Below, one piece after another: positions 1 to 64,000 of a stretch of DNA of 64,000 nucleotides. Origin of the DNA: Rhodothermia bacterium (GTDB taxonomy: Bacteria > Bacteroidota > Rhodothermia > Balneolales > Balneolaceae). Within the stretch, counting starts at the first letter, position 1. The number at the start of each line of letters is the position of its first letter. Below the pieces are notes generated by a model. The model had not been told where the DNA came from. It did not search any database and worked only from the letters and a program-made list of their open reading frames with translations. The position numbers were made by a program, and so were the translations under genes. Location: the NCBI GenBank assembly GCA_030427885.1, contig JAUICM010000005.1, positions 62,001-126,000 of the forward strand, in the 5' to 3' direction.

Positions 1-11
1 AGAACTTTAGA

Positions 12-980
12 TCAGATATGGTCCAGGATCCAGTTTTGGAATACCTGTTGAAAATATTCTGAGAAGGGTTTGTCTGCAGCATCAAGCTCAGGAGTGCATT
101 TTTCAGCGAGCCTGAAATCATGGTTTGCTGCGGGGATGATCTGGAGGTTGAAATTGTTCGGAATATTATGATCGAAAGTATCATTCAATGTGCCAATAGC
201 CCAACCTGGATATACATAGTAGTCATTTTCAGCGAAGGAAAAGAAAGCGGGTATTTCAATATTCTTTAAATGGGGGGCGGGATCAAAATCGGAGATTTCT
301 GAAAGCTGTCGCCATGCTTTGGTGAGAGGAAACCAGGAAACCCAGTTGATATCCGAAATAGCTTTTTTACTGGCTTTGTCAAAAGCAACATTATCGGGAT
401 CGCCCTCACAGAGATACATGCTGTAATAGGTATTCGTAAGCTGGAGCTCCATATCGTAAGTGGCCGCCCCAAGCGAAGCAATAAAACTGATGTCATCTTT
501 GTAGAGATCTCCCATGATCTGTGCAACCAACCCACCTTGACTATGCCCCACAATACCGATACGGGTGGAATCAATACGTCCCTGGGTTTTCAGGAAATCA
601 ATGGCGGCTTTAGCATCTTCAGCTCTTTCATAGAGATCAGACCGCTGCCAGGCACCTTCTGATTTACCGATGCCGCGTTTATCAAAATAGAGAAGAGCGA
701 TCCCTTTTTTGAGAAAGGGTTCTTCAAGATTCTTTTTTACAAAGTCTTTATAGAGTGTCTGGTAGGAAGAATTTTCACCTGATCCAACCAGAAAAATGAT
801 AACCGGAGCTTTTCGAGCAGTATCCTGGAGGATTAGTTCCCCGTGTAAAGTGAATCTTCCGCTATCAAAAGTGATGTTGGTCCTTGTTACCCCCTGAGCA
901 TACCCAAGCTGATTTAACGATATAGAACATATAATAAGTAATCCTATGAACGCTAAGAAAGTTTTTAACTGAGAAATCAT
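12..980 (-). CDS. Secreted alpha/beta hydrolase (serine esterase/peptidase-like)
   Basis: A 322-residue protein with an N-terminal signal peptide (hydrophobic residues 8-24, cleavage likely after YAQ29). The fold is shown by the nucleophile elbow GHSQGG at 145-150 (Ser147), an earlier YFDKRGIGKSEG strand-turn, and late SFAENDYYV and ANHDF stretches that fit the acid and histidine positions. Known relatives are secreted hydrolases of the alpha/beta superfamily with a dienelactone-hydrolase-like core; the substrate cannot be told from sequence. The stop codon lies only 12 bases from the window edge, so the downstream neighbour is not visible. It stands alone, with the next gene upstream ending 200 bases away. 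Family assignment is firm, function is not. Confidence 0.85.
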   Translation of the reverse strand: MISQLKTFLAFIGLLIICSISLNQLGYAQGVTRTNITFDSGRFTLHGELILQDTARKAPVIIFLVGSGENSSYQTLYKDFVKKNLEEPFLKKGIALLYFDKRGIGKSEGAWQRSDLYERAEDAKAAIDFLKTQGRIDSTRIGIVGHSQGGLVAQIMGDLYKDDISFIASLGAATYDMELQLTNTYYSMYLCEGDPDNVAFDKASKKAISDINWVSWFPLTKAWRQLSEISDFDPAPHLKNIEIPAFFSFAENDYYVYPGWAIGTLNDTFDHNIPNNFNLQIIPAANHDFRLAEKCTPELDAADKPFSEYFQQVFQNWILDHI

Positions 981-1023
981 TTGATCTGTTTTATCCTACA
1001 ACAACCGTATTACGATTGTGCCC

Positions 1024-1031
1024 CAAAATTA
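1024..1031 (-). promoter_or_regulatory. Candidate -7 box for the hydrolase at 12-980
   Basis: On the minus strand this reads TAATTTTG, matching the Bacteroidota -7 consensus TAnnTTTG, about 44 bases before the start codon. No good -33 TTTG lies at the usual distance, so the call is weak. Confidence 0.3.
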
Positions 1032-1128
1032 TTTATTAATCTGCCAATCACGCCTTCCCCGCTAGTATAGTAATTTGAATTCAATACCTCACGAAATTCC
1101 GTAAAAATTATTCAAAATTAACAGACAT

Positions 1129-1160
1129 AAAAAAGGCCGTGAACATTCAAGTACACAGCC
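1129..1160 (-). terminator. Rho-independent terminator after the cytochrome c peroxidase gene
   Basis: On the minus strand a 7-bp stem (GGCTGTG with CACGGCC, one G-U pair, 1135-1141 with 1154-1160) closes a 12-base loop and is followed by six T residues (1129-1134). It sits 23 bases downstream of the stop at 1183. Confidence 0.7.
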
Positions 1161-1182
1161 CTCGGGGTTTTGTCTCTGTTGG

Positions 1183-2334
1183 CTACTCGTCCCTGAAGGG
1201 ATTCGAGTATTTATCATCGGTTATGAATTCGTTGTCAGTCAGGGTTTTAAGGAATGCTACAAGTGCGTCTTTCTCCGCCTCTGAAAGATTCATTCGCACA
1301 GCACGGCCATTCCTCTCCAGTCTGTTATCAAGTGTTGGGCTGTTTTGAACACCAGAATTATAATGCTCAATTACTTCCTCCAGTGTTTCAAAGCGGCCAT
1401 CGTGCATGTAAGGAGCAGTAAGTTCGATATTGCGAAGCGAGCCGGATTTAAACTTCCCATTGTCTCGATCACGTCCGGTAGTCGCTCCTAATCCGAGGTC
1501 GGATATCACAGCATCAAGGCCGTTGTTTCTGGCTGCATCCCCCACGAACACATCTGATGTATGGCAACGGGAACAATTTGTAGCAGGGGAGAAGAATACT
1601 CGTTTTCCCAGATTCTCTATGTCAGTGAAATTTGGGAAATCATCTTCAGGCCGGTTTACCTGAGCACGACCTTCATCATACTTTGATTGATAGGAAACCA
1701 TAGAACGAACAAACTGAGAAAGGGCATCAGCTATCTTTTCAGAGCTTATTTCAGGATCTCCATACACTTCTTCAAAAAGGATCGGATAGTAGGGTTGATT
1801 AGCCAGTTTTGTTTCGAGTTCGTCCAGCGTCATACCCATTTCAGTGGCATCCTGAATAGGCATTAAAACCTGATCTTCTAAGGAAGCCGCTCTCTCATCC
1901 CAAAAGAAATGTCCATTTTCATAGAACCGTGAATTCGATAGGCCCATTGAGTTTCTGCCGGTGAGTCCACCTTCAAAACCGGTACTCAAATCAACATTAT
2001 CTGAAAAAGCAGCTTCCTGAATATGACAGGATGCACAGGAAACGGAACCATTGGCCGATAAATTTTTGTCATAAAACAAGACTCGTCCGAGGCTTGCTCC
2101 GGCATCAGTCACGGGATTTTCATCCGGGGTGTTATCCAGCTCAGCATTTGGTGGTAAAGAGAAGAAAGCGGGCAGCTCCGGATCAGCGTAGTTGTATGCT
2201 TGGTCGGGTCTGTTTAGATACTGATCCAGAACCGCCGCCCCTTCAAGGTCATTTGTCTCATTCTGAAGCTGTGCCTCTGAGCAGCCAAGCATCAAGAGAA
2301 TTAAAAGCGTGATAAAACCATATGTTCGCATCAT
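1183..2334 (-). CDS. Di-haem cytochrome c peroxidase (MauG/CcpA family) lipoprotein
   Basis: A 383-residue protein with two c-type haem sites, CASCH at 100-104 and CSRCH at 254-258, and the PYMHDG segment near 308-313 whose Met is the usual axial ligand of the second haem. The N-terminus has a lipobox (LMLGC, Cys18), so it is probably a membrane-anchored periplasmic lipoprotein. Family members reduce hydrogen peroxide with electrons from small cytochromes or, as MauG-like enzymes, oxidise other substrates. The haem-binding protein at 2985 is nearby on the same strand with a UDG-family gene between. A terminator follows. Peroxidase is the best guess; MauG-type chemistry cannot be excluded. Confidence 0.9.
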   Translation of the reverse strand: MMRTYGFITLLILLMLGCSEAQLQNETNDLEGAAVLDQYLNRPDQAYNYADPELPAFFSLPPNAELDNTPDENPVTDAGASLGRVLFYDKNLSANGSVSCASCHIQEAAFSDNVDLSTGFEGGLTGRNSMGLSNSRFYENGHFFWDERAASLEDQVLMPIQDATEMGMTLDELETKLANQPYYPILFEEVYGDPEISSEKIADALSQFVRSMVSYQSKYDEGRAQVNRPEDDFPNFTDIENLGKRVFFSPATNCSRCHTSDVFVGDAARNNGLDAVISDLGLGATTGRDRDNGKFKSGSLRNIELTAPYMHDGRFETLEEVIEHYNSGVQNSPTLDNRLERNGRAVRMNLSEAEKDALVAFLKTLTDNEFITDDKYSNPFRDE

Positions 2335-2409
2335 ATAAATACCTCATGTTATAACCATTTGGTATTAGTACACGCCAATCAGGAACTACCCCTAAGCGGA
2401 GATAAAAAA

Positions 2410-2979
2410 TTATAGTGAACTGGAAATAATATCTTTTAAAGCAGGAAGGAGCTCACTTTGGAACCAGGGATTTTTCTTAAGCCAGATATTATTCCTTGGA
2501 GAAGGGTGGGGCAGTGGCAGATATTCGGGCAGATACTCTTCGTAGTGCTTAACGGTATCGGTGAGAGTTCGGTAGGTACGGTCTTTCAGGTAATAGGATT
2601 GGGCATAATTACCAACCAGCAGGGTTAGTTTGATCTCTCCCATATTCCGGATCAATAATTCGTGCCACAGCGGTGCGCATTCTGGCCGGGGAGGTAGATC
2701 TCCGGATTTTCCTTTTCCAGGATAACAAAAGCCCATCGGTATCAGAGCTATTTTTGAAGGATCGTAAAATGAAGAAGTGTCAATTCCCAGCCAATCTCTG
2801 AGGCGCTCGCCACTGGGGTCATCCCAGGGTATACCCGATTCATGAACTTTTGAACCAGGCGCCTGACCTATAATTACGATCTTACTGGATTCAGAAGCGG
2901 AGACAACAGGCCTCGGTCCAAAAGGAAGATCATCTGAACAGACCGTGCAGCTTTGTATTTCAGTAAGAAGCTTCTCCAA
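2410..2979 (-). CDS. Uracil-DNA glycosylase superfamily protein (family 4-like, Fe-S)
   Basis: A 189-residue single-domain protein. Motif A-like IIGQAPG is at 36-42 and motif B-like PHPSPRN is at 157-163. Four cysteines, Cys11, Cys14, Cys85 and Cys101, have the CxxC-plus-two spacing that binds the [4Fe-4S] cluster in family 4 enzymes. Such proteins excise uracil or deaminated bases, or belong to the UdgX-like side branch. It starts six bases downstream of the stop of the haem-binding gene at 2985, so the two are probably co-transcribed although no functional link is obvious. The typical catalytic residues of the classic families are not strictly conserved, so substrate and activity are open. 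Confidence 0.8.
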   Translation of the reverse strand: MEKLLTEIQSCTVCSDDLPFGPRPVVSASESSKIVIIGQAPGSKVHESGIPWDDPSGERLRDWLGIDTSSFYDPSKIALIPMGFCYPGKGKSGDLPPRPECAPLWHELLIRNMGEIKLTLLVGNYAQSYYLKDRTYRTLTDTVKHYEEYLPEYLPLPHPSPRNNIWLKKNPWFQSELLPALKDIISSSL

Positions 2980-2984
2980 AAAGA

Positions 2985-3497
2985 TCAGTGTTCATGATCG
3001 TCGGCATGCTCTTCTTCAGCAGGTGCGGCAGCGGTAGTATCCTGAGCGGCTTTCATGGATGCACGTAATTCAGTGAACCATCCCGTAAGCAATTCTCTTT
3101 GCTCAGTGCTCAGTCTGGCTTCAGAATGTCCCCAGGTATAGGAGGGAAGTGGCATTTCTTCTTCATCAACCATTTCCACGCCTTCTTCAAGTTTGTGGTC
3201 TGCACGGCGATATGAGTAGGTTCCCCATTCTGAGAAATTCAATTCATCTCTGCCTTCATCAATATGATCTTTGATCCACCAGGCTACCGGTTGTACATTC
3301 GTGTACCACGGATATTTGGTTTGATTGGAATGGCAGTCATAACAAGAGCTCTTCAGGATCGACGCTACCTCAGCAGGAGGGTTAGTGATTGTCATGAAAT
3401 CCATTGCAGGGTCTGCTGCCGGATTTTCTTTATCAATTCGGAAAAATTGAAGGATGATAAAAACAGCGATTAGTGCGAGAACGATCTTCTTTGCCAT
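2985..3497 (-). CDS. Haem-binding domain protein with one CxxCH site and His-rich tail
   Basis: A 170-residue protein with an N-terminal membrane anchor or signal (residues 4-19), a single c-type haem motif CYDCH at 52-56 followed by SNQTKYPWY, and a His/Glu/Asp-rich C-terminus. The CYDCHSNxTxYPWY pattern is the hallmark of the small haem-binding domain (Haem_bd family) often found beside cytochrome c peroxidases in this phylum. It acts in the periplasm, presumably in electron transfer; no partner is proven. The His-rich tail (AEEEHADDHEH) could bind metal. It is the first gene of a short minus-strand run with the UDG-like gene. Confidence 0.82.
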   Translation of the reverse strand: MAKKIVLALIAVFIILQFFRIDKENPAADPAMDFMTITNPPAEVASILKSSCYDCHSNQTKYPWYTNVQPVAWWIKDHIDEGRDELNFSEWGTYSYRRADHKLEEGVEMVDEEEMPLPSYTWGHSEARLSTEQRELLTGWFTELRASMKAAQDTTAAAPAEEEHADDHEH

Positions 3498-3617
3498 GAT
3501 GATACAGATGAGTTAGTTGTTAACCGAATATATAAGAATGAATGCTTTAAGTCATTTGTCAGCAACGTAAAAGCTTGTTTCACCGATGATTTTACTTTTT
3601 GAAACAGAGAATCAGTC

Positions 3618-3638
3618 ATCCCGGGCTTGACCCGGGAT
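3618..3638. repeat. Perfect 8-bp palindromic hairpin
   Basis: ATCCCGGG, five-base loop CTTGA, CCCGGGAT. A further CTCCCGGGG follows at about 3653. Typical of a short dispersed palindrome. Confidence 0.55.
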
Positions 3639-3808
3639 GTGGATTGGTAAAACTCCCGGGGAAGGGCCTTGCGTGCGGGACTGAAGTCCCTTGCTTGCTC
3701 ATGTTTGGAGTTGGATAATAATGCCAATCTGATACATTAAGTAGAAATCACATAGTCAATTTGCGGAAGTAAGACTCATTGTTTAATTCAAATCTAAATC
3801 AATGAGTT

Positions 3809-3824
3809 CCCCTCCTTGGAGGGG
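3809..3824. repeat. Perfect 7-bp palindrome CCCCTCC-TT-GGAGGGG
   Basis: It lies about 33 bases beyond the stop codon of gcdH. The form resembles a common dispersed repeat of Bacteroidota genomes. No poly-T follows on either strand. Confidence 0.55.
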
Positions 3825-3856
3825 ATTAAGGGGTGGGTTTGAACCAGCTCAAAAAC

Positions 3857-5065
3857 CTACCCATTCCCCAAAGGCGTAAAAGCTTGTATCCCCGTGATCT
3901 CCCTACCAAGGATCAGGCCGTGAATGTCATACGTGCCTTCGTAAGTATTTACCGATTCCAGGTTCATCATATGGTGGATGATCCGGTAATCTCCGGTGAT
4001 ACCATTTCCGCCGTGCATATCGCGGGCGATACGGGCGATTTCCAATGCTTTGCCACAATTGTTTCTTTTAGCCAGGGAGGTCATGGAAGGGTGGTCCCGT
4101 CCGGCGTCTTTGAGTTGTCCCAATCTTAACACCAGCATTTGCATAGCTGTGATGTCCGTGAGCATATTAGCAAGTTTGGTCTGAATCAGCTGATTGGCGG
4201 CCAGTGGTTTTCCGAATTGCTTGCGGTCCAGTACATATTGTCTTGATTTCTGGTAACAAAATTCAGCAGCTCCAATGGTTCCCCATGCGATTCCGTAACG
4301 GGCGCTGTTCAGGCACATGAATGGCCCTTTTAGTCCTTTTATATCGGGGAATACATTCTCGTCGGGAATGAACACGTCATCAAAAACCAATTCTCCAGTC
4401 TCCGAAGCACGAAGACTCATCTTGTATTTGGTATGCGGAGCAGTAAAGCCTTTCATTCCTTTTTCAACCAGGAATCCACGAATCACTCCTTCGTCATCCT
4501 TTGATTCTTTGGCTTTGGCCCAAACAACGGCAACATCCGAAATAGGGGAGTTGGTGATCCACATCTTTGCACCATTCAGTTTCCAGCCGCCTTCGGTCTT
4601 AACGGCTGTAGTGACCATAGAACCGGGATCGGAACCGTGGTCGGGTTCGGTCAGTCCAAAACAGCCGATGATCTCACCGGAAGCCAATCGTGGTAAAAAA
4701 CGATGTTTTTGTTCTTCAGTACCGAAAATGGATATCGGGTACATCACCAGTGAAGATTGTACACTCATAAAAGAGCGATAGCCCGAGTCCACACGTTCTA
4801 CTTCACGAGCAACCAGTCCGTAAGCGGTGTAACTGGCTCCGGCGCCGCCATATTCCTCAGGAATGTTGATGCCCAGAAGTCCCATTTCACCCATTTCTTT
4901 GGCGATACTCTGATCAAAGTATTCTTCCGTGTTCCCCTTCAAGGCTCGTGGCTCGAGATTTGCCTGGGCGTAATCCCGGGCCGTTTCCATGATCAGGCGG
5001 TCTTCCTCATTCAGTTCCGATTCAAAAAGTAGTGCGTCATCAATGTTGAACAGGTTCTTGGACAT
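3857..5065 (-). CDS. gcdH: Glutaryl-CoA dehydrogenase-type acyl-CoA dehydrogenase
   Basis: A 402-residue flavoenzyme of the acyl-CoA dehydrogenase superfamily. The FAD/substrate segment [11 protein letters not shown] (137-147), the KMWITNSP stretch (167-174), the GGNGITGDY segment (352-360) and the catalytic base Glu376 in [10 protein letters not shown] are all present. The YEGTYDIH ... [11 protein letters not shown] ending and [11 protein letters not shown] segment are typical of glutaryl-CoA dehydrogenase, which oxidises and decarboxylates glutaryl-CoA to crotonyl-CoA in lysine and tryptophan breakdown. Electrons go to the electron-transfer flavoprotein, whose genes lie at 10434-14023. Length is normal. 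The specificity call is by similarity; no other lysine-degradation gene is in view. Confidence 0.88.
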
Positions 5066-5180
5066 ACAATAAAAAATCTAAAATTCAGATTAGGGGTAAT
5101 GAACAATGAGTGTGTATTAGTGAGGAATTCAATGGTAATCATTAATACAATCCGATGAAAAAATATTAGTAGAAGCATTT

Positions 5181-5381
5181 ATGTTTTTCTTCTCAAGTTC
5201 TGCAGATAGTTCGGTTGTCAGACTTTCAGGCGAAAACAAGAGAACTTCTAGAGAAGAACTTAAGAATGCGATAGAACAAATATCCACCGATCCTGTATTC
5301 GTGAATTATACTCCTATTAATTCGATGACTGATTCTTTTGACGACCTGGTCATCAGTTTACTAAAAGCAGGGGAGAGATAA
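5181..5381 (+). CDS. Small hypothetical ORF of doubtful status
   Basis: A possible 66-residue protein between gcdH and the beta-propeller lipoprotein genes, which are both on the other strand. No recognisable domain; the middle is charged and helical (TSREELKNAIEQIS). There is no clear Shine-Dalgarno site before the ATG and no promoter consensus. It ends three bases before the stop of the gene at 5385 (convergent). It could be a real small gene or the tail of a decayed one. If it is not real, 5066-5384 is a 319-base stretch with nothing else recognisable. Confidence 0.3.
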   Translation: MFFFSSSADSSVVRLSGENKRTSREELKNAIEQISTDPVFVNYTPINSMTDSFDDLVISLLKAGER

Positions 5382-5384
5382 AGC

Positions 5385-6524
5385 TCAGTCCTCGATATTA
5401 AAATGAAATTTGTATTTGCTGATGGATAGAAAGTCAGAAGTCTGGGAGAAATAGAGGAATCCGTCTTTATCGATATAGATCAGTTTCCCGTAAGGAATTT
5501 GAAATCCATCACTTTCAACGGAATAGAGCAGAGTTCCATCCGGGTTAAACAAATCAAATGTGTTCCGGTATTCACGTTGAGTTCTGTTACCCTGCTCATA
5601 TTGACGTACATAAGCATCAGGGTCAGAAATATTCGTTACCCAGTTAGCACGAATAATAAAAGAATCATCAGACAGGAATAAGGGATTCAGTATACCACCC
5701 ATTGGCATTGACATGCCTGTAGTTGAAACGCCAACATGCATAAACCTGGAGAAATCCCTGGTTATAGTTTGTTCGATTTTCCCTTTAAGGTTGAAGAAGT
5801 TTACCTCGTATTTACCCAGAACTCCGGATACAATTTGATTGTCATGCAAAGTTACAGGTGTGGCAATACTTCCGGCGCCTTCAGGAAGTTCAACCCCATC
5901 AGATTGATCAACGGTAAAAGAACTTATCTTTCTGACTTCTGTAGAGTCGATCCCTAAAACTGTGATGATCTCACCAATACCATCCCAATAGGGTTCTCCG
6001 GTAACCAAAAAACCGTCGTCGGAAAACCCATATACTGAGGAGAGTCTTAAACCCGCATCGAGGTCATAGCTTTTTAGATAATTTCCTGAAAGGTCAAACA
6101 CATCAATTCGTGTGCCATTGATATTAGCCACGTATAATGCGCCGTAATATACGGCTATTCCCATCACATTCTCCAAATCGCCCGGCCCCCTGCCTTTATT
6201 GTCGATCACCCAGGAAATTTTTCCTTCTGGAGTTAAAGCAAAAAGCTTTGTCTGGCGAAGGTCAACAAAATAAGAATTACCTTCAGAGTCCTGATCAAAA
6301 AACCAAATACTGGAGACAATGAAATCTTCATCTTCTGGAAAAATAAACTCATCGACTAATTCAAACTCTACCGGATTTTCCTCATCCTGCAAGATTCCGT
6401 ATTCAGGGTTGGAGATGACTAGCGGACCATTAGAAACCTCCCGGCTTCGTTTATCCTGCTCCGAGCACGAAATGAATAGTATAACACCAACAAACAGACA
6501 GAGAAGGTCAGAGCGAACTTTCAT
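5385..6524 (-). CDS. 6-bladed beta-propeller lipoprotein (copy 2)
   Basis: A 379-residue lipoprotein: signal peptide with lipobox ending at Cys20 (LFISC), then propeller repeats with the pattern DxxGNxYFVD / LFALTPEGKISW / IDVFDLSGNYLKSY / DGTLLYSVESDG. The GKGPGDL-type motif (GRGPGDLENV, about 111-120) is diagnostic of the 6-bladed beta-propeller family (PF17170-like). Function of the family is unknown; it is a surface or periplasmic scaffold. Its start overlaps the end of the paralogous gene at 6508 by 17 bases, so the two are translated from one message. Both share the SNPEYGxxQDxExPVxFE lead-in, showing a tandem duplication. Confidence 0.85.
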   Translation of the reverse strand: MKVRSDLLCLFVGVILFISCSEQDKRSREVSNGPLVISNPEYGILQDEENPVEFELVDEFIFPEDEDFIVSSIWFFDQDSEGNSYFVDLRQTKLFALTPEGKISWVIDNKGRGPGDLENVMGIAVYYGALYVANINGTRIDVFDLSGNYLKSYDLDAGLRLSSVYGFSDDGFLVTGEPYWDGIGEIITVLGIDSTEVRKISSFTVDQSDGVELPEGAGSIATPVTLHDNQIVSGVLGKYEVNFFNLKGKIEQTITRDFSRFMHVGVSTTGMSMPMGGILNPLFLSDDSFIIRANWVTNISDPDAYVRQYEQGNRTQREYRNTFDLFNPDGTLLYSVESDGFQIPYGKLIYIDKDGFLYFSQTSDFLSISKYKFHFNIED

Positions 6525-7665
6525 ACTCGGGCATGTTTATTTTGGTTTTGATGATGGTAGGACTGGGATCGTATTTCACAAAATAAACGAATCCGTTACT
6601 GTCAACATGGGAGATAGAACCATACTCTTCAAAAAAGGCATCGTCTTGAAGGGAGTAAAGTAATTTGCCATACTTATCGAAGAGATCAAGACTTTGTTTT
6701 GATTCTACATCTTTGTTGCCACCATTGACAGAACGCTTAACAAATTGATCCGGATCATCGACATTTAAAGGCCAACTGACGGAGGAAAAGAACGATCCGT
6801 TTTTAAGAACTACAGAAGGGCGAAGAGATCCAAACATCCTCATCATACTGCTTCCACCTGATTTGTAAAATCCGGGGCGTACAAGTTTATCAAAGTCTCG
6901 GGTTATTCTTTTTAGCAGCGATCCATTAAGATCATAAATTCCAATTGAATAATCTGTCAGGTTTCCTGAAACAATCTGATCTCCTTGTACAACTATACCC
7001 GCGCTACCGCTAAATCCCTCCATGATTTCCGATTCTTTAGATTGTATAATAGAAAAAGTAGTATCTGTTGAAAGAGTATCTGCGAGCGTAAGTATTGAAA
7101 CGGTCATTCCAAGATTTCCCCAATATGGTGATGAAACGACGAGTTTTCCCGAATCAGAAATACCATCCAGAGAGACGAAGTTTAAAGAGCTGGGATAATT
7201 CAGTGTTTTAATAAATTTGCCACCGGTGCTGAATATGTCCAATATGGACCCCTGTATATTAGAGATCAGGATCAGGTCGTTTAGAACCAAAGGAGGTCTT
7301 GCCTGCTCAAAATCTCCCGGACCTTTGCCTTGTTCGCCCGTTACCCAACGAAGGCTGCCATCAGGGTTTAAAGAAACAAGGCGAGAGCTCTCAGAATCAT
7401 AGAAATAGATATTTCCATCAGCATCGGTTTTCATACCCCAAAGATTTGATATCAGTAGGTCAGTTGTTTCTTCAAGGTTATAGGAATCTATGATCTCAAA
7501 TTTAACAGGATCTTCCTGATCCTGCCATTCGCCATATTCGGGGTTTGAGATGATCTCAATACCATTTTCATCCAGGGTAGGAGTTTTCTCTTTTTGGGAG
7601 CATGTAATAAGAAAAATGAAAGAAGTAAGAAAAGTGATGGAAAGTACTCTCTTAGATATGTTCAT
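6508..7665 (-). CDS. 6-bladed beta-propeller lipoprotein (copy 1)
   Basis: A 385-residue paralogue of the next gene, with a lipobox at LITCS (Cys22), the ISNPEYGEWQDQEDPVKFE lead-in, and propeller strands including DADGNIYFYDSESSRLVSLNP and the family motif GKGPGDFEQ (about 117-125). The copies clearly derive from one another but are well diverged. No enzyme residues are evident. It is the upstream member of the pair; a strong hairpin at 7722-7757 isolates it from the acyl-CoA dehydrogenase gene behind it, so it should have its own promoter in the short gap 7666-7720, though I see no consensus box there. Confidence 0.85.
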   Translation of the reverse strand: MNISKRVLSITFLTSFIFLITCSQKEKTPTLDENGIEIISNPEYGEWQDQEDPVKFEIIDSYNLEETTDLLISNLWGMKTDADGNIYFYDSESSRLVSLNPDGSLRWVTGEQGKGPGDFEQARPPLVLNDLILISNIQGSILDIFSTGGKFIKTLNYPSSLNFVSLDGISDSGKLVVSSPYWGNLGMTVSILTLADTLSTDTTFSIIQSKESEIMEGFSGSAGIVVQGDQIVSGNLTDYSIGIYDLNGSLLKRITRDFDKLVRPGFYKSGGSSMMRMFGSLRPSVVLKNGSFFSSVSWPLNVDDPDQFVKRSVNGGNKDVESKQSLDLFDKYGKLLYSLQDDAFFEEYGSISHVDSNGFVYFVKYDPSPTIIKTKINMPEYESSL

Positions 7666-7721
7666 TCCAGATCGTATTAGGTTGAGTTAAAATGCCGTAA
7701 ATATGTGTAATTAAACCCAAT

Positions 7722-7757
7722 AAAAAAAAGCTGATACTATTTAAAGTGTCAGCTTTT
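7722..7757 (-). terminator. Terminator after the acyl-CoA dehydrogenase gene
   Basis: A 13-bp stem (AAAAGCTGATACT 7726-7738 with AGTGTCAGCTTTT 7745-7757, one G-U pair) with a six-base loop, flanked on the minus strand by eight T residues (7722-7729 on the plus strand are A). It can act in both directions but lies 131 bases downstream of the stop at 7889. Confidence 0.75.
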
Positions 7758-7776
7758 AATACCTCAGGAAACTTTT

Positions 7777-7860
7777 GTCATTTTGAGCGGAAGCGAGAAA
7801 TCTATAGGACCTTAAAAGAGCTTGTTAGATTTCTCAGTCGTAAAGCTCCTTCGAAATGAC
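7777..7860. repeat. Palindromic intergenic repeat, GTCAT...ATGAC family, copy A
   Basis: An 84-base element beginning GTCATTTTGAGCGGAAGCGA and ending CTCCTTCGAAATGAC; the ends are inverted repeats of each other. Same family as 12083-12160, 13170-13247 and 28574-28657. It lies between the acyl-CoA dehydrogenase stop and the terminator at 7722-7757. Confidence 0.75.
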
Positions 7861-7888
7861 AAACAGGATTAGAGTTCATAATCTAAAA

Positions 7889-9055
7889 TTAAAGAATAGT
7901 TTTCTTCAACTCCCGGGCAATGATCAGTCTTTGTACTTCTGAAGTTCCTTCACCAATGGTCATGAGTTTTGAGTCCCGAAGGAAACGCTCTACATGGTAT
8001 TCATTGGTGTACCCGTATCCACCGTGTATCTGAACGGCTTCAAGAGAGGCTCGAACAGATAGCTCAGAGGCAAATAGTTTAGCCATGGAAGCTTCGGTGG
8101 TATAAGCTCTGCCCAGGTCTTTCAGCCAAGCCGCTCTCAGGACCAATAATCTCGCCGCCTCGATCTCAGTAGCCATATCAACCAGTTTGCCTTCTATGTA
8201 TTGGAAATTTCCTATAGGTGAACCAAACTGCTTGCGTTCCATAGCGTATTTCAGTGATTCTTCCAGTGCACCACGGGCTATTCCAACTGACAAAGCTGCA
8301 ATACCAACCCTGCCACCGTCGAGTACTTTCATAGTATCAATGAAACCCATGCCTTCTTCTCCAAGCAGGTTTTCAGCGGGGACTCTCACATTCTCGAATA
8401 CCACTTCAGTAGTGTCGGATGAGTTCATTCCCAGTTTATGCATTCCGGGTCCTGGTTTTACGCCATCCCATTCGTGTTCAACAATAAAACCGCTGATTCC
8501 TTTAGTTCCTTTTTCAGGATCTGTTTTAGCAAGTACTACATACGTATCTCCTACAGAACCCTGAGTAATGAATATTTTAGAGCCATTGAGGATATAGTGA
8601 TCCCCATCTTTAACGGCTGTTGTCTTCATTCCGGAAGCATCACTTCCTGAACCCGGTTCAGTGAGGCACCATGCTCCAAGTTTTTTACCAGAGGTGAGAT
8701 CAGGCATATATTTCAGCTTTTGCTCATGACTGCCTGCAATGGCGATATGTCCCGTTCCGAGAGAGGTGTGTGAGGCTACGGTGAGAGCAAGCGAAGCATC
8801 CCAACGTGCAATTTCTTCTATCGCCAGACAGAAACTGATGGTATCGAATCCGGCTCCACCATATTGTTCTTCATGATAAATGCCGAGCATGCCCATTTCA
8901 CCGAGCTGTTTAACAATATCCATCGGGAACTTCTTGCTGTTATCACGCTCCATAATGGTGGGAGCTACATGTCTCTCCACGAAATCCTTAACGCTGTCGC
9001 GTATCATTTTCTGATCTTCGTTCAGGTCGAACGATAATTCTGTACTTAGTGGCAT
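7889..9055 (-). CDS. Short-chain-type acyl-CoA dehydrogenase
   Basis: A 388-residue acyl-CoA dehydrogenase. Visible signatures are [15 protein letters not shown] (PROSITE-like motif 1), [32 protein letters not shown] and the C-terminal [10 protein letters not shown], in which Glu369 is the expected catalytic base. This layout is that of butyryl/short-chain acyl-CoA dehydrogenases. It introduces the alpha-beta double bond in fatty or branched-chain acyl-CoA and passes electrons to ETF, encoded 1.4 kb away. Chain-length preference cannot be read from sequence alone. It is a single-gene unit with a promoter candidate upstream and a terminator downstream. Confidence 0.9.
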
Positions 9056-9100
9056 ATCCTTCTTGTAAATAGTCTTGTTTTAATTATGTGGAACCGCTTC

Positions 9101-9108
9101 CAAAGATA
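9101..9108 (-). promoter_or_regulatory. Candidate -7 box for the acyl-CoA dehydrogenase at 7889
   Basis: The minus strand reads TATCTTTG, a full match to TAnnTTTG, placed about 46 bases before the ATG at 9055. A T-rich stretch lies at the -33 distance but there is no exact TTTG. Confidence 0.4.
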
Positions 9109-9248
9109 ACAGTTATTTGTAATAAAATTTGATTCATTTGCAGAGTTTAATATGACTTGCAGCACAAATTTTAATGTAACATTAGAAAGCAGGAACCATC
9201 TATATATACAGAAGTAAATTCTGTTAAACAGCAATAAACTTTTAAGCT

Positions 9249-9620
9249 ATGTTGAATAAGAAAACGCTATTTGCAGTATTAATGGTAGTTGTTCTTGGAT
9301 TTTCATCCGTAGCATTTACAGATACTGAAGATATTAACAAAAACGAGAATGGAACCGTTGCAATAACCCTGGAGGGTAAAATTGTAGATTCCGAAACACA
9401 TAAAGAGCTACCCGAAGTTATTATTGAGGTAGTAGATACTAAACTCATCACTAAGTCTGATAAAGAGGGAAAGTTTAAGATAGAAGGTCTTGAAACCGAC
9501 CAGGTGTACAATCTGAAATTCAGACACGACAGGTATTTTGATTATGAAATACCTGTGATCAAAAACACAGACGATCAGGATTGGAATATCAATGTAACCC
9601 TTGAACCGGGAAGAGACTAG
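9249..9620 (+). CDS. Small secreted carboxypeptidase-regulatory-like domain protein
   Basis: A 123-residue protein with a signal peptide (residues 1-23, cleavage near AFT/DTE) followed by one domain. The pattern LEGKIVDSETHKELPEVIIEV...TKSDKEGKFKIEGLE...YNLKFRHDRYFDYEIPV is that of a CarboxypepD_reg-like / Cna-B type beta-sandwich, the same module that opens many TonB-dependent receptors in this phylum. Here it stands alone, without a barrel. No catalytic residues. Role unknown, probably periplasmic or surface. Single-gene unit closed by the strong terminator at 9679. Confidence 0.8.
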   Translation: MLNKKTLFAVLMVVVLGFSSVAFTDTEDINKNENGTVAITLEGKIVDSETHKELPEVIIEVVDTKLITKSDKEGKFKIEGLETDQVYNLKFRHDRYFDYEIPVIKNTDDQDWNINVTLEPGRD

Positions 9621-9678
9621 TGATGAATAAAGGTCGAGAGTAATATCTTACTTTTATTATTGATAGTAGTAGTGGGAA

Positions 9679-9703
9679 GGGAGCCTTTTTAAGGCTCCCT
9701 TTT
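9679..9703 (+). terminator. Rho-independent terminator
   Basis: Perfect 9-bp stem GGGAGCCTT (9679-9687) with AAGGCTCCC (9691-9699), three-base loop, then TTTTATTTTAT. Closes the gene at 9249-9620. Confidence 0.9.
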
Positions 9704-9707
9704 ATTT

Positions 9708-9715
9708 TATATTTG
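9708..9715 (+). promoter_or_regulatory. Candidate -7 box of the toxin-antitoxin operon
   Basis: TATATTTG, a full match to TAnnTTTG, immediately after the terminator. Transcription would start near 9722, at the edge of the palindrome 9720-9747. The -33 position falls inside the terminator stem and has no TTTG. Confidence 0.45.
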
Positions 9716-9719
9716 AAAT

Positions 9720-9747
9720 AAAAGCATAAATATGCTAATATGCTTTT
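9720..9747 (+). promoter_or_regulatory. Palindromic operator abutting the antitoxin start codon
   Basis: Perfect 9-bp inverted repeat AAAAGCATA (9720-9728) and TATGCTTTT (9739-9747), separated by ten bases that contain one more TATGCT half-site. The ATG of the antitoxin follows directly at 9748, so the leader has no separate Shine-Dalgarno site. Fits autorepression by the RHH antitoxin or the VapBC complex. Confidence 0.5.
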
Positions 9748-10035
9748 ATGAGAACTACCATAGACATACCGAACGAGTTGATGAAAAAAGCCAAGATCAA
9801 GGCCGCTGAAGAGGGAATCACCTTGAAAGAGCTTTTTGTCAAAAGCCTTACCTCCGAACTCGAAAAGCCGGAAATGAAGAAATCTCATCAAGAATTGTTA
9901 GAGGATCTGAGAGGCTCTATCATTTCTATGGATGTAGGCCCGGAGGATTCTGGGTTTGAAGATTTTGAGCCTGAAAGTGAATTTTTCTTTCATGTGAATG
10001 AGCCTGGTTCATCTACGAAAAAGAATAAGTTGTGA
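9748..10035 (+). CDS. Ribbon-helix-helix-type antitoxin, VapB-like
   Basis: A 95-residue protein. The N-terminus MRTTIDIPNELMKKAKIKAA ... GITLKELFVKSLTSEL (1-37) is the ribbon-helix-helix pattern used by antitoxins to bind DNA as dimers. The acidic C-terminal half (EDSGFEDFEPESEFFF, about 68-83) is the part that would wrap around the toxin. Its stop overlaps the GTG start of the toxin by four bases (GTGA), so the two are translationally coupled. Palindromic operator and promoter candidate lie directly upstream. Expected role: neutralise the toxin and repress the operon. Confidence 0.8.
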   Translation: MRTTIDIPNELMKKAKIKAAEEGITLKELFVKSLTSELEKPEMKKSHQELLEDLRGSIISMDVGPEDSGFEDFEPESEFFFHVNEPGSSTKKNKL

Positions 10036-10430
10036 TCCTGCTGGATACCCATATCTGGCTTTGGTGGTTGTGGGGATCAGATAGATTAAGTGCCAGGGAG
10101 AAAAGGCTGTTGGATAGTCTGTCAGAGAAAGGAAAGCTGGCTGTTTCAATTATTTCGCTTTGGGAGCTGGAGATTCTGGAGCGAAAGGGAAAGATCAGAC
10201 TCACAATAGATTTCGAAGATTTTATCAGGAAGTCCACTCATTCATCTATAATCAGGCTGGTACCACTCGATGTTCCGATAATTATTAAACAGCGTCTTTT
10301 ACCGGATTCTTTTCATAGTGATCCAGCTGATCGTTTGATTGCAGCCACTGCCTTATATACCGGATTTCCGCTTGCAACCAAAGATCAAAAGATCATCAAT
10401 TCAGGAGTTTGTGATCTATGGAAAGGCTGA
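10032..10430 (+). CDS. vapC: PIN-domain ribonuclease toxin, VapC family
   Basis: A 132-residue PIN domain with the expected acidic active site: Asp5 (LLDTHIWLW), Glu45 (SLWELEIL), Asp97/Asp100 (HSDPADRLIAATA) and Asp118 (ATKDQKI). The LLDTHIxLW and SDPADRLIAATA segments are typical of the VapC subgroup that partners RHH antitoxins. Such enzymes cut tRNA or rRNA in a Mg-dependent way and stop translation. The start is GTG, which overlaps the antitoxin stop. It is convergent with fixX, with only three bases between stops. All catalytic residues are intact, so it should be active. Confidence 0.87.
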   Translation: MILLDTHIWLWWLWGSDRLSAREKRLLDSLSEKGKLAVSIISLWELEILERKGKIRLTIDFEDFIRKSTHSSIIRLVPLDVPIIIKQRLLPDSFHSDPADRLIAATALYTGFPLATKDQKIINSGVCDLWKG

Positions 10431-10433
10431 TTC

Positions 10434-10736
10434 TTACCCAAAATTCCAGGTAACACCACGACCTATCTCAGGATCGGGATAATTCCAGTCGACCGCGCCC
10501 TGGTCACAGGCATACATGCACGTACCACATTCTATGCAATCCTCAACCTGAAAATGCACCTGATCTGATTCATCAAGGGTATAGCAGTTAGCCGGACACA
10601 CCCAGGTAGTACATTTATGGGGACATCCAGAATTACAGATCCCGGTATCAACAACAATATGCGGCTTGATCTCAGACTTCGCCTGATTACGATAGCTTAC
10701 AAGTCCAAGTCGTTCAGATAATTTGAGGTTTTTCAT
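10434..10736 (-). CDS. fixX: Ferredoxin-like protein FixX
   Basis: I place the start at the ATG ending at 10736, giving 100 residues, because it overlaps the TGA of fixC in a coupled ATGA; a longer reading frame extends 14 residues into fixC but is less likely. The protein has the FixX cysteine pattern: CNSGCPHKCTTWVCPANCY and CIECGTCMYAC, for Fe-S cluster binding, ending in GAVDWNYP...RGVTWNFG. It passes electrons between FixC and quinone or ferredoxin, as the separate counterpart of the Fe-S domain of ETF-ubiquinone oxidoreductase. Last gene of fixABCX. Confidence 0.92.
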   Translation of the reverse strand: MKNLKLSERLGLVSYRNQAKSEIKPHIVVDTGICNSGCPHKCTTWVCPANCYTLDESDQVHFQVEDCIECGTCMYACDQGAVDWNYPDPEIGRGVTWNFG

Positions 10737-12058
10737 AGAGATTTTCTTGCTTTGAATCCTAACTGTATCAGTTCCCAAAGGGATGAATGTCTTTTGATTG
10801 CTCCCAACAACATCTTCTCCGATTTCGGGGTTGGTTCATTTTTGATGGTGAAGAACTGTCGCCCAAAATCGCAGATCAGGTTTGGTACTTTACTTTGCAT
10901 GGTTTCAGTGTGCAGGAGATGTACAGCGTCCTGGAAATTGTTGATGTCTTTCATCACATAACTATCATTCAGTACGGCTCGGTATTCTCTGAGAACAGCA
11001 GAACTGTAATCATTTTGCTCCTTTGCTTTAACGATAGTTTCGGCAGCCAGTATTCCTGATCGCATGGCATAATCCATTCCCTGAATAGCTTTTCCGGCAT
11101 TCATCAATAAATTAGCAGCCTCACCTGCTATCAGGATCCCATCTTTGTATAATTCTTTAGGCATCGCTCTGGAATCACCCGACGAAACTACGTGCGCTGA
11201 ATATTCTACGATCTCACCACCTCTGATGGCGTCAGCTATTGTCGGATGAGTTTTGAAATGGTTCAGGAGATCATGAGGGCTGCGTTTTTTCTCACGCATA
11301 TCTTTGATGCTAAGTACAAGTCCCAGGGAGATAGTGTCCCGGTTGGTGTACAGGAATCCTCCGCCTTCAACACCATCGGTTGCCCAGCCAACAAATTCAT
11401 TACTCATGCCACTTAGCCCGTTAAGCTGGAACCGGTCTTCAAGTACTTTTTGGTCGAAGCGAATCACTTCTTTAATGCCGGTAAGCATATGATCAGCCGG
11501 TACATATTTGTCCTGAAGTCCGACCTGTCGTGTTAGCAGATTATTAACCCCTTCAGCTATGATCACAGAATCAGCATGAAATTCTTCCTCTCCGGTTCTG
11601 ATCCCAACTGCTTTGTCGTTTTCCATCAGAACTTCATCCACTTTGATGTTCGTGGCGATGAAGGAATCCATGGCAAAATCACTGGCATCAATGGCTTCCT
11701 GAACTTTAGCCGACAGCCAGTTATCAAATTTAGAACGAAGAACCACTACCCCTGAATAGGGAGCTTCGTTGAAATGTTTGGATTTAAAATCCAGCGAAAA
11801 AGTGGATTGCTCATCCATGAAAGTAAGCCGGCGATGATTAATGAACCGTTCCCAGCCCCCGTCTTCTTCCTCCCAATAGTTGGGAACAAGTTTGTTGAGG
11901 TCGCTGCCCCAAAGAACACCACCAGAAACATTCTTAGAGCCGGCAAACTCACCGCGTTCAATAAGCAGGAACTTCATGTTGTTTCTGGCGAGAGTAAGTG
12001 CTGCTGATAACCCTGCAACACCACCGCCAATCACTATACAATCAAATTTTTCGTCCAC
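10733..12058 (-). CDS. fixC: FixC, electron-transfer flavoprotein-quinone oxidoreductase
   Basis: A 441-residue FAD protein: dinucleotide-binding GGGVAGLSAA at 12-21, the ERGEFAGSKNVSGGV region typical of ETF-QO/FixC (35-48), and a second FAD motif DGILIAGEAANLLMNAGKAIQGMDYAMRSG. Length fits bacterial FixC, with the iron-sulfur part in the separate FixX. The enzyme accepts electrons from ETF and delivers them to menaquinone. It is the third gene of fixABCX, separated from fixB by a 105-base gap holding a palindromic repeat. Ordinary ETF-QO use with the acyl-CoA dehydrogenases is most likely; electron-bifurcating FixABCX is possible but cannot be decided here. Confidence 0.92.
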   Translation of the reverse strand: MDEKFDCIVIGGGVAGLSAALTLARNNMKFLLIERGEFAGSKNVSGGVLWGSDLNKLVPNYWEEEDGGWERFINHRRLTFMDEQSTFSLDFKSKHFNEAPYSGVVVLRSKFDNWLSAKVQEAIDASDFAMDSFIATNIKVDEVLMENDKAVGIRTGEEEFHADSVIIAEGVNNLLTRQVGLQDKYVPADHMLTGIKEVIRFDQKVLEDRFQLNGLSGMSNEFVGWATDGVEGGGFLYTNRDTISLGLVLSIKDMREKKRSPHDLLNHFKTHPTIADAIRGGEIVEYSAHVVSSGDSRAMPKELYKDGILIAGEAANLLMNAGKAIQGMDYAMRSGILAAETIVKAKEQNDYSSAVLREYRAVLNDSYVMKDINNFQDAVHLLHTETMQSKVPNLICDFGRQFFTIKNEPTPKSEKMLLGAIKRHSSLWELIQLGFKARKSL

Positions 12059-12082
12059 TTTATTTCCTATTTATTCTGAATG

Positions 12083-12160
12083 GTCATCCTGAGCGAAAGC
12101 GAAGGATCTAATCGTTGAATCGGCAAGATCCTTCTCCGCCAGTCGGCGGATCAGGATGAC
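12083..12160. repeat. Palindromic repeat, GTCAT...ATGAC family, copy B
   Basis: A 78-base element with perfect 10-bp terminal inverted repeats (GTCATCCTGA and TCAGGATGAC). It lies between fixB and fixC and matches copy C (13170-13247) nearly base for base. Confidence 0.85.
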
Positions 12161-12163
12161 TAA

Positions 12164-13138
12164 TTAGGTCTTAATCTTTTTCAGCTCCTCAATGAAAGGA
12201 GGCAGCACTTTGTAAAGGTCGCCAACGATACCATAATCGGCTACTTCAAAGATCGGAGCGTCCGGATCCTTATTGATAGCAACGATCACTTTACTGTTTG
12301 CCATACCGGCAACATGTTGAATAGCTCCTGAGATCCCAACAGCAATATACAGTTGAGGTGAAACCACTTTGCCGGTCTGACCAATCTGAAGGCTTGGGTC
12401 ATACATTCCCGACTCTGTCAGTGCTCTTGAAGCTCCAATTCCTGCATTCAGTACTCCAGCGAGTTCAGAGATCAGGGCTTTTCCTTCATCATCTTTTACT
12501 CCGCGGCCAGCAGCAACAATGCTTTCGGCTTCGTTCAGGTCAATAGTATCACTGGTTGAAGAGATGATCTCTCTGAGTTTAGCCTTCAGGTCACCTTCAC
12601 TAACACCTGCATCTACAGAAATAACTTCGGCTGTTGCAGGCGATTCATTCAAATCATAAGAGCCCGACCGAACGGATACCAGCACTTTATTACCCTTGGC
12701 TTCTACATTAGCCAGGATCTTAGCAGCCATTACCGGGCGTGTTGCTTTAATGCCACCATCGATCAGCTCAAAGGAAGAAACATCGGCTACCACAGCAGCT
12801 TTTTGGTTTGCAGCTAATGCACCGAGAATATCCTTGGTTCCTTCAGTTGAAGCGAATGCCGTCACCTTTGGATCAACCGTTTCTACAATTTTAGCAAGTG
12901 CTGAGAGAAGAGGGCTGTTTCGGTGTTCTGAGAATAATGCATCTTCAACCAAATAGATCTTTGAAGCACCATATTTCTGAACATCTTCCACGTAGTTGGA
13001 TGCATTAGGATCGATGATAACTGCTTCAGTGGTAAATCCGGCGGCATCGGCTAATTTCTTTGAATGTGAAAGTACTTCCAGTGATGAACGTTTTACTTTG
13101 CCGTCTGCAATAGCAATGTAGGTTAATATTGAACTCAT
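12164..13138 (-). CDS. fixB: Electron-transfer flavoprotein alpha subunit (FixB)
   Basis: A 324-residue ETF alpha subunit. The C-terminal FAD-binding domain is clear: VAAGRGVKDDEGKAL..., GASRALTESGMYDPSLQIGQTGKVVSPQLYIAVGISGAIQHVAGM...VIVAINKDPDAPIFEVADYGIVGD, which is the family signature. The N-terminal half is the ETF alpha/beta Rossmann-like domain. It forms a heterodimer with FixA and carries electrons from acyl-CoA dehydrogenases to FixC/FixX. Palindromic repeats sit in the gaps on both sides, an unusual interruption of the operon. Length is normal. Confidence 0.95.
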   Translation of the reverse strand: MSSILTYIAIADGKVKRSSLEVLSHSKKLADAAGFTTEAVIIDPNASNYVEDVQKYGASKIYLVEDALFSEHRNSPLLSALAKIVETVDPKVTAFASTEGTKDILGALAANQKAAVVADVSSFELIDGGIKATRPVMAAKILANVEAKGNKVLVSVRSGSYDLNESPATAEVISVDAGVSEGDLKAKLREIISSTSDTIDLNEAESIVAAGRGVKDDEGKALISELAGVLNAGIGASRALTESGMYDPSLQIGQTGKVVSPQLYIAVGISGAIQHVAGMANSKVIVAINKDPDAPIFEVADYGIVGDLYKVLPPFIEELKKIKT

Positions 13139-13169
13139 TCGTTTTTATTTTCTAATTCTAAATTTCTAT

Positions 13170-13247
13170 CTCATTCTGAGCGAGAGCGAAGAATCTTATC
13201 GGTGAAACGACCAGATCCTTCTCCTCCAGCCGGCGGATCAGGATGAC
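13170..13247. repeat. Palindromic repeat, GTCAT...ATGAC family, copy C
   Basis: A 78-base element between fixA and fixB, from CTCATTCTGAGCGAGAGCGA to CGGCGGATCAGGATGAC. It is close to copy B along its whole length. Confidence 0.85.
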
Positions 13248-13252
13248 CTTGT

Positions 13253-14023
13253 TCAAATTACGTTTGCTTCAGTATCTAATAACTGAGCTACTTTTCGAGC
13301 GATCTCATCTGCCTCGCCTTCAAATTTCTGTCCTGCTTTCCTGGCTGGTTTTGGTGCATAGGAAAGAGTTTTGGTAGCCGGACTCAGCTCTTCATCACTT
13401 AAACCAAGTGAGGAAATGTCAATAGAGTCGATGGGTTTTCTCTTAGAGGCCATGATTCCTTTAAGGTTTGGAATACGTGGATCATTCATGTCGTTCGAGC
13501 AGGTTACTGCACATGGAGTTGGTAATTCGATCATTTCCTGCCCGGTATCGCCCTGGCGTTTAACGATCAGTTTTGAATCTTCAACCTCCAGGCCAACGGC
13601 GTTGGTAGCATAAGGCAGATCCAGTTTTTCGGCTACCATGCTTCCAGTCAGGCCAGAATCGGTATCCTGAGATTGTTTACCTAATGAAAGTACATCATAT
13701 TCTTTGTCTTTAAAGAAAGCTGAAAGGATAGTAGCATAACTGGTTGAATCATAGCCTTCATCACCGGTGGTTTGAATATGAGTTCCCTTATCGGCACCCA
13801 TTGCCAAAGCTTTGCGGATGGTTTCGGAAGCCTTTGCTGGGCCAATACAAACCACTTCAACTTCACCGCCATGTTTTTCAGTAAGGACCAACGCCTCTTC
13901 TACAGCTGATGCATCATAGGCGTTCAACACAACCCTGTCAGCATCCATAATAAGTTCCCCTTCCTTGATCTGTAATGGTGCGGTCACGTCCGGCACCATT
14001 TTAATACATACGTAAAATTTCAT
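13253..14023 (-). CDS. fixA: Electron-transfer flavoprotein beta subunit (FixA)
   Basis: I use the ATG at 14023 (256 residues, MKFYVCIKMVPDVTAP), because family members begin at this point and GGAG stands just upstream; a frame open 20 codons further has no homology-like content. Signature stretches are VLNAYDASAVEEAL, AMGADKGTHI, GKQSQDTDSGLTGSMVAEKLDLPYA and PCAVTCSNDMNDPRIPNLKGIMASKRKP. It pairs with FixB, binding AMP (ETF type) or a second FAD (bifurcating type); I cannot tell which. First gene of the fixABCX unit, which serves the two acyl-CoA dehydrogenases nearby. Confidence 0.94.
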   Translation of the reverse strand: MKFYVCIKMVPDVTAPLQIKEGELIMDADRVVLNAYDASAVEEALVLTEKHGGEVEVVCIGPAKASETIRKALAMGADKGTHIQTTGDEGYDSTSYATILSAFFKDKEYDVLSLGKQSQDTDSGLTGSMVAEKLDLPYATNAVGLEVEDSKLIVKRQGDTGQEMIELPTPCAVTCSNDMNDPRIPNLKGIMASKRKPIDSIDISSLGLSDEELSPATKTLSYAPKPARKAGQKFEGEADEIARKVAQLLDTEANVI

Positions 14024-14129
14024 ACGCTCCGTGTTTTCGTCTTGATGTTTGTTCTCGTGGAACCGCTTTTTTGAAGCCTTCAATATACAAAAGCTGGAGA
14101 TTAATTTTGGCTAAGACTGGTTTTTTTTG

Positions 14130-14708
14130 CTATAGATCTTCATCAGTATTTGAAGCTAAACTATAGCCACCTTTAGAATAGATAGTGAATGACTTTGAAT
14201 AAACAACGAACCATTCCGATTCATCCGGATTCAGGCTTAACATCATTGCGAATCTGTACGGTCCTCTAAATTCAGAATTTCTTATACCCGAAGGGATTTG
14301 AAGTTCAATTTTTTCCATGAATTCAATCCTGGAGTAGGTAAAATAATGATCGTGTCTGCTATCATTGTCTGCAAAAAATACTTTCTCCCAATATTCTCCA
14401 TTCCACTTTTCCAGGTGGGAGTCTTGTTCATTTTCACAGTTTACAATATAGATCTCTTTGTGAGCATCGTTTATGTAAACTCCTGAATATTCATATCGAT
14501 ACCGGAAGGATTCTTTGTCAATTTCAACCTGAATCGATTGTGGGTATGCTTCAGGAGGATCCTCAGGAATAGTTGGAGGATCAGAGTAAGGATAAGGAAC
14601 ATTTGGATCAGCACCAGCCATTTCCAGTGCATAGGCAATGTAGGAACAACTCTGATGAAACAGAGCTGAAATCAGGATAAAAAGAATAAGAACGAGCTTT
14701 CTTTTCAT
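14130..14708 (-). CDS. Hypothetical lipoprotein
   Basis: A 192-residue protein with a lipoprotein signal (hydrophobic 5-17, lipobox FHQSC with Cys21). A proline-rich linker (PYPYSDPPTIPEDPPEAYP, about 38-56) leads to a soluble domain rich in aromatic and charged residues, with no motif I recognise. It probably sits on a membrane facing the periplasm. It is upstream of fixA on the same strand with a 106-base gap. No function is assigned. Confidence 0.7.
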   Translation of the reverse strand: MKRKLVLILFILISALFHQSCSYIAYALEMAGADPNVPYPYSDPPTIPEDPPEAYPQSIQVEIDKESFRYRYEYSGVYINDAHKEIYIVNCENEQDSHLEKWNGEYWEKVFFADNDSRHDHYFTYSRIEFMEKIELQIPSGIRNSEFRGPYRFAMMLSLNPDESEWFVVYSKSFTIYSKGGYSLASNTDEDL

Positions 14709-14782
14709 ATTCCTTTGTGAATTGGTTTACCCAAAAAACTGGAATAAATAAAAAGTGTAAATCACATGAGAATGCGAACGAT

Positions 14783-15370
14783 CTAGTGAAGGAACAGAGT
14801 TACTGATGCCCCGGCATAACTGGTGTTTTTATTCAGGTTTCCGAAGAGTTTGAATCCCAAAGCAATAGAACCTGACATATCTGCTTTAGTGAGCAATTCA
14901 ATTGGAAAACCAAGAGAAGAACTCCTGAATAATTCATATCCACCTGAAGCCCCGAACCAACCTTTTGGGATTCCGGGATAAAAAGTGTCTCCCCTGAGTG
15001 TTTGATGAACGTATCCAATTCCACCGGAGATAGTTAGTTCCAGTACATCCACACCGAAAGTTTTACCAGCTAACAGACTTGCTTCCCAAATACTTTCAGG
15101 ACTGGTTTTTATTCCATCCCTGACTCTCTGGTTGTATAAAAATCTTCCGGTTACAGTTATCGGCTTTGATTTATATAGAATTCCTGTTTGCAGAGAGGGA
15201 ATTCCAAAAGTTGCACCTCCAAAACCAATAAAGAAAGACAAATTCTTTGTCGCGGAATAGAGAGGATTCTTTCCCTCATCTTGTGCAATGATACTGCTGG
15301 TTGATAACAGAATTACACAAAAAAAAGCTGTTAATATTCTAGAATAGACTCTTAACATATTGGACAACAA
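14783..15370 (-). CDS. Small outer-membrane beta-barrel-like protein
   Basis: A 195-residue protein with a signal peptide ending near IIAQ29/DEG. The rest alternates polar and hydrophobic residues with many Gly and aromatic positions (FFIGFGGATFGIPSLQTGILYKS...VTGRFLYNQ...WFGASGGYELF...GSIALGFKLFG) and ends in a terminal aromatic/His, as in 8-stranded outer-membrane barrels. No specific family recognised. The start could instead be the ATG at 15358, which gives a more compact signal peptide. It faces its neighbours across short gaps on the same strand. Confidence 0.65.
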   Translation of the reverse strand: MLSNMLRVYSRILTAFFCVILLSTSSIIAQDEGKNPLYSATKNLSFFIGFGGATFGIPSLQTGILYKSKPITVTGRFLYNQRVRDGIKTSPESIWEASLLAGKTFGVDVLELTISGGIGYVHQTLRGDTFYPGIPKGWFGASGGYELFRSSSLGFPIELLTKADMSGSIALGFKLFGNLNKNTSYAGASVTLFLH

Positions 15371-15433
15371 TAAAACAAGTTATCTAATCATAATTAGAAT
15401 ATGTACAGAAACAAAGTATTGTAGTGAAATAAT

Positions 15434-16546
15434 TTAAGCCTCGTTGAAAAGCCTGATCCAGTTTCCACCCATGATCTTTTCTATTTCCGAAGAAGTGAAA
15501 TTGCTTTTATCCAGAGTTTGGTGTATCACTTTCATTCGATCAATGACATTGAATTCAGGAATAGCTACGTGTTCGGGTAAAGTATCAAAACCGAGTACGC
15601 CCTTATCATTTATGCTTTGCCACCATTCATGATAAACTTTCACCTGTTCTTCCTGATTGTTATTCGATTCCTTCATTCCCTGGTGACCGTCGATCGGGAA
15701 ATCATTGGAAACGGCGACTGCATCAATTCCAGCAACATTCACACAATGACGGATTTGTTTAACATAGTGTTCTGGTGTAGGTGGATCATCAGTGGTCAGC
15801 CAGAAGCTCATCATGAATATGCCCATAACACCACCTGAATCAGCAATTGCCCGGATCACATTATCTGGTGCGCACCGTGCATTATTGACGATAGCACGGG
15901 CAGCGCCGTGGGAGAGAATAACCGGTTTTTTTGAGGCTTTGACCACATCCAGTGCAGTCTGATCGGAGGAATGAGATACATCGGGAATTATACTCAGCCG
16001 GTTAAGTTCCGGAATGGCATCAAAACCAAGATCTGTTAATCCGGTTGGCTGAGCTTCAATTCCACCTCCGGCAAGAGGATTATCGTGGTGATGGGTTAAC
16101 TGGAAGACCCTGAGTTTATGATCAGCAAGTTTTGATAGTCTTGAAAGCTCTGTTCCAACAATCTCACCACCTCCCTGAACCTGCAGGATTAAGGTAGTTT
16201 GTTCTTTTCTAAATGAACGGAGAATGTCGTTGCCGGTTCTTCCAATATTCACTTCTGAATGTTCATTTGCTGCAGATATATATTGAGAAAGCTTATTTGT
16301 GGTCTCGGTAAAAGTACGAATCCAGGTCCTGGTACCATCTTCATGATCCACTGCCTTGTATACAGATGCATCAACAACAGCCCCAGCCAGACCTGCGGGG
16401 TTAAGCTTACCAAGATTTCCGAGTGCGTCAAGTGTCAAACCGTCCACATAAGGAATGGAAGGCCAGCTGTTGATGCTTCCGCTCAGGAATGCTTTAACAG
16501 CAAATGGGGCAAGTGATGCAGTTTTTAAAAAGGATCTTCTGTTCAT
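15434..16546 (-). CDS. M19-like (membrane dipeptidase family) protein with altered metal site, Tat signal
   Basis: A 370-residue protein with a twin-arginine signal (NRRSFLK at 2-8). The fold is that of renal/membrane dipeptidase: PDVSHSSDQTALDV with His192, ILSHGAARAI with His213, the NARCAPDNVIRA segment (Arg224), SNDFPIDGHQG (Asp282) and GGNWIRLFNEA at the end. But two conserved metal sites are changed: the usual DGHxD near the N-terminus reads DGLTL (35-39), and the usual EGG bridging glutamate reads QGG (Gln124). Either the enzyme has lost the normal two-zinc centre or uses another reaction. Family is clear, dipeptidase activity is doubtful. Confidence 0.82.
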   Translation of the reverse strand: MNRRSFLKTASLAPFAVKAFLSGSINSWPSIPYVDGLTLDALGNLGKLNPAGLAGAVVDASVYKAVDHEDGTRTWIRTFTETTNKLSQYISAANEHSEVNIGRTGNDILRSFRKEQTTLILQVQGGGEIVGTELSRLSKLADHKLRVFQLTHHHDNPLAGGGIEAQPTGLTDLGFDAIPELNRLSIIPDVSHSSDQTALDVVKASKKPVILSHGAARAIVNNARCAPDNVIRAIADSGGVMGIFMMSFWLTTDDPPTPEHYVKQIRHCVNVAGIDAVAVSNDFPIDGHQGMKESNNNQEEQVKVYHEWWQSINDKGVLGFDTLPEHVAIPEFNVIDRMKVIHQTLDKSNFTSSEIEKIMGGNWIRLFNEA

Positions 16547-16721
16547 GATCTTATAAATAGGTCACAGGGAGTGACTTCTAATCTAAGAATAAGATCCTAT
16601 TTATGTTCGGTAACTTTCTTATTGTGTCATTATAACACATTATATTATATTCCCGAAGTTTGCAGAGTTAAACAGAATCTCCTAATCTGACAAATACATA
16701 CTAACCAACCCCTTTCCGAAC

Positions 16722-17954
16722 ATGAAAAAGTCATCATTACTTAGCTTAATAACACTTTTAATAGTTCATGTGCTAACAACAGAAGCATATTCACAGGACA
16801 CATTCACTGTAACATTAGATGAATCGGTAAACGGTAGTTTTTCGGTAAGTCCAAAATTGCCAGCAGATGGAAAAGTGGCAAAAGGTACAGTTCTTACTAT
16901 TACCGCTACACCTGAAAAAGGCTATGTATTAGATGCAGCCTATTATTCTGAAGCAGGAAGATGGGGAGCTATGTACTTTGAGTCTATGGAAAGTCCTTTT
17001 AAAGTAACTATTGACAAGGATAAGCATTTAGGGGCTTCGTTTATTGAGGCTTCAGCAGTTGAACACATTAATGTCACCCAGAATGTAGTATATGCTAAAC
17101 CCGGGGTTAAAGAGCTAAAATATGATGTATTTTCACCAAAAGGGGCGAAAGATCTTCCTTGTATAATTATCATACATGGAGGAGGCTGGTCCACAAACAC
17201 AGAAGATATCATGAGAGGACTGGCACGTGAGCTCACCAAAGGGGGAGAATTTGTGGTTTTCAGTATTGATTATCGATGGGCTGAGAAATTTGATGGTGAC
17301 GCAGAGAATAATACCATGATGGATATCATAGAAGATGTTTTCGGAGCAATTGCCCATATCATGGAACATGCTGAGGAGTACGGTGGAGATCCGGGCAGAA
17401 TTGGGTTGACGGGAGACAGTGCAGGTGGACATCTCTCTGCTGCTGGTTCTGTGATGACCGGAATGATCGGGGATGGTGGTTTTGGTAAAACTCCTGGTGT
17501 ATTTGAGTTTATGCCCACATACATGCCAGAGAATAAGACAGTAGATCAGGTAAGAGACGAAATGCTGGTATCAATCAAGGCAGCAGCTCCAAGTTATGGG
17601 GTGTTCGGAGGGGATTTTATTAATCACTATTCTGAAGATCCAGCTGCAGATGACACATGGAAAGCCGCGATTTCACCTATCAATTATGTTCCTGATGCTA
17701 CAGGAAGGGAAGTTCCTACCTATTTAACAAGGGGGACCAACGATTTTCTGATCAGAGATGAAATGGTGAAATCATATATGGATGAATTGGCAGGCAAAGG
17801 ACACAGGGTACAATATGTGCAGGTGGGTGGTGCCGCACATGCATTTTTCGACTGGAAACCAGATGAGCGTACAAAGGCTACTTTTGAGAAATATGGGGTG
17901 TACTACGCCGCAGAGATGAAAGCATTCTTTGTTGATGTCTTTTCCAAACTCTAA
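16722..17954 (+). CDS. Secreted esterase/lipase with N-terminal InlB-like repeat domain
   Basis: A 410-residue protein: signal peptide 1-24 (cleavage after AYS/QDT), a bacterial-repeat domain of the divergent InlB B-repeat type at about 27-108 (VNGSFSVSP...KGTVLTITATPEKGYVLDAAYY), and an alpha/beta-hydrolase domain from about 120. The oxyanion motif HGGGW is at 152-156 and the nucleophile elbow GDSAGG at 231-236 (Ser233); GTNDFL and AAHAFF supply the likely Asp and His. This is the hormone-sensitive-lipase/BD-FAE class of carboxylesterases. The substrate is unknown; a deacylase of polysaccharides or small esters is plausible. It meets the gene at 17951 tail to tail. Confidence 0.85.
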   Translation: MKKSSLLSLITLLIVHVLTTEAYSQDTFTVTLDESVNGSFSVSPKLPADGKVAKGTVLTITATPEKGYVLDAAYYSEAGRWGAMYFESMESPFKVTIDKDKHLGASFIEASAVEHINVTQNVVYAKPGVKELKYDVFSPKGAKDLPCIIIIHGGGWSTNTEDIMRGLARELTKGGEFVVFSIDYRWAEKFDGDAENNTMMDIIEDVFGAIAHIMEHAEEYGGDPGRIGLTGDSAGGHLSAAGSVMTGMIGDGGFGKTPGVFEFMPTYMPENKTVDQVRDEMLVSIKAAAPSYGVFGGDFINHYSEDPAADDTWKAAISPINYVPDATGREVPTYLTRGTNDFLIRDEMVKSYMDELAGKGHRVQYVQVGGAAHAFFDWKPDERTKATFEKYGVYYAAEMKAFFVDVFSKL

Positions 17955-18364
17955 GAGGGTCGAAACTTTGGCTTCAGTATTTGGAATAAAAAGTAGCTTA
18001 ATAAAAGCCCGGCAATGGAAAACCCGAGGTCATAAGGATCATACACATTGTCACCACCCAGATTATGAATCTTAAGTTCCTGAGTGATCACAAATAAGCC
18101 ACCGAAAAAAATGGAAAGAAGATAAATAGTATGTTCACGGAGTTTCTTTTCCGGGGATAGAAACCTCTGGTTGGCCACAAGTCCTACTGCTGTCAAAATG
18201 ATGGTTCCTGCAATAGCTTCCCAGAAGTTGGGAAGTGAATACAAGGTGATCCTGATAAAATCAGGAACGCCAAACTCAACCACTGAACGCCTTATCCATT
18301 TGAAGAAAATGAACAGAACTATAACGACGATCTGAATCCGTATTAGTATTCTGATATCATGCAT
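17951..18364 (-). CDS. Hypothetical small integral membrane protein
   Basis: A 137-residue protein with four hydrophobic segments (about 8-22, 46-63, 82-98 and 112-128), short charged loops and a basic C-terminus (LKPKFRPS). I recognise no family. Its stop codon overlaps the stop of the convergent esterase gene by four bases. It follows porD on the same strand with a 15-base gap, so it is probably in the porD transcription unit. Confidence 0.6.
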   Translation of the reverse strand: MHDIRILIRIQIVVIVLFIFFKWIRRSVVEFGVPDFIRITLYSLPNFWEAIAGTIILTAVGLVANQRFLSPEKKLREHTIYLLSIFFGGLFVITQELKIHNLGGDNVYDPYDLGFSIAGLLLSYFLFQILKPKFRPS

Positions 18365-18379
18365 TAACTACCTTAAGCG

Positions 18380-19282
18380 CTAATTCTGAAGATTCTGATA
18401 TTCAGTAGAATGTCCGGGATCTGTATCCCTTAAAATATTGAAAGCTTGTAGCTGTATCTGACTTTCAGAATCGGCAAAAATAGAGGAGATCTCTCTGGAC
18501 TTGGTATCAAAAAACAAGTCATAAAGATAGTTATTAGTGGTCCGGCGTTTTGCACTTTGAATGCCCTCAAGAGCTGCCAGTACTTGTTTCCGGGCTTGTA
18601 CCTGGCTCCGGGTAAATGTATCAAGTCCTTTACGGTGATAGGTGTAGTAAGCAACCCGCAGTGGCTGGTAGTTATTATTCAGCAAATCTTCGATCAAAGT
18701 GAGTTTGTTTCTACGGTTGTTGCTATTCCGGGCCCACCCAACAGCATTTGAAGTCTGTGCAAGATCAACCACATTCTGTGCTTTAAGGAAATAAGGAGTG
18801 CCACCCAACTCTGAAAAGCTGTCAAAATCATACCCAAGCATGAGATAGCAATAGTAGTCAAGCAAGCCTGTTAGCGGATCAAACTGTAACTCATCGTGAA
18901 TCAGGCTTTTTCCTTCAGGATAATTAAACTGCCATGTTGGTTCACTGAGAATGATTGTGGTGGTTTCTGTGGTGGTATTGTAAATAGGGCGTCGGGCCTG
19001 GATGATAGCCTCTGCCGAATAATCAGAGCTCTGCGATCCGGTTTTAAGGATAATACTTATCTGGCAGTTAATACGCTCATGTTCAAGAAACTCTGCTTCT
19101 GTCCAGCGGAACTCATTTATATAAGATTGTATGTCTATAGGTAGATTTTGCTTCACATATCCAAAAGAGGTGCCTTCGAGTTGTTCATCATTTACCTGAA
19201 CAGTACAGTTGAACTCCTGAGCAGCGGCTAACTGAGGAAGTACTATAAGTATTAATAAATAATGAAATTTTAGTTTCAGCAC
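18380..19282 (-). CDS. porD: PorD family protein (DUF4835), type IX secretion-associated
   Basis: A 300-residue secreted protein (signal peptide 1-21, LAAAQ/EFN). The pattern FNCTVQVN...L...IQSYINEFRWTEAEFLEHERINCQISIIL, then RRPIYNTTTETT...IILSEPTWQFNY and DPLTGLLDYYCYLMLGYDFDSFSELGG, is that of DUF4835, named PorD in type IX secretion annotation. It is periplasmic or outer-membrane associated; its mechanism is unclear. It is divergent from a PorV/PorQ-like barrel gene, with about 50 bases between their starts, which supports a shared envelope or secretion role. Length is typical. Confidence 0.85.
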   Translation of the reverse strand: MLKLKFHYLLILIVLPQLAAAQEFNCTVQVNDEQLEGTSFGYVKQNLPIDIQSYINEFRWTEAEFLEHERINCQISIILKTGSQSSDYSAEAIIQARRPIYNTTTETTTIILSEPTWQFNYPEGKSLIHDELQFDPLTGLLDYYCYLMLGYDFDSFSELGGTPYFLKAQNVVDLAQTSNAVGWARNSNNRRNKLTLIEDLLNNNYQPLRVAYYTYHRKGLDTFTRSQVQARKQVLAALEGIQSAKRRTTNNYLYDLFFDTKSREISSIFADSESQIQLQAFNILRDTDPGHSTEYQNLQN

Positions 19283-19331
19283 TTTCTTTATTCCTTTAGG
19301 TTATATCATATTGCCGGGTAAACAAGTATCA

Positions 19332-20156
19332 ATGATAAGAATACGAAACATTCCTTTTAAAATTTTCCTGCTTCTGTTTTTTGTGGGATTTCAGACAGAG
19401 GCATTTTCTCAGATCTCGATGGGTGCCAGAGGTGCCGCTCTGGGGCATGCAACAACAGCGCTCGGTTCCTACGACTGGGCTCTTTTTTCCAATCCTGCTT
19501 TGTTGAATAGTGATTCGCCGCGTATCGGATTTTATGGCATCAGAAATTATGGATTTTCAGAAATCACGGATATCTCAGCCTTTGGTAGCGTCCCTACTAA
19601 ATTTGGTACCGGCGCGATCGGTATCCACAGATATGGGGGCGATCTGTTCAACGAAACCAGGATTCGCATGGGATACAAGAATGTATGGAAAAGCCTGCAT
19701 GTTGGAATGGTATTGAATTACAATCACATTTCTTTTGGTGGGCCTTATGGCTCAGGAGGAGCTCTAGGGCTTGATGTAGGGCTTGCTGCGAAAGTAACAG
19801 ACGATCTCTGGCTGGGAGCTAAAGCCACAAACCTGAACCGTCCATCGTATGATTTTCAAAGCTATGATGAAGACCTAATAAGAGACCTAAGTATAGGTTT
19901 GAGCTACATGTTGGCAGAAAGGGCATTGTTTACGTTTGATGTTTATAAAGATGTGAAATTTCCGGTTTCATACCGGGGCGGAGTTGAAGTAACGGTGATT
20001 GAAAATCTGAAGGCCAGGGTTGGGATCACCACTGAACCTGTAACGTATTCTTTTGGGTTCGGATATGGCAGAAATTTCTGGCAGGTCGATCTGGTGGTTC
20101 AAAAAGATCAGATCCTGGGTTTAAGTCCCGGTCTTGATCTCATAATATCTCTGTAG
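19332..20156 (+). CDS. PorV/PorQ-like outer-membrane beta-barrel protein
   Basis: I choose the ATG at 19332 (274 residues), which gives a normal signal peptide (IFLLLFFVGFQTEAFSQ); a TTG 21 bases upstream is less likely. After cleavage the protein starts ISMGARGAALGHATTALGSYDWALFSNPALL, a segment typical of the PorV/PorQ/UPF0164 barrel family, followed by alternating beta-strands to the C-terminus. Such barrels serve as shuttles or anchors in type IX secretion. At 274 residues it is short for PorV and closer to PorQ. The next gene starts three bases after its stop, so the two are co-transcribed. Confidence 0.75.
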   Translation: MIRIRNIPFKIFLLLFFVGFQTEAFSQISMGARGAALGHATTALGSYDWALFSNPALLNSDSPRIGFYGIRNYGFSEITDISAFGSVPTKFGTGAIGIHRYGGDLFNETRIRMGYKNVWKSLHVGMVLNYNHISFGGPYGSGGALGLDVGLAAKVTDDLWLGAKATNLNRPSYDFQSYDEDLIRDLSIGLSYMLAERALFTFDVYKDVKFPVSYRGGVEVTVIENLKARVGITTEPVTYSFGFGYGRNFWQVDLVVQKDQILGLSPGLDLIISL

Positions 20157-20159
20157 CCT

Positions 20160-22214
20160 ATGAAACTGAGTGGCTGGAGCATAGTTCTTTTTCTAAGTAT
20201 ATCAGCTTTTAGCAACAGTTTTGCGCAGGATACCTCCAGGGTAGAAGTAGAACGGCAGCTGGAGGAGGCATTCGAGGAGCTTGATCTGGAAGAATCGGGT
20301 GAATCGGGGGAACAACTTACTCAGTTTCTGGCAGATCTGGCTCAGAATCCGGTAAACATAAACTCAGCAAGCGGAGATGACCTGCTGCAGATCCCGGGAT
20401 TCAACCTGATCCTCGCAAGGGCAGTACTGAATTACAGGAGGAACAAACCATTCGAAAGTGTTGAGGAATTAAAAGAGGTTAAAGGAATTGGTTCAGCTAC
20501 CTACCAGCGAATGAGGCCTTATGTTACCATTGGAGGCTCAGCAGAGAGGTTAAGGTCGATGTACAACCGTCCTGAATACTGGCTTTCAGGCAACCGATAT
20601 GAAGTGATTTCAAGATATCAGCAGGAACTTGAAGAGCAGGAAGGGTATAAACGCCCGGATTCTCTTGGTGGATATGTAGGAAGTGCTGCTAAATATTATC
20701 AAAGGTTCAGGATCCAGAGTGACCACCTTTCAATGAACTTCACCCAGGAAAAAGATGCTGGTGAAACGCTGAAAGGTCCAGCGGATTTCGATTATAATTC
20801 GTGGCATGTGGCTCTAACAAACAATGGTAAGCTGAAGAAATTGGTGATCGGAGATTACAGCTTGAGTTTTGGACAGGGACTAGTTCTTTGGACAGGTGGC
20901 GCCTTTGGAAAGGGAAGGGAGGTTACCGGAACAGTAAGTAAAAATGAGAGAGGACTACGACCTTATTCTTCAGCCCAGGAAACAGATTTCTTCAGAGGTG
21001 TTGGAGCAACGTATGGAGATAAGATCGAACTGACAGCATTTTATTCTAAGCGGCCCAGAACGGCTTCGGTCATAAATGGTGATACCACAAGGTTTCCTTC
21101 TTCCAGCGGATTTCACAGAACAGAATCAGAACTTGAACGAAGAAACAATATTGACCAGACGGTGATCGGTGGCAGGTTGAAAGCAGATACACCCATTGGA
21201 TTGATTGGTGTTTCGGGCTATACCACAGAATTCAGTACCTACATAGGGAAAGGGAGTTCCCTTAGTGATCTGTATGAATTTGCAGGGAATCAAAACTCGG
21301 TATTGGGGCTGGATTATCGGGGATTGATAGGTACTTCGCTGGTATTCGGAGAAGTGGCCCGTAGCGAAAACGGAGGTATCGCCGGAGTTGCGGGTATGGA
21401 AGCCCCGCTTGGCTTTAATACAGATATTGCCCTGCTTTATCGCAACTATCAGAAAGATTTTCAGTCATTCATGGGTACAGGATTCGGGGAGTCATCCGGT
21501 GATCCACAGAACGAGCAGGGCTTTTATATTGGGCTCAAACATGCATTAAACAGTAAGTATCTGGTCAGTGGGTATTTTGATCAGTATAATTTTAACGCAC
21601 CCAGATCCGGAACCACACAGGCAACCCAGGGCTTTGATATGCTGGGATTACTGGAAGCGGAGTTTTCATCAGATTTCAATGCCTATATTCTGTTAAGAAA
21701 TGAGATCAAAGATGATGAATATGTAGTGAGTAATTCATCCGGTAGAGAAGAAAGGATACTTGGAAAACAGAAAAGGGCAAGCGTAAGATTACAGGCGGAA
21801 TATCAACTGAACCGAAGCATAAGATTGAGATCGAGAGGGGAAGTTGTAAGGAACAGAAATGCAGGTGAAAACTGGGAGTCGGGATTCCTGATCTTTCAGG
21901 ATCTCAGATTACAAATAGGCCCTAAACTGCAGGTCGATACCAGGGTAACCATTTTTGATACCGATAGCTTTGACACACGAGTGTATCAATTTGAAAATGA
22001 CCTTCTATATGTGCTATCAAATGTGGCGTTAAGTGATCGGGGAGAGCGCGCGTATCTGGTAGCTAAGTTTGAAGCCACAGATTATTTGCACCTGTGGTTG
22101 AAATATTCTGTAAGTATCTATGAAGATGCACGAAGTCTCAGTAGTGGGCTCGGGGAAATTGCAGGAAACAGAAGAAGTTTTATTGGGATGCAGGCCCGGT
22201 TATATTTGCGGTAA
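20160..22214 (+). CDS. Helix-hairpin-helix plus outer-membrane beta-barrel protein
   Basis: A 684-residue protein with signal peptide 1-22 (FAQ/DTS), an acidic stretch, a ComEA-type helix-hairpin-helix region at about 63-123 (VNINSASGDDLLQIPGF...ARAVLNYRRN...VEELKEVKGIGSATYQRMRPY) and then about 550 residues of amphipathic beta-strands ending in MQARLYLR. This HHH-plus-barrel architecture occurs in Bacteroidota without assigned function. HHH modules usually bind DNA without regard to sequence, so a role in DNA at the cell surface is possible but unproven. Directly follows the PorV/PorQ-like gene. Confidence 0.78.
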   Translation: MKLSGWSIVLFLSISAFSNSFAQDTSRVEVERQLEEAFEELDLEESGESGEQLTQFLADLAQNPVNINSASGDDLLQIPGFNLILARAVLNYRRNKPFESVEELKEVKGIGSATYQRMRPYVTIGGSAERLRSMYNRPEYWLSGNRYEVISRYQQELEEQEGYKRPDSLGGYVGSAAKYYQRFRIQSDHLSMNFTQEKDAGETLKGPADFDYNSWHVALTNNGKLKKLVIGDYSLSFGQGLVLWTGGAFGKGREVTGTVSKNERGLRPYSSAQETDFFRGVGATYGDKIELTAFYSKRPRTASVINGDTTRFPSSSGFHRTESELERRNNIDQTVIGGRLKADTPIGLIGVSGYTTEFSTYIGKGSSLSDLYEFAGNQNSVLGLDYRGLIGTSLVFGEVARSENGGIAGVAGMEAPLGFNTDIALLYRNYQKDFQSFMGTGFGESSGDPQNEQGFYIGLKHALNSKYLVSGYFDQYNFNAPRSGTTQATQGFDMLGLLEAEFSSDFNAYILLRNEIKDDEYVVSNSSGREERILGKQKRASVRLQAEYQLNRSIRLRSRGEVVRNRNAGENWESGFLIFQDLRLQIGPKLQVDTRVTIFDTDSFDTRVYQFENDLLYVLSNVALSDRGERAYLVAKFEATDYLHLWLKYSVSIYEDARSLSSGLGEIAGNRRSFIGMQARLYLR

Positions 22215-22274
22215 TAAACTCCGAAAACAGAATTTAAAAACAGTATATTCAGCAGAATTTAAAAATCCATTTAC

Positions 22275-24044
22275 ATGACCTTTGAAGGCTGGACGGTAGT
22301 TGGCGTTATTCTGCTTTGCCTTAGTTTACTGATCACTACTCACTACTCAGTGGACATGATCCTACTGGCAGGAATGGCCTTTTTGTTGATAAGCGGGATC
22401 ATTACTCCTACCGAAGCTCTATCCGGATTTTCAAATGAGGGTATGCTAACTGTTGCTGCACTATATGTTGTAGCCGGAGCTTTGAAAGAAACGGGGGCGA
22501 TCCAGTATATTACTCAAAAGGTAATGGGCGATACAAAAACGGTCAGGACTGCTCAGGCAAGAATAATGGCTCCGGTTATGTTTATGAGTGCATTCATGAA
22601 TAATACTCCGATTGTTGCGTCCTTTATTCCGGCATTGGAACATTGGAGCCGTAAGACCAGGATCCCGATCTCAAAGATATTGATTCCACTAAGCTATGCA
22701 GCTATTCTGGGTGGAACCTGCACCCTTATTGGTACCAGTACAAACCTGATCCTGAACGGGCTTCTCATCGAAGAGGGCAGCACCAGAGCCCTGGGATTGT
22801 TTGAACCGGCCTGGGTGGGAGTACCAAGCGCCATTGCAGGGTTCATTTATTTATATCTTTTTGGGGATAAGCTGTTGCCTTCACGAGGCGAGGCGTTTGA
22901 AAGTTTTAAAGATCCCCGTGAATACACCATAGAAATGGTAGTGCCTCCCGGAAGTCCGCTTTCCGGTAAATCAGTTCAGGATGCCGGGCTTCGTCAGTTA
23001 CCTGGTCTGTTCCTGGTGGAGATCTACAGGAATGAACAAGTTATTCCAGCTGTGGCTCCAGATCAAAACTTATTGGAAAATGACCGGCTTATTTTTGCAG
23101 GTGTCGTTGATTCAATTGTAGATCTCCAAAACACTCAGGGATTGATTCCGGCAACAAATCAGGTTTTCAAGCTCGATGCACCCCGAAACGAGCGAATTTT
23201 GATCGAGGCTGTAGTTTCGACTTCGCACCCACTGAAAGGCAGAACTATCAAAGAAGGTGGGTTCCGGGATCGTTATAATGCTGTGGTACTTGCGGTATCA
23301 AGAAGTGGAGAACGATTAAAAGAGAAGATCGGTGATATTTCACTTAAAACAGGCGATACATTGTTATTGGAAGCCCATAAGGGATTTTTAAGAAGATACA
23401 GAAATTCCAATGATTACTATCTGATCAGTCCAATTGAGGGGGCAACACCGGCTAATTATGAGAAATCCGGTATTACATTGTTGATCTTGTTGGCTATGGT
23501 CATCCTCGCGGGTACAGGAATTCTAAGTATGCTGAAGGCAGCATTCCTTGCCGCCGGTGCGATGATACTGGTCAGGGCAATTCGATATAATGTTAGTATT
23601 GAGTCCATCGATTGGAGAGTTTTATTAGCCATTGCTTCATCACTTGGTATCGGGCATGCTCTCAGCTCAACCGGAGTAGCAGAATATTTAGCAACCAGCA
23701 TCATGAGCGTGGCAAAATCCGATCCTATTCTGGCATTAATTGTCACTTATCTTATTACCTGGATCCTGACAGAATTGATCACAAACAATGCAGCTGCAGT
23801 ATTGATATTCCCTATTGCACTTTCAATTGCACAATCTATAGGTGTAGATTTTATACCATTTGCAATCGTAATTATTATGGGTGCATCTGCCAGTTTTTCA
23901 ACTCCATTGGGCTATCAAACAAATCTCATGATTTATGGTCCCGGTGGGTACAGGTATTCTGATTACATCAGAATAGGGCTTCCATTAAATTTCATAGTAG
24001 GTTTAATTACTGTATCTTTAGTACCTCAACTTTGGAGTTTTTAA
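22275..24044 (+). CDS. SLC13/DASS-family permease with two RCK_C domains, probable sulfate importer
   Basis: A 589-residue membrane protein. Transmembrane segments fill residues 5-205 and 395-585. A soluble insert at about 215-375 carries two TrkA-C (RCK_C) modules (PPGSPLSGKSVQDAGLRQLPGLFLVEIYRN and TSHPLKGRTIKEGGFRDRYNAVVLAVSRSG). The FMNNTPIVASFIP and TNNAAAVLIFPIA stretches and GTCTLIGTSTNLIL are the paired DASS transporter motifs. Because cysQ, cysD and cysNC follow within 2 kb on the same strand, sulfate is the likely substrate. Starts a probable operon. Substrate call is by context. Confidence 0.85.
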   Translation: MTFEGWTVVGVILLCLSLLITTHYSVDMILLAGMAFLLISGIITPTEALSGFSNEGMLTVAALYVVAGALKETGAIQYITQKVMGDTKTVRTAQARIMAPVMFMSAFMNNTPIVASFIPALEHWSRKTRIPISKILIPLSYAAILGGTCTLIGTSTNLILNGLLIEEGSTRALGLFEPAWVGVPSAIAGFIYLYLFGDKLLPSRGEAFESFKDPREYTIEMVVPPGSPLSGKSVQDAGLRQLPGLFLVEIYRNEQVIPAVAPDQNLLENDRLIFAGVVDSIVDLQNTQGLIPATNQVFKLDAPRNERILIEAVVSTSHPLKGRTIKEGGFRDRYNAVVLAVSRSGERLKEKIGDISLKTGDTLLLEAHKGFLRRYRNSNDYYLISPIEGATPANYEKSGITLLILLAMVILAGTGILSMLKAAFLAAGAMILVRAIRYNVSIESIDWRVLLAIASSLGIGHALSSTGVAEYLATSIMSVAKSDPILALIVTYLITWILTELITNNAAAVLIFPIALSIAQSIGVDFIPFAIVIIMGASASFSTPLGYQTNLMIYGPGGYRYSDYIRIGLPLNFIVGLITVSLVPQLWSF

Positions 24045-24056
24045 TATATTTATTAG

Positions 24057-24830
24057 ATGGTAAAAGACATCATCAGGTTGGCCAGAGAGGCCGGGGAAAA
24101 AATACTTGAGTTTTATGATGAAAAGGTAGAAGTCACAACTAAAAAAGACGACTCACCCTTAACTAAAGCCGATCTGGCTGCTCATCATCATATTGTGGCT
24201 GGTTTAAAAGAATTAACACCAGAGATACCGATCATTTCAGAAGAGTCGGGAGTTCCGGATTATTCTGAAAGAAAAGAATGGAACAAATTTTGGATGGTTG
24301 ATCCACTTGATGGTACCAAGGAGTTCATCAAGAAGAATGGTGAGTTTACTGTTAATATTGCTCTTATTGAAGAGAGTGTTCCTGTAATGGGTGTTGTTTA
24401 TGTTCCAGCTACCGGAGTTGTGTATTATGGCGAACAAGGTGTTGGTACGTTTAAGAAAGATGAAGAAAGTAAAATAACTCAGCTCATCAATCAGGAATTC
24501 AAAAAACCAGGAAAAGCCCGTATTGTGGTAAGCAGATCACATGGAGATGATGCTACAAAAAAGAAATTAGAGAATATCGGGATTGAAGTAACTGAAGAGG
24601 TTCCATCAGGAAGTTCTTTAAAATTCTGCCTGGTAGCAGAAGGAAAAGCTGATATTTATCCAAGGCTTGGCCCGACTATGGAATGGGATACTGCAGCGGC
24701 AGATGCTGTGTACCGCTATTCAACTAAAGAAGGTGAAAAATATTCACCCTTGACTTACAATAAAGAAAATCTGTTAAATCCTTATTTTGTGATAGGTATT
24801 AACGAATATATAGACGCTGAATCATTGTAA
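24057..24830 (+). CDS. cysQ: 3'(2'),5'-bisphosphate nucleotidase CysQ
   Basis: A 257-residue inositol-monophosphatase-fold enzyme. Metal ligands are visible as SEES (61-64), DPLDGTKEF (82-90) and EWDTAAADAV (209-218), all intact. CysQ hydrolyses 3'-phosphoadenosine 5'-phosphate (PAP), the by-product left when sulfotransferases or PAPS reductase use PAPS, and so prevents its inhibition of those enzymes. It lies 12 bases after the permease and two bases before cysD, a tight operon. With five sulfotransferases in the polysaccharide locus downstream, PAP removal should matter. Confidence 0.95.
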   Translation: MVKDIIRLAREAGEKILEFYDEKVEVTTKKDDSPLTKADLAAHHHIVAGLKELTPEIPIISEESGVPDYSERKEWNKFWMVDPLDGTKEFIKKNGEFTVNIALIEESVPVMGVVYVPATGVVYYGEQGVGTFKKDEESKITQLINQEFKKPGKARIVVSRSHGDDATKKKLENIGIEVTEEVPSGSSLKFCLVAEGKADIYPRLGPTMEWDTAAADAVYRYSTKEGEKYSPLTYNKENLLNPYFVIGINEYIDAESL

Positions 24831-24831
24831 T

Positions 24832-25740
24832 ATGACTACATTAAGATCACATTCTCACCTGAAAGAGCTCGAAGACGAAGGAATTTACATCATGAGAGAA
24901 GTGGCCGCTCAGTTCGAACGGCCCGTTCTTCTTTTCTCTGGAGGAAAAGATTCCATCGTGATGTTTCATCTGGCCCGAAAGGCATTCCACCCGGGCAAAA
25001 TCCCATTTCCATTAATGCATGTAGATACAGGACATAACTTTCCGGAAGCAATTGAATTTCGGGATGGTCTGGTAGAGAAGTACGGGGTTGAGCTTATTGT
25101 AGGTAGTGTACAGGAATCTATTGATGAAGGAAGAGTTGAGGAAGAGACGGGCCCTGACGCGAGTCGTAATGCCTTACAAACGGTGACCTTGCTGGATACT
25201 TTAAAGAAGCATCAGGTTGATGCCGCATTGGGAGGTGGTCGCCGGGATGAGGAGAAAGCCCGTGCAAAAGAACGTTTCTTTTCACACCGTGATATTTTTG
25301 GTCAGTGGGATCCTAAAAACCAGCGTCCGGAATTATGGAATCTTTACAATGGCAGAAAAAAACCAGGTGAGAATTTCAGGGTTTTCCCGATAAGCAACTG
25401 GACAGAAATGGATGTGTGGCAGTACATCGCACAGGAAAATATTGAGATTCCGTCTATATATTTTGCTCACGAACGAAAAGTTTTTAACCGTCGCGGGGTT
25501 TGGTTGGCTGATACCGAATTCATCAATAAAATGGATGATGAAGAAGTGGTAACGAAAGTCGTGCGCTTCAGAACAATAGGGGATGCAACCTGTACCGGAG
25601 CAGTACTTTCTGATGCTTCAACGATGGAAGATATAATCCAGGAAGTAGCGTCAGCACGTGAAACGGAACGCGGTACCAGACACGATGACAAACGCAGCGA
25701 AACCGCTATGGAAGACCGTAAGAAACAAGGCTATTTCTAG
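24832..25740 (+). CDS. cysD: Sulfate adenylyltransferase subunit 2 (CysD)
   Basis: A 302-residue PAPS-reductase-fold ATP pyrophosphatase. The PP-loop SGGKDS is at 36-41; other family stretches are HVDTGHNFPE, GGGRRDEEKARAKER and RVFPISNWTEMDVWQYI. With CysN it forms ATP sulfurylase, making adenylyl sulfate (APS) from ATP and sulfate. Length is normal for bacterial CysD. Normally cysN follows at once; here a four-helix-bundle gene is inserted between them and the gap begins with a hairpin that includes the stop codon. Confidence 0.96.
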   Translation: MTTLRSHSHLKELEDEGIYIMREVAAQFERPVLLFSGGKDSIVMFHLARKAFHPGKIPFPLMHVDTGHNFPEAIEFRDGLVEKYGVELIVGSVQESIDEGRVEEETGPDASRNALQTVTLLDTLKKHQVDAALGGGRRDEEKARAKERFFSHRDIFGQWDPKNQRPELWNLYNGRKKPGENFRVFPISNWTEMDVWQYIAQENIEIPSIYFAHERKVFNRRGVWLADTEFINKMDDEEVVTKVVRFRTIGDATCTGAVLSDASTMEDIIQEVASARETERGTRHDDKRSETAMEDRKKQGYF

Positions 25741-25755
25741 CCGCACAAGCGGCTA
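25738..25755 (+). other. Hairpin containing the cysD stop codon
   Basis: Perfect 7-bp stem TAGCCGC (25738-25744) and GCGGCTA (25749-25755) with loop ACAA, starting at the TAG stop. The next bases AGTTTTGAG are too poor in T for a convincing terminator. It marks the left edge of the inserted cassette. Confidence 0.55.
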
Positions 25756-25756
25756 A

Positions 25757-25781
25757 GTTTTGAGTGCTCGGTTTTGAGTTG
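25757..25781 (+). repeat. Left inverted arm of the four-helix-bundle cassette
   Basis: GTTTTGAGTG followed by CTCGGTTTTGAGTTG. The first ten bases are an exact inverted copy of CACTCAAAAC at 26215-26224 in the start of cysN, and direct copies occur at 28120 and 28531. Confidence 0.65.
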
Positions 25782-25838
25782 TAAGGAATTGGTTTGTAAT
25801 CAGTCTTACTAAACAAATCAAAATATTGGAGTACTCAT

Positions 25839-26195
25839 ATGAAGTATAATGGACCGATTTACGAAAAATCATTCGAATTTGCACTAATGACATTAGAACT
25901 ACAAAAGAGTTTAATGCTTTTGAAAGAGTTTGAAATTGGAAGTCAGATTCTAAGAGCCGGAACGAGTATTGGAGCAAATGTCAATGAAGCAGGAGCTGCA
26001 GTATCTCGGAAAGATTTCGGAAATAAAATGTCAATTGCATTAAAAGAAGCCCGGGAATCATGGTTCTGGCTTCGGCTATTAAAAGCAACAAATACAATTC
26101 AAATAGACGTAGATCATAACATTGATCGATGTACTGAACTGGTTAAGATCCTTACATCAATAGTGAAGACTACTCAAGCAAGCATCAAAAAATGA
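25839..26195 (+). CDS. Four-helix-bundle protein (23S rRNA intervening-sequence protein-like)
   Basis: A 118-residue all-helical protein of the family first found in intervening sequences of 23S rRNA genes. Signature parts are FEFALMTLELQKSLMLL, GSQILRAGTSIGANVNEAGAAVSRKDFGNKMSIALKEARESWFWLRLL. No enzyme residues. It has a good ribosome site (GGAG, seven bases before ATG). Its stop overlaps the ATG of cysN in ATGA, so translation is coupled. Placement between the two ATP-sulfurylase subunits, flanked by inverted repeats, suggests an inserted element. Function of free-standing homologues is unknown; nucleic-acid binding has been proposed for relatives (Avd). Confidence 0.88.
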   Translation: MKYNGPIYEKSFEFALMTLELQKSLMLLKEFEIGSQILRAGTSIGANVNEAGAAVSRKDFGNKMSIALKEARESWFWLRLLKATNTIQIDVDHNIDRCTELVKILTSIVKTTQASIKK

Positions 26196-28120
26196 GCAAC
26201 GAAAACGAACTCAACACTCAAAACTCATCACTAAAAACTGGCGAAGCCGACAACGCATATTTAAACATGGACATGCTCCGTTTTACTACGGCAGGATCCG
26301 TAGATGATGGGAAAAGTACACTCATTGGTAGACTTCTGTACGATTCAAAATCCATCTTTGCTGACCAGATGGAAGCAATTGAGAAATCAAGTAAAAGCAG
26401 CGGCGAAGAAGAAGTAAACCTGGCGTTACTAACCGATGGACTTAAAGCTGAGCGCGAACAAAAGATCACCATCGATGTTGCTTACCGGTATTTTGCTACT
26501 CCGAAAAGAAAATTCATTATAGCGGATACACCTGGTCATACTCAATATACCAGAAATATGGTGACCGGCGCATCAACAGCTGATCTGGCTATTATTTTGG
26601 TGGATGCATCTAAAGGTATCCTGACTCAATCCCGGCGTCATGCGTTTATTTCGTCGCTGCTTCGTATTCCACATTTGGTGGTAGCAGTAAATAAGATGGA
26701 TTTAGTGGATTATGACGAGGCTACCTTTAACGAGATCGTTGCAGATTTCAAGGAGTTCGCTCATAAACTGGATGTATCGGATATTACTTTCATTCCTATT
26801 TCAGCATTAAAAGGAGATAATGTTGTTGATAAAGGGGAGAAAATGGATTGGTACAAAGGTTCCACACTTCTTCATCATCTCGAAAATGTAAAGGTTGATG
26901 CTGCTGATAATGTACTGGATTTCCGTTTTCCTGTTCAATATGTGATACGCCCGGGAATGAATTTCCGTGGATTCTCAGGACAGGTTGCATCAGGGCATGT
27001 GCGTCCCGGTGATGAGATTAAAGTACTCCCTTCAGGTTTGACTTCGAAGGTAAAAGAAATTGTGACCATGGACGGAAATCTGGATGTAGCATATCCCAGA
27101 GATTCCATAGCTATTACCATAGAAGACGAGATCGATATCAGTCGTGGTGACATGATTGTTCGTAAAGATAATGTTCCAACTATCAGAAATGAGTTTGAGT
27201 CATTTTTATGCTGGATGAATGAAAAACCACTGGATCTGAACAAGCAATATATTCTGCAACACACCTCAAATCAGGTTCAGGTATTTATTGATGAGATTTT
27301 CTACCGGATCAATGTGGATACCCTCGGTCGGGAAGACACATACGAGTTAAAGTTGAATGAGATCGGAAGAGTAAAACTCAAGACCAGCAAGAGTATATTT
27401 TTCGATCCATACCAGATCAACCAAAGAACGGGTAGTTTCATAATTATCGATCCAACTACGAACGTTACAGTTGGTGCTGGTATGATCCGTGCAGGATCAA
27501 CAGTATCTAAAAAAGTTGATGATTCTGTAACTGAGAAGTTGGTTTCTCCGAATGTAACATGGGAACCATGGAATATTCCTAGAGAAACAAGGGAAGAAAA
27601 AAATGGCCATAAGGCACAGGTTTTATGGTTTACAGGTATTTCAGGTGCGGGTAAATCCACCATTGCAAAAGAACTTGAAAAGAAATTATGGTCTGAAGGC
27701 AAACAAACAATGCTGCTGGACGGTGATCAGGTACGTCATGGCTTAAATGGCGATCTTGGATTTAGTCCAAAAGACAGAAAAGAGAATATTCGCAGAGTAG
27801 GACATCTTTCGAGATTATTCTTTGAACACGGAAATATTGTTCTTTGCACCTTCGTATCCCCTTATGCTGAAGACCGTGAATTTGTGAAATCACTTTTCCC
27901 GGAAGGATCTTTTAAAGAGGTCTTTGTGACCTGTTCACCTGAAACAGCAAAAGAAAGAGACCCTAAAGGACTTTATGCAAAAGCTGAAAAAGGAGAAATC
28001 TCAAACCTGACGGGTTTTGATGCAGATCATGAAGCACCTGCCGATGCATTAGTCATCAATACGGATAAACTTTCGTTAGAAGATGCCGTTCAAAAAGTGA
28101 TAGAAGTTTTGAATGCTTAG
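26192..28120 (+). CDS. cysN: Bifunctional CysN-CysC: sulfate adenylyltransferase subunit 1 / adenylylsulfate kinase
   Basis: A 642-residue fusion. The CysN GTPase part has GSVDDGKS (35-42), DTPGH (112-116) and NKMD (167-170), followed by EF-Tu-like beta domains to about 445. From about 472 an APS kinase begins, with P-loop GISGAGKST at 482-490 and LDGDQVRHGLNGDLGFS...RKENIRR. Together with CysD it turns sulfate into APS and then PAPS. The first 20 residues precede the conserved YLNMDMLRF core and are partly encoded by a copy of the ACTCAAAAC repeat (residues 7-16). The kinase fusion favours PAPS output, which fits the sulfotransferases of the next locus. Confidence 0.95.
   Translation: MSNENELNTQNSSLKTGEADNAYLNMDMLRFTTAGSVDDGKSTLIGRLLYDSKSIFADQMEAIEKSSKSSGEEEVNLALLTDGLKAEREQKITIDVAYRYFATPKRKFIIADTPGHTQYTRNMVTGASTADLAIILVDASKGILTQSRRHAFISSLLRIPHLVVAVNKMDLVDYDEATFNEIVADFKEFAHKLDVSDITFIPISALKGDNVVDKGEKMDWYKGSTLLHHLENVKVDAADNVLDFRFPVQYVIRPGMNFRGFSGQVASGHVRPGDEIKVLPSGLTSKVKEIVTMDGNLDVAYPRDSIAITIEDEIDISRGDMIVRKDNVPTIRNEFESFLCWMNEKPLDLNKQYILQHTSNQVQVFIDEIFYRINVDTLGREDTYELKLNEIGRVKLKTSKSIFFDPYQINQRTGSFIIIDPTTNVTVGAGMIRAGSTVSKKVDDSVTEKLVSPNVTWEPWNIPRETREEKNGHKAQVLWFTGISGAGKSTIAKELEKKLWSEGKQTMLLDGDQVRHGLNGDLGFSPKDRKENIRRVGHLSRLFFEHGNIVLCTFVSPYAEDREFVKSLFPEGSFKEVFVTCSPETAKERDPKGLYAKAEKGEISNLTGFDADHEAPADALVINTDKLSLEDAVQKVIEVLNA
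26209..26239 (+). repeat. Right inverted arm, lying inside the cysN reading frame
   Basis: The bases from ACTCAACACTCAAAACTC onward to CACTAAAAACT match the same repeat found in inverted form at 25757-25781 and again at 28176-28196 and 28782-28812. It encodes residues 6-16 of CysN. Confidence 0.65.
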
Positions 28121-28196
28121 TTTTGAGTGTTGAGTTGATGTAAAAAGTGTCACTCAAAGCATAGTGTATACCACCCACTCAAAACTCAATACTAAA
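28120..28196. repeat. Inverted pair of the ACTCAAAAC repeat after cysN
   Basis: GTTTTGAGTGTTGAGTTG (28120-28137) begins at the last base of the cysN stop and pairs with CACTCAAAACTCAA (28176-28189). The 38-base space between holds no gene. Same family as the arms around the four-helix-bundle gene, here without a gene inside. Confidence 0.6.
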
Positions 28197-28200
28197 TAGA

Positions 28201-28300
28201 TCCCTTTGCGAGGAATGAGCGAATGCGACTGACGACGCAATCCTGAACGTGAGGCAACGGACTAATACTCAGAGACTGCTTCGCGCTGCTCGCAGAGGGA
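28201..28300. repeat. TGCGAG palindromic element, copy 1
   Basis: 100 bases with near-perfect 12-bp terminal inverted repeats (TCCCTTTGCGAG and CTCGCAGAGGGA). Internal landmarks GACGCAATCCTGAA and GAGACTGCTTCG are shared with copies 2 and 3. Confidence 0.8.
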
Positions 28301-28305
28301 TGTAT

Positions 28306-28398
28306 TTTGCGAGGAGAGAGTGAACACGAAAGACGAAGCAATCTCAAGTGTATGGCAAGGGATTAATATCCTGAGACTGCTTCGGAAAGCTCGCAGAA
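28306..28398. repeat. TGCGAG palindromic element, copy 2
   Basis: Begins TTGCGAGGAGAG, contains GACGAAGCAATCTCAAG and GAGACTGCTTCGGAAAGC, and ends CTCGCAGAA. Directly follows copy 1 in the same orientation. Confidence 0.8.
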
Positions 28399-28421
28399 GT
28401 GTCCGTATTTTTTCGTTACCC

Positions 28422-28463
28422 CTCCAGTACAACTCCAGTATAAGTCCAGTACATCTCCAGTCG
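28422..28463 (+). repeat. Degenerate 10-11 base tandem repeat
   Basis: Four consecutive units: CTCCAGTACA, ACTCCAGTATA, AGTCCAGTACA, TCTCCAGTCGG. The TCCAGT core is unchanged in all four. No coding sense. Confidence 0.7.
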
Positions 28464-28530
28464 GGATAAGAAAAAGAATGCAGGAGAAATTGAGGTATAA
28501 AAGTGGTGTTTAGGAGATAATTCTATAAAA

Positions 28531-28553
28531 GTTTTGAGTGTTTAGTGTTGAGT
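28531..28553. repeat. ACTCAAAAC repeat, inverted orientation
   Basis: GTTTTGAGTGTTTAGTGTTGAG, which pairs with the two direct copies at 28782-28812 and so brackets the GTCAT and TGCGAG elements between them. Confidence 0.6.
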
Positions 28554-28573
28554 TAAGGTAGGGAAACTAAACT

Positions 28574-28657
28574 GTCACTCTGAGTTTAGCGAAGAGCCTG
28601 CACAAAACCGAGATGGAAAATTTTTCTGTGTGGATCCATCACTTCGCTCTGGATGAC
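28574..28657. repeat. Palindromic repeat, GTCAT...ATGAC family, copy D
   Basis: 84 bases from GTCACTCTGAGTTTAGCGAA to CACTTCGCTCTGGATGAC. Ends are inverted repeats; related to copies A-C but more diverged. Confidence 0.65.
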
Positions 28658-28663
28658 TTTTAT

Positions 28664-28749
28664 TTGCGAGGAATGAGTGAATGCAAATGACGAAGCAATC
28701 TCGAATGTGGGGGCAAGAACTACAGAGACTGCTTCGGGAAGCCCGCAGA
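28664..28749. repeat. TGCGAG palindromic element, copy 3
   Basis: Begins TTGCGAGGAATGAGTGAATG, contains GACGAAGCAATCTCGAA and GAGACTGCTTCGGGAAGC, and ends CCCGCAGA. Same orientation as copies 1 and 2. Confidence 0.8.
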
Positions 28750-28781
28750 TGGATTTTTGGGAAAGAATTCTGAAAACCACC

Positions 28782-28812
28782 CACTCAAAACTAAGCACTA
28801 AGCACTCAAAAC
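28782..28812. repeat. Two direct copies of CACTCAAAAC
   Basis: CACTCAAAAC at 28782-28791 and 28803-28812, separated by TAAGCACTAAG. They end nine bases before the stop of wzc. Confidence 0.6.
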
Positions 28813-28821
28813 TGAAAAGCT

Positions 28822-31167
28822 TTAGCTTTTTTCCTCCTGATAATAGTCACTATACGTACGCTTGTAATAGGCGTAGTTAGTATAATAATCTGTGCTACGT
28901 TTTGGATCGAAAGCATTTAAAACTACCCCGAGGATATCAGCATTCAAGTGGTGTAAACCGTCAAGAGTAAAGCTTAGCTCTTTTTTTGTAGTTACATTAA
29001 ACCGCGAAACTACAATCATACCGTCAACAAGCCTTAATAATGATGCTGAATCAGAAATTATACCATATGGAGCGGTATCCAATATTACATGGTCATAGCG
29101 CTCAGCTAAACTGTCAATTAATTGTTTAAGTCTCTTACTATCAAGAACCGTAGCAGGTTCAGGAGTTTTTTTACCGACAGTTAGTAAATCAACATTAGGA
29201 GCTATTGTGTTTTTAACAATGTCTTTGATGTTAACGGTCTCGAATAGAGAATCAGTTAAGCCTGGCTCTTTGTTTTCTCCAAAGATTTTATGTTGAGTAG
29301 GTCTTCTGAGATCAAGGTCAATAATCAGCACACTTTTTTCTGCTTCAGAAAAAGTAACTGCTAAATTTGCAGCTACAGTACTTTTTCCTTCCCCCTTAGT
29401 AGCACTGGTAACCATAATAACCTTATAATCTTTGTCAGGATTAGCATATATGACATTAATCCTTAACCGACGATAAGCCTCTGAAATGGGAGAAATATGA
29501 TCTAGAAAAGTTATTAATTGATTTGAAACAGATCGGTTTTCAAGGTGCTGTCGACCAGCCGGATCAAGTCCGTTGAGGATTTTGAAATCTGGAATATTAC
29601 CAAGGTTAGGTAGTGTAAACACTTTGAGATCTTCGGAGGAAGTAATCTTATCGTTGAAAAATTCTTTAATAAACACAAGCCCGATGCTAATAAAAAGCCC
29701 AAGAGCAATTCCAATGAGTACAATAATCTTTTTCTTTGGACTAACAGGGAAGTTCGGGATCATCGCGTAGTCTAACGGTCTACCCATACCAAACTGTGTT
29801 TTCTCCCAAAGACTCATTTCAGCAAGCTGGTTTGCCACAAGAAGGAAAAGTTGTTCGTTGATCTTAACATTTCTTTCTAATCTGGCTAATTGAATGATCT
29901 CATCAGGAAGATTTTCAAACTCATTATTGAGTTCATCTGTATAATTATTTACAATTTCCAATTGAGTATCGTACTGGATCTTCTCAATTTTCAAATCAAC
30001 CAGTTTACTTGAAATTTGAGAAATTTTACTAATTACAGTTTCCTCTCTGTTAGTCATAAAACTGAGAAAGAAATCAGAATTACTACTAACTAACTTACCT
30101 GTTAACTCCCGGATCTGATCTTTAATGAGTTGTATCTCAGCGTTAATTTTTTTGATCTCAGGGCTCTCGTCAGTTAGAGTTGGGTTTTTAACCTTTAGAT
30201 TAAGTTTATTTGTTTCCGCTTCAGCCAACATGAACTGAGACCGTTCAATAATCTGAGATAAAGCAGTAGAAAATTGTTCAGAGAGCTCAGGCTTTATTTC
30301 ATTGAGTTGGTTTTCATATTGTTCTATTGAAGCATTAATAGCAACGAGATTAACTTCAATAGTCTGTTTCTGAGAAGCCAGACTGCTAAGTTTCGATATC
30401 AGTTCATTTGATTGAGGAGTAACAGCAACAAGATTAGTCTCATTCATAAAAAATTTGAGTGAATCTTCAGTTTGAAGCAATTCTTTCTCAATTCTACCCT
30501 TCTCTTCCTGAAGGAAGGTTAGCGCGTTCTTTGCCATTGTTCGATTTTGGTCTGTTGAAAGCTTTGAATACGAATCCATTGTAAGGTTAACAACTAATGC
30601 TGCCTCACTCGGAGAAGGACTTTCAAAATCAATTGCAACAACGTCCGAAGTTGGGTCCAACCTGGAAAAAGAAATATTCTTTCTATATCTACTGGCCACC
30701 GTATCAATGCCTACAGTAGAGGAGTCGTCAGGATAAGAGCGCCATAAAATTGGGAACTTAGTTCCCTGGTCATCAAATTCAAGGTCCTTAATATTGTTAG
30801 CAAGATCATAGCTTTGCTGAACGGAATTCAGGATTTGAAGTTCATTTGATATTGAACTCCCAACGCCGATTCCATAAGTAGTGGTTAATAAGCTTGATAA
30901 ATCTGATCCTGCATAGGAATAACGGTTCTGATGTTGAGATATCATAAGAGTTCCACGGCTTTTATAAATCGGTATAAGTGACAAAGAATATACAACTGAT
31001 GCTACCCCGGCTATGAGCACACAAATAATGATAATCCACTTATTAAGAAGTAAAAAATTCAGAATTTTGATTAAATCAATTTCTGAAGCAGAGTTGTCAG
31101 CATTATTCTCGTTCTGAATAAAAGAATTGTTTGACGAAGAAATACCATTGGAGCCGTTCAGGTGCAT
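28822..31167 (-). CDS. wzc: Polysaccharide co-polymerase with tyrosine autokinase (Wzc-like)
   Basis: A 781-residue inner-membrane protein. Order: short cytosolic start, TM1 (about 39-60), periplasmic Wzz domain with long coiled-coil helices and a GNVR-like region, TM2 (about 480-500), then a BY-kinase domain. Walker A GEGKST is at 592-597, Walker A' VLIIDLDLRRP at 613-623, Walker B HVILDTAP at 693-700, and the tail has eight tyrosines (761-776) for autophosphorylation. It controls chain length and export of capsule or exopolysaccharide. It is on the opposite strand from the rest of the locus, facing the repeat-rich spacer. All kinase motifs are intact. Confidence 0.94.
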   Translation of the reverse strand: MHLNGSNGISSSNNSFIQNENNADNSASEIDLIKILNFLLLNKWIIIICVLIAGVASVVYSLSLIPIYKSRGTLMISQHQNRYSYAGSDLSSLLTTTYGIGVGSSISNELQILNSVQQSYDLANNIKDLEFDDQGTKFPILWRSYPDDSSTVGIDTVASRYRKNISFSRLDPTSDVVAIDFESPSPSEAALVVNLTMDSYSKLSTDQNRTMAKNALTFLQEEKGRIEKELLQTEDSLKFFMNETNLVAVTPQSNELISKLSSLASQKQTIEVNLVAINASIEQYENQLNEIKPELSEQFSTALSQIIERSQFMLAEAETNKLNLKVKNPTLTDESPEIKKINAEIQLIKDQIRELTGKLVSSNSDFFLSFMTNREETVISKISQISSKLVDLKIEKIQYDTQLEIVNNYTDELNNEFENLPDEIIQLARLERNVKINEQLFLLVANQLAEMSLWEKTQFGMGRPLDYAMIPNFPVSPKKKIIVLIGIALGLFISIGLVFIKEFFNDKITSSEDLKVFTLPNLGNIPDFKILNGLDPAGRQHLENRSVSNQLITFLDHISPISEAYRRLRINVIYANPDKDYKVIMVTSATKGEGKSTVAANLAVTFSEAEKSVLIIDLDLRRPTQHKIFGENKEPGLTDSLFETVNIKDIVKNTIAPNVDLLTVGKKTPEPATVLDSKRLKQLIDSLAERYDHVILDTAPYGIISDSASLLRLVDGMIVVSRFNVTTKKELSFTLDGLHHLNADILGVVLNAFDPKRSTDYYTNYAYYKRTYSDYYQEEKS

Positions 31168-31284
31168 ATTACAGATTGAATACTTTTAAAATTTAGATGG
31201 GTTCAAGATAAAAAATAAATGATTAAATTTTTTTTTATCATTGCTCAATAAAGTTATGATTAATCCCCAAAGAGAATATTCTGA

Positions 31285-31989
31285 ATGCCAAAAATTGCAT
31301 TATTTTCTGATGTACATGCAAATTTGTGTGCCTTAGAGGCGGTCTTTGATAAACTTGAAAAGGAAAAACCGGACATATGGGTTTGTTTAGGTGACATTGT
31401 GGGATATGGACCTAATCCTAAAGAGTGTATTAAATTGATTAGAGAGAAAAATGCGTTTTGTGTTTTGGGGAACCATGATGCAGGAGTGGCAGGATTGTTA
31501 TCAACAAAACATTTCCGAAATCCGAATAGGAGATTGATAGAACAGACAAAAGAAATTCTGTCAGAAGAGGAAATCAGTTGGTTAAAAGGACTTCCATTAA
31601 CAATTGAGAATCCCGACTGGATTGCCGCCCATGCCTCTCCCAATGACCCCGAAAAATGGGAATATATTGAAAGTGCATTTACAGTCAGAGAAATTCTTTC
31701 AAAAATTGACCAGAAATTTTGTTTAGTTGGGCACACACATAAACCAGTACTTGCCTCAGAAAAGCTGGGAGTTGTTAAAATGACAGAAGGATATAAGTAT
31801 TTTATCAATCCCGGGAGTGTTGGTCAGCCAAGAGACGGCAATTATAAGGCTTCTTGTGGTTTACTTGACACAGAATCATACAACTATCAGAATTTTAGAA
31901 TAGAATTTGAAGTTGAGCCGGTCCTTACGAATTTAGAGAACCTTGGATTTTCAAGAGATGAAGCAAATACCCTTATGAAAAGTGTATAA
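31285..31989 (+). CDS. Metallophosphoesterase (calcineurin-like, YfcE/ApaH-type)
   Basis: A 234-residue phosphoesterase with all blocks of the dinuclear site: SDVHAN (8-13), GDIVGYGPNP (36-45), GNHD (62-65), HASP and GHTHKP (about 148-153), followed by NPGSVGQPRDG. The YGPNP and NPGSVGQPRDG signatures are common to the subgroup near diadenosine tetraphosphatase and MJ0936. The substrate is unknown. It opens the plus-strand polysaccharide run, divergent from wzc. A link to polysaccharide production is not evident from the family. Confidence 0.88.
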   Translation: MPKIALFSDVHANLCALEAVFDKLEKEKPDIWVCLGDIVGYGPNPKECIKLIREKNAFCVLGNHDAGVAGLLSTKHFRNPNRRLIEQTKEILSEEEISWLKGLPLTIENPDWIAAHASPNDPEKWEYIESAFTVREILSKIDQKFCLVGHTHKPVLASEKLGVVKMTEGYKYFINPGSVGQPRDGNYKASCGLLDTESYNYQNFRIEFEVEPVLTNLENLGFSRDEANTLMKSV

Positions 31990-32022
31990 GGGAATACTTT
32001 TAAAAATTTATACGTCATAAAA

Positions 32023-32562
32023 ATGCAGAAAACTATACAGCTATTACTTGCGATACTAATAATTTCAATATTATCTGTTAAAACAAGAGCTCAGCAAAGC
32101 CAGCTAAATGTCTCTCAACAATTCAGGTTGGCTGAAAGAGTCGTCCGAATAGCCGAACCCGGAGAACTGGTAGATTCAGTGAGTGTTTGGGGAGATATCG
32201 GGAGTTCGGGGTTGTATCTGGTTCCTAAGGGGACAAGTCTCGCCAAATTGCTTTCATACAGCTTGGGTCCTAGAACTCTAAGAGATAATCAAACCCAGAT
32301 AGATTGGTCAAAAATGAGAGTGGAAATTTATATCCATGAACATGACACGGAGAAAAGTTCTGATAAAGTAGATTCTTTCAAATATAGATTTGAAGAAAAT
32401 TTTCCTCCGGGAATGTGGTCATACTTGGTAACAAATAACCAAACGGTTACTGTACTTGTAAAACGGAAGCCTTCTTTTCGTGACTATTTAACAATTTTTG
32501 CTACAACTATTTCAGCTGTAGCTTCTACAGTTATTTTATTGGAGAGGCTGGCAGGAAAGTAG
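32023..32562 (+). CDS. Single-SLBB domain protein with C-terminal membrane helix
   Basis: A 179-residue protein: signal peptide 1-24 (TRAQ), one SLBB beta-grasp domain at about 46-140 (VSVWGDIGSSGLYLVPKGTSLAKLLSYSLGPR...VLVKRKP), and a C-terminal transmembrane helix (about 153-173). SLBB domains occur in the OPX outer-membrane exporters of capsule systems. Here the Poly_export (PES) domain is missing and the protein is anchored by a helix, so it cannot by itself be a Wza-type channel. It may be an accessory to the Wzc at 28822. A normal Wza is not in the window. Confidence 0.75.
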   Translation: MQKTIQLLLAILIISILSVKTRAQQSQLNVSQQFRLAERVVRIAEPGELVDSVSVWGDIGSSGLYLVPKGTSLAKLLSYSLGPRTLRDNQTQIDWSKMRVEIYIHEHDTEKSSDKVDSFKYRFEENFPPGMWSYLVTNNQTVTVLVKRKPSFRDYLTIFATTISAVASTVILLERLAGK

Positions 32563-32581
32563 TTTTTTGATTTAAAATTAT

Positions 32582-32612
32582 TAACTTTGAGTAATTATTT
32601 TACTCAAAGTTA
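32582..32612 (+). promoter_or_regulatory. Perfect 13-bp palindrome upstream of the winged-helix regulator
   Basis: TAACTTTGAGTAA (32582-32594), spacer TTATT, TTACTCAAAGTTA (32600-32612). It ends seven bases before the regulator start at 32620. No T-tract follows, so an operator is more likely than a terminator; autoregulation by the HTH protein is inferred. Confidence 0.6.
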
Positions 32613-32619
32613 GTTCATC

Positions 32620-33156
32620 TTGCTAGATACTCTAATTCAAAGTAAAACGAGGCTCAAGCTTTTACTGAGATTTTTCCTGAATCCAGAATCCAGCGCATAT
32701 TTGCGAGGATTGGAGAAGGAATTTGGCGAAAGTACTAATGCAATTAGAGTAGAGTTAAATCGATTTTTAAGTTCGGGATTGATTCATGCAGTACGAAAAG
32801 GCAATAAAAGGTATTATAAGGCAAATACTAGTTATCCCATTTTCGAAGAACTTCAAATGTTAGCATTTAAACATCTTGGTATAGATAAGCTAATAGATCA
32901 CGTTATTAGTAAGCTGGGGAAAATTGATGCAGTATATATTACAGGAGATCTTGCCAGAGGAATAGATGCGCAAATTGTGGATATTGCAATTATCGGGAAT
33001 TCAATAGATGTACGGTTTCTTGCAAAATTAGTACAAAAAGCAGAGCAAAGAATTGGAAGGAGAATTCGGTACCTCGTTTTTAAAGAGAAATCCGAGTTTG
33101 TTTCAGAAGAGCCATATTTACTTATATACGGAAACGATGAATCTGGAGATAAATAA
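32620..33156 (+). CDS. Winged-helix regulator with a degenerate nucleotidyltransferase domain
   Basis: A 178-residue protein starting at TTG. Residues 1-70 are an ArsR-like winged helix (RLKLLLRFFLNPESSAYLRGLEKEFG...IRVELNRFLSSGLIHAVRKGNKRYYKANT). Residues about 100-175 resemble the minimal nucleotidyltransferase fold: ITGDLARGIDAQIVDIAII, where the active GSxxRG...DxD would be expected. Here Ser is Asp110 and the second metal Asp is Ala123, so catalysis is unlikely. Such fusions accompany capsule loci in this phylum. A perfect palindrome sits just before it. It probably regulates the locus, perhaps sensing a nucleotide ligand. Confidence 0.75.
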   Translation: MLDTLIQSKTRLKLLLRFFLNPESSAYLRGLEKEFGESTNAIRVELNRFLSSGLIHAVRKGNKRYYKANTSYPIFEELQMLAFKHLGIDKLIDHVISKLGKIDAVYITGDLARGIDAQIVDIAIIGNSIDVRFLAKLVQKAEQRIGRRIRYLVFKEKSEFVSEEPYLLIYGNDESGDK

Positions 33157-33193
33157 TAGATGATTAAGGATTGGAGGAATTTGAGGGGGTGCA

Positions 33194-34603
33194 ATGTCTA
33201 AGGCATTAAACGGATTAAAATGGGCTGCCATTGATAAATTTGGTCAACAGCTTCTCACATTTATTCTTTTTCTGGTAATTGCATCAAGATTGACACCAGA
33301 AGAGTTTGGTATTTATGCGTTTTGTATGCTTACATCCTCATTTGCGATTCTTCTCCAGGATCTGGGGATTGGTGAGGCCATAATTAAACTTCCTGCAAAA
33401 AAAGATGTGCTCAATTCAGCATTTTTTACAAATGTAGGCATTTCAATTATCCTTACAGGCGTGATGATTGCCACTGCTGATAAGATGAGTGAATTATATG
33501 GGCTCCCCGAAGCCGGTAAATATGTAAAACTTATTTCAATCTCAGTTTTCATTAAGTCCTTCAATATTGTCCAAGAGTCAATTCTAAGGAAAAAGTTGAA
33601 ATTTAAAATTTTGGCTATCCGAACTTCTGTGGCGAAGCTCATTAGTAGTGTTATCGCAGTAGTGCTTGTCTTTTTAGACTTTGGTGTTTACTCCTTGGTA
33701 TTTCAAAGCATTAGTTTTGCTGTGTTATCAGTTGTTCTTATCTGGTTTTTGGCAGATTGGAAACCTTCTTTCTCGATTAACTATACTACCTTTAAGAGAG
33801 TCCTTAAAGTTTCATTCTCCTTTCTTAATGCCAAGATTGTTTCAGTACTAGATTCAAAAACCGATGAATTTGTGATAGGCTATTTCTTCGGCCCCAAAGC
33901 CCTTGGACTGTATACGGTAGCAATGAATTTTACAAAAAGGATATTTGAACTTCTTAACGGAATTATTTTGGGTTATACATATCCTCTTTTGAGCTCAAAA
34001 AAAAGGGCTGATATCAATGCAACATTTCTTAGAATTCTAAAGCACCTTTCCTATATCTCTCTGTTGGTTTTTATGGGGATCTTCAACTACAATGAGGAAC
34101 TGATTTCTGTAGCCCTTGGGGAAAAATGGGCTGATGCAGGTTTTTATTTGAAAATATTATCAATTTTTGCGATCTCGAAAGTAATATCAGGATTAACAGC
34201 TCAGACCTTAAAGTCAATTAATAAGGTTAATGCTGTTTTCAGGATAAAAATTGTTGAGACCTCTACTAAGATTATTGTATTTTTTGCTTTTGCCTATTTC
34301 ACAAATGAGTTTGTGACTGTAACAGTGGCCTATTTGTTTACCTCAATATATAAGATATTCGTGTTTGGCTATTATTTGGGTAAATACAGTGGAATAAGGT
34401 CTTTTGAGTTTGTAAAAATATACTTTGAGAGGCTCTTATATATATCTCCGATTTTTATAGGGATTTTTATTAAGACAGGTAATAACCTGCTAAATTTGGC
34501 AATAGCAATAGGTTTATCACTAATAAGTCTTGGGATTTATCTTTATTTGAATAATGATTTAAAAATGATTGTAAGAAATGTTGTCAAAGTTCAAAAGGTT
34601 TAA
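33194..34603 (+). CDS. wzx: Polysaccharide flippase, Wzx/MOP superfamily
   Basis: A 469-residue polytopic membrane protein with about 12-14 hydrophobic helices. The opening SKALNGLKWAAIDKFGQQLLTFILFLVIASRLTPEEFGIYAF is typical of WzxC-like lipopolysaccharide flippases. It moves undecaprenyl-linked repeat units to the periplasmic side. A strong GAGGGGG ribosome site precedes the ATG. Its last 26 bases overlap the first sulfotransferase gene, so modification and transport genes are tightly linked. A second flippase lies at 61698. Confidence 0.9.
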   Translation: MSKALNGLKWAAIDKFGQQLLTFILFLVIASRLTPEEFGIYAFCMLTSSFAILLQDLGIGEAIIKLPAKKDVLNSAFFTNVGISIILTGVMIATADKMSELYGLPEAGKYVKLISISVFIKSFNIVQESILRKKLKFKILAIRTSVAKLISSVIAVVLVFLDFGVYSLVFQSISFAVLSVVLIWFLADWKPSFSINYTTFKRVLKVSFSFLNAKIVSVLDSKTDEFVIGYFFGPKALGLYTVAMNFTKRIFELLNGIILGYTYPLLSSKKRADINATFLRILKHLSYISLLVFMGIFNYNEELISVALGEKWADAGFYLKILSIFAISKVISGLTAQTLKSINKVNAVFRIKIVETSTKIIVFFAFAYFTNEFVTVTVAYLFTSIYKIFVFGYYLGKYSGIRSFEFVKIYFERLLYISPIFIGIFIKTGNNLLNLAIAIGLSLISLGIYLYLNNDLKMIVRNVVKVQKV

Positions 34604-35357
34604 AAAAGTAGCCTGGCCCCCTCTGAGTTCAGATATTTATCTGGTGTCATATCCAAAATCTGGTAATACCTGGTTACGTTACTTACTTTCTAATTGTATC
34701 ATTAAATATTTGGGAAGCAATAGGGAAGTCAATTGGTTTAATCTTCAGGAGTTTATTCCTGATATTGATGTAAACAACATACTTCCTCTGACTAGTTCTT
34801 TTTCAGAACTTCCGAGGATCATAAAGAGTCACGCTGAGTACAACCCGCACTATCTTAGAGTAATATATCTTGTAAGAAATCCCGTAGATGTAGTTGAGTC
34901 TTATTATTACTATAACAAAAACTTCGAGAAATATTCTGATGCAGATTTTTTGAATTCCAGATATGGAATAGAACCCTGGTTAACTCATATTGAATCGTGG
35001 TCAAAAAATCCTCGACAGGGACAAATAGTAAAGTTTATCAAGTATGAAGATCTCGTACTGGAAACTGAAAAAACAATCTCATATATATTATCAATCATAG
35101 GGATTCCATTAAGTGAGGTTCATATTAAAGATATAGTTACGAAGGGGAGTAAAACTAACATGGCCAATGACGATAAAAACTTCAATTCAGATATGAGAAG
35201 GTTTACCGATAGTGATTTTATTCGTGAAAAAGACAGTAAAGACGAATTCCGGAATAAATTCGCAGAAAGAATATTAGAGATATTAAAAAAAAGCGATCAG
35301 CTTTCCCGTATTGAATTCATTTTTGAAAAGGAAATTGAGCAGGTAATTTATGGGTGA
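34578..35357 (+). CDS. Sulfotransferase 1 (PKSGNT type)
   Basis: A 259-residue PAPS-dependent sulfotransferase. The 5'-phosphosulfate loop YPKSGNTW is at 25-32, the catalytic His is in KSHAEY (His85), and the 3'-phosphate site is VIYLVRNPVDVVESYYYY (Arg100, Ser108). It transfers sulfate from PAPS to a hydroxyl; in this setting the acceptor is probably a sugar of the repeat unit. It overlaps wzx by 26 bases and the next sulfotransferase gene by eight. Closest in motif form to cytosolic Sulfotransfer_1 enzymes. Confidence 0.9.
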   Translation: MLSKFKRFKKVAWPPLSSDIYLVSYPKSGNTWLRYLLSNCIIKYLGSNREVNWFNLQEFIPDIDVNNILPLTSSFSELPRIIKSHAEYNPHYLRVIYLVRNPVDVVESYYYYNKNFEKYSDADFLNSRYGIEPWLTHIESWSKNPRQGQIVKFIKYEDLVLETEKTISYILSIIGIPLSEVHIKDIVTKGSKTNMANDDKNFNSDMRRFTDSDFIREKDSKDEFRNKFAERILEILKKSDQLSRIEFIFEKEIEQVIYG

Positions 35358-36159
35358 TACTATAATCTTCATTCATATCCCTAAGACAGGAGGGACTTCA
35401 TTACTAACTTTTCTGGACTATAATTTTCGAAAGGGAAAAGTTTTCTCAATCGCCAAAACCAGCAGGCAGATTTTTGACGAGAATGTGGTACTTATTCCTT
35501 TTCAGGAGAGACAAAAACGGGTAAAGCAATTCTTCTCAGAATTACCTCAGAGTAAAAAGAAAAAGTACAAGATCATATACGGTCATATGGAATATGGCTG
35601 GCATGATCTGGTTGAAAATTATCGATATGTTACATTTTTGAGAGAACCAGTAAGCAGAGTGGTTTCTTTATATCATTACATAATGAGGAAGACAAATATG
35701 GAGCTCAGTAAACAGATAAAAGAAGAAGGAATATCTGTAGAGGAATTTGTTAGCCAAAATTTACATGAAGAAGCATGTAACGGAATAATGAAAAGAATAT
35801 GTGGAGAAGAAGATTTTGACCCTAATGATCTTGAGAAGAGCTTCGAAATAGCAAAAGAAAGGTTACTCTCGTTTGCATATATAGGGTTCATGGATGATTT
35901 TGATAATTCACTTATTAGGTTTGGAGAGATGGCGGATGCAAAATATCTCTATTATCAAAGAAGTAATACAGCTAAACCGTCTTCAAAAAATATTTCTTAT
36001 AATAGAAACATAATTGCTGAATACAATAAGTATGATATTAGATTATACGAATTGGCAAAAAAGAAATTTTCGGGTATTGATTGGCAAACAAATAAAAAAG
36101 TTAACAAGAGTAATTCGATTAAATTTTACCTACAGATCAGGAATAAATTCGGGATATAA
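35350..36159 (+). CDS. Sulfotransferase 2 (HIPKTGGT type, carbohydrate sulfotransferase)
   Basis: A 269-residue enzyme of the Sulfotransfer_2 family, which includes heparan 2-O- and uronyl-type sulfotransferases. Visible sites are IHIPKTGGTSL (8-18, PAPS loop), YGHMEYG (His79) and VTFLREPVSRVVSLYHY (Arg98, Ser106). Members of this group act on polysaccharide or glycan chains. The start overlaps the previous gene by eight bases. All key residues are intact. Confidence 0.9.
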   Translation: MGDTIIFIHIPKTGGTSLLTFLDYNFRKGKVFSIAKTSRQIFDENVVLIPFQERQKRVKQFFSELPQSKKKKYKIIYGHMEYGWHDLVENYRYVTFLREPVSRVVSLYHYIMRKTNMELSKQIKEEGISVEEFVSQNLHEEACNGIMKRICGEEDFDPNDLEKSFEIAKERLLSFAYIGFMDDFDNSLIRFGEMADAKYLYYQRSNTAKPSSKNISYNRNIIAEYNKYDIRLYELAKKKFSGIDWQTNKKVNKSNSIKFYLQIRNKFGI

Positions 36160-36166
36160 TTAGGAT

Positions 36167-37030
36167 ATGTTTTTAAAGAAAACCAAAACTATTTATCAGA
36201 AAGCAAAAAGAGAATTTGAACTCCGATTTGGCAGTGAACGTACCTCTTCGGGAAGGATTCTCCAATCTTTAGATAAAAAAAGAAAGTCGGTACTTTTTTT
36301 TACCACCCATAAATGTGCATCTTCATTTATAAATATTTTGCTTGAAAAAATCGTAATCAGTTCTGATTACGATAATATAAACTATACAAAATCAATTAGA
36401 AGATTGGGGGACAAAACCTCAATAATTGATACGCATAAATATCTGAAAGAAAATTATCAATATCTGTTTGTTCCCTATGGGGAGATTTATGCTCCTCTAC
36501 GTAAACCTGTGATATTTCCTGGCTCTGAGGAATACCGACACATATTTTTTTTAAGGGATCCCCGTGATATCCTTGTATCAGGATTTCATTCTTTTGGAAG
36601 AACTCATCCTGTTCCAATCAATAAAGAGAAGAAAGAAACATTTTTGCAGAGAAGAAAAGAAATTAATGAAATGGGTATTGATAAATTTACCCTAAAAGAA
36701 GCTGTGGAGTGGGTTAAACCTATTTATGCTGAGTATCGATTGATGAGATCCACAGTAAACGACTCGATTTATCTTAAGTATGATCTTTTTAAAGAAGACC
36801 CTAGAGAATTTATTGAAAGAATTAATGCTTATCTAGACTTAGGAATTAATGACACTTTAGCGGAAAGCTTGGCTAATCTGGCTGAACCTGTTCAGAAAGA
36901 AATAAATGATTCTGCTCACAAGCGTTCGGGAAATAGTAACCAGTTTAAGAAGGAACTTAAACCAGAAACAATTCTAGAGCTTAATGACATTTTGAGAGAG
37001 GAGCTAGAGTACTGGGAATTTTCATTATGA
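36167..37030 (+). CDS. Sulfotransferase 3 (divergent THKCASSF loop)
   Basis: A 287-residue sulfotransferase-fold protein. The PAPS loop reads TTHKCASSFI (46-55), lacking the usual P-K-[ST]-G but keeping the Lys and following Ser; the 3'-phosphate site HIFFLRDPRDILVSGFHSFGRTHP (Arg130, Ser138) is strong. Similar HKCAS-loop enzymes are found in bacterial glycan clusters. The acceptor is unknown. Seven bases from the previous gene and 30 from the next, so part of the same operon. Confidence 0.82.
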   Translation: MFLKKTKTIYQKAKREFELRFGSERTSSGRILQSLDKKRKSVLFFTTHKCASSFINILLEKIVISSDYDNINYTKSIRRLGDKTSIIDTHKYLKENYQYLFVPYGEIYAPLRKPVIFPGSEEYRHIFFLRDPRDILVSGFHSFGRTHPVPINKEKKETFLQRRKEINEMGIDKFTLKEAVEWVKPIYAEYRLMRSTVNDSIYLKYDLFKEDPREFIERINAYLDLGINDTLAESLANLAEPVQKEINDSAHKRSGNSNQFKKELKPETILELNDILREELEYWEFSL

Positions 37031-37060
37031 AGAAGTTCCAGTTAATTACTTTTGAAGCAT

Positions 37061-38176
37061 ATGAGTGATTTGTTTAACGGTTTTTTCTTTCCCCATGACA
37101 AAAAGGAAGATCATTTTAAGGCTTTGGATGGGTTAAGAGGAATTGCAGTACTTTTTGTGCTACTTTCTCATTCAAGTAATCTTGGTATGTACTTCCATGA
37201 GTTCATAAATTTTTCCAAGATTGGCAAGGTTGGAGTTTATCTCTTTTTTGTTTTATCAGCATATCTTCTGGACCGTCAGATCGCACTTGCCTTGCTTGAT
37301 AAAAAGGCCTCAAAATATTATTGGGGGAACTATTTAGTAAGGCGGTTTTTGAGGATATATCCCTTGTTTGTGTTAGCTCTTTTAATGCACTTGGCGATAT
37401 CAAAGCTCTTATTTACAACAGTAATTACTGATATTGGTGGTGTTCTAATGCACATATTCCTATTAGAAGGGGAAAGCATTTTCTGGTCAATCCCAGTCGA
37501 ATTCAAATATTATTTCATATCACCTGTTCTTATGTTAATCATCAACAGGTTTTTAAAATGGAATCTTAAAAATATTAGCATCTGGATTATATCTATTTCA
37601 ATTATCTCGGCAATTCTGGTGAAAGTAATTGATCTGGATAATAACTCAACATTCAGGTTTCTACCCATATTTCTTGTCGGTACTTTATTGTCCGTAGGGG
37701 AATTAATTATTGATCGTACAAAAGAAAATAAGATGATCTTTAAAAAAAGCTTTTTTGAACTGTCTGGATGGATAGCCGTATTCCTGATCTTAATTTCAAT
37801 ACCATACTATTTCAAAACAGTTTTCGGATTTAGTTTTAATACTAATGACTCAATATTTTATATCCCATATTCGATCTGTTGGGGGCTGGTTTTACTTGGA
37901 GTTAAACATGGAAATTGGAAATTAAAGAGCTTGCTTGAACTTAAAATGTTTCGATTTGTTGGAACAATAAGCTTCAGTGTTTATCTCTTTCATTTGCCGA
38001 TTTTAGAGTTTGTTCATCAATCAGATTCTATTCCTGATGGTTATAAAATTTATTTATTTCTCTTTGTTACCATGGTTTTTTCATCAGTAACATATTTACT
38101 TATAGAGAGACCATTATCGAAGATCAGACTGAGCATGTTTTTGAATGAGAAGACACTGCAAAGACTCAAAAATTAA
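37061..38176 (+). CDS. Membrane acyltransferase, acyltransferase-3 family
   Basis: I choose the ATG at 37061 (371 residues); a TTG nine bases upstream is possible. A polytopic protein opening with FKALDGLRGIAVLFVLLSHSS, the acyltransferase-3 signature with its essential His, then about ten hydrophobic helices and RFVGTISFSVYLFHLPILEF near the end, another family landmark. Such enzymes O-acetylate or acylate sugars of O-antigen and capsule. It lies between a sulfotransferase and the radical-SAM/pyruvyltransferase gene, so it probably adds an acyl group to the repeat unit. Confidence 0.88.
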   Translation: MSDLFNGFFFPHDKKEDHFKALDGLRGIAVLFVLLSHSSNLGMYFHEFINFSKIGKVGVYLFFVLSAYLLDRQIALALLDKKASKYYWGNYLVRRFLRIYPLFVLALLMHLAISKLLFTTVITDIGGVLMHIFLLEGESIFWSIPVEFKYYFISPVLMLIINRFLKWNLKNISIWIISISIISAILVKVIDLDNNSTFRFLPIFLVGTLLSVGELIIDRTKENKMIFKKSFFELSGWIAVFLILISIPYYFKTVFGFSFNTNDSIFYIPYSICWGLVLLGVKHGNWKLKSLLELKMFRFVGTISFSVYLFHLPILEFVHQSDSIPDGYKIYLFLFVTMVFSSVTYLLIERPLSKIRLSMFLNEKTLQRLKN

Positions 38177-38206
38177 TTGTAACAGATTTTTAAATCAAAA
38201 TAAGTA

Positions 38207-40492
38207 ATGGACCTTTTCCTAGCCGGTAAAAAATTCTTACAAACAAGCCCTTTTCCAGACCCAGTATACCCAGAAGTAATACAATTTCCTGTGAATGATA
38301 TTTGTAACAGCAAATGTCAGATGTGTAACATTTGGAAACAAAAAAAGGAATTTGAGCTAAGTCTTGACCAAATAGAGGAACTGTATTCTCAACCCCTTTT
38401 TAAGAATGTTGAAACCGTAGGTCTAAATGGGGGAGAACCCACTCTTAGAAAAGATTTGCCTCAAATCGTAGAGCGGTTAAAAAAGTCATTACCTAGTCTG
38501 AAAAACATTTCACTCATTACCAATAGTATTATTCACAAAAGAGTGATTGCTTACATAGAAGAGATGGCAAAAATATGTCTGGATAACGGGTTGCACTTTG
38601 ATGTGATGTGTTCTTTGGATGGTGTGGGTGATGTGCACGATAGAGTAAGGGGAAGAAGTGGTAACTTTGAATCCGTGGAAAAAGTTATTGATGCTGCAAA
38701 AAAAATAAAAGGGGTAAGCAGCCTCAGAGTGGGCTGTACTATTATAAAAGAGAATGTGTTTGATGTAGAAGAAGTCCTTTTTTGGGCTATCAAAAATAAG
38801 GTGTATGCCAGATTCAGAATTGGTATTCCTCATCAACGCCTATACAAAGGAAACGATGCTGATGTGTTTGGTTTTAATGACGAAGAAAGATTCCATCTGA
38901 TAAATTTTTTAGAGGTCATTAATAAATACTATGAGAAAACATACTCTAGACGATTGTTTTATACTAGTCTTAAAAATCAATTATTGTATAATGCCCCGAG
39001 AAATGTAGGATGTAGCTGGAAGTACAGGGGAGCAACAGTGACCTCGAAAGGAGAGCTGGCGTACTGTGCAGTAGAAAGTGATATTCTTGGGAATTTATTA
39101 GAACAGGATGGAGAAGAACTTTATTGGGGGAATGCAGATCATCTAAAACAGATTCAAAAAGAAAAGTGTGCAAATTGTAATCATGACTACCAGGGATTAT
39201 TAACAAAAAAACAGTTTGTACTTAATTTAGTAGATGGAGCAATGCGAAGATATGCTCCTGTTAGTAAATCAATTAAATACATTAAAAAATTTAGAAATAG
39301 AAATAGTGCAAAAAGAGTAGCAGCTAAGAAAATTTATACTTCTGCAGAGAATGCCGAAAATCTGGATCAGATTCTGATTTGTGGATGGTACGGCACAGAA
39401 ACACTGGGCGACCAGGCAATTTTAGCTCAGTTAGTTCAGAATGTCAGAAAGCTTTATCCAAACCATCTCATACATCTATCAAGCCTGGATAAAACAGTTA
39501 GTAACTATACTGATTTAAAGAATGAGGATTGTAAGGTTGACGAAATACTTTCACTTTCTGAAGCAGAAAAAAGGATTGCAGCAAAAGCGTATTCTCATTT
39601 GATTTTTGGGGGTGGGCCAATAATGTCTACCGTTAGCAAGATTAATGAGATGTCATATTTCTTTAGATTGGCCAAGCATAATGGAACAAAGACAATTATA
39701 TATGGTGCTGGGGTAGGTCCGGTTGTGGAAAATGATAATCTCCCAAACCTGATTACTTTAATCGAAAACTCTGATCATATAGTAAACCGAGATGCTAAAT
39801 CTGCAGGTCTTAGCGTAAGATATGCATCAATGACTGAAGTAGAACATGCATGTGATCCTGCAATGATTTGGTTTAGAGATAAATACAGGTCAGACTTAGA
39901 AAAATCACGTTTAAATAAGGTTACTTTTGCTCTTCGAGAAATACCATTTTCACAGTACCATAGCGAGAAGGATGAAAACTTAAAAGTCCAAATAAATAAA
40001 AAATTTGAGCATGAAGTTCGGGATCTTATACAGAAGATTAAAGGTGAAGATGGCTCGGAAGTTGAACTTTTCTGTATGAATAAATTAGCAATTGGAGATG
40101 ATGACAGGCTTTTTTATGCAAAGCTCCTAAATCTTGATAGACAAAATAACGAAGGAATAAATATGGATATTCGTCACGGTAGTGTTAATGAATATATAAA
40201 GCACTTTTATAATTCAAAGGTAGCGGTTTGTATGCGTTATCACTCCGTATGTCTCGCTCTTGCAACAAAAACCCCATTTATCGCTATTGATTATACTAAT
40301 GGAGGAAAAACTAAGAATCTACTTAACGACCTCGGATTAATGGATCTGTATATAGATGTGAATGAGTTTACTAGTAAAAAAGCTGCTAAGCTTATGAAGG
40401 ACGCACCAATTATTCTTGAAGGTAAAAAAGAAGTTATAGATAGCTATCTTGATTCCTCAGAATTGAAATATGAGCAGCTTTTAAGAAAATGA
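38207..40492 (+). CDS. Fused radical SAM / polysaccharide pyruvyl transferase
   Basis: A 761-residue two-domain protein. Domain 1 (about 25-335) is a radical SAM enzyme: CNSKCQMC (Cys33, Cys37, Cys40), GGEP at 75-78, and a SPASM-like set of cysteines (Cys269, Cys287, Cys321, Cys324). Domain 2 (about 385-755) is a polysaccharide pyruvyl transferase: GWYGTETLGDQAIL (393-406), GGGP (468-471) and CMRYHS near 690. Pyruvyl transferases add ketal-linked pyruvate from PEP to sugars. What the radical SAM half does is unknown; carbohydrate epimerisation or dehydrogenation is a guess. Both halves keep their active motifs. Confidence 0.88.
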   Translation: MDLFLAGKKFLQTSPFPDPVYPEVIQFPVNDICNSKCQMCNIWKQKKEFELSLDQIEELYSQPLFKNVETVGLNGGEPTLRKDLPQIVERLKKSLPSLKNISLITNSIIHKRVIAYIEEMAKICLDNGLHFDVMCSLDGVGDVHDRVRGRSGNFESVEKVIDAAKKIKGVSSLRVGCTIIKENVFDVEEVLFWAIKNKVYARFRIGIPHQRLYKGNDADVFGFNDEERFHLINFLEVINKYYEKTYSRRLFYTSLKNQLLYNAPRNVGCSWKYRGATVTSKGELAYCAVESDILGNLLEQDGEELYWGNADHLKQIQKEKCANCNHDYQGLLTKKQFVLNLVDGAMRRYAPVSKSIKYIKKFRNRNSAKRVAAKKIYTSAENAENLDQILICGWYGTETLGDQAILAQLVQNVRKLYPNHLIHLSSLDKTVSNYTDLKNEDCKVDEILSLSEAEKRIAAKAYSHLIFGGGPIMSTVSKINEMSYFFRLAKHNGTKTIIYGAGVGPVVENDNLPNLITLIENSDHIVNRDAKSAGLSVRYASMTEVEHACDPAMIWFRDKYRSDLEKSRLNKVTFALREIPFSQYHSEKDENLKVQINKKFEHEVRDLIQKIKGEDGSEVELFCMNKLAIGDDDRLFYAKLLNLDRQNNEGINMDIRHGSVNEYIKHFYNSKVAVCMRYHSVCLALATKTPFIAIDYTNGGKTKNLLNDLGLMDLYIDVNEFTSKKAAKLMKDAPIILEGKKEVIDSYLDSSELKYEQLLRK

Positions 40493-40496
40493 GCCA

Positions 40497-41717
40497 ATGA
40501 AAATTCTCATTTTAAACGAAGCTGATTACGGCGGTGGCGCAGCAATTGCAGCTTTAAGGGTATATGAAGCGTTATCGGCTAAATCAGACCATGAGGTGTA
40601 TTTTAAAGCAAAACGTACAAGGAATTCCAAAAACGGAATAAACGTGAGGACTTGGGCAGACTTTCTTAATAAGCTGTTCAAGAAAACTGAAAGAGAATTA
40701 CTGAATCAGATTCGTACCGATAAGCACGATCTATTAAATATTGATTTAGGAAATTTATTTGACCTGACAGGAGATTTAAAGAGAGAGATAGATAAAATTA
40801 ATCCTGATATAATTAATCTTCACTGGATTAATAATGGATTCATATCTCTTCGGTTGATCAAAAAACTGGCAAATGATTATAAGATACTCTGGACACTTCA
40901 TGACATGTGGCCAATGTTAGGCATTCAGCATTATGATAGAGGCGAATTTGAAACTATTAAACGAGGGAGTATTTTTCGCTTGTTAGATAATTGGGCTATC
41001 AAACAAAAGGGTGAAATTTTTCGAAACGAGAATATCCATTTCGGGTGTATAAGTAATTGGATGAAAGATGAACTACTAAAAAGATGGGATATTCCGGAGA
41101 GCAGAATTCATATAACTCCCAATACTTTAAGTAATAAGATCACTGAGACTTCTATGGAGAGTAATTCTGAAGAAAAGGAGGGTTTGTTTACAATAATTCT
41201 TTCTTCAAAGGCTTCTGATACTGATATGCGAAAAGGTTTTGATTTGCTAAAGAACGTTATTTCTAGAATTGAAAGTGAAAATATTCAGCTTATTGTTTTA
41301 GGGTGTAAGCAGAAAAAGGATTACAAGATAGGTAAGGTCAAAGTAACTGAATATGAAAACACAAATAATGAAGACGAGATCATAGGTTATTATCAGGAAT
41401 CAGATCTGCATATTTGTTGTTCAAGAATGGATAATTATCCAAATACGGTTCTTGAAGCGAATGGTCTTTCTATTCCCACAATAGCATTTAATGTAGGTGG
41501 TCTGAAAGATATGATTGATCATGGAAAAACAGGTTTTCTGGTATCTCCTTTCGATACAGAAGCGATGGCCAATCTTATAGATAAGATTTCTAAGGATCTT
41601 CCGATGAGAGAAGAGTTGAAAAAGAATCTGAAAGCCCGTAAAAAATTCAACTCTCAGGAAAATATATCGGGCATATATTTGTCCGTATTTAATGAATTAC
41701 TTCTCTCTAATTTTTAG
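40497..41717 (+). CDS. Glycosyltransferase family 4
   Basis: A 406-residue GT-B enzyme. The N-terminal glycine-rich stretch NEADYGGGAAIAALRVYEAL (7-26), the LHDMWPMLG segment and the C-terminal GT4 donor site SDLHICCSRMDNYPNTVLEANGLSIPTIAFNVGGLKDMI, with the Glu of the PNTVLEA motif, are clear. It transfers a hexose or deoxyhexose from a nucleotide sugar on the cytosolic face of the membrane. Donor and linkage cannot be predicted. Four bases after the radical-SAM gene. Confidence 0.88.
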   Translation: MKILILNEADYGGGAAIAALRVYEALSAKSDHEVYFKAKRTRNSKNGINVRTWADFLNKLFKKTERELLNQIRTDKHDLLNIDLGNLFDLTGDLKREIDKINPDIINLHWINNGFISLRLIKKLANDYKILWTLHDMWPMLGIQHYDRGEFETIKRGSIFRLLDNWAIKQKGEIFRNENIHFGCISNWMKDELLKRWDIPESRIHITPNTLSNKITETSMESNSEEKEGLFTIILSSKASDTDMRKGFDLLKNVISRIESENIQLIVLGCKQKKDYKIGKVKVTEYENTNNEDEIIGYYQESDLHICCSRMDNYPNTVLEANGLSIPTIAFNVGGLKDMIDHGKTGFLVSPFDTEAMANLIDKISKDLPMREELKKNLKARKKFNSQENISGIYLSVFNELLLSNF

Positions 41718-41720
41718 AAG

Positions 41721-42383
41721 GTGAAATCCAATCTGATGTTTGAAAGATATAAATCTAAAACACTGCTTATTTCGAAAGAAAAAAAGTTCATTTTTATTCA
41801 CAACTATAAAGTGGCGGGGACAAGCGTTCGCAAGATTCTTTCTGATTACCAAAGTGAGAGTTATAGATTTCTTTCGAATCTACTTTGGTTTTCTATCAAA
41901 GATATAAGAGACAAACATAAACTTACCTTATCAAAACATGCTGACTACCGGAAGGTGGAAGCTGTTTTTGGTACCAGCCTTAATGAATTTAAATTATTTG
42001 GGTTTGTTAGAAACCCCTGGGACTGGGAGGTGTCAAAGTATGAATATATGGTGCAGAACAAGGAACATTTTCAACACAAGCTTGCAGCATCTTTTCAGTC
42101 TTTCGATGAGTATTTAGCCTGGAGAACTACAGAATTCAGAACCCAAAGCTCCTTTTTCAAAGACTCAGAAGGTAAGCTCTTTTCAGGAAATATTTTAAAA
42201 ATCGAAAATAAGAATGAAGTCAACGCTTATTTAAGTTCCCTTGTGGGTAAAAGTATAAGTCTTCCCGAAAGTAATACAACCTCAAGAAAACCATATCAGG
42301 AATATTACGATACAAAGGATATGATTGAGATAATTGAAAAGTTATATCAGGAAGACATTGAAAAGTTTTCTTATTCCTTTTAG
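41721..42383 (+). CDS. Sulfotransferase 4 (HNYKVAGT type)
   Basis: A 220-residue Sulfotransfer_2-type protein. PAPS loop HNYKVAGTSV (27-36), SKHADY (His73) and 3'-phosphate site LFGFVRNPWDWEVSKYEYM (Arg97, Ser105). Many bacterial relatives carry HIPKxAGT here. The frame opens with GTG at 41721; the ATG at 41736 is another possible start. It lies between two glycosyltransferase genes, which fits an action on the growing repeat unit. Short for the family but both substrate sites are complete. Confidence 0.85.
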   Translation: MKSNLMFERYKSKTLLISKEKKFIFIHNYKVAGTSVRKILSDYQSESYRFLSNLLWFSIKDIRDKHKLTLSKHADYRKVEAVFGTSLNEFKLFGFVRNPWDWEVSKYEYMVQNKEHFQHKLAASFQSFDEYLAWRTTEFRTQSSFFKDSEGKLFSGNILKIENKNEVNAYLSSLVGKSISLPESNTTSRKPYQEYYDTKDMIEIIEKLYQEDIEKFSYSF

Positions 42384-42401
42384 GGTAGGTGGGGGTATGG
42401 T

Positions 42402-43358
42402 ATGAAAGAAAAATTTTATGTTTATATACCAAAACAGATGGGGCATTACTTATACTACCTTAAAGTGCTCGAAGCTTATGGGATCAGCTTTGAGGTAGTT
42501 GAGACAAATGAGCTTGGAATAGTACAATATCTCCGGCTGATTTATAAAAATAGACACCGCAAACATATACTGTTGAGTGCGGAATCAATTTTAAAGAAGA
42601 AACCCTGGATTCTTTTTTTATTAAATCTGTTTCGATGTGATTACAATCAAATTTTATATTATGTAACTCACTTTGAACGATCTAGGGGTACTAGTGTAAT
42701 TTTCAGACAATATTTCAAATTTTGCAGTGGAAAATCTCGGATCAAATCCTTTGTGATAACTCCGGAGGTGTCATCTAAGATTACCAATGACTATGGCCTT
42801 GTTGTCACTACCGACCCGATAACGGAGGTAAGTGTTGAAGAAATGAAATCATTTCCTTATCAAGGGATTAACTATCTGTTACTGATTGGGAGTCATGATA
42901 AAAGAAAAGGAACATATGATTTTTTAAAAAGATTGAAAGAAACAGATTTGGAAATAATAGTTGCTGGTAAAGTTTATGACGAAAGACTAAAGGAAATAGA
43001 TACCTCTACTTTTGGCTTCAAGGTTCGCGTTATAGATCAGTTTCTGGAAGAAGACCTTATGTTTAATCTCATTCAGAAGGCCAAATGTATTGTTGTTCCA
43101 TATATAAATTGGGATGGATCAAGTGGGATTTTAGGGCAGTCTCTTTTATTTGATAAAGTAATTATGGGAACTGATAACGGAACAATAGGACGTATTTTAA
43201 AAGAGTATGAAAAATCTATTCTTATTGATCAGACTGATGAGGAGATTTCCATTACTGATTCAGAGATAAATGAACTCGAGCAGGTTAGTTCAAACGCGAA
43301 ACAGTTATTGAATAAATACTATAACCCCGAAATATTTATAAAGGATATAACAAGCTAA
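42402..43358 (+). CDS. GT-B glycosyltransferase (GT4-like)
   Basis: A 318-residue protein. The C-terminal half has the GT-B donor domain: NYLLLIGSHDKRKGTYDFLKRL...IIVAGKV...LIQKAKCIVVPYINWDGSSGILGQSLLFDKVIMGTDNGTIGRIL, with the Glu-x7-Glu region weak. The N-terminal half is less typical (MGHYLYYLKVLEAYGISFEVVE). It is shorter than most GT4 enzymes. Substrate unknown. It is in the same run as sulfotransferases 4 and 5. Confidence 0.78.
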   Translation: MKEKFYVYIPKQMGHYLYYLKVLEAYGISFEVVETNELGIVQYLRLIYKNRHRKHILLSAESILKKKPWILFLLNLFRCDYNQILYYVTHFERSRGTSVIFRQYFKFCSGKSRIKSFVITPEVSSKITNDYGLVVTTDPITEVSVEEMKSFPYQGINYLLLIGSHDKRKGTYDFLKRLKETDLEIIVAGKVYDERLKEIDTSTFGFKVRVIDQFLEEDLMFNLIQKAKCIVVPYINWDGSSGILGQSLLFDKVIMGTDNGTIGRILKEYEKSILIDQTDEEISITDSEINELEQVSSNAKQLLNKYYNPEIFIKDITS

Positions 43359-43449
43359 AAGAGAGATTAAATTGTACCTTTCAGGGCAATTCAGATTAGT
43401 GAAGATTGAAACTATAGGAAGTGAAAACAGGCGATTTTGAGAATTTAAA

Positions 43450-44334
43450 ATGAAAACGTTCATTCATGTAGGATTACATAAAACTGCATCAACTTATCTC
43501 CAAACGGAGGTCTTCCCTAGACTGAAATCTTGTTATTATGTATCAAGACCTACTACTCAGTTTAACTATGAACTTGCATCGCTTCAGTATCTGGATGATA
43601 CCCTGTATAAAGAAGAAAATGTTATCGAATACTTCTCAGGGCTTAGGAAAAAAGCGGGAGGTAAAAATCTGTTTCTTTCAGACGAAGCCTTTTCTGGGAA
43701 GGCAATAAAGTATGGGTATATTAACAGATCTATGATTGCAGATCGTTTGTCGCGTATATGTAACGATGCTGAAATAATAATCGTCTTGCGTAATCCAATC
43801 GATATTTTGATTTCCTTATACAATCAGTATGTAAAGATTGGGGGAACAAACCACTACAAGCGGTATTTTAAAAAAATTGATAAAACAGAATTTTTTGATG
43901 AAAAGAATTATCAGGAAAATTGGGACACGAGTAAACTTCCAATAAATACGGTTTCCGATTCTATCCTGATTGAATATTTTAATTACTCTAAATTGATTGA
44001 GCTCTATGAAACAAGATTTAAAAAAGTTCATGTTCTGTTTCTGGAAAAATTCAGTGAGGAGAATTACCTGGCTTCTCAGCTAGAAAGAATTTTTTCAGAA
44101 TCATTAGAAATACCTTCAAACAAAAAGAAAATCAATCAATCAATACCTAATGGCTCGCTCGCGTTGTATGCGAAGCTGAATAGATTACTTAATGTTTTTT
44201 TCGATAACCGGGCTGGAATTCGAAAAAAACTTTATCGTTTTGATATTCTTGGTAGAAATGATGAGTTGAGGAAATTTCTGGAAGATAACTTTAAGGATTT
44301 ACTCGAATACAAAGTGGATAAAATTGAATATTAA
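43450..44334 (+). CDS. Sulfotransferase 5 (HKTAST type)
   Basis: A 294-residue sulfotransferase. PAPS loop VGLHKTASTYLQ (7-18) and 3'-phosphate site IIIVLRNPIDILISLYNQYVK (Arg114, Ser122); LSDEAFSG (77-83) lies between, as in related bacterial glycan sulfotransferases. All substrate-binding residues appear intact. A 91-base gap precedes it, one of the few breaks in the run, and its end overlaps the polymerase gene by 11 bases. The acceptor is presumably the polysaccharide. Confidence 0.86.
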   Translation: MKTFIHVGLHKTASTYLQTEVFPRLKSCYYVSRPTTQFNYELASLQYLDDTLYKEENVIEYFSGLRKKAGGKNLFLSDEAFSGKAIKYGYINRSMIADRLSRICNDAEIIIVLRNPIDILISLYNQYVKIGGTNHYKRYFKKIDKTEFFDEKNYQENWDTSKLPINTVSDSILIEYFNYSKLIELYETRFKKVHVLFLEKFSEENYLASQLERIFSESLEIPSNKKKINQSIPNGSLALYAKLNRLLNVFFDNRAGIRKKLYRFDILGRNDELRKFLEDNFKDLLEYKVDKIEY

Positions 44335-45424
44335 AGTACAGTATCTCATTCTTATCTTAGCTTCATACATTGGAGTATTTGTAATTGGCGTGCATAGATA
44401 TTCTATCTATTTAGTCCTGGTTGGTTCATTTCTGATAAGTCTGAATACAATAAAGATAAAACCAAATCATATAATTGCATTCTTTCTTTTATCGGCGCTT
44501 TTTTTGGTTCAGATATTTATAGTAGGGGATGGATTAGAACAAGGATATTTTTTCGCAAGAGATGCTTTTTTTATGTTGTTGCCGATTGGAGTTATTATGG
44601 TTTTAAAAGAGGCTATAAGAGACTACAAAAAAACGATTGATATTATTCTTTGGTCAATAATTATTCTTGGATTACTAATTTTTGTAAAGAAGATTAGTTC
44701 ATTAGGTAGTTTCAATTTTGTCTCAATATTAATTTCATCCAAATCGGTCTTTGAGACTCCAACGGCTCCATTTTATGCACTGGCAGGTTTGACAGCTGTT
44801 ATTTGCAAGAAACGAATCCCTTTTTTGATATTATCATTCTTTTGTATTCTCGCATCCAAAAGAATAGTAACGCTATCGTATCTTGTAGTTCTTATTTTCT
44901 ACTTTTTTAACCTACTTGGCTTCACTAAGAAAAAGAAATACCGGATTGTATTTGCTCTTTTTGTGCTAGCCGTAAATGGGTTGATCATTCTGTTTATGTA
45001 CAGGCTTGGAGCGGGTTATTTTGATGATATTATATTTGAGTATACTCAATTACCTACTCAGACATTTACAGCAGGTAGAAGTCAGATTTATAAATATCTT
45101 TTTTTATTAACACCACTCAAAACCCTCTATATCGGTAATGGAATTGGATACGCACCCTATCTTATGCAGGTGAAGCTCCAATATATTGGACTGGACCTAT
45201 TACATTCTGATATTTTAAGATTATTTGTTGAGCTGGGTGTTATAGCATTTAGCATTCTTATATACACATTGTACGCGAAGGCAAAGGGTAAGATAGTTTA
45301 TCTTCTTATGCTTTTTAACATATTTCTTCTAACAGATAATTATCTGATTTATGCTGAGATTATGTTTTTCACCTATTTATGTGCACTTCTAATTATTGAC
45401 CAGGAAAAAAAAGCTAATGTCTGA
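44324..45424 (+). CDS. wzy: Wzy-like polysaccharide polymerase
   Basis: A 366-residue membrane protein with 9-11 hydrophobic helices and a large periplasmic loop (about 228-295: MYRLGAGYFDDIIFEY...FTAGRSQIYKYLFLLTPLKTLYIGNGIGY...LDLLHSDILRLFVELG). The GRxxI...GxGIGY...HSDxLRxxxELG pattern is typical of O-antigen polymerase/ligase (Wzy_C-like) proteins. It joins repeat units in the periplasm. The start appears to be TTG, inside the end of sulfotransferase 5. A second, partial Wzy-like gene is at 63053. Confidence 0.8.
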   Translation: MNIKVQYLILILASYIGVFVIGVHRYSIYLVLVGSFLISLNTIKIKPNHIIAFFLLSALFLVQIFIVGDGLEQGYFFARDAFFMLLPIGVIMVLKEAIRDYKKTIDIILWSIIILGLLIFVKKISSLGSFNFVSILISSKSVFETPTAPFYALAGLTAVICKKRIPFLILSFFCILASKRIVTLSYLVVLIFYFFNLLGFTKKKKYRIVFALFVLAVNGLIILFMYRLGAGYFDDIIFEYTQLPTQTFTAGRSQIYKYLFLLTPLKTLYIGNGIGYAPYLMQVKLQYIGLDLLHSDILRLFVELGVIAFSILIYTLYAKAKGKIVYLLMLFNIFLLTDNYLIYAEIMFFTYLCALLIIDQEKKANV

Positions 45425-46382
45425 TTTAGGGGTTTGTTTTTTTCTTTTTGACAGAATTCCTGATGAAAACCATAAACAGGTAATCTCAGAAATAGGAAAC
45501 TTCGATAGTATTGAAGTCTTCTATTTTATTGATTTCAAGAATAATGAACCTTCTAAAAGTGATGAGATTTTAAAAGAGATAAATGAAATAGAGTCACTTT
45601 TTTCTGGAAACCGACACCCTCACATTATAAAAAGAGAAAAAAATTTCGGTTTAAAGAAAAACATTATGGAAGGAATAAGTGAGGCTTCGAGCAAATGTAG
45701 AAGAGTTGTTGTTTTGGAGGATGATATTAAACTTCCGGAAGGTTTTCTTAAGAAATTGATTGATGAAATCATACCCGGATATGAGAAGATTAATAAAGCA
45801 ATGAATGGGTTGATTAATCACATATCTCTTTGGTCTTTTAAAAGGGAAGATAAGATTGATTTTTACCTCAGTAACCACGCACATTGTTGGGGATGGGTAG
45901 TACAGTCAGAGTACTGGTTTAAATTTATAAATGAACTACACGATAGGTATTTAACCAGCTTATCATGGAATGACTACAAAGTTCTTACTTCTGGTTACAA
46001 TAATCATAGTGCAGCTTTGCAACTACTAAGGAATGTTTTGAAGCGAAAGGTTTCCTGGGCAATATATTGGTCAGTTTTTACTATTAAGAATGGGTATAAA
46101 TGTCTTACACCTACTTTTCCATGTGTGTATAATGCTGGTATGGATTCTGGGGAAAATTATAGCGATAGGGGGAGGCGGTATAGATATGATGATTACCAAT
46201 TAAGTGATGTGGAAATAAAGTTTAAAAAAAAGAGGCTTGGCTTTTATATAGAAGAACTAGAAGATTATGATCTGAGTATTTCGGGAATGATTTCGAAAGG
46301 AACTATTTCCAAAGTAATATGTTTAACGTCGTTTTTTATCTTAAAGATCATTCAGATAAAATTAAAATATTCCTCAAGTTAG
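45417..46382 (+). CDS. Glycosyltransferase, GT-A type
   Basis: Start placed at the ATG 45417 (321 residues), overlapping the polymerase stop by eight bases; a frame open seven codons earlier is less likely. The N-terminal strand VCFFLFDRIPDENHKQVI, then RREKNFGLKKNIMEGI-like region and CRRVVVLEDDIKLPEGFLKKLI, give the DxD motif (LEDDI) of a GT-A enzyme in the GNT-I/GT2-like group. SNHAHCWGWVV and NAGMDSGENYSDRG are further conserved-looking stretches. Donor unknown. Confidence 0.75.
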   Translation: MSDLGVCFFLFDRIPDENHKQVISEIGNFDSIEVFYFIDFKNNEPSKSDEILKEINEIESLFSGNRHPHIIKREKNFGLKKNIMEGISEASSKCRRVVVLEDDIKLPEGFLKKLIDEIIPGYEKINKAMNGLINHISLWSFKREDKIDFYLSNHAHCWGWVVQSEYWFKFINELHDRYLTSLSWNDYKVLTSGYNNHSAALQLLRNVLKRKVSWAIYWSVFTIKNGYKCLTPTFPCVYNAGMDSGENYSDRGRRYRYDDYQLSDVEIKFKKKRLGFYIEELEDYDLSISGMISKGTISKVICLTSFFILKIIQIKLKYSSS

Positions 46383-46392
46383 AGGTGATAAA

Positions 46393-46911
46393 TTGACTAG
46401 AATTGAAACGATTAAAATAGAGTTTAAAAAGAATTTCAATCTAAGGAATCCAAAACCGGTTTTTCTTGTATTGTTCTATCGTTGTTCCAATTTTATTGCC
46501 TATTCAAATTTATTTGTGAAATTAATAGGCTTTCCAGTGAGAATCTTGTACAGAATAATTGTAGAATGGCTTATGGGAATTGAGATTCCGGACACAACGA
46601 AAATAGGAGCAGGTTTAAGGATACATCATGGTATCGGGATTGTGATAAATCCAAATGTTGAAATTGGGGAGAATTGCACAATAAAACACGCAGTAACAAT
46701 TGGTTGTGGGACGGATTTACAGGATAATTGTATCGCTTATCCTAAGTTAGGAGATAACGTGATTATTCATCCCGGAGCTATGATTTTTGGAGATATTAAA
46801 ATTGGCAATAATGTTATAATCGGTGCATCATCTTTAGTAAATAAGTCTTTTCCTTCAGCGTCAATAGTTGCCGGCGTACCGGCTAAAATTATCAGGCATT
46901 TGAATGCATAA
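46393..46911 (+). CDS. Hexapeptide-repeat acetyltransferase (WcaB/CysE-like)
   Basis: A 172-residue left-handed beta-helix protein. After a helical N-terminus, hexapeptide repeats run from about 65: IPDTTKIGAGLRIHHGIGIVINPNVEIGENCTIKHAVTIGCG...PKLGDNVIIHPGAMIFGDIKIGNNVIIGASSLVNKSFP...VAGVPAKII. His in IHHG is the expected catalytic residue. In a polysaccharide cluster this form is a sugar O-acetyltransferase (WcaB-like) and not a cysteine-biosynthesis enzyme. Starts at TTG. Confidence 0.85.
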   Translation: MTRIETIKIEFKKNFNLRNPKPVFLVLFYRCSNFIAYSNLFVKLIGFPVRILYRIIVEWLMGIEIPDTTKIGAGLRIHHGIGIVINPNVEIGENCTIKHAVTIGCGTDLQDNCIAYPKLGDNVIIHPGAMIFGDIKIGNNVIIGASSLVNKSFPSASIVAGVPAKIIRHLNA

Positions 46912-48103
46912 ATTGACAATTCTACATTGCCATAATTATTATTTATATAAAGGGGGAGAGGAAGTTCAAGCCGAGACAGAAAGAAAATTATTAAAGGAAA
47001 ATGGTCATAAAGTTATTCCTTTTGACAAGAGACAGGGTGACTATTCACGATTAGCACTTTTTATCAAATTCCTTTTCTTCTCTCATTTTAGTATAAAAAC
47101 ATTTTTTGAAGTGATCAGTATTTCGAGAAAAGAAAAAGTTGATATCATACATGTACACAATACCCATTTTCTGATAAGCCCGTCAATAATCTTCGCGTCT
47201 TGGCTTTTAAAAAAACCCTTAGTTATGACTCTCCATAACTATAGAATGATTCATCCAAGTACAAGTCTTTATTTTAGAAGTGAATTATTAGATAAGAATC
47301 TTAAAAAAGGGAAAGTGTTTTATTTTGGTAAATATTTCAAAGACTCCTATTTACTAACAGCCCGCCTATGTTTGAATAATTGGATTTACCGGAAGCTAAT
47401 CAAGTTGCACAAAGAGGGAATATTGCTATTATGTGTAAGCAATGTAGTCAAAAAATTTCACGCCCAATCTGGTATCGATTCTTCAATATTAAAAATACAA
47501 CATAATTGTTTGAATACATTAGATCTTAAAAATAAAGAATCAAATGAAGTATATGAGAGTGCTAAAAAGTATTTAATTTTCCTTGGGAGACTAACTGAAG
47601 AAAAAGGAATAGTAAGATTTCTGGAATTATATGAGCAGATTAAGGATGAATTTCCTTTCGAGATTGTCATTTGTGGGGCAGGTGAGTTAGAAAACCACAT
47701 AACTATGTACTCAAAAAAAAATAAATGGGTAAAGTATTACAGTTTTGTTGATGGTATAGAAAAAGAATTATTACTAAAACAAGCTCAGGCTGTTATTTCT
47801 CCATCAATTTATTATGAAACATTCGGTTTTACCATGCTAGAAGGGTTTAGATATTCCGTTCCAGCAGTTGTCTCAGATTATATTGCCACAAATGGTATTG
47901 TAGAAGACCGGGTGAATGGTTATGTATATGAGGATAATCCAGAATCTCTCCGAAATTGTTTGAAGAAGTTATTAGATGAGGATGAGAGAAAAAGAATCGG
48001 GAAAAGAGCATTCGAAAATTTTAGAGATAACTATACAGAAGAAATCGGATATAAAAATCTGATAGAGAAATACAGTGAACTTTTGTGTTCAAAGATTGAA
48101 TAA
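46904..48103 (+). CDS. Glycosyltransferase family 4
   Basis: A 399-residue GT-B enzyme, its ATG overlapping the acetyltransferase stop by eight bases. The N-terminus HCHNYYLYKGGEEVQAETERKLL has the GGxE loop. The donor half shows FLGRLTEEKGIVRFLEL, VICGAGELE and SPSIYYETFGFTMLEGFRYSVPAVVSDYIATNGIV, with Glu in ETFGFTMLE. Typical retaining GT4. It ends the long overlapping run from 33194; a 138-base gap follows. Confidence 0.9.
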   Translation: MHKLTILHCHNYYLYKGGEEVQAETERKLLKENGHKVIPFDKRQGDYSRLALFIKFLFFSHFSIKTFFEVISISRKEKVDIIHVHNTHFLISPSIIFASWLLKKPLVMTLHNYRMIHPSTSLYFRSELLDKNLKKGKVFYFGKYFKDSYLLTARLCLNNWIYRKLIKLHKEGILLLCVSNVVKKFHAQSGIDSSILKIQHNCLNTLDLKNKESNEVYESAKKYLIFLGRLTEEKGIVRFLELYEQIKDEFPFEIVICGAGELENHITMYSKKNKWVKYYSFVDGIEKELLLKQAQAVISPSIYYETFGFTMLEGFRYSVPAVVSDYIATNGIVEDRVNGYVYEDNPESLRNCLKKLLDEDERKRIGKRAFENFRDNYTEEIGYKNLIEKYSELLCSKIE

Positions 48104-48241
48104 ATTTCAAAATTTAAAAGGAATGGTTTGCTCTGCAACTTCAATTGAAAACCATAATTTAGTATGAAAAACTTTCATAAATGCATACATTAACCAGCCT
48201 TAAAAAACGGCTAATGGAAATTTATTAAAAGATATTATAGT

Positions 48242-49306
48242 ATGAGTATAGCAATTATTACTGGATCTTCGGGGCTAATTGGATCAGAGGCAACTGTCTA
48301 TTTTGAGAGCTTAGGAATGGATGTTGTAGGGATCGATAATGATATGAGATCCTATTTCTTTGGTGAGGAGGCTTCTACAAAGTGGAAAAGAGACCAACTT
48401 GAAAAAAACCTTGGTAGATATACCCATGCTGATATAGATATCAGGAATTATGAAGAATTAGAAAAATTGTTTAAAAAGTATGAAGGTAAGATTGAGTTGA
48501 TTATTCATACAGCCGCACAACCATCTCACGACTGGGCCGCAAAAGAACCATTTTCAGATTTTGGTGTAAACGCGATGGGAACTTTAAATATGCTGGAAGC
48601 ATACCGAAAGTACGCGTCAAACGCCCCTTTCATATTTACATCCACTAACAAAGTATATGGAGATACTCCAAATATGCTTCCTTTGATTGAGCAGGAAAAA
48701 AGATGGGAAATAGATGAAAACCACAAATATTTTGGTGGAATTTCAGAAGATATGAGCATCGATCAAACAACCCATTCTTTATTCGGGGCTTCTAAAGTTG
48801 CTGCCGATGTATTAGTTCAGGAATATGGTCGATATTTCGATCTTCCGACAGTTTCGTTCAGAGGAGGTTGTTTAACCGGGCCAAACCATTCTGGTACTCA
48901 ATTACATGGTTTTCTTGCGTATCTTATGAAATGTGCAATGACAGGTACTCATTACACAATTTTCGGGTACAAGGGAAAACAGGTAAGAGATAACATCCAT
49001 TCAGAGGATTTAATTGCTGCTTTTCATGAATATTATAAAAACCCAAAGCCAGCAAAAGTCTATAATATAGGAGGTGGAAGGGAAAGTAATTGCTCTATGA
49101 TTGAAGCTATTGAACTTTGTGAGGATATTACTGGGAAGAAAATGAATTATTCGTACACAGAACAGAATAGGATTGGTGATCATATATGGTACATTTCTGA
49201 TTTGGATAAATTCAAAAAAGACTATCCAGATTGGTCGATTAGAAAAACAGTCCCTATTATTTTACAAGAGATGTTTGATTTTAATCAGGAAAGGTGGAGT
49301 AGTTAA
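48242..49306 (+). CDS. NAD-dependent sugar epimerase, CDP-paratose/tyvelose 2-epimerase-like
   Basis: A 354-residue short-chain dehydrogenase of the extended type. The NAD site [12 protein letters not shown] is at 6-17 and [13 protein letters not shown] at 132-144, a motif characteristic of RfbE-type 2-epimerases. The catalytic YxxxK reads FGASK (181-185), with Phe in place of Tyr. That change points to a subfamily with altered chemistry. Stop and the next ATG overlap by one base. The sugar product cannot be named. Confidence 0.8.
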
Positions 49307-50112
49307 TGCAGGAACCTGTGAGAAAACCGGTACTGGGTATCGGGATTTCAATAGTAGATTACAATTCTGCAGTTGAAAGAATTATTGCTGCAGCGAGAGA
49401 CAAAAAACCTTTTGGTGTTAGTGCATTAGCTGTTCATGGTATAATGACGGGTTTTATGGATAAAGAGCACCAAAGACGTCTTAATGGTCTGGATATGATA
49501 ACTCCGGATGGCCAACCGGTTAGATGGGCTCTTAATTTAATACACAAAGCAGATTTAAAAGATAGGGTTTATGGCCCTGAGATGACATTACGAGTAATTA
49601 AGGCAGCTGCAGGCCAAGGACTATCGGTATATTTTTATGGGGCTACCAACGAGATTTTAGAAAAACTGAAAAAAAATATGCTGAATAAATTTCCAGATCT
49701 CAAAATCGCTGGGTCAGAACCTTCAAAGTTCAGAAAGATAGATTTAAATGAGAAGAAAGAAGTAATAAAAAGAATAAGGGAATCTGGTGCAGATATTGTT
49801 TTTGTTGGGCTTGGATGTCCAAGGCAAGAAGTATGGACGTACGAATATAAGGAAAAACTAAGTATGCCAGTTATAGCAGTAGGTGCAGCATTTGCTTTTC
49901 ACGCAGGGATTTTAGATCAGGCTCCTAAATGGATGCAAGATGTTGGGTTGGAATGGTTTTTTCGTTTATTGAAAGAGCCAAGGAGGTTAGCTCATAGATA
50001 CTTGGTTTTAAATCCTTACTATGTTTTTTCAATTATAAGGCAGTTAATTTCACCCTCCACCTTTCCACTAGAATATCCAAACGGCTCTGAGAATATAATT
50101 TCCTATGGATGA
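49306..50112 (+). CDS. WecG/TagA/CpsF glycosyltransferase (GT26)
   Basis: A 268-residue enzyme with the family order: VLGIGISIVDYNSAVERI, LDMITPDGQPVRWALN (catalytic Asp region), VYGPEMTLRVIKAAAGQGLSVYFYGAT, and IVFVGLGCPRQEVW...VIAVGAAFAFHAGILDQAPKWMQDVGLEWFFRL. GT26 enzymes transfer N-acetylmannosaminuronate or related sugars to lipid-linked acceptors early in repeat-unit assembly. That fits the uronate-forming dehydrogenases downstream. One base overlap with the previous gene. Confidence 0.93.
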   Translation: MQEPVRKPVLGIGISIVDYNSAVERIIAAARDKKPFGVSALAVHGIMTGFMDKEHQRRLNGLDMITPDGQPVRWALNLIHKADLKDRVYGPEMTLRVIKAAAGQGLSVYFYGATNEILEKLKKNMLNKFPDLKIAGSEPSKFRKIDLNEKKEVIKRIRESGADIVFVGLGCPRQEVWTYEYKEKLSMPVIAVGAAFAFHAGILDQAPKWMQDVGLEWFFRLLKEPRRLAHRYLVLNPYYVFSIIRQLISPSTFPLEYPNGSENIISYG

Positions 50113-50152
50113 TTCTCAAAAGAGCTAATTTCAGATTTTCAAATTCCTAATT

Positions 50153-51118
50153 ATGAGTCTTTCTAAGAATTCTAAAATTTATATTGCAGGACATAGAGGA
50201 ATGGTAGGTTCTGCTGTTCTGGAAATTTTCGAATCAAAGGGATATAGAAACCTGATTTATCAGACAAGTAAAGAACTGGATTTAACTGATCAAAAAAAGA
50301 CTTTGGATTTTATTTCTGGTGAGAGCCCTGATTTGATTATAATAGCTGCGGCGAGAGTAGGAGGGATTATGGCTAATAATTTATATCCATATAAGTTCCT
50401 ATTGGATAATCTCCAGATTCAAAACAACTTAATCAGTGCTGCTCATATTAACAATGTTTCGAAAGTTGTTTTTCTGGGCAGTTCATGTATCTATCCAAAG
50501 CTTGCTTCTCAGCCTCTGAAAGAGGAGTATTTATTGACAGGATCTCTTGAACCAACTAATGAATGGTATGCAATTGCAAAGATAGCAGGAATAAAACTTT
50601 GCGAAGCTCTAAGGAAGGAGTATAATCGAAACTATATCTCTTTAATGCCCACAAATTTATATGGTACAAGAGATAATTTTGATCTTGAGACATCACATGT
50701 TTTACCCGCAATGATTCGAAAATTCCATGATGCTAAGGAAAGCGGAAACACTCCGGTAACTCTTTGGGGAACTGGTAAGCCAATGAGGGAATTTCTTCAC
50801 GTATCTGATTTAGCCGACTCAGTTTTATATGCATCAGAAAATGACTTACAAGAATCATTATATAATGTTGGTACAGGGAAGGATCTTACGATTTTGAAAC
50901 TAGCTGAGATGATTCAGAATATAGTCGGACATACAGGCGAGGTTATTTGGGATTCCAGTAAGCCAGATGGAACTCCACGAAAACTTATGGATGTAAACAG
51001 ACTTGCGAAAGAGGGTTGGAGTTACTCAATCGAACTTGAAGAAGGTATATCAGAGACTTATCAATGGTTTTTAGATAATATTGACAATTTTAAAGAAGTT
51101 AAATTGACGCATAAATGA
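50153..51118 (+). CDS. fcl: GDP-L-fucose synthase
   Basis: A 321-residue extended SDR enzyme. NADPH site [14 protein letters not shown] (11-24), LGSSCIYPK (catalytic Ser), YAIAK (Tyr-x3-Lys) and [46 protein letters not shown] are the GDP-fucose synthase (WcaG/Fcl) signatures. It does the epimerase-reductase step that converts GDP-4-keto-6-deoxymannose to GDP-L-fucose. It overlaps gmd by four bases (ATGA), and the two make the pathway. Confidence 0.95.
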
Positions 51119-52152
51119 GTAAAGTAGCTTTAATTACCGGGGTAACCGGGCAGGATGGGGCCTATTTGTCTGAATTTTTATTAGATAAAGGATACATTGT
51201 ACATGGTATTAAAAGAAGATCGTCTTCTTTTAATACTGGCAGGATAGATCATATATATCATGATCCTCACTTCAAAGGAAGACCGTTTTATCTGCATTAC
51301 GGAGACCTAACTGATGCTACAAATCTGATTAGAATAATTCAGGAAACACAGCCAGATGAAATCTATAATCTTGCAGCTCAAAGTCATGTAAAGGTGTCGT
51401 TCGAAACCCCGGAATATACTGCGAATAGTGATGCTCTTGGAACACTTAGAATTTTAGAAGCTATCAGGATTCTGGGATTGGAAAAAAAGACTAAATTTTA
51501 TCAGGCATCTACTAGTGAGCTTTATGGTAAAGTTCATGAAGTACCACAATCTGAGAGTACCCCTTTTTATCCAAGGTCTCCTTATGCGGTTGCTAAACTT
51601 TATGCGTACTGGATTACAGTAAATTACAGGGAGGCGTACAATATGTACGCAGTAAATGGGATACTTTTTAATCATGAGTCTCCTTTACGTGGTGAAACTT
51701 TTGTGACCAGAAAAATTACAAGAGCAGCAGTTCGCATATCAAAAGGTCTTCAGGAAAAACTTTACCTGGGTAATTTGGATGCAAAAAGAGATTGGGGTCA
51801 TGCTAAAGATTATGTAAAGGGTATGTACCTGATAATGCAACAAGACATACCGGAAGATTTTGTGCTAGCTACAGGAGAAACTCATACGGTGAGAACTTTT
51901 TGTGAGAAAACTTTTGAATTGTGTGGGATCCAACTCGAATGGAACGGAGAAGGAGTTTCAGAAAAGGGCTATGACAAGCAAACAGGTAAAGTTGTTATCG
52001 AAATAGATAGTATGTATTACCGCCCAACGGAGGTGGATCTTTTATTGGGTGACCCCACAAAAGCTAAAGAAAAGCTTAATTGGCAACCAAGTTATTCATT
52101 TGATGAATTGATTGAGGATATGGTCATTAGTGATCTGAAAGAAATTCAATAA
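51115..52152 (+). CDS. gmd: GDP-mannose 4,6-dehydratase
   Basis: A 345-residue enzyme. [17 protein letters not shown] (7-23) is the family NADP site; [38 protein letters not shown] holds Thr/Ser, Glu and the YxxxK catalytic set; [20 protein letters not shown] follows. It converts GDP-mannose to GDP-4-keto-6-deoxymannose, the input of the overlapping fcl gene. No GDP-mannose-making genes (manB/manC) are in view. Length is normal. Confidence 0.96.
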
Positions 52153-52226
52153 TCTGATATGAATAATATCTTAGCAATAGTGAGGGTTAAAAAATGCCTT
52201 ATTTAAGTTGTCCAAACTGAAAAGAA

Positions 52227-53333
52227 TTGAAGATTGTAATTTCAACTTTAGTTTCTTCTGGAAATAACAATGGACTTACTAGTTATATAAGGTATTTACT
52301 GATTGCCCTTCAGAAATATGATGCAAAGAATGAGTACTTTATTTTAGTAAATAAAAATACTGAACACTTATTTGTTAAAAAGAATTCAAAATTCAAAAAG
52401 ATAGTAGTAAGATTGCCTCATTATCCTAGATGGATAATGAGGCCTCTTTTTTTTTTATGGCATAATTTTTGGTTGAATCGGTTACTTAAAAATCTAGGAG
52501 CAGATGTTTACCATACGCTTAATCCCGTTCCAATGCTGAGGACATTTTCCATTCCATGTATTGTTACCATTCATGATCTTGCAGAACATACCACGCAGAG
52601 ATTTTCCAAATTACGTCAGGTTATTCGAAGATTTGCTAATATTTCCTCGGCCAATAAAGCCGACCATTTGCTTACAGTTTCTGATTTTTCGAAGAATGAA
52701 ATAATGGCAAAACTAAATGTCCCCGTTGATAAAATAAGTTCTATTTATCCCGGAGTTACTCTTGATGTAGAAAAGGCTCTTAGTTCAAATGACATATTAG
52801 GAGATTATTTTCTTCATATTGGAGGGGGTAGACCAAATAAGAATGTTAATAGCCTAATAAATGCTTTTTTGGATTTCAGGAACAAACACAGCTCTGTTAA
52901 GCTAATAATGGTTGGGGAAAAGTATTGGATAAGCATGGATAAAAGTATTTCTGAACAAATTATCATTTTGAAGAATGTAGAAGAGTCAGTGTTGACTAGT
53001 TTATATCAGAATGCTTTAGCGCTAGTCTATCCTTCATTTTATGAAGGGTTTGGATTACCAATTATCGAAGCGATGAGTTTAGGAACTCCCGTAATTACCT
53101 CTGACCGGGCTTCAATGTCGGAAGTTTCTGGTGGATCAGCTATACTTATTGATCCTGAAGATTCAGGGTCAATATTATCTGCGATGAATAGGATATATGA
53201 GAATAAAGATTTAAAACTGGAATTGAGTGATAAGGGAAAAAAAAGAGCAGAAGTATTTAATTGGGGCTTTTCAGTGTTCAATTTAATGAATCTATATTCA
53301 GACGTAACCCGATATCAAATTAAACTTGATTAG
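52227..53333 (+). CDS. Glycosyltransferase family 4
   Basis: A 368-residue GT-B enzyme; the start is a TTG at 52227. Donor-domain stretches YFLHIGGGRPNKNVNSLINAF, LVYPSFYEGFGLPIIEAMSLGTPVITSDRASMSEVSGGSAILIDPED carry the Glu-x7-Glu pair (EGFGLPIIE). N-terminal VSTLVSSGNNNGLTSYIRYLL is the usual acceptor-side loop. Retaining GT4, close in form to mannosyl/fucosyl transferases near gmd-fcl. Preceded by a 74-base gap and followed by a likely promoter for the next gene. Confidence 0.9.
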   Translation: MKIVISTLVSSGNNNGLTSYIRYLLIALQKYDAKNEYFILVNKNTEHLFVKKNSKFKKIVVRLPHYPRWIMRPLFFLWHNFWLNRLLKNLGADVYHTLNPVPMLRTFSIPCIVTIHDLAEHTTQRFSKLRQVIRRFANISSANKADHLLTVSDFSKNEIMAKLNVPVDKISSIYPGVTLDVEKALSSNDILGDYFLHIGGGRPNKNVNSLINAFLDFRNKHSSVKLIMVGEKYWISMDKSISEQIIILKNVEESVLTSLYQNALALVYPSFYEGFGLPIIEAMSLGTPVITSDRASMSEVSGGSAILIDPEDSGSILSAMNRIYENKDLKLELSDKGKKRAEVFNWGFSVFNLMNLYSDVTRYQIKLD

Positions 53334-53363
53334 AATTATTAAGTATTATTAACATTAAACGCT

Positions 53364-53393
53364 TTTGTATAAAGTAAAAATATTATAGATTTG
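53364..53393 (+). promoter_or_regulatory. Strong promoter candidate before the initiating sugar transferase
   Basis: TTTG (53364-53367), 18 bases, then TAGATTTG (53386-53393), a full match to the Bacteroidota -33/-7 pattern. The start site would be near 53400, within the hairpin 53394-53408. Confidence 0.55.
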
Positions 53394-53408
53394 ACCTCTT
53401 AATGAGGT
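53394..53408 (+). promoter_or_regulatory. Ribosome site within a small inverted repeat
   Basis: ACCTC (53394-53398), loop TTAAT, GAGGT (53404-53408). GAGG is the Shine-Dalgarno site, six bases before the ATG at 53414. If transcription starts upstream of 53394 the site could be masked; if it starts at 53400 the left arm is mostly lost. Confidence 0.4.
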
Positions 53409-53413
53409 AGACT

Positions 53414-54130
53414 ATGGAAATAACAGCAGTACAGAATCCTCCTACAGTTAAAGATAAGATTTTGGGGAAGAGGGGGAGTGCAGAAATTAATAATTTATCA
53501 GAGAAACTTGAAAATGTAGACTTGAATAATGGGACTATGGCTTCTCGCATAGTTGATATTGTTCTAAGTGTAATTGGGCTAGTTAGCTTAGGACTCGTAT
53601 TTCCGTTTTTTGGGTTGGGAATAAAAATAAATTCCTCAGGGCCCGTATTTTTTAAGCAAAAAAGAACTGGATTGAATGGGGTAGAGTTTGGTTGCTATAA
53701 GTTCAGAACTATGCATTTGGTTGACTTGAAATCTGAAGTCGGGAAACCAGTGGTTACTAAAAAAGGGGATAAAAGAATATTTAGGTTCGGCAGTTTCCTT
53801 CGTAAAACTAATCTGGATGAATTGCCCCAACTGATCAATGTGTTGAAAGGTGAAATGAGTTTAGTCGGTCCCAGACCTTATCCTGTAGAAGAATGTAGAC
53901 ATTGGAATAATGTATTTGATGACTTCTACTACCGATATCTAGTAAAGCCAGGAATAACGGGGCTGGCACAGGTAAGTGGTTTCAGAGGCGGGAATTTAGA
54001 TGAGGAACATATGAGAGAGAGATTGGATAAGGATCTGTCTTATGTGGAAAATAAGTCATTTAGTCTCGACATTAAAATCATTTATAGTACAATTATACAA
54101 ATGTTGATGTTCAAAACAAATGCACATTAA
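53414..54130 (+). CDS. Initiating sugar-phosphate transferase (WcaJ/WbaP C-terminal type)
   Basis: A 238-residue polyprenyl-phosphate hexose-1-phosphate transferase. Order: variable N-terminus, one membrane helix (about 41-62: ASRIVDIVLSVIGLVSLGLVFPFFGLGI), then GPVFFKQKRTGLNGVEFGCYKFRTM, TNLDELPQLINVLKGEMSLVGPRPY and YLVKPGITGLAQVSGFRG, the bacterial sugar transferase signature. It loads the first sugar onto undecaprenyl phosphate and starts the repeat unit. It is the only such enzyme in the window although two flippases and two polymerases are present. It has its own promoter candidate. Confidence 0.93.
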   Translation: MEITAVQNPPTVKDKILGKRGSAEINNLSEKLENVDLNNGTMASRIVDIVLSVIGLVSLGLVFPFFGLGIKINSSGPVFFKQKRTGLNGVEFGCYKFRTMHLVDLKSEVGKPVVTKKGDKRIFRFGSFLRKTNLDELPQLINVLKGEMSLVGPRPYPVEECRHWNNVFDDFYYRYLVKPGITGLAQVSGFRGGNLDEEHMRERLDKDLSYVENKSFSLDIKIIYSTIIQMLMFKTNAH

Positions 54131-54153
54131 TATTTGAACGATTTTTACCAGTT

Positions 54154-54190
54154 AAATGGCGCGGAATTTCATACATTTCGTGCCATTTTT
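54154..54190 (+). terminator. Long hairpin between the sugar transferase and the dehydrogenase gene
   Basis: A 13-bp stem (AAATGGCGCGGAA 54154-54166 with TTTCGTGCCATTT 54176-54188, two G-U pairs), nine-base loop, then TTGTTTA. It can act as a terminator or attenuator; the T-tract is short. The ATG at 54209 follows 20 bases later. Confidence 0.5.
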
Positions 54191-54208
54191 GTTTATATGA
54201 ATATCATC

Positions 54209-55534
54209 ATGTCAGAAGTTTTAGAAAGGATAGAAAAAAAGGAATTTAAGATAGGGATAATTGGGTTAGGTTATGTTGGTCTACCACTATTGTGGACCTT
54301 TCATAAACACGGATTCAATGTTATTGGTTTTGATGTGGATGAATCTAAGATCAATTCAATTGATTCAGGAAAAAGTTATATAAAACATTTCAGTCATGAG
54401 CAGATTCAGATTTTGAGTGATTCTGATGAATGCATGGTAACAACAGATTTTAAAAAAATAAGTTCAGTCGATGCTATCCTGATCTGTGTGCCTACCCCAT
54501 TGGATAGATTCAGAGAACCGGATATGTCGTTTGTGGTCGAAACAACAAATACAGTATCGCAATATTTGCAAAAAGGGCAATTAGTGGTACTTGAATCAAC
54601 TACCTGGCCGGGAACTACAGATGAATTAATGACTGTTATTCTGGAGAGGAGATCTGGTTTAAAGGTCGGAGAAGATTTTCATATAGCCTATAGCCCGGAA
54701 AGAGAAGATCCTGGGAACCCCGATTTTGATACTCAAACCATTCCAAAGATCGTAGGTGCATCAAATGAAGTTTCGCAACAAATCGCGGTGTCTCTTTATA
54801 GCAAGGTGATAGATAAAGTAGTACCGGTTTCTTCTGCAAAAGTAGCTGAGTCAGCAAAGTTGCTTGAGAATATATTCAGATCCGTCAATATTGCTTTGGT
54901 AAATGAAATGAAGGTGATCATGGATGTAATGGACATTGATGTGCATGAGGTTATCGACGCTGCGGCAACAAAACCGTTTGGTTTTATGAAGTTTACTCCA
55001 GGACCTGGCCTCGGGGGACATTGTATTCCTATCGATCCATTTTACTTAAGTTGGAAAGCCCGTGAATATGGGTTGAACACCCGCTTCATTGAACTGGCCG
55101 GAGAAGTGAATAATGCAATGCCCCAGTTTGTGGTAGACAAAACAATTCTGGCTCTCAATGAACAAGGGAAAGCAGTAAAAGGGAGTTCCATATTAATTAT
55201 GGGAATAGCCTACAAGCCAAATGTGGATGACATGAGGGAATCCCCTTCATTTCCGATCATGGATAAACTGGCTAAGTTAGGGGCGAATGTTGAGTATTAT
55301 GACCCCTGGATACCTAAGATCCCAAAATCCAGAGAACATATGAACTGGTTTGGCAAAGAAAGTGTAAATTGGGATAAAAAAACTATCGGAGCTTTTGACT
55401 GCGTGCTGATCATCACAGATCATAAGGATATAGATTATTCAGAGTTACTAACCTTGAGTAATTGCATCATTGATACTAGGAATGCAATCAAAGTTGACCC
55501 ATTAAAGAAATTGAATCATATATATAAAGCGTAA
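54209..55534 (+). CDS. UDP-N-acetylhexosamine-type 6-dehydrogenase (WbpA/TviB-like), copy 1
   Basis: I use ATG 54209 (441 residues), which matches the start of the paralogue at 59156 (xxxLxRIEKKExxIGIIGLGYVGLPLLWTF); the frame open to a TTG at 54134 runs through the hairpin and is not credible. NAD site GLGYVGLP, conserved CVPTPLD, ESTTWPGTT, SPEREDPGNP and the catalytic Cys in GPGLGGHCIPIDPFYL are intact. The SPEREDPGN motif marks the UDP-GlcNAc/ManNAc dehydrogenase branch. It makes a UDP-N-acetylhexosaminuronate. Confidence 0.9.
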   Translation: MSEVLERIEKKEFKIGIIGLGYVGLPLLWTFHKHGFNVIGFDVDESKINSIDSGKSYIKHFSHEQIQILSDSDECMVTTDFKKISSVDAILICVPTPLDRFREPDMSFVVETTNTVSQYLQKGQLVVLESTTWPGTTDELMTVILERRSGLKVGEDFHIAYSPEREDPGNPDFDTQTIPKIVGASNEVSQQIAVSLYSKVIDKVVPVSSAKVAESAKLLENIFRSVNIALVNEMKVIMDVMDIDVHEVIDAAATKPFGFMKFTPGPGLGGHCIPIDPFYLSWKAREYGLNTRFIELAGEVNNAMPQFVVDKTILALNEQGKAVKGSSILIMGIAYKPNVDDMRESPSFPIMDKLAKLGANVEYYDPWIPKIPKSREHMNWFGKESVNWDKKTIGAFDCVLIITDHKDIDYSELLTLSNCIIDTRNAIKVDPLKKLNHIYKA

Positions 55535-55549
55535 AAAAAATAATCGAAT

Positions 55550-56872
55550 ATGAATATAGCAGTAGTAGGAACCGGGTATGTTGGGCTTGTAACGGGAACC
55601 TGTTTCGCAGAAACCGGTAATCAGGTAATTTGTGTCGATATAGATGTGGCTAAAGTAGAAAGAATGAGAAATGGAGAAGTACCGATCTACGAGCCGGGAC
55701 TTAAGCCAATTTTTGATCGCTCCATCAGAGAGGGAAGACTAAAGTTTACTACTGATCTTGAATCGGCTGTTGCAGATGCCCAGGTTATTTTTTTATGTCT
55801 TCCAACTCCTCCGGGAGCTGATGGACAAGCGGACTTATCAGCAGTTCTTAAGGTAGCTGAGCAGTTAGGAAGTATTCTCAAAGACTATAAAGTGATCATA
55901 AACAAAAGTACTGTGCCAGTGGGTACGGCAGATAAGGTTACTGAAATGGTTTCAAAGAATGCAACGGTTGACTTCGATGTAGTTTCTAATCCAGAGTTTT
56001 TAAGAGAAGGTGCTGCGGTAGAAGATTTTCTTAAACCAGAAAGAGTAGTGGTTGGGACAAGAAGTGAAAAAGCTGCAGAAATAATGAAAGATCTGTATGG
56101 CCCGTTCGTAAGGAGTGGAAATCCGATCATTATTATGGATGAACGTAGCTCGGAGCTGACCAAATATGCAGCAAATGCATTGCTTGCTACTAAGATCACA
56201 TTCATGAATGAAATTGCCAATATTTGCGAGAAAGTGGGAGCGGATGTTGATAATGTAAGGAAGGGGATTGGTACTGATTCCAGAATTGGAAAACGGTTTT
56301 TATTCGCTGGTATTGGTTATGGTGGAAGTTGCTTTCCTAAAGATGTTCAGGCAATACATTATACTTCAAAGGAAATGGGGTATAATTTCCAGATCCTGGA
56401 CTCAGTAATGAAAGTGAATAATGCTCAGAAAGTTTCAATGGTTCCAAAAGTAACAGAAATGTTTGGAGAAGACTTGAACGGAAAAACCTTTGGAATTTGG
56501 GGATTGGCGTTCAAACCTGATACGGATGATGTCAGAGAAGCACCAGCACTTTACTTGATGCATGAATTAGCAGAAAAAGGAGCTAAATTTAAAGCTTATG
56601 ACCCGGAAGCATTACATACGTTTCAAGCAGCTGCTTCTGAACTAGTAAATGATAGTACAGAATATGTTGATCGTCCATCCAAGGCCAAGCAAGGCGTTGA
56701 CGCATTGATAATTTGTACCGAATGGAGTGAGTTCAGAGTTTCAGATCTTGAGCATTTCAAAAACTATATGGAAAAACCCATTATTTTTGATGGAAGAAAT
56801 TTATATGATCTGGAAAAAACTAAAAAAGCAGGCTGGACTTATATTAGTGTAGGTCGTCCAAAAGTTAATTAA
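55550..56872 (+). CDS. ugd: UDP-glucose 6-dehydrogenase
   Basis: A 440-residue enzyme: [82 protein letters not shown] (catalytic Cys) and [12 protein letters not shown] are all present. It oxidises UDP-glucose to UDP-glucuronate with two NAD. The next gene decarboxylates that product. It starts 15 bases after the first HexNAc dehydrogenase gene and is about the normal length for bacterial Ugd. Confidence 0.96.
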
Positions 56873-56880
56873 GGATTGAT

Positions 56881-57816
56881 ATGTCAAAAAAAGTACTAAT
56901 TACAGGTGGGGCAGGATTTCTTGGATCGCACTTATGTGATCGTTTCATTAATGAAGGTTGGAAAGTGATCGCTATGGATAACCTTATCACAGGTAATCCC
57001 AATAATATTGGTCATCTTTTTGGTAATCCAGATTTTAAATTTATCCAGCATGATGTAACTGATTTTATTCATGTAGAAGGTGATCTTGATCTTGTTTTAC
57101 ATTTTGCATCTCCGGCTTCACCAATAGATTACTTGGAAATGCCTATTCAGACGCTAAAGGTTGGGTCTCTTGGGACACATAAGGCACTGGGTCTTGCGAA
57201 AGCAAAAGGTGCTAGGTTCCTCCTTGCATCGACAAGTGAAGTTTATGGGGACCCATTGATTCACCCTCAGACTGAAGACTATTGGGGGAATGTAAACCCA
57301 ATTGGCTTTCGTGGAGTATATGATGAAGCTAAGCGTTTTGCGGAAGCTATGACAATGGGCTATCACAGGTATCACGGATTAGAGACCCGAATTGTACGAA
57401 TATTTAATACCTATGGAAGCAGAATGAGGCTCAATGATGGGCGTGCACTTCCCGCATTTATGTCTCAGGCACTCAGAGGGGAAGATATCACCGTTTTTGG
57501 TGATGGCTCTCAAACCCGTTCTTTTACCTATGTTGATGACTTGGTTGAGGGTATATACAGACTGGCAATGTCAGACCATGCTGAACCTGTTAACATTGGA
57601 AACCCACAAGAGATCTCAATTCTGGATTTTGCAAAAGAGATCATTGAGCTAACTGGTAGTGACAGTAAAATTATTTTTAAGGATCTTCCAAAAGATGATC
57701 CTAAGATCAGGAAGCCAGATATCAGTAAGGCTAAATCAATTCTAAATTGGGAGCCCAAATATCCAAGACATGAGGGATTGAAAATTACGTTAGAATACTT
57801 CAAAAATATGATTTAA
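56881..57816 (+). CDS. uxs: UDP-glucuronate decarboxylase (UDP-xylose synthase)
   Basis: A 311-residue extended SDR enzyme. NAD site [14 protein letters not shown] (7-20), [51 protein letters not shown], and [20 protein letters not shown] with the YxxxK pair are the UXS signatures, as is [21 protein letters not shown]. It converts UDP-glucuronate to UDP-xylose through a 4-keto intermediate. Eight bases after ugd, so the two form a UDP-xylose pathway. Confidence 0.95.
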
Positions 57817-57986
57817 AATTGATCGTTAGTACTATTTTTGAACTATATTTTATATACGATCAGGAATCAATTTGAGATGCTTTTTTAATGGATGTAATTT
57901 CCTTAGTTTTTCCCCCCTTGGTATGAATACATATTCTATTCGAATTCAATTGAAAATAGATAATAATAATAAAAGTCGGCACTTAA

Positions 57987-59105
57987 ATGATAAGTTCAAA
58001 AGATAGAGAGCTTGATAATTTCAATTTGGCACTTTTTTTTTGGTCAGTTTGGGACAGAAGAAAGTTTATCTATTACATGATTTCTATTGGTTTTTGTATA
58101 GGGATTATAATAGCTCTGGTAATCCCAACTGAATATAAAAGTACGGCGACTTTACTACCAGAGTATAATACCGATGGGCAGGGAGGAGCTGCAGGTTTGC
58201 TTAAAGAATATGGAGGGTTGTTAGGTATTAATTCTGGTACATACAATAGTTCTAGTAATGCCATAAGAATCGATATTTACCCCAAAATTGTTGAGAGCAT
58301 TACTTTTCAAGATAAAATTGCTTCAACTAAATTTTATTTTGCGAAGGAAGATACAATGGTATCTTTATATACTTATTATTCTGAATTAGCGCCTGGATTA
58401 TTTTCCAATATCTTATCTGGTATAAAGAAGGCGATCAAATCATTGATTGGTAGTAAAAATCAAGATTCTGAACAAATTCAGAATTTCGGTGAAGTGCAAA
58501 CATTGAAATTTACCCCCGAAGAGTTTGCCGTAATTCAGGAATTGAGGGAGCGTATTTGGGTAAGTCTTGATGAAGAAACTGGTATCATATCTGTCTTTTC
58601 AGTAATGCCGGAGCGTATTCTAGCTTCAGAAGTAGCTAACTTTACAGTTCACGAACTAACTAAATACTTGACTGAGTATAGGACTGAAAAAGTTAAACGC
58701 GACTTGGAATATATAGAGAGTCAACTCTTGAAAGCAGAAGAGCGGTTTAGAACTATCCAATTAGAACGTGCTGATTTTCTAGACAGTAATCAAGGGAATC
58801 TGACTGCTAGATTTGAAACTGAAAAACAGAAGCTGCAATCAAGCTATGATATAAGTTTTAATGTATATAACACATTAACACAACGCTATGAAGAAGGCAA
58901 ACTTAAGGTTCAGGAAGTTACCCCTGTTTTTAAAATACTACAGCCTGTTCAAGTGCCAATAAATGATGAACAAAGTGGAGTTAAAATAGTATTACTGTCA
59001 ATGTTTTTTGGGGGGATTATAGGGATGGGTAAACTATTTCTTGAGAGATTAATGGAAGGATTAACTCTTTCTCGTGAATTTTTCACGACCCAGAAAAATT
59101 CCTAA
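57987..59105 (+). CDS. Wzz-like chain-length determinant (no kinase domain)
   Basis: A 372-residue inner-membrane protein. TM1 is at about 29-50 (FIYYMISIGFCIGIIIALVIP), followed by EYKSTATLLPEYN, a long coiled-coil periplasmic part (KRDLEYIESQLLKAEERFRTIQLERADFLDSN) with a PVFKILQPVQVPINDEQS region before TM2 (about 333-352). This is the Wzz/GNVR co-polymerase form without a C-terminal kinase. It would set chain length for the second polysaccharide unit. A 170-base AT-rich gap precedes it. Confidence 0.88.
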   Translation: MISSKDRELDNFNLALFFWSVWDRRKFIYYMISIGFCIGIIIALVIPTEYKSTATLLPEYNTDGQGGAAGLLKEYGGLLGINSGTYNSSSNAIRIDIYPKIVESITFQDKIASTKFYFAKEDTMVSLYTYYSELAPGLFSNILSGIKKAIKSLIGSKNQDSEQIQNFGEVQTLKFTPEEFAVIQELRERIWVSLDEETGIISVFSVMPERILASEVANFTVHELTKYLTEYRTEKVKRDLEYIESQLLKAEERFRTIQLERADFLDSNQGNLTARFETEKQKLQSSYDISFNVYNTLTQRYEEGKLKVQEVTPVFKILQPVQVPINDEQSGVKIVLLSMFFGGIIGMGKLFLERLMEGLTLSREFFTTQKNS

Positions 59106-59155
59106 AGTTTATAAATACAAAAAATAAGAACCTAATTTTACTAAGCACAATAAAA

Positions 59156-60484
59156 ATGCTAAATCATCTACTAAGAAAAATTGAAAAGAAAGAGTATCGA
59201 ATTGGAATCATAGGGCTTGGTTATGTCGGACTGCCACTCCTATGGACTTTTCATAATGAGGGAATGCAAGTTATTGGGTTTGATATTGATAAAACCAAAG
59301 TTGAATCTCTAAAAGAAGGGAGATCATATATCAAGCATCTGGGAAAAAATATGATGCAGGAGTTGGCTAAATCGAATCGTTGTGATGCAACAACAGATTT
59401 TTCAAGACTTTCCGAGGCTGACGCGATTTTGATGTGTGTACCAACACCACTTGATCGTCATCGAGAACCGGATATGAGTTTTATTGTAAAAACGACTGAA
59501 ACAGTTTCAAAGAATTTAAGAGAAGGACATCTTGTTATACTGGAATCTACTACCTGGCCTGGTACCACTGAAGAGTTAATGATCCCTATTCTTGAGAAAA
59601 ATTCGGGATTAAAAGCTGGAAAAGATTTTTATATCGCATATAGTCCCGAAAGAGAGGATCCGGGTAATCCTAAATTTAATACTGCAATGATTCCAAAAGT
59701 TGTTGGTGGTTATGGGGCAGAAGATTTGGAGCTTGCTGTTAAAATGTATGAAACAGCAATTGTTAAATGTATCCCAGTTTCTAATTGTAAAACTGCAGAA
59801 GCAGTTAAGCTAACTGAAAATATTTTCCGTTCAGTAAATATTGCTTTAGTTAATGAACTTAAAGTCGTATTCCACGCTATGGACATTGATGTCCATGAAG
59901 TATTAGAAGCAGCAAGTTCTAAGCCTTTTGGCTTTATGAAATTTACACCTGGTCCTGGTCTGGGCGGACATTGTATTCCGATAGATCCTTTTTATTTGAC
60001 ATGGAAGGCTCGTGAGTTTGAAAGACATACCCGTTTTATAGAACTAGCTGGGGAAGTAAATACTAATATGCCTTCCTATGTAGTTAATCAGACAATGATA
60101 GCGTTGAATAAACATCATAAATCACTTAATGGTAGCAATATTCTTGTAATTGGCCTGGCATATAAGCCGGATGTAGATGATATGCGAGAATCACCAACGT
60201 TTAAAATATTCGATCTATTAAAAGAAATGGGGGCAAATATCTCATTTTTTGATCCATATATACCTAAAGTAATTCCTACAAGAGAACATGCCGATTGGAC
60301 AGGTGTTGAATCAATTGTATGGAACTATGAAAATATCTCAAAATTTGATGCAGTAGTTATTTCAACTAATCACTCAAATATTGATTATACAGAACTGGCT
60401 GATTGGTCGGAATGTATAGTTGATACTAGAAATGCTTTAAATGGCATCAAGCCAAAGAATGAGATACATTTTTTTAAGGCCTAG
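59156..60484 (+). CDS. UDP-N-acetylhexosamine-type 6-dehydrogenase, copy 2
   Basis: A 442-residue paralogue of 54209-55534; well over half of the residues agree by eye. NAD site GLGYVGLP, CVPTPLDRHREPDMSF, ESTTWPGTT, SPEREDPGNP and the catalytic Cys in GPGLGGHCIPIDPFYLTW are intact. It oxidises a UDP-HexNAc to the uronate. The following aminotransferase suggests use in a WbpA-WbpE-like route to diamino uronates; the oxidase and acetyltransferase of that pathway are not visible here. Two copies in one locus may serve two glycans. Confidence 0.9.
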   Translation: MLNHLLRKIEKKEYRIGIIGLGYVGLPLLWTFHNEGMQVIGFDIDKTKVESLKEGRSYIKHLGKNMMQELAKSNRCDATTDFSRLSEADAILMCVPTPLDRHREPDMSFIVKTTETVSKNLREGHLVILESTTWPGTTEELMIPILEKNSGLKAGKDFYIAYSPEREDPGNPKFNTAMIPKVVGGYGAEDLELAVKMYETAIVKCIPVSNCKTAEAVKLTENIFRSVNIALVNELKVVFHAMDIDVHEVLEAASSKPFGFMKFTPGPGLGGHCIPIDPFYLTWKAREFERHTRFIELAGEVNTNMPSYVVNQTMIALNKHHKSLNGSNILVIGLAYKPDVDDMRESPTFKIFDLLKEMGANISFFDPYIPKVIPTREHADWTGVESIVWNYENISKFDAVVISTNHSNIDYTELADWSECIVDTRNALNGIKPKNEIHFFKA

Positions 60485-60593
60485 TAATTATTTCTTTAGA
60501 GATAAATACTAGTGGTAGTAACTCAAGAATATTACTGGTTAGAATCCTAAAGTTGATATTAACTTTATCATCTAATATAAAAAGAAAGCTTGT

Positions 60594-61694
60594 ATGGAGA
60601 TTGAATTCATAGATCTAAAGACACAGTATGAAAAATATAAAGAACAGATTGATGCTCGTATTCATGCAGTTTTAGACCACGGAAAGTATATAATGGGTCC
60701 CGAGATTCAGGAATTAGAGGAGCGATTGGCTCGCTATGTAGGCGTTAAACATTGCATTACAGTAGCTAGTGGTACAGATAGCCTTGAAATTGCACTTCGG
60801 GCTTTATCAATTGGTCCTGAGGATGAAGTAATCACGGTTCCATTTTCATGGATTAGTACTGCTGAAGTAATTGCGGCAGTTGGGGCAACTCCTGTTTTTG
60901 TAGATATTGAATATGAAAGTTTCAATATGAACCCTGATTTACTTGAAAATGCAATAACAGAGAAAACAAAAGCAATTATGCCTGTCAGCCTTTTCGGACA
61001 AGTTCCAAATATGGAAAGAATCAATGAGATTGCAAATAGGTATAAAATCCCTGTAATCGAGGATGCTGCACAAAGCTTTGGAGCTTCCCGAAATGGTAAA
61101 AAGAGTTGTAATTTATCTCAAATAGCCAGCACTTCTTTCTTTCCTGCTAAACCATTTGGTTGTTATGGAGATGGTGGTGCATTGTTTACTAATGATGACG
61201 CACTAGCTAATAGTATGAAAGCAATTCGTTCACATGGAGGTATTAAAAGACATCATCACACTCATATCGGGTTGAACGGGAGGTTTGATACTATTCAAGC
61301 AGCTATATTATTGGCAAAATGGCCATATTTCGAACAGGAAGTGGAAGCAAGGGATAAGGTTGGTAAGCAGTATAACAATTTGCTGAAGGAATTTGTGGGG
61401 ATACCAGAAACTACCTCAGGAAATACCCATGTTTATGCACAGTATACTATTCGGGTATCAGACGACAAAAGAGATTTGATCGCCGAGAGAATGAAGGAGA
61501 AAGGAATTCCTGTTGGAATATATTATCCAAAGTGTTTTCACGAGCAACCGGCATTCAAATATCTTGGTTATAGTTATGGTGATTTTGAAGAATCTGAAAG
61601 AGCCGCAAAAGAAGTTCTGAGTTTGCCAATGCACCCCTTTTTAAATCGACAGGATGAAATCGTAAGTAGTCTGTTAGAGTCCATTAAGTATTGA
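60594..61694 (+). CDS. DegT/DnrJ/EryC1/StrS sugar aminotransferase (WbpE-like)
   Basis: A 366-residue PLP enzyme. EFIDLKTQYEKYKEQID opens the protein as in WbpE; ASGTDSLEIAL (59-69), VIEDAAQSFGASRNGK (154-169) and the PLP lysine Lys186 in STSFFPAKPFGCYGDGGA are clear. It transfers an amino group from glutamate to a 3- or 4-keto UDP-sugar. With the preceding dehydrogenase it would make 3-amino-uronic sugars. Flippase gene follows after three bases. Confidence 0.92.
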   Translation: MEIEFIDLKTQYEKYKEQIDARIHAVLDHGKYIMGPEIQELEERLARYVGVKHCITVASGTDSLEIALRALSIGPEDEVITVPFSWISTAEVIAAVGATPVFVDIEYESFNMNPDLLENAITEKTKAIMPVSLFGQVPNMERINEIANRYKIPVIEDAAQSFGASRNGKKSCNLSQIASTSFFPAKPFGCYGDGGALFTNDDALANSMKAIRSHGGIKRHHHTHIGLNGRFDTIQAAILLAKWPYFEQEVEARDKVGKQYNNLLKEFVGIPETTSGNTHVYAQYTIRVSDDKRDLIAERMKEKGIPVGIYYPKCFHEQPAFKYLGYSYGDFEESERAAKEVLSLPMHPFLNRQDEIVSSLLESIKY

Positions 61695-61697
61695 ATT

Positions 61698-63056
61698 TTG
61701 GACATAAAGAAAATTCCAATCGTTTTTAAGGATTTTATCAAAGAGCATTTAAGTGGAAATAAATTCCTCAGGAGTAGTGTTGTAAGTGTTTTTATAAAGG
61801 TTGGAAATAATTTATTTCAATTTCTTGCAGGTATTCTTTTGGCAAGAACACTTAGTGTAGAAGCATTTGGCGTTTACTCATTTGTTTATGCTATGGTTAA
61901 AATGCTTGCAATTCCTACAGAACTAGGATTACCGACACTTTTGGTCCGTTATATTCCTAACTATGAAGCTTCAGAAAGTTGGGCAAAGATCAAAGGATTA
62001 ATTAAGTTTACAAATACTTCTGCGATAGTAATTGCAAGTATTCTAATATTGGCAACTTATTTTTTTGCTAAAAAAGAATTGCTCAACCTGAATAGTTTAG
62101 AAACGGAAACTTTGGTAATTGGTCTTTTCTTACTACCTGTACTGGCATTAGGGAATATCAGAGGGGCAACACTAAGAGGGTTTAGGCGAATTTTTCACGG
62201 TCTGTTTCCGGAATCTATATTGAGGCATGCACTATTCGTAGTCGGAATTTTACTGATATCGAATTTTGCTAATGTTCAGTTTGACTCGAGAAGTGCAATT
62301 GGATTGAATATAATTGCAGGGATTCTTAGTTATTTGCTAGGAGCATATTGGTTGATACTCTATTTACCCAAAAGGGTAAAAGAATCCAAAGAGGTTTACG
62401 AAATTACTGTTTGGCTAAGAACATCGCTTCCTTTCTTATTAATTGGAGGTATTCAAATTATCCTGGCTAAAATTGATACTGTATTTATTGGCTTTATGCT
62501 TGATTCACAAAGTGTAGGTATATATGAAATTGCTTTCCGAACGGCTTCTTTAACTGCGTTTACATTGGGAGCATTTAATTTTGTGTTAGCCCCATATTAC
62601 TCTAAGTATTATAACGAGGGGGATCATAAGAACCTTCAAAAAATATCAAGAATTGCAGTCATAATAAACGGTGGTATTAGCATTTTGATATTGATTTTTC
62701 TCATAGTTTTTGGTGAGGAAGTAATCTCATTTTTGTTTGGTGAAGAGTATACTGCAAGCTATCAACCAATGATAATTCTTATTTTTAGTCAGGTTATTGG
62801 AGTTTTGTTTGGTTCAGTATCTATTTTATTAAGTATGACCGGTTATGAAAGAACTGCTCTAAAAATATTCGGTTATGCGGCACTAATGAATATCATTCTT
62901 AACTATATCTTCATCCCGAAGTACGGATTATTTGGAGCAGCTTATACTAGCTTGACGTGTAGTTTTTTGTGGAAGGTATGGATGTATTATAAATGCAAAG
63001 TAATATTTAAGATAGATACTAGTATCTTTGGACTCATTAAACGCAAATCTAAATGA
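61698..63056 (+). CDS. wzx: Second polysaccharide flippase, Wzx/MOP superfamily
   Basis: A 452-residue polytopic protein opening SVVSVFIKVGNNLFQFLAGILLARTLSVEAFGVYSFVYAMVK, the usual N-terminal signature, with about 12-14 helices and IFIPKYGLFGAAYTSLTCSFLWKVWMYY near the end. Start codon is TTG. It is distinct in sequence from the flippase at 33194, so the two probably carry different repeat units or belong to two systems. Its stop overlaps the next gene by four bases (ATGA). Confidence 0.9.
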   Translation: MDIKKIPIVFKDFIKEHLSGNKFLRSSVVSVFIKVGNNLFQFLAGILLARTLSVEAFGVYSFVYAMVKMLAIPTELGLPTLLVRYIPNYEASESWAKIKGLIKFTNTSAIVIASILILATYFFAKKELLNLNSLETETLVIGLFLLPVLALGNIRGATLRGFRRIFHGLFPESILRHALFVVGILLISNFANVQFDSRSAIGLNIIAGILSYLLGAYWLILYLPKRVKESKEVYEITVWLRTSLPFLLIGGIQIILAKIDTVFIGFMLDSQSVGIYEIAFRTASLTAFTLGAFNFVLAPYYSKYYNEGDHKNLQKISRIAVIINGGISILILIFLIVFGEEVISFLFGEEYTASYQPMIILIFSQVIGVLFGSVSILLSMTGYERTALKIFGYAALMNIILNYIFIPKYGLFGAAYTSLTCSFLWKVWMYYKCKVIFKIDTSIFGLIKRKSK

Positions 63057-64000
63057 TGATACATAGGTTTTATAAATTATATGTATATGCTAACATTCTA
63101 ATTTCCTTATTGACAGGTGTGTTGTTGAAGTACAACATTAAACCCTTAGGAATAACACCTTCTATTGTTTATGCAGCTATATTTATAATCTTCAGTATTT
63201 GTGTGATAATAGTGAATATTGATAGGATAGTAATACGAAAATTTCTAGGATTCTCTATAATTTACTTTAATCTATCCCTTATCCTATTCTTTTTATTGTA
63301 CGGTTCCATTAGTATTGTTGAGGAAACAAACTATGTCTGGAATTTCCTATTGGCAATTGTCATCATTTACTTTGCTTCAAACTACCTTGATAGTGAGGTT
63401 TTTAAAAGAGCTATCGAGTTTAATAATATTGTACTTATTCTAAATATTCTTATCTCTGGATTACTGGATATTGGTTATCCGTCATATGAGTCGGGGGGAG
63501 TAGCAATAGGGACAAAGGGTTTTTTAAGTGGAGGGAATACTGCAAGCGTTTTAATAATTGCAACCTTTGTATATTATCTTTTTAAAAAGGAAAAGAATAA
63601 GGTTACCTATTTACTTTTGATAGCAACATTTGTTGCTGGGATGCTAGTTCAAACAATCGCTTTAATCGCGATACCACTAATACTATTTGGATACTTATTC
63701 TTAAAGTATTGGAGAACTGCTTTAATCGCCTCCGCTTTAATAATTTCTTTTTTTGTTCCACAAGTTATTTCGGGGGTATCAGAGCTCAATTTATATCGCT
63801 TAAATCGATCCAATTCTGGCGAAAATACTAATCTGGTATTGTCTCTAATTTCCAGCTCAAGAAGAATTGTTGATTCTTCAAAACAATTTGAATATCAGTT
63901 AGAACACCCGATTACCTTGATTAATGGAATCGGACGGTCCGGTCAAATTCTGTTTTGGAAAAGAGATGACTTTGACTTTTCAGGAACGGATATAAGTGAT
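63053..64000 (+). CDS. wzy: Second Wzy-like polymerase, truncated by the window end
   Basis: An open frame starting at ATG 63053, overlapping the flippase stop in ATGA, and still open at base 64000 (316 codons visible, reading MMIHRFYKLYVYANILI...). It has many hydrophobic helices and, in the visible loop, ELNLYRLNRSNSGENTN...SSSRRIVDSSKQFEYQLEHPITLINGIGRSG, similar in layout to the periplasmic loop of O-antigen polymerases (arginine and GxG near a helix end). No domain name can be fixed from the part seen. Polymerase is inferred from topology and from following a wzx. Confidence 0.65.
   Translation, partial: MMIHRFYKLYVYANILISLLTGVLLKYNIKPLGITPSIVYAAIFIIFSICVIIVNIDRIVIRKFLGFSIIYFNLSLILFFLLYGSISIVEETNYVWNFLLAIVIIYFASNYLDSEVFKRAIEFNNIVLILNILISGLLDIGYPSYESGGVAIGTKGFLSGGNTASVLIIATFVYYLFKKEKNKVTYLLLIATFVAGMLVQTIALIAIPLILFGYLFLKYWRTALIASALIISFFVPQVISGVSELNLYRLNRSNSGENTNLVLSLISSSRRIVDSSKQFEYQLEHPITLINGIGRSGQILFWKRDDFDFSGTDISD

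Follow-up and report, generated by a model that had tools for sequence, protein, structure and literature searches.

The window, a stretch of 64,000 nucleotides from a Rhodothermia bacterium of the family Balneolaceae, contains a PAPS supply operon at 22275–28120 with the gene order permease, cysQ, cysD, 23S_rRNA_IVP gene, cysN/C:

22275..24044, + strand: CitMHS/DASS-type permease carrying two TrkA_C domains (Pfam CitMHS 3.6e-68, TrkA_C 4.3e-20)
24057..24830, + strand: cysQ, 3'(2'),5'-bisphosphate nucleotidase, PAP removal (NCBIfam TIGR01331, 298.7 bits, cut-off 228.8)
24832..25740, + strand: cysD, sulfate adenylyltransferase small subunit (NCBIfam CysD, 462 bits, over cut-off)
25839..26195, + strand: four-helix protein of the 23S_rRNA_IVP family, encoded between cysD and cysNC (PF05635, 1.4e-20)
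26192..28120, + strand: cysN-cysC fusion, sulfate adenylyltransferase GTPase subunit and APS kinase (NF004035, 900.8 bits, cut-off 715; APS_kinase 2.3e-56)

The calls and coordinates given by the initial annotation for the permease, cysQ, cysD and cysN-cysC proved correct with Pfam and NCBIfam models (CysQ 299, CysD 462 and CysN/CysC 901 bits). All four of the genes which it had listed as ending at 28120 match, but the 23S_rRNA_IVP gene (25839–26195) had been missed; similar insertions are present in the operons of some other relatives. The permease is likely to function in sulfate uptake. The cysD gene is the only one in the genome, a whole-genome PF01507 search having returned one cysD and one cysH. 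The operon is followed by a polysaccharide locus, in which the following genes were recognised:

28822..31167, - strand: Wzz/GNVR/tyrosine-kinase polysaccharide co-polymerase, convergent with cysNC (Pfam GNVR, Wzz, AAA_31)
31285..31989, + strand: metallophosphoesterase that opens the polysaccharide locus, position conserved in relatives (PF00149, 6.4e-18)
33194..34603, + strand: flippase, Wzx type (Polysacc_synt_3, 4.9e-60)
34578..35357, + strand: sulfotransferase 1 (Sulfotransfer_1, 6e-30, over curated cut-off)
35350..36159, + strand: sulfotransferase 2 (Sulfotransfer_2, 5.8e-8, over cut-off)
36167..37030, + strand: sulfotransferase 3 (Sulfotransfer_1, 5e-8, over cut-off)
37052..38176, + strand: membrane acyltransferase (Acyl_transf_3, 6.7e-24)
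38207..40492, + strand: one 761-aa frame joining a radical SAM domain to a polysaccharide pyruvyl transferase (Radical_SAM 1.4e-18, PS_pyruv_trans 2.2e-29)
40497..41717, + strand: glycosyltransferase family 4 (Glycos_transf_1, 2.2e-21)
41721..42383, + strand: sulfotransferase 4 (Sulfotransfer_2, 5.2e-7, over cut-off)
42402..43358, + strand: probable glycosyltransferase (Glyco_trans_1_4, 7.8e-5, below cut-off)
43450..44334, + strand: probable sulfotransferase 5 (Sulfotransfer_1, 6e-4, 19.7 of 22 bits, below cut-off)
44324..45424, + strand: Wzy-like polymerase (Wzy_C, 4.6e-7, just below cut-off)
53414..54130, + strand: initiating sugar transferase (Bac_transf, 3.1e-59)

The polysaccharide genes do not belong to the cysDNC operon, from which the minus-strand Wzz/tyrosine-kinase gene (28822–31167) separates them, a gene which also adjoins cysNC in several relatives; cysD and cysN-cysC end 5 kb ahead of the flippase gene. 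The locus runs on outside the window as far as about C10:134 kb, and a sixth sulfotransferase is encoded there at C10:127352–128134. As first described, the sulfotransferase genes are interleaved with flippase, acyltransferase, pyruvyl transferase and glycosyltransferase genes, and there are overlapping ends (26 bp between the flippase and sulfotransferase 1, 8 bp between sulfotransferases 1 and 2). The fusion of radical SAM and pyruvyl transferase domains has a counterpart in one other relative only (41%, residues 13–730) among 245 genomes of the class.

Five sulfotransferases with PAPS-binding sites had been claimed. Four of them lie over the Pfam cut-offs; sulfotransferase 1 matches solved cytosolic sulfotransferases (phmmer, from 2.9e-14), and sulfotransferase 3 gave a tblastn match to annotated sulfotransferases of two marine plasmids. 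The fifth (43450–44334) falls below the cut-off and is regarded as probable on the strength of both PAPS-site motifs, recognised by eye (HKTAST near the N-terminus and LRNPID), and of phmmer matches to L068:6657–7622 (1e-8) and to a sulfotransferase at L068:970–1869 (4e-6). Structure prediction from its single sequence gave a pLDDT of 35, and the model was set aside.

PAPS genes together with sulfotransferases in a polysaccharide cluster have been described, in Vibrio sp. KMM 8419, as a hallmark of sulfated-polysaccharide clusters (PMC11641403). The capsular cluster of that strain resembles the present locus in containing cysD, cysN and cysC with several sulfotransferases (PMC11641403); there, however, the cluster has a second copy of cysDNC and relies on an ABC transporter for export, whereas here the only cysD lies in an operon of its own, the locus has flippase-type genes and the organism belongs to the Balneolaceae. 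Judged from its genes, the present locus shows the same features, with PAPS genes beside the polysaccharide cluster and sulfotransferases among the glycosyltransferases, and PAPS genes next to a sugar-polymer locus that has five genes for sulfotransferases are a recognised indication of a sulfated surface polymer. A gene arrangement of this kind is already known (PMC11641403). In the cysDNC/brp exopolysaccharide system of Vibrio vulnificus, PAPS synthesis is likewise tied to a surface polymer, with cysDNC and cysHIJ under separate regulation; unlike here, the assimilatory pathway is complete there and PAPS is interpreted as a signal (PMC6113621). The initial annotation considered sulfated exopolysaccharides to be poorly described in this group, and, in keeping with this, a literature search returned no paper that mentions Balneolaceae together with sulfotransferase; the locus is a concrete candidate for a sulfated polymer in a group for which our paper search found none described.

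We infer that the polymer carries ester sulfate. The sulfotransferase families are broad, the acceptor is not readable from sequence, and the closest solved structures to sulfotransferase 1 are cytosolic small-molecule sulfotransferases, so that lipids or small molecules could be substrates. That these proteins act mainly on lipids, small molecules or proteins, leaving the polysaccharide with little or no sulfate, is nevertheless quite improbable, since the genes around all five encode a flippase, a polymerase, glycosyltransferases and an acyltransferase, a setting shared with the Vibrio cluster and its demonstrated sulfated polymer (PMC11641403).

Donor synthesis, PAP removal and sulfotransferases had been proposed to form one neighbourhood, and comparison within the family agrees with this. 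A sulfotransferase lies no more than 31 kb from cysD in 13 of the 44 family genomes having both, against 2.6 expected (P about 3e-7; the cysD/sulfotransferase co-occurrence statistics are uncorrected for descent), so that the neighbourhood is conserved. These 13 genomes span seven genera; the PAPS operon and the sulfotransferases thus stay together across genera. The permease-cysQ-cysD-cysN/C operon was found in all 20 relatives read, often with the same Wzz, phosphoesterase and polysaccharide start following it, and APS kinase and CysQ are retained in every operon read. Among good genomes without sir, cysD and sulfotransferase co-occur (24/7/4/13; Fisher p 6e-4, again uncorrected for descent). 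A free-standing second APS kinase in the operons of some relatives was considered as extra PAPS capacity and rejected, since cysN there has no fused cysC.

The initial annotation also reported no cysH, cysI or sir gene in the window. This is true and, for sir, agrees with the search of the genome (98.7% complete), but a cysH of iron-sulfur type is present on another contig (C5:298380–299054; whole-genome PF01507 search). Its product lies over the NCBIfam cut-off for phosphoadenylyl-sulfate reductase and below those of both the APS-specific and the PAPS-specific models. Sequence and alignments revealed CC, CxxC and ECGLH motifs, with the iron-sulfur cluster cysteines of the APS reductase type. 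APS is the usual substrate of CC/CxxC-type CysH, and the cysteine motif suggests that this enzyme uses it too; if so, the PAPS branch (CysC) alone would be reserved for sulfation. The site of this short cysH, tig-clpP-clpX-cutA, is conserved in 18 of the 20 short-cysH loci read (the remaining two are paralogues that lie within polysaccharide loci), and cysH is always accompanied by cysD (29/29 genomes).

No NIR_SIR (PF01077) match for a sulfite reductase was found in the genome, the same search being positive in 11 of 14 control genomes, and there was likewise none in 48 of the 66 good family genomes. The activation genes and CysH are common to this genome and to assimilatory sulfate reduction (cysDNC-cysH-cysI), the difference being that no sulfite reductase was found here. 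With cysH present, sulfite should therefore be made, with no route from it to cysteine that way, and esters and sulfonates, not cysteine, are the expected destinations of activated sulfate. In this lineage sulfate is activated and can be taken as far as sulfite, yet no sulfite reductase is detectable. There is consequently very little to be said for the operon as the first half of an ordinary assimilatory pathway sited beside the polysaccharide locus by accident, even though a cysH exists on another contig and sir-bearing family members have a cysH of their own, in most cases no more than about 2 kb from sir: operon and sulfotransferases lie near each other more often than chance predicts, and in 11 good family genomes cysD is present while cysH and sir are both absent. 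The initial annotation had named a purely assimilatory cysDNC, with cysH elsewhere, together with a polysaccharide free of ester sulfate, as the finding that would overturn its reading; the outcome is mixed, cysH having been found elsewhere, yet no sulfite reductase that would make the pathway assimilatory.

The genome encodes a cysteate fatty-acyltransferase (L103) with 466 and 436 bits to the cysteate acyltransferases 28EH and 7U7H and 219 to serine palmitoyltransferase. At the position corresponding to Lys281' of SulA (PMC9304779) it retains a lysine, and it is a close relative of SulA, the cysteate acyltransferase of the capnine/sulfonolipid pathway known from Alistipes and further Bacteroidota (PMC9304779, PMC11211663); the word "sulfite" is absent from the main text of both papers. 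The best cysteate-synthase candidate, L107, reached 471 of 600 bits with the NCBIfam CapA model, below cut-off, and 460 with cystathionine beta-synthase; L108 was rejected for this role as threonine-synthase-like. Because the acyltransferase is encoded, a flow of sulfite to sulfonolipids is likely, and this is probably a second sink for activated sulfate. The acyltransferase occurs, irrespective of the presence of cysH, in 90 of the 92 genomes of the family, so that by itself it does not explain cysH; with ComA (87/92), it was rejected as a marker separating short-cysH genomes, both being near-universal.

The reading that we favour, and consider probable, is that the activation half of a sulfate-esterification system lies in the window together with its user locus, and that APS/PAPS is shared with CysH, whose sulfite probably enters sulfonolipids. 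Sulfate imported by the permease would be converted to APS by CysD-CysN and to PAPS by CysC, at least four and probably five sulfotransferases of the Wzx/Wzy-type locus (and a sixth outside the window) would transfer sulfate to the sugars in one or two surface polysaccharides, and PAP would be cleared by CysQ. APS (or PAPS) would have one other user, the iron-sulfur CysH, and the resulting sulfite would most likely pass via cysteate and the fatty-acyltransferase into sulfonolipids and not into cysteine. Activated sulfate is probably not reserved for the surface polymer, since cysH is encoded. The dedicated sulfation first suggested therefore holds in part: the pathway does not appear to be assimilatory, but cysH lies elsewhere and a second sink is likely. 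It is unlikely that the operon serves polysaccharide sulfation alone, with the distant cysH a relic or acting on other substrates. The conserved neighbourhood, the APS kinase and CysQ of every operon and an APS-using CysH that leaves PAPS to the sulfotransferases would all suit such a system; cysH, however, is intact, occupies a conserved site and never occurs without cysD, so that its APS probably comes from the same pool, and the sulfonolipid acyltransferase is encoded.

A distinct CysH subfamily ("cysHp") was found inside the polysaccharide loci of two relatives. In all 17 cysHp loci, from Bacteroidota and Gammaproteobacteria, an SDR epimerase gene follows, and four loci also encode a sulfite-using enzyme, SqdB or ComA, which suggests dedicated sulfonation of surface sugars. 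The SDR itself was not supported as SqdB, sequence and fold search both giving ordinary UDP-sugar epimerases. The likeness to the sulfite-dependent UDP-sulfoquinovose synthase Agl3/SQD1 (PMC4388408) is limited to SQD1/SqdB-type genes farther downstream of cysHp in L124 and L127, which have a dedicated CysH nearby; none was seen in the window, and its genome has the ordinary cysH alone, with no SDR beside it. It is about as likely as not that, besides sulfation, some surface-polysaccharide loci have a sulfonation branch of their own, in which cysHp and the extended-SDR epimerase gene would provide sulfite for SqdB (UDP-sulfoquinovose) or for ComA (phosphosulfolactate, with an ATP-grasp enzyme attaching the product). 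If confirmed, the pair with SqdB or ComA would be a means of placing sulfonates on bacterial surface sugars. In one relative (L061), cysHp adjoins the same cysDNC-polysaccharide site.

The genes for sulfate activation in the window, namely a permease, cysQ, cysD and a fused cysN-cysC, are arranged head to tail between nucleotides 22275 and 28120, and the gene positions proposed in the initial annotation were correct. The products of cysQ, cysD and cysN-cysC match curated families well over the cut-off, while the family membership of the permease does not fix its substrate. One additional gene interrupts the series:

25839–26195, between cysD and cysNC: 23S_rRNA_IVP gene, 118 aa

Four-helix genes of this type are present in six of 21 cysQ-cysD-cysN operons (the window, L070, L075, L086, L087 and L088), though the junction varies.

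In the proposed pathway imported sulfate would be converted to APS by CysD-CysN and then to PAPS by CysC; the sulfotransferases would pass sulfate on from PAPS, and CysQ would clear the resulting PAP. CysQ also clears PAP arising elsewhere, for example from acyl-carrier-protein activation. Of the five sulfotransferases originally claimed for the adjacent polysaccharide locus, four exceed the Pfam cut-off whereas the fifth (43450–44334) falls below it; in the latter both PAPS-site motifs are visible by eye, and it matches two sulfotransferase-type proteins from the locus of one relative. Since a minus-strand Wzz/kinase gene intervenes, the operon and the polysaccharide genes are neighbours and not a single transcript. 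The polysaccharide region extends beyond the window to about 134 kb on the same contig (C10), and possibly serves two polymers, since it includes a second initiating sugar transferase, another polymerase-like gene and a sixth sulfotransferase. An exosortase gene is found just past the locus (C10:136475–137005, equivalent to L006:10475–11005). Within the window, nucleotides 38207–40492 specify a 761-aa protein in which a radical SAM domain is fused to a polysaccharide pyruvyl transferase; among 245 genomes of the class a single other relative (G177, 41% identity) spans both domains.

Clusters of this kind are known. In Vibrio KMM 8419 a capsular cluster contains cysNDC together with sulfotransferases, the sulfated polymer has been proven, and the arrangement was termed a hallmark (PMC11641403), while in Vibrio vulnificus cysDNC is tied to exopolysaccharide (PMC6113621). 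The window locus is therefore a known kind of cluster in a further group; a literature search found no paper naming Balneolaceae and sulfotransferase together.

The permease, cysQ, cysD and cysN are grouped in all 20 relatives' operons fetched, and none lacks an APS kinase. The kinase is fused to CysN except in four genomes, where it is separate:

L078, L084, L086 and L087: free-standing cysC between cysQ and cysD, cysN unfused

In many relatives the genes after the operon are those that open the window's polysaccharide locus (Wzz, phosphoesterase and a 179-aa protein); several members of one genus (g4) have different genes there, including, from our reading of the sequence, an apparent glycine betaine-type ABC transporter. 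The predicted neighbourhood was borne out across relatives: a sulfotransferase lies within 31 kb of cysD in at least 13 of 44 genomes with both genes against 2.6 expected from random placement (P about 3e-7, shared descent ignored), and within 15 kb in at least nine against 1.3 (likewise ignoring shared descent). Both limits were set after the data were seen, and the matches listed give a lower bound. Among the 92 family genomes compared, Sulfotransfer_1 matches occur in at least 56, and co-occur with cysD in the good genomes (Fisher p 3e-4; the test ignores shared descent).

The initial annotation considered dedicated sulfation possible. The window's genome (4.15 Mb, 98.7% complete) contains one cysD and one cysH (C5:298380–299054); no match to sulfite reductase was found in it. 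The 224-aa CysH is of the iron-sulfur type by its motifs (CC, CxxC and ECGLH) and matches solved PAPS reductases as well as solved APS reductases. Enzymes with these cluster cysteines (CC/CxxC) are mostly APS reductases, some taking both substrates. If CysH uses APS, the idea of dedicated sulfation holds for the PAPS half only. In a parallel branch CysH would convert APS (or PAPS) to sulfite, destined for sulfonates.

Across the family the PAPS_reduct matches sort, in our reading, into cysD, a longer cysH mostly near the sulfite reductase gene (sir), and a shorter cysH, for which 20 loci were read, 18 of them at a tig-clpP-clpX-cutA site. The shorter form is found in 29 genomes, all with cysD and 20 without sir; sir itself is present in just 21 of the 92. 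In eleven good genomes cysD is present but sir and both forms of cysH are missing; the operon there can only supply APS/PAPS for transfer.

A cysteate C-fatty acyltransferase (L103, contig C8) is encoded in the window's genome. Its scores are 466 bits against 28EH and 436 against SulA (7U7H), compared with 219 against serine palmitoyltransferase; the true serine palmitoyltransferase is a separate gene (L101). L103 keeps the lysine aligned with Lys281' of SulA (PMC9304779). A cysteate-synthase candidate (L107) has CapA as its top model, with a score under the cut-off. A route to sulfonolipids is therefore likely; one to cysteine via sulfite reductase appears to be absent. Nearly all family genomes carry the acyltransferase, including those without cysH, and therefore other sources of sulfite or cysteate must exist. 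A ComA-type phosphosulfolactate synthase is specified by 87 of the 92 genomes, also where CysH is absent, and in the window's genome at C5:405470–406180.

In two relatives an additional CysH is encoded within a polysaccharide locus: one, in L061, lies 13 kb from cysDNC, and the other is in L068 (genome G016). A GTDB scan with both proteins gave 17 loci of this distinct subfamily (cysHp), the starting loci included, from Bacteroidota, Gammaproteobacteria and Balneolaceae. In all 17, cysHp is followed directly, on its own strand, by a gene for an extended SDR from a single family (36–48% identical to the first) with a predicted UDP-sugar epimerase fold; the frames overlap by 4–37 bp in eight loci and are at most 103 bp apart in the remainder. 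The features are:

L061:3504–5122 and L068:7665–9233 (= L123), others among L112–L127: cysHp-SDR pairs
L127:11458–12609 and L124:8625–9776: SQD1-type UDP-sulfoquinovose synthase, a few genes downstream of cysHp-SDR within polysaccharide loci
L068:8583–11736 and L126:5580–10626: ComA and ATP-grasp genes adjoining cysHp, in loci with sulfotransferases

The two SQD1-type proteins score 413 and 464 bits to SQD1 and about 450 to the NCBIfam model, under its cut-off of 575. L126 also holds an XcbC-like gene, a phosphosulfolactate phosphatase/lyase relative (415 of 575 bits), and one for an aspartate-oxidase-like flavoprotein. The gene content of L068 and L126 suggests that a sulfonated three-carbon acid may be joined to a polysaccharide. 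No sulfite reductase match was found in nine of the 17 source genomes, several of them incomplete, and the remaining cysHp loci are mostly not obvious polysaccharide loci. A literature search for enzymes of this sort in connection with sulfonated capsular polysaccharides found nothing relevant. The cysHp-SDR pair may be a module that makes sulfite for sulfonated sugars or decorations. In the gammaproteobacterial L121 (2305–10800), cysD-like, cysN-cysC, cysHp, SDR and Wzz-like genes stand in a row on one strand.

Follow-up and report, generated by a model that had tools for sequence, protein, structure and literature searches.

BtrN, NeoN and BlsE are examples of sugar-acting radical SAM enzymes, which are known from antibiotic pathways; to our knowledge, a radical step within surface-polysaccharide assembly would be new. 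BtrN is a Twitch radical SAM 2-deoxy-scyllo-inosamine dehydrogenase that has a four-cysteine, fully ligated auxiliary cluster and catalyses the two-electron oxidation of a sugar-like alcohol (PMC6231123, PMC9012708). In the Twitch sugar epimerase NeoN, Cys249 donates hydrogen, and the title of a paper cited in the same source states that a single-cysteine mutation reveals a latent dehydrogenase activity in HygY (PMC10991966). SPASM/Twitch enzymes also include SkfB, with a C-x33-C-x-C spacing and a predicted peptide-binding domain, and function within the group is difficult to infer from similarity of sequence (PMC6231123). As for pyruvylation, the substrates of CsaB and WcfO are precursors linked to undecaprenyl-PP (PMC6801904). 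In P. alvei CsaB, R148, R207, R306, H308 and K328 are located in or close to the PEP site; changes of R148 and R207, or of H308 to Ala or Arg, inactivate the enzyme (PMC10435577).

We then analysed a 64,000-nucleotide stretch of DNA from a Rhodothermia bacterium (hereafter the window), in which one gene joins the two kinds of enzyme (Table 1). As the initial annotation had described, one uninterrupted frame from ATG to stop encodes the motif CNSKCQMC, comprising C33, C37 and C40, followed by GGEP, four later cysteines and a complete pyruvyl-transferase domain. Pfam searches indeed placed both Radical_SAM (E 1.4e-18, 68.1 bits against a gathering score of 29.5) and PS_pyruv_trans (E 2.2e-29, 103.7 bits against 25.3) above their cut-offs, the latter domain being preceded by GWYGTETLGDQAIL at residues 393-406. 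Between them lies a region of the form C269-x17-C287-x33-C321-x2-C324-x-H326-D327, where SPASM (PF13186, residues 269-325) scored 15.5 bits, under its gathering score of 21.5. The AlphaFold model (mean pLDDT 85.6, pTM 0.82) predicted two domains well, and modelled the Twitch-like region as short strands at residues 275-278 and 283-285 followed by helices. A linker, first placed at about residues 335-385, joins the two predicted domains and is predicted to be flexible at about 350-384.

Table 1. Features of the fusion gene and of its surroundings, in window coordinates
Feature	Position	Strand	Length	Basis or remark
CysNC-type PAPS-synthesis gene (APS kinase + GTPase)	26192-28120			
Wzx-type flippase	33194-34603	+		Pfam Polysacc_synt_3
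Sulfotransferase-like gene, upstream of fusion	34578-35357	+		Pfam
Sulfotransferase-like gene, upstream of fusion	35350-36159	+		Pfam
Sulfotransferase-like gene, upstream of fusion	36167-37030	+		Pfam
Acyltransferase_3 gene	37052-38176	+		Pfam; 30 bases upstream of fusion
Fusion gene: radical SAM / Twitch / linker / polysaccharide pyruvyl transferase	38207-40492	+	761 aa	
Radical SAM core, residues 29-193; C33/C37/C40 (CxxxCxxC), GGEP 75-78	38291-38785	+		PF04055
Twitch-like auxiliary cluster region, residues 269-328	39011-39190	+		Invariant residues; sub-cut-off SPASM match
Flexible linker (predicted), residues 350-384	39254-39358	+		pLDDT < 50; variable length
Polysaccharide pyruvyl transferase domain, residues 400-697	39404-40297	+		PF04230
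Partner family-4 glycosyltransferase (GT4)	40497-41717	+		Pfam; 4 bases downstream of fusion
Sulfotransferase-like gene	41721-42383	+		Pfam
Glycosyltransferase-like gene	42402-43358	+		Pfam, below gathering score
Weak sulfotransferase-like gene	43450-44334	+		Pfam, below gathering score

The GTDB genome contigs were scanned with a three-sequence alignment, which afforded 31 loci with full-length relatives, with 24-38% identity across the full alignment and as much as 40% in the best-matching segment. Taken together, the relatives of full length number more than 30 (24-40% identity), each a single frame of 718-804 residues, and come from Bacteroidota, Cyanobacteriota, Chloroflexota, Planctomycetota, Pseudomonadota (gamma and zeta) and Bdellovibrionota. 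Since the identical architecture recurs in more than 30 independent genomes, a sequencing or assembly fusion, or a chance joining, is ruled out, and the architecture search that the initial annotation had called for thus showed that the halves are not always separate in relatives. The family is rare: two full-length relatives besides the window's were found in 395 genomes sampled from its phylum, a cyanobacterial sample added three more, and the frequency was about 1-2% of genomes or fewer per sampled phylum, three of the four samples being centred on a genome already known to carry the fusion. It was missing from all 97 relatives searched within the window's own family, order and class, where the sole pyruvyltransferase match was a lone distant gene; the fusion is therefore an accessory trait. 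A plasmid origin was considered and set aside, since no full-length relative turned up in the plasmid records searched. The Algibacter isolate 4-1434 carries two distinct copies, about 31% and 24% identical to that of the window.

In an alignment of 32 fusion proteins, the only cysteines invariant throughout were C33, C37, C40, C269, C287, C321 and C324, and the spacing C-x17-C-x33-35-C-x2-C followed by H326-D327 was kept in all. R528, R577, R677, H679 and K701 of the other half, which align with R148, R207, R306, H308 and K328 of CsaB, were likewise invariant. Given this invariance of the cysteines and of the PEP-site residues, both halves look catalytic. The mean majority fraction was 0.59 for the radical SAM half, 0.49 for the pyruvyltransferase half and 0.36 for the linker, the least conserved segment, whose length varies among relatives; relative to one homologue (L025), the two halves of the window protein showed 49% and 32% identity, respectively. 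Residue 501 of the window protein (39707-39709), in the pyruvyltransferase motif GCGxGP, is Ala, whereas 31 of the 32 aligned proteins have Cys. The family signature, CNSKCxMCNIW ... CxxCxHD ... GWYGTETxGDKAIL, was found in no curated model, and the window protein passed no NCBIfam cut-off among the 25 families listed.

The two halves appear rarely apart. In 23 fusion genomes, a profile of the radical SAM half gave 375-546 bits for the fused protein and no more than 92 bits for any other; with one of the pyruvyltransferase half, in 21 genomes, the corresponding scores were 239-471 bits and no more than 61. Across 244 cyanobacterial genomes, four fusions reached 468-523 bits and nothing else came above 95. 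Quick trees of the two halves, with long branches, have their main split in common, as expected had the halves stayed joined: one group contains the window protein, Cyanobacteria, Chloroflexaceae and Plasticicumulans, and the other is led by Bacteroidota and Planctomycetota, with Allomuricauda on a separate long branch. These quick, long-branched trees fit a scenario in which the halves were joined once and the fused gene was then transferred across phyla. Among lone relatives of the radical SAM half, the closest one (225 bits, in the Planctomycetota-phylum sample) lies in a glycan cluster with a split arrangement (L138, 7662-12856), consisting of this gene, a lone PF04230 gene and a second radical SAM gene with a SPASM match, with two GT4 genes just downstream. 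None of the next-best lone relatives stands beside a pyruvyltransferase. Another candidate split pair (L058) was rejected because its second gene encodes another radical SAM protein. Lone radical SAM relatives also occur in Woesearchaeota and Parcubacteria assemblies (L054 and L055), the latter with a GT4 directly after it.

We compared the radical half with described enzymes. With C33, C37 and C40 invariant in 32 sequences and PF04055 above its cut-off, it belongs to the radical SAM superfamily, and the fold comparison places it among SPASM/Twitch enzymes. A full SPASM domain (CX9-15GX4C, gap, CX2CX5CX3C, gap, C) was rejected, as only four, not seven, post-core cysteines are invariant and PF13186 stays under its cut-off. 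The best NCBIfam matches were TIGR03961 (PTO1314 radical SAM, E 1.1e-21) and MoaA (E 9.6e-16), both with scores far under their cut-offs. The sugar-acting cytosylglucuronate decarboxylase BlsE gave the top query-normalised TM-score (0.65) among the listed PDB matches covering the radical half and the best PDB phmmer match of the entire protein; this sugar-nucleoside enzyme is about 19% identical to the fusion, and its pathway makes a natural product, not a surface glycan. The Twitch radical SAM sactisynthase SkfB, on the other hand, was the best PDB profile match (E 3.8e-17) and had the best fold E-value; unlike SkfB, the fusion has C-x33-C-x2-C and lacks the peptide-binding domain. Since BlsE tops the TM-scores while the peptide enzymes SkfB and anSME top the E-values, the fold does not decide the substrate. 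The likeness to BtrN would lie in a radical SAM core with one putative four-cysteine auxiliary cluster region, a resemblance in cysteine number; BtrN is missing from the listed fold matches, and the fusion differs from it in being joined to a transferase.

The pyruvyltransferase half shares its fold family (PF04230) and PEP-site residues with the ketal-pyruvyltransferases CsaB, WcfO and Pvg1, the residues of Pvg1 (5ax7) being partly matched by alignment, and the pyruvate donor should be PEP, judging from these residues. It is not CsaB itself, since it scored 83.7 bits against the cut-off of 213.1 for the TIGR03609 equivalog and has a different acceptor loop; unlike CsaB, it is also joined to a radical SAM half. 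In comparison with four cyanobacterial CsaB proteins passing that cut-off, the acceptor-binding loop reads GWYGTET instead of GYYGxGN, and GGP replaces GGS; because of this difference, the acceptor is probably not that of CsaB.

We next turned to the gene context. The gene after the fusion is a GT4 related to that of the window in 24 of the 32 loci, often with a 4-base overlap, although two of these matches (L048 and L049) are weak; one gene intervenes in two more loci, and a few fusions have no GT4. These downstream GT4s are the most similar to the window GT4 among the genes around fusions, the other GT4s of the loci scoring under 30 bits. In one relative, a single protein of 2290 residues (L020, 4267-11139, minus strand) contains radical SAM/Twitch, pyruvyltransferase and GT4 parts, TPR repeats and a second radical SAM domain. 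It is followed by a gene for another very large multi-glycosyltransferase protein. Of 198 Bacteroidota-phylum genomes, 24 (about 12%) carry a member of this GT4 family but no fusion, and neither half adjoined it in any of 14 fusion-free GT4 loci. Its commonness in fusion-free genomes weakens the idea of a dedicated partner, and the GT4 is thus a favoured but not exclusive one. A partner-type GT4 (L098, C17:8673-9944) in a further genome from the phylum of the window lies inside a 3745-residue open frame. Other neighbours in relatives' loci are Wzx flippases or ABC-2 exporters, GT2s, acyl- or acetyltransferases, methyltransferases and dTDP-sugar genes.

The locus of the window comprises five sulfotransferase-like genes within 34578-44334, together with a Wzy-like gene, an initial sugar transferase, three UDP-sugar dehydrogenases and several epimerases. 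The co-occurrence of sulfotransferases, the CysNC-type gene, Wzx/Wzy-like genes and UDP-sugar dehydrogenases points to a sulfated acidic exopolysaccharide, and 24057-28120 together with 34578-44334 likely form a cluster that makes a sulfated exopolysaccharide and supplies the PAPS itself. Two genes just upstream of the CysNC-type gene, at 24057 and 24832, are possibly CysQ and CysD.

Taken together, we propose, with a probability of roughly 0.55, that the fusion is a bifunctional glycan-tailoring enzyme with oxidation as its leading radical chemistry. That both halves would act on one glycan, as the initial annotation had suggested in pairing a sugar-modifying radical half with a pyruvylating one, is well supported by the conserved catalytic residues of both halves, the constancy of the fusion and the glycan gene context, whereas the kind of radical chemistry is an inference. 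Among the three options then offered (oxidation, epimerisation and a C-C step), oxidation is now favoured, because the Twitch-like region resembles that of BtrN in having four cysteines and no hydrogen-donor cysteine is conserved; we give oxidation perhaps one chance in three.

In the proposed mechanism, the cytoplasmic fusion would target one sugar residue during surface polysaccharide assembly, most likely in a repeat unit linked to undecaprenyl-diphosphate, a stage suggested by the action of CsaB and WcfO on such precursors. At the cluster held by C33, C37 and C40, the radical SAM/Twitch half would generate a 5'-deoxyadenosyl radical and take a hydrogen from the sugar, and the four-cysteine auxiliary cluster would accept the remaining electron, thereby converting a carbinol to a ketone in a net two-electron oxidation, as in BtrN. 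The C-terminal half would then transfer pyruvate from PEP to form a ketal on a diol of the same sugar or a neighbouring one. The linker and the adjoining GT4 would allow sugar addition, oxidation and pyruvylation in succession; both the lipid-linked stage and this order of steps are presumed. At somewhat less than even odds, we further suggest a widespread, undescribed bifunctional family that combines radical chemistry on a lipid-linked sugar with pyruvylation, yielding a keto or otherwise unprecedented pyruvylated capsule monosaccharide.

The most serious alternative, at about half the weight of the oxidative proposal, retains the bifunctional glycan enzyme but makes the radical step redox-neutral or bond-forming: a BlsE-like decarboxylation of a uronic acid, a deoxygenation or dehydration, or a C-C or C-S step. 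The rank of BlsE in both the listed TM-scores and the phmmer search speaks for it, and the UDP-sugar dehydrogenase genes of the locus would supply uronic acids, but in BtrN the four-cysteine auxiliary motif goes with two-electron oxidation (PMC9012708), albeit as a correlation only. It is improbable that the radical half works after pyruvylation, coupling or trimming the pyruvate ketal to give a new glycan substituent. The fusion implies only one common molecule rather than an order of steps, and conservation is higher in the radical half; the domain order and the context, however, do not favour this possibility, for which we know of no precedent. We regard as similarly doubtful a fusion for co-expression or membrane location of halves with different substrates, the radical half acting on a protein or lipid. 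Radical SAM/Twitch enzymes such as SkfB and anSME often modify peptides, but an unsystematic inspection of the surroundings showed no precursor peptide next to the gene, the annotated loci have a glycan context, the halves are still joined in 23 fusion genomes, and even the GT4 is fused in one relative. Finally, although aminoglycoside Twitch radical SAM epimerases exist and use a donor such as Cys249 of NeoN (PMC10991966), a NeoN/HygY-like epimerisation of a sugar carbon before pyruvylation is the least probable reading, since no eighth cysteine is invariant across the alignment of 32 proteins; within the radical half, C124 and C177 come closest but are Cys in only 20 and 21 of them, which disfavours the cysteine-dependent epimerisation once considered.

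The recurrent two-part protein suggests free-radical chemistry in the building of bacterial outer sugar coats. Because the fusion names two reactions that likely meet on one sugar, the substrate is searchable by glycan analysis, to which cultured hosts such as Algibacter luteus, Reichenbachiella agariperforans and Plasticicumulans acidivorans are open. The initial annotation knew of no characterised enzyme with this fusion, and we indeed found no paper describing it among 5.4 million open papers. Both components are of known kinds; what appears to be new is that their fusion is conserved and that it implies a radical step in the assembly of surface glycans.
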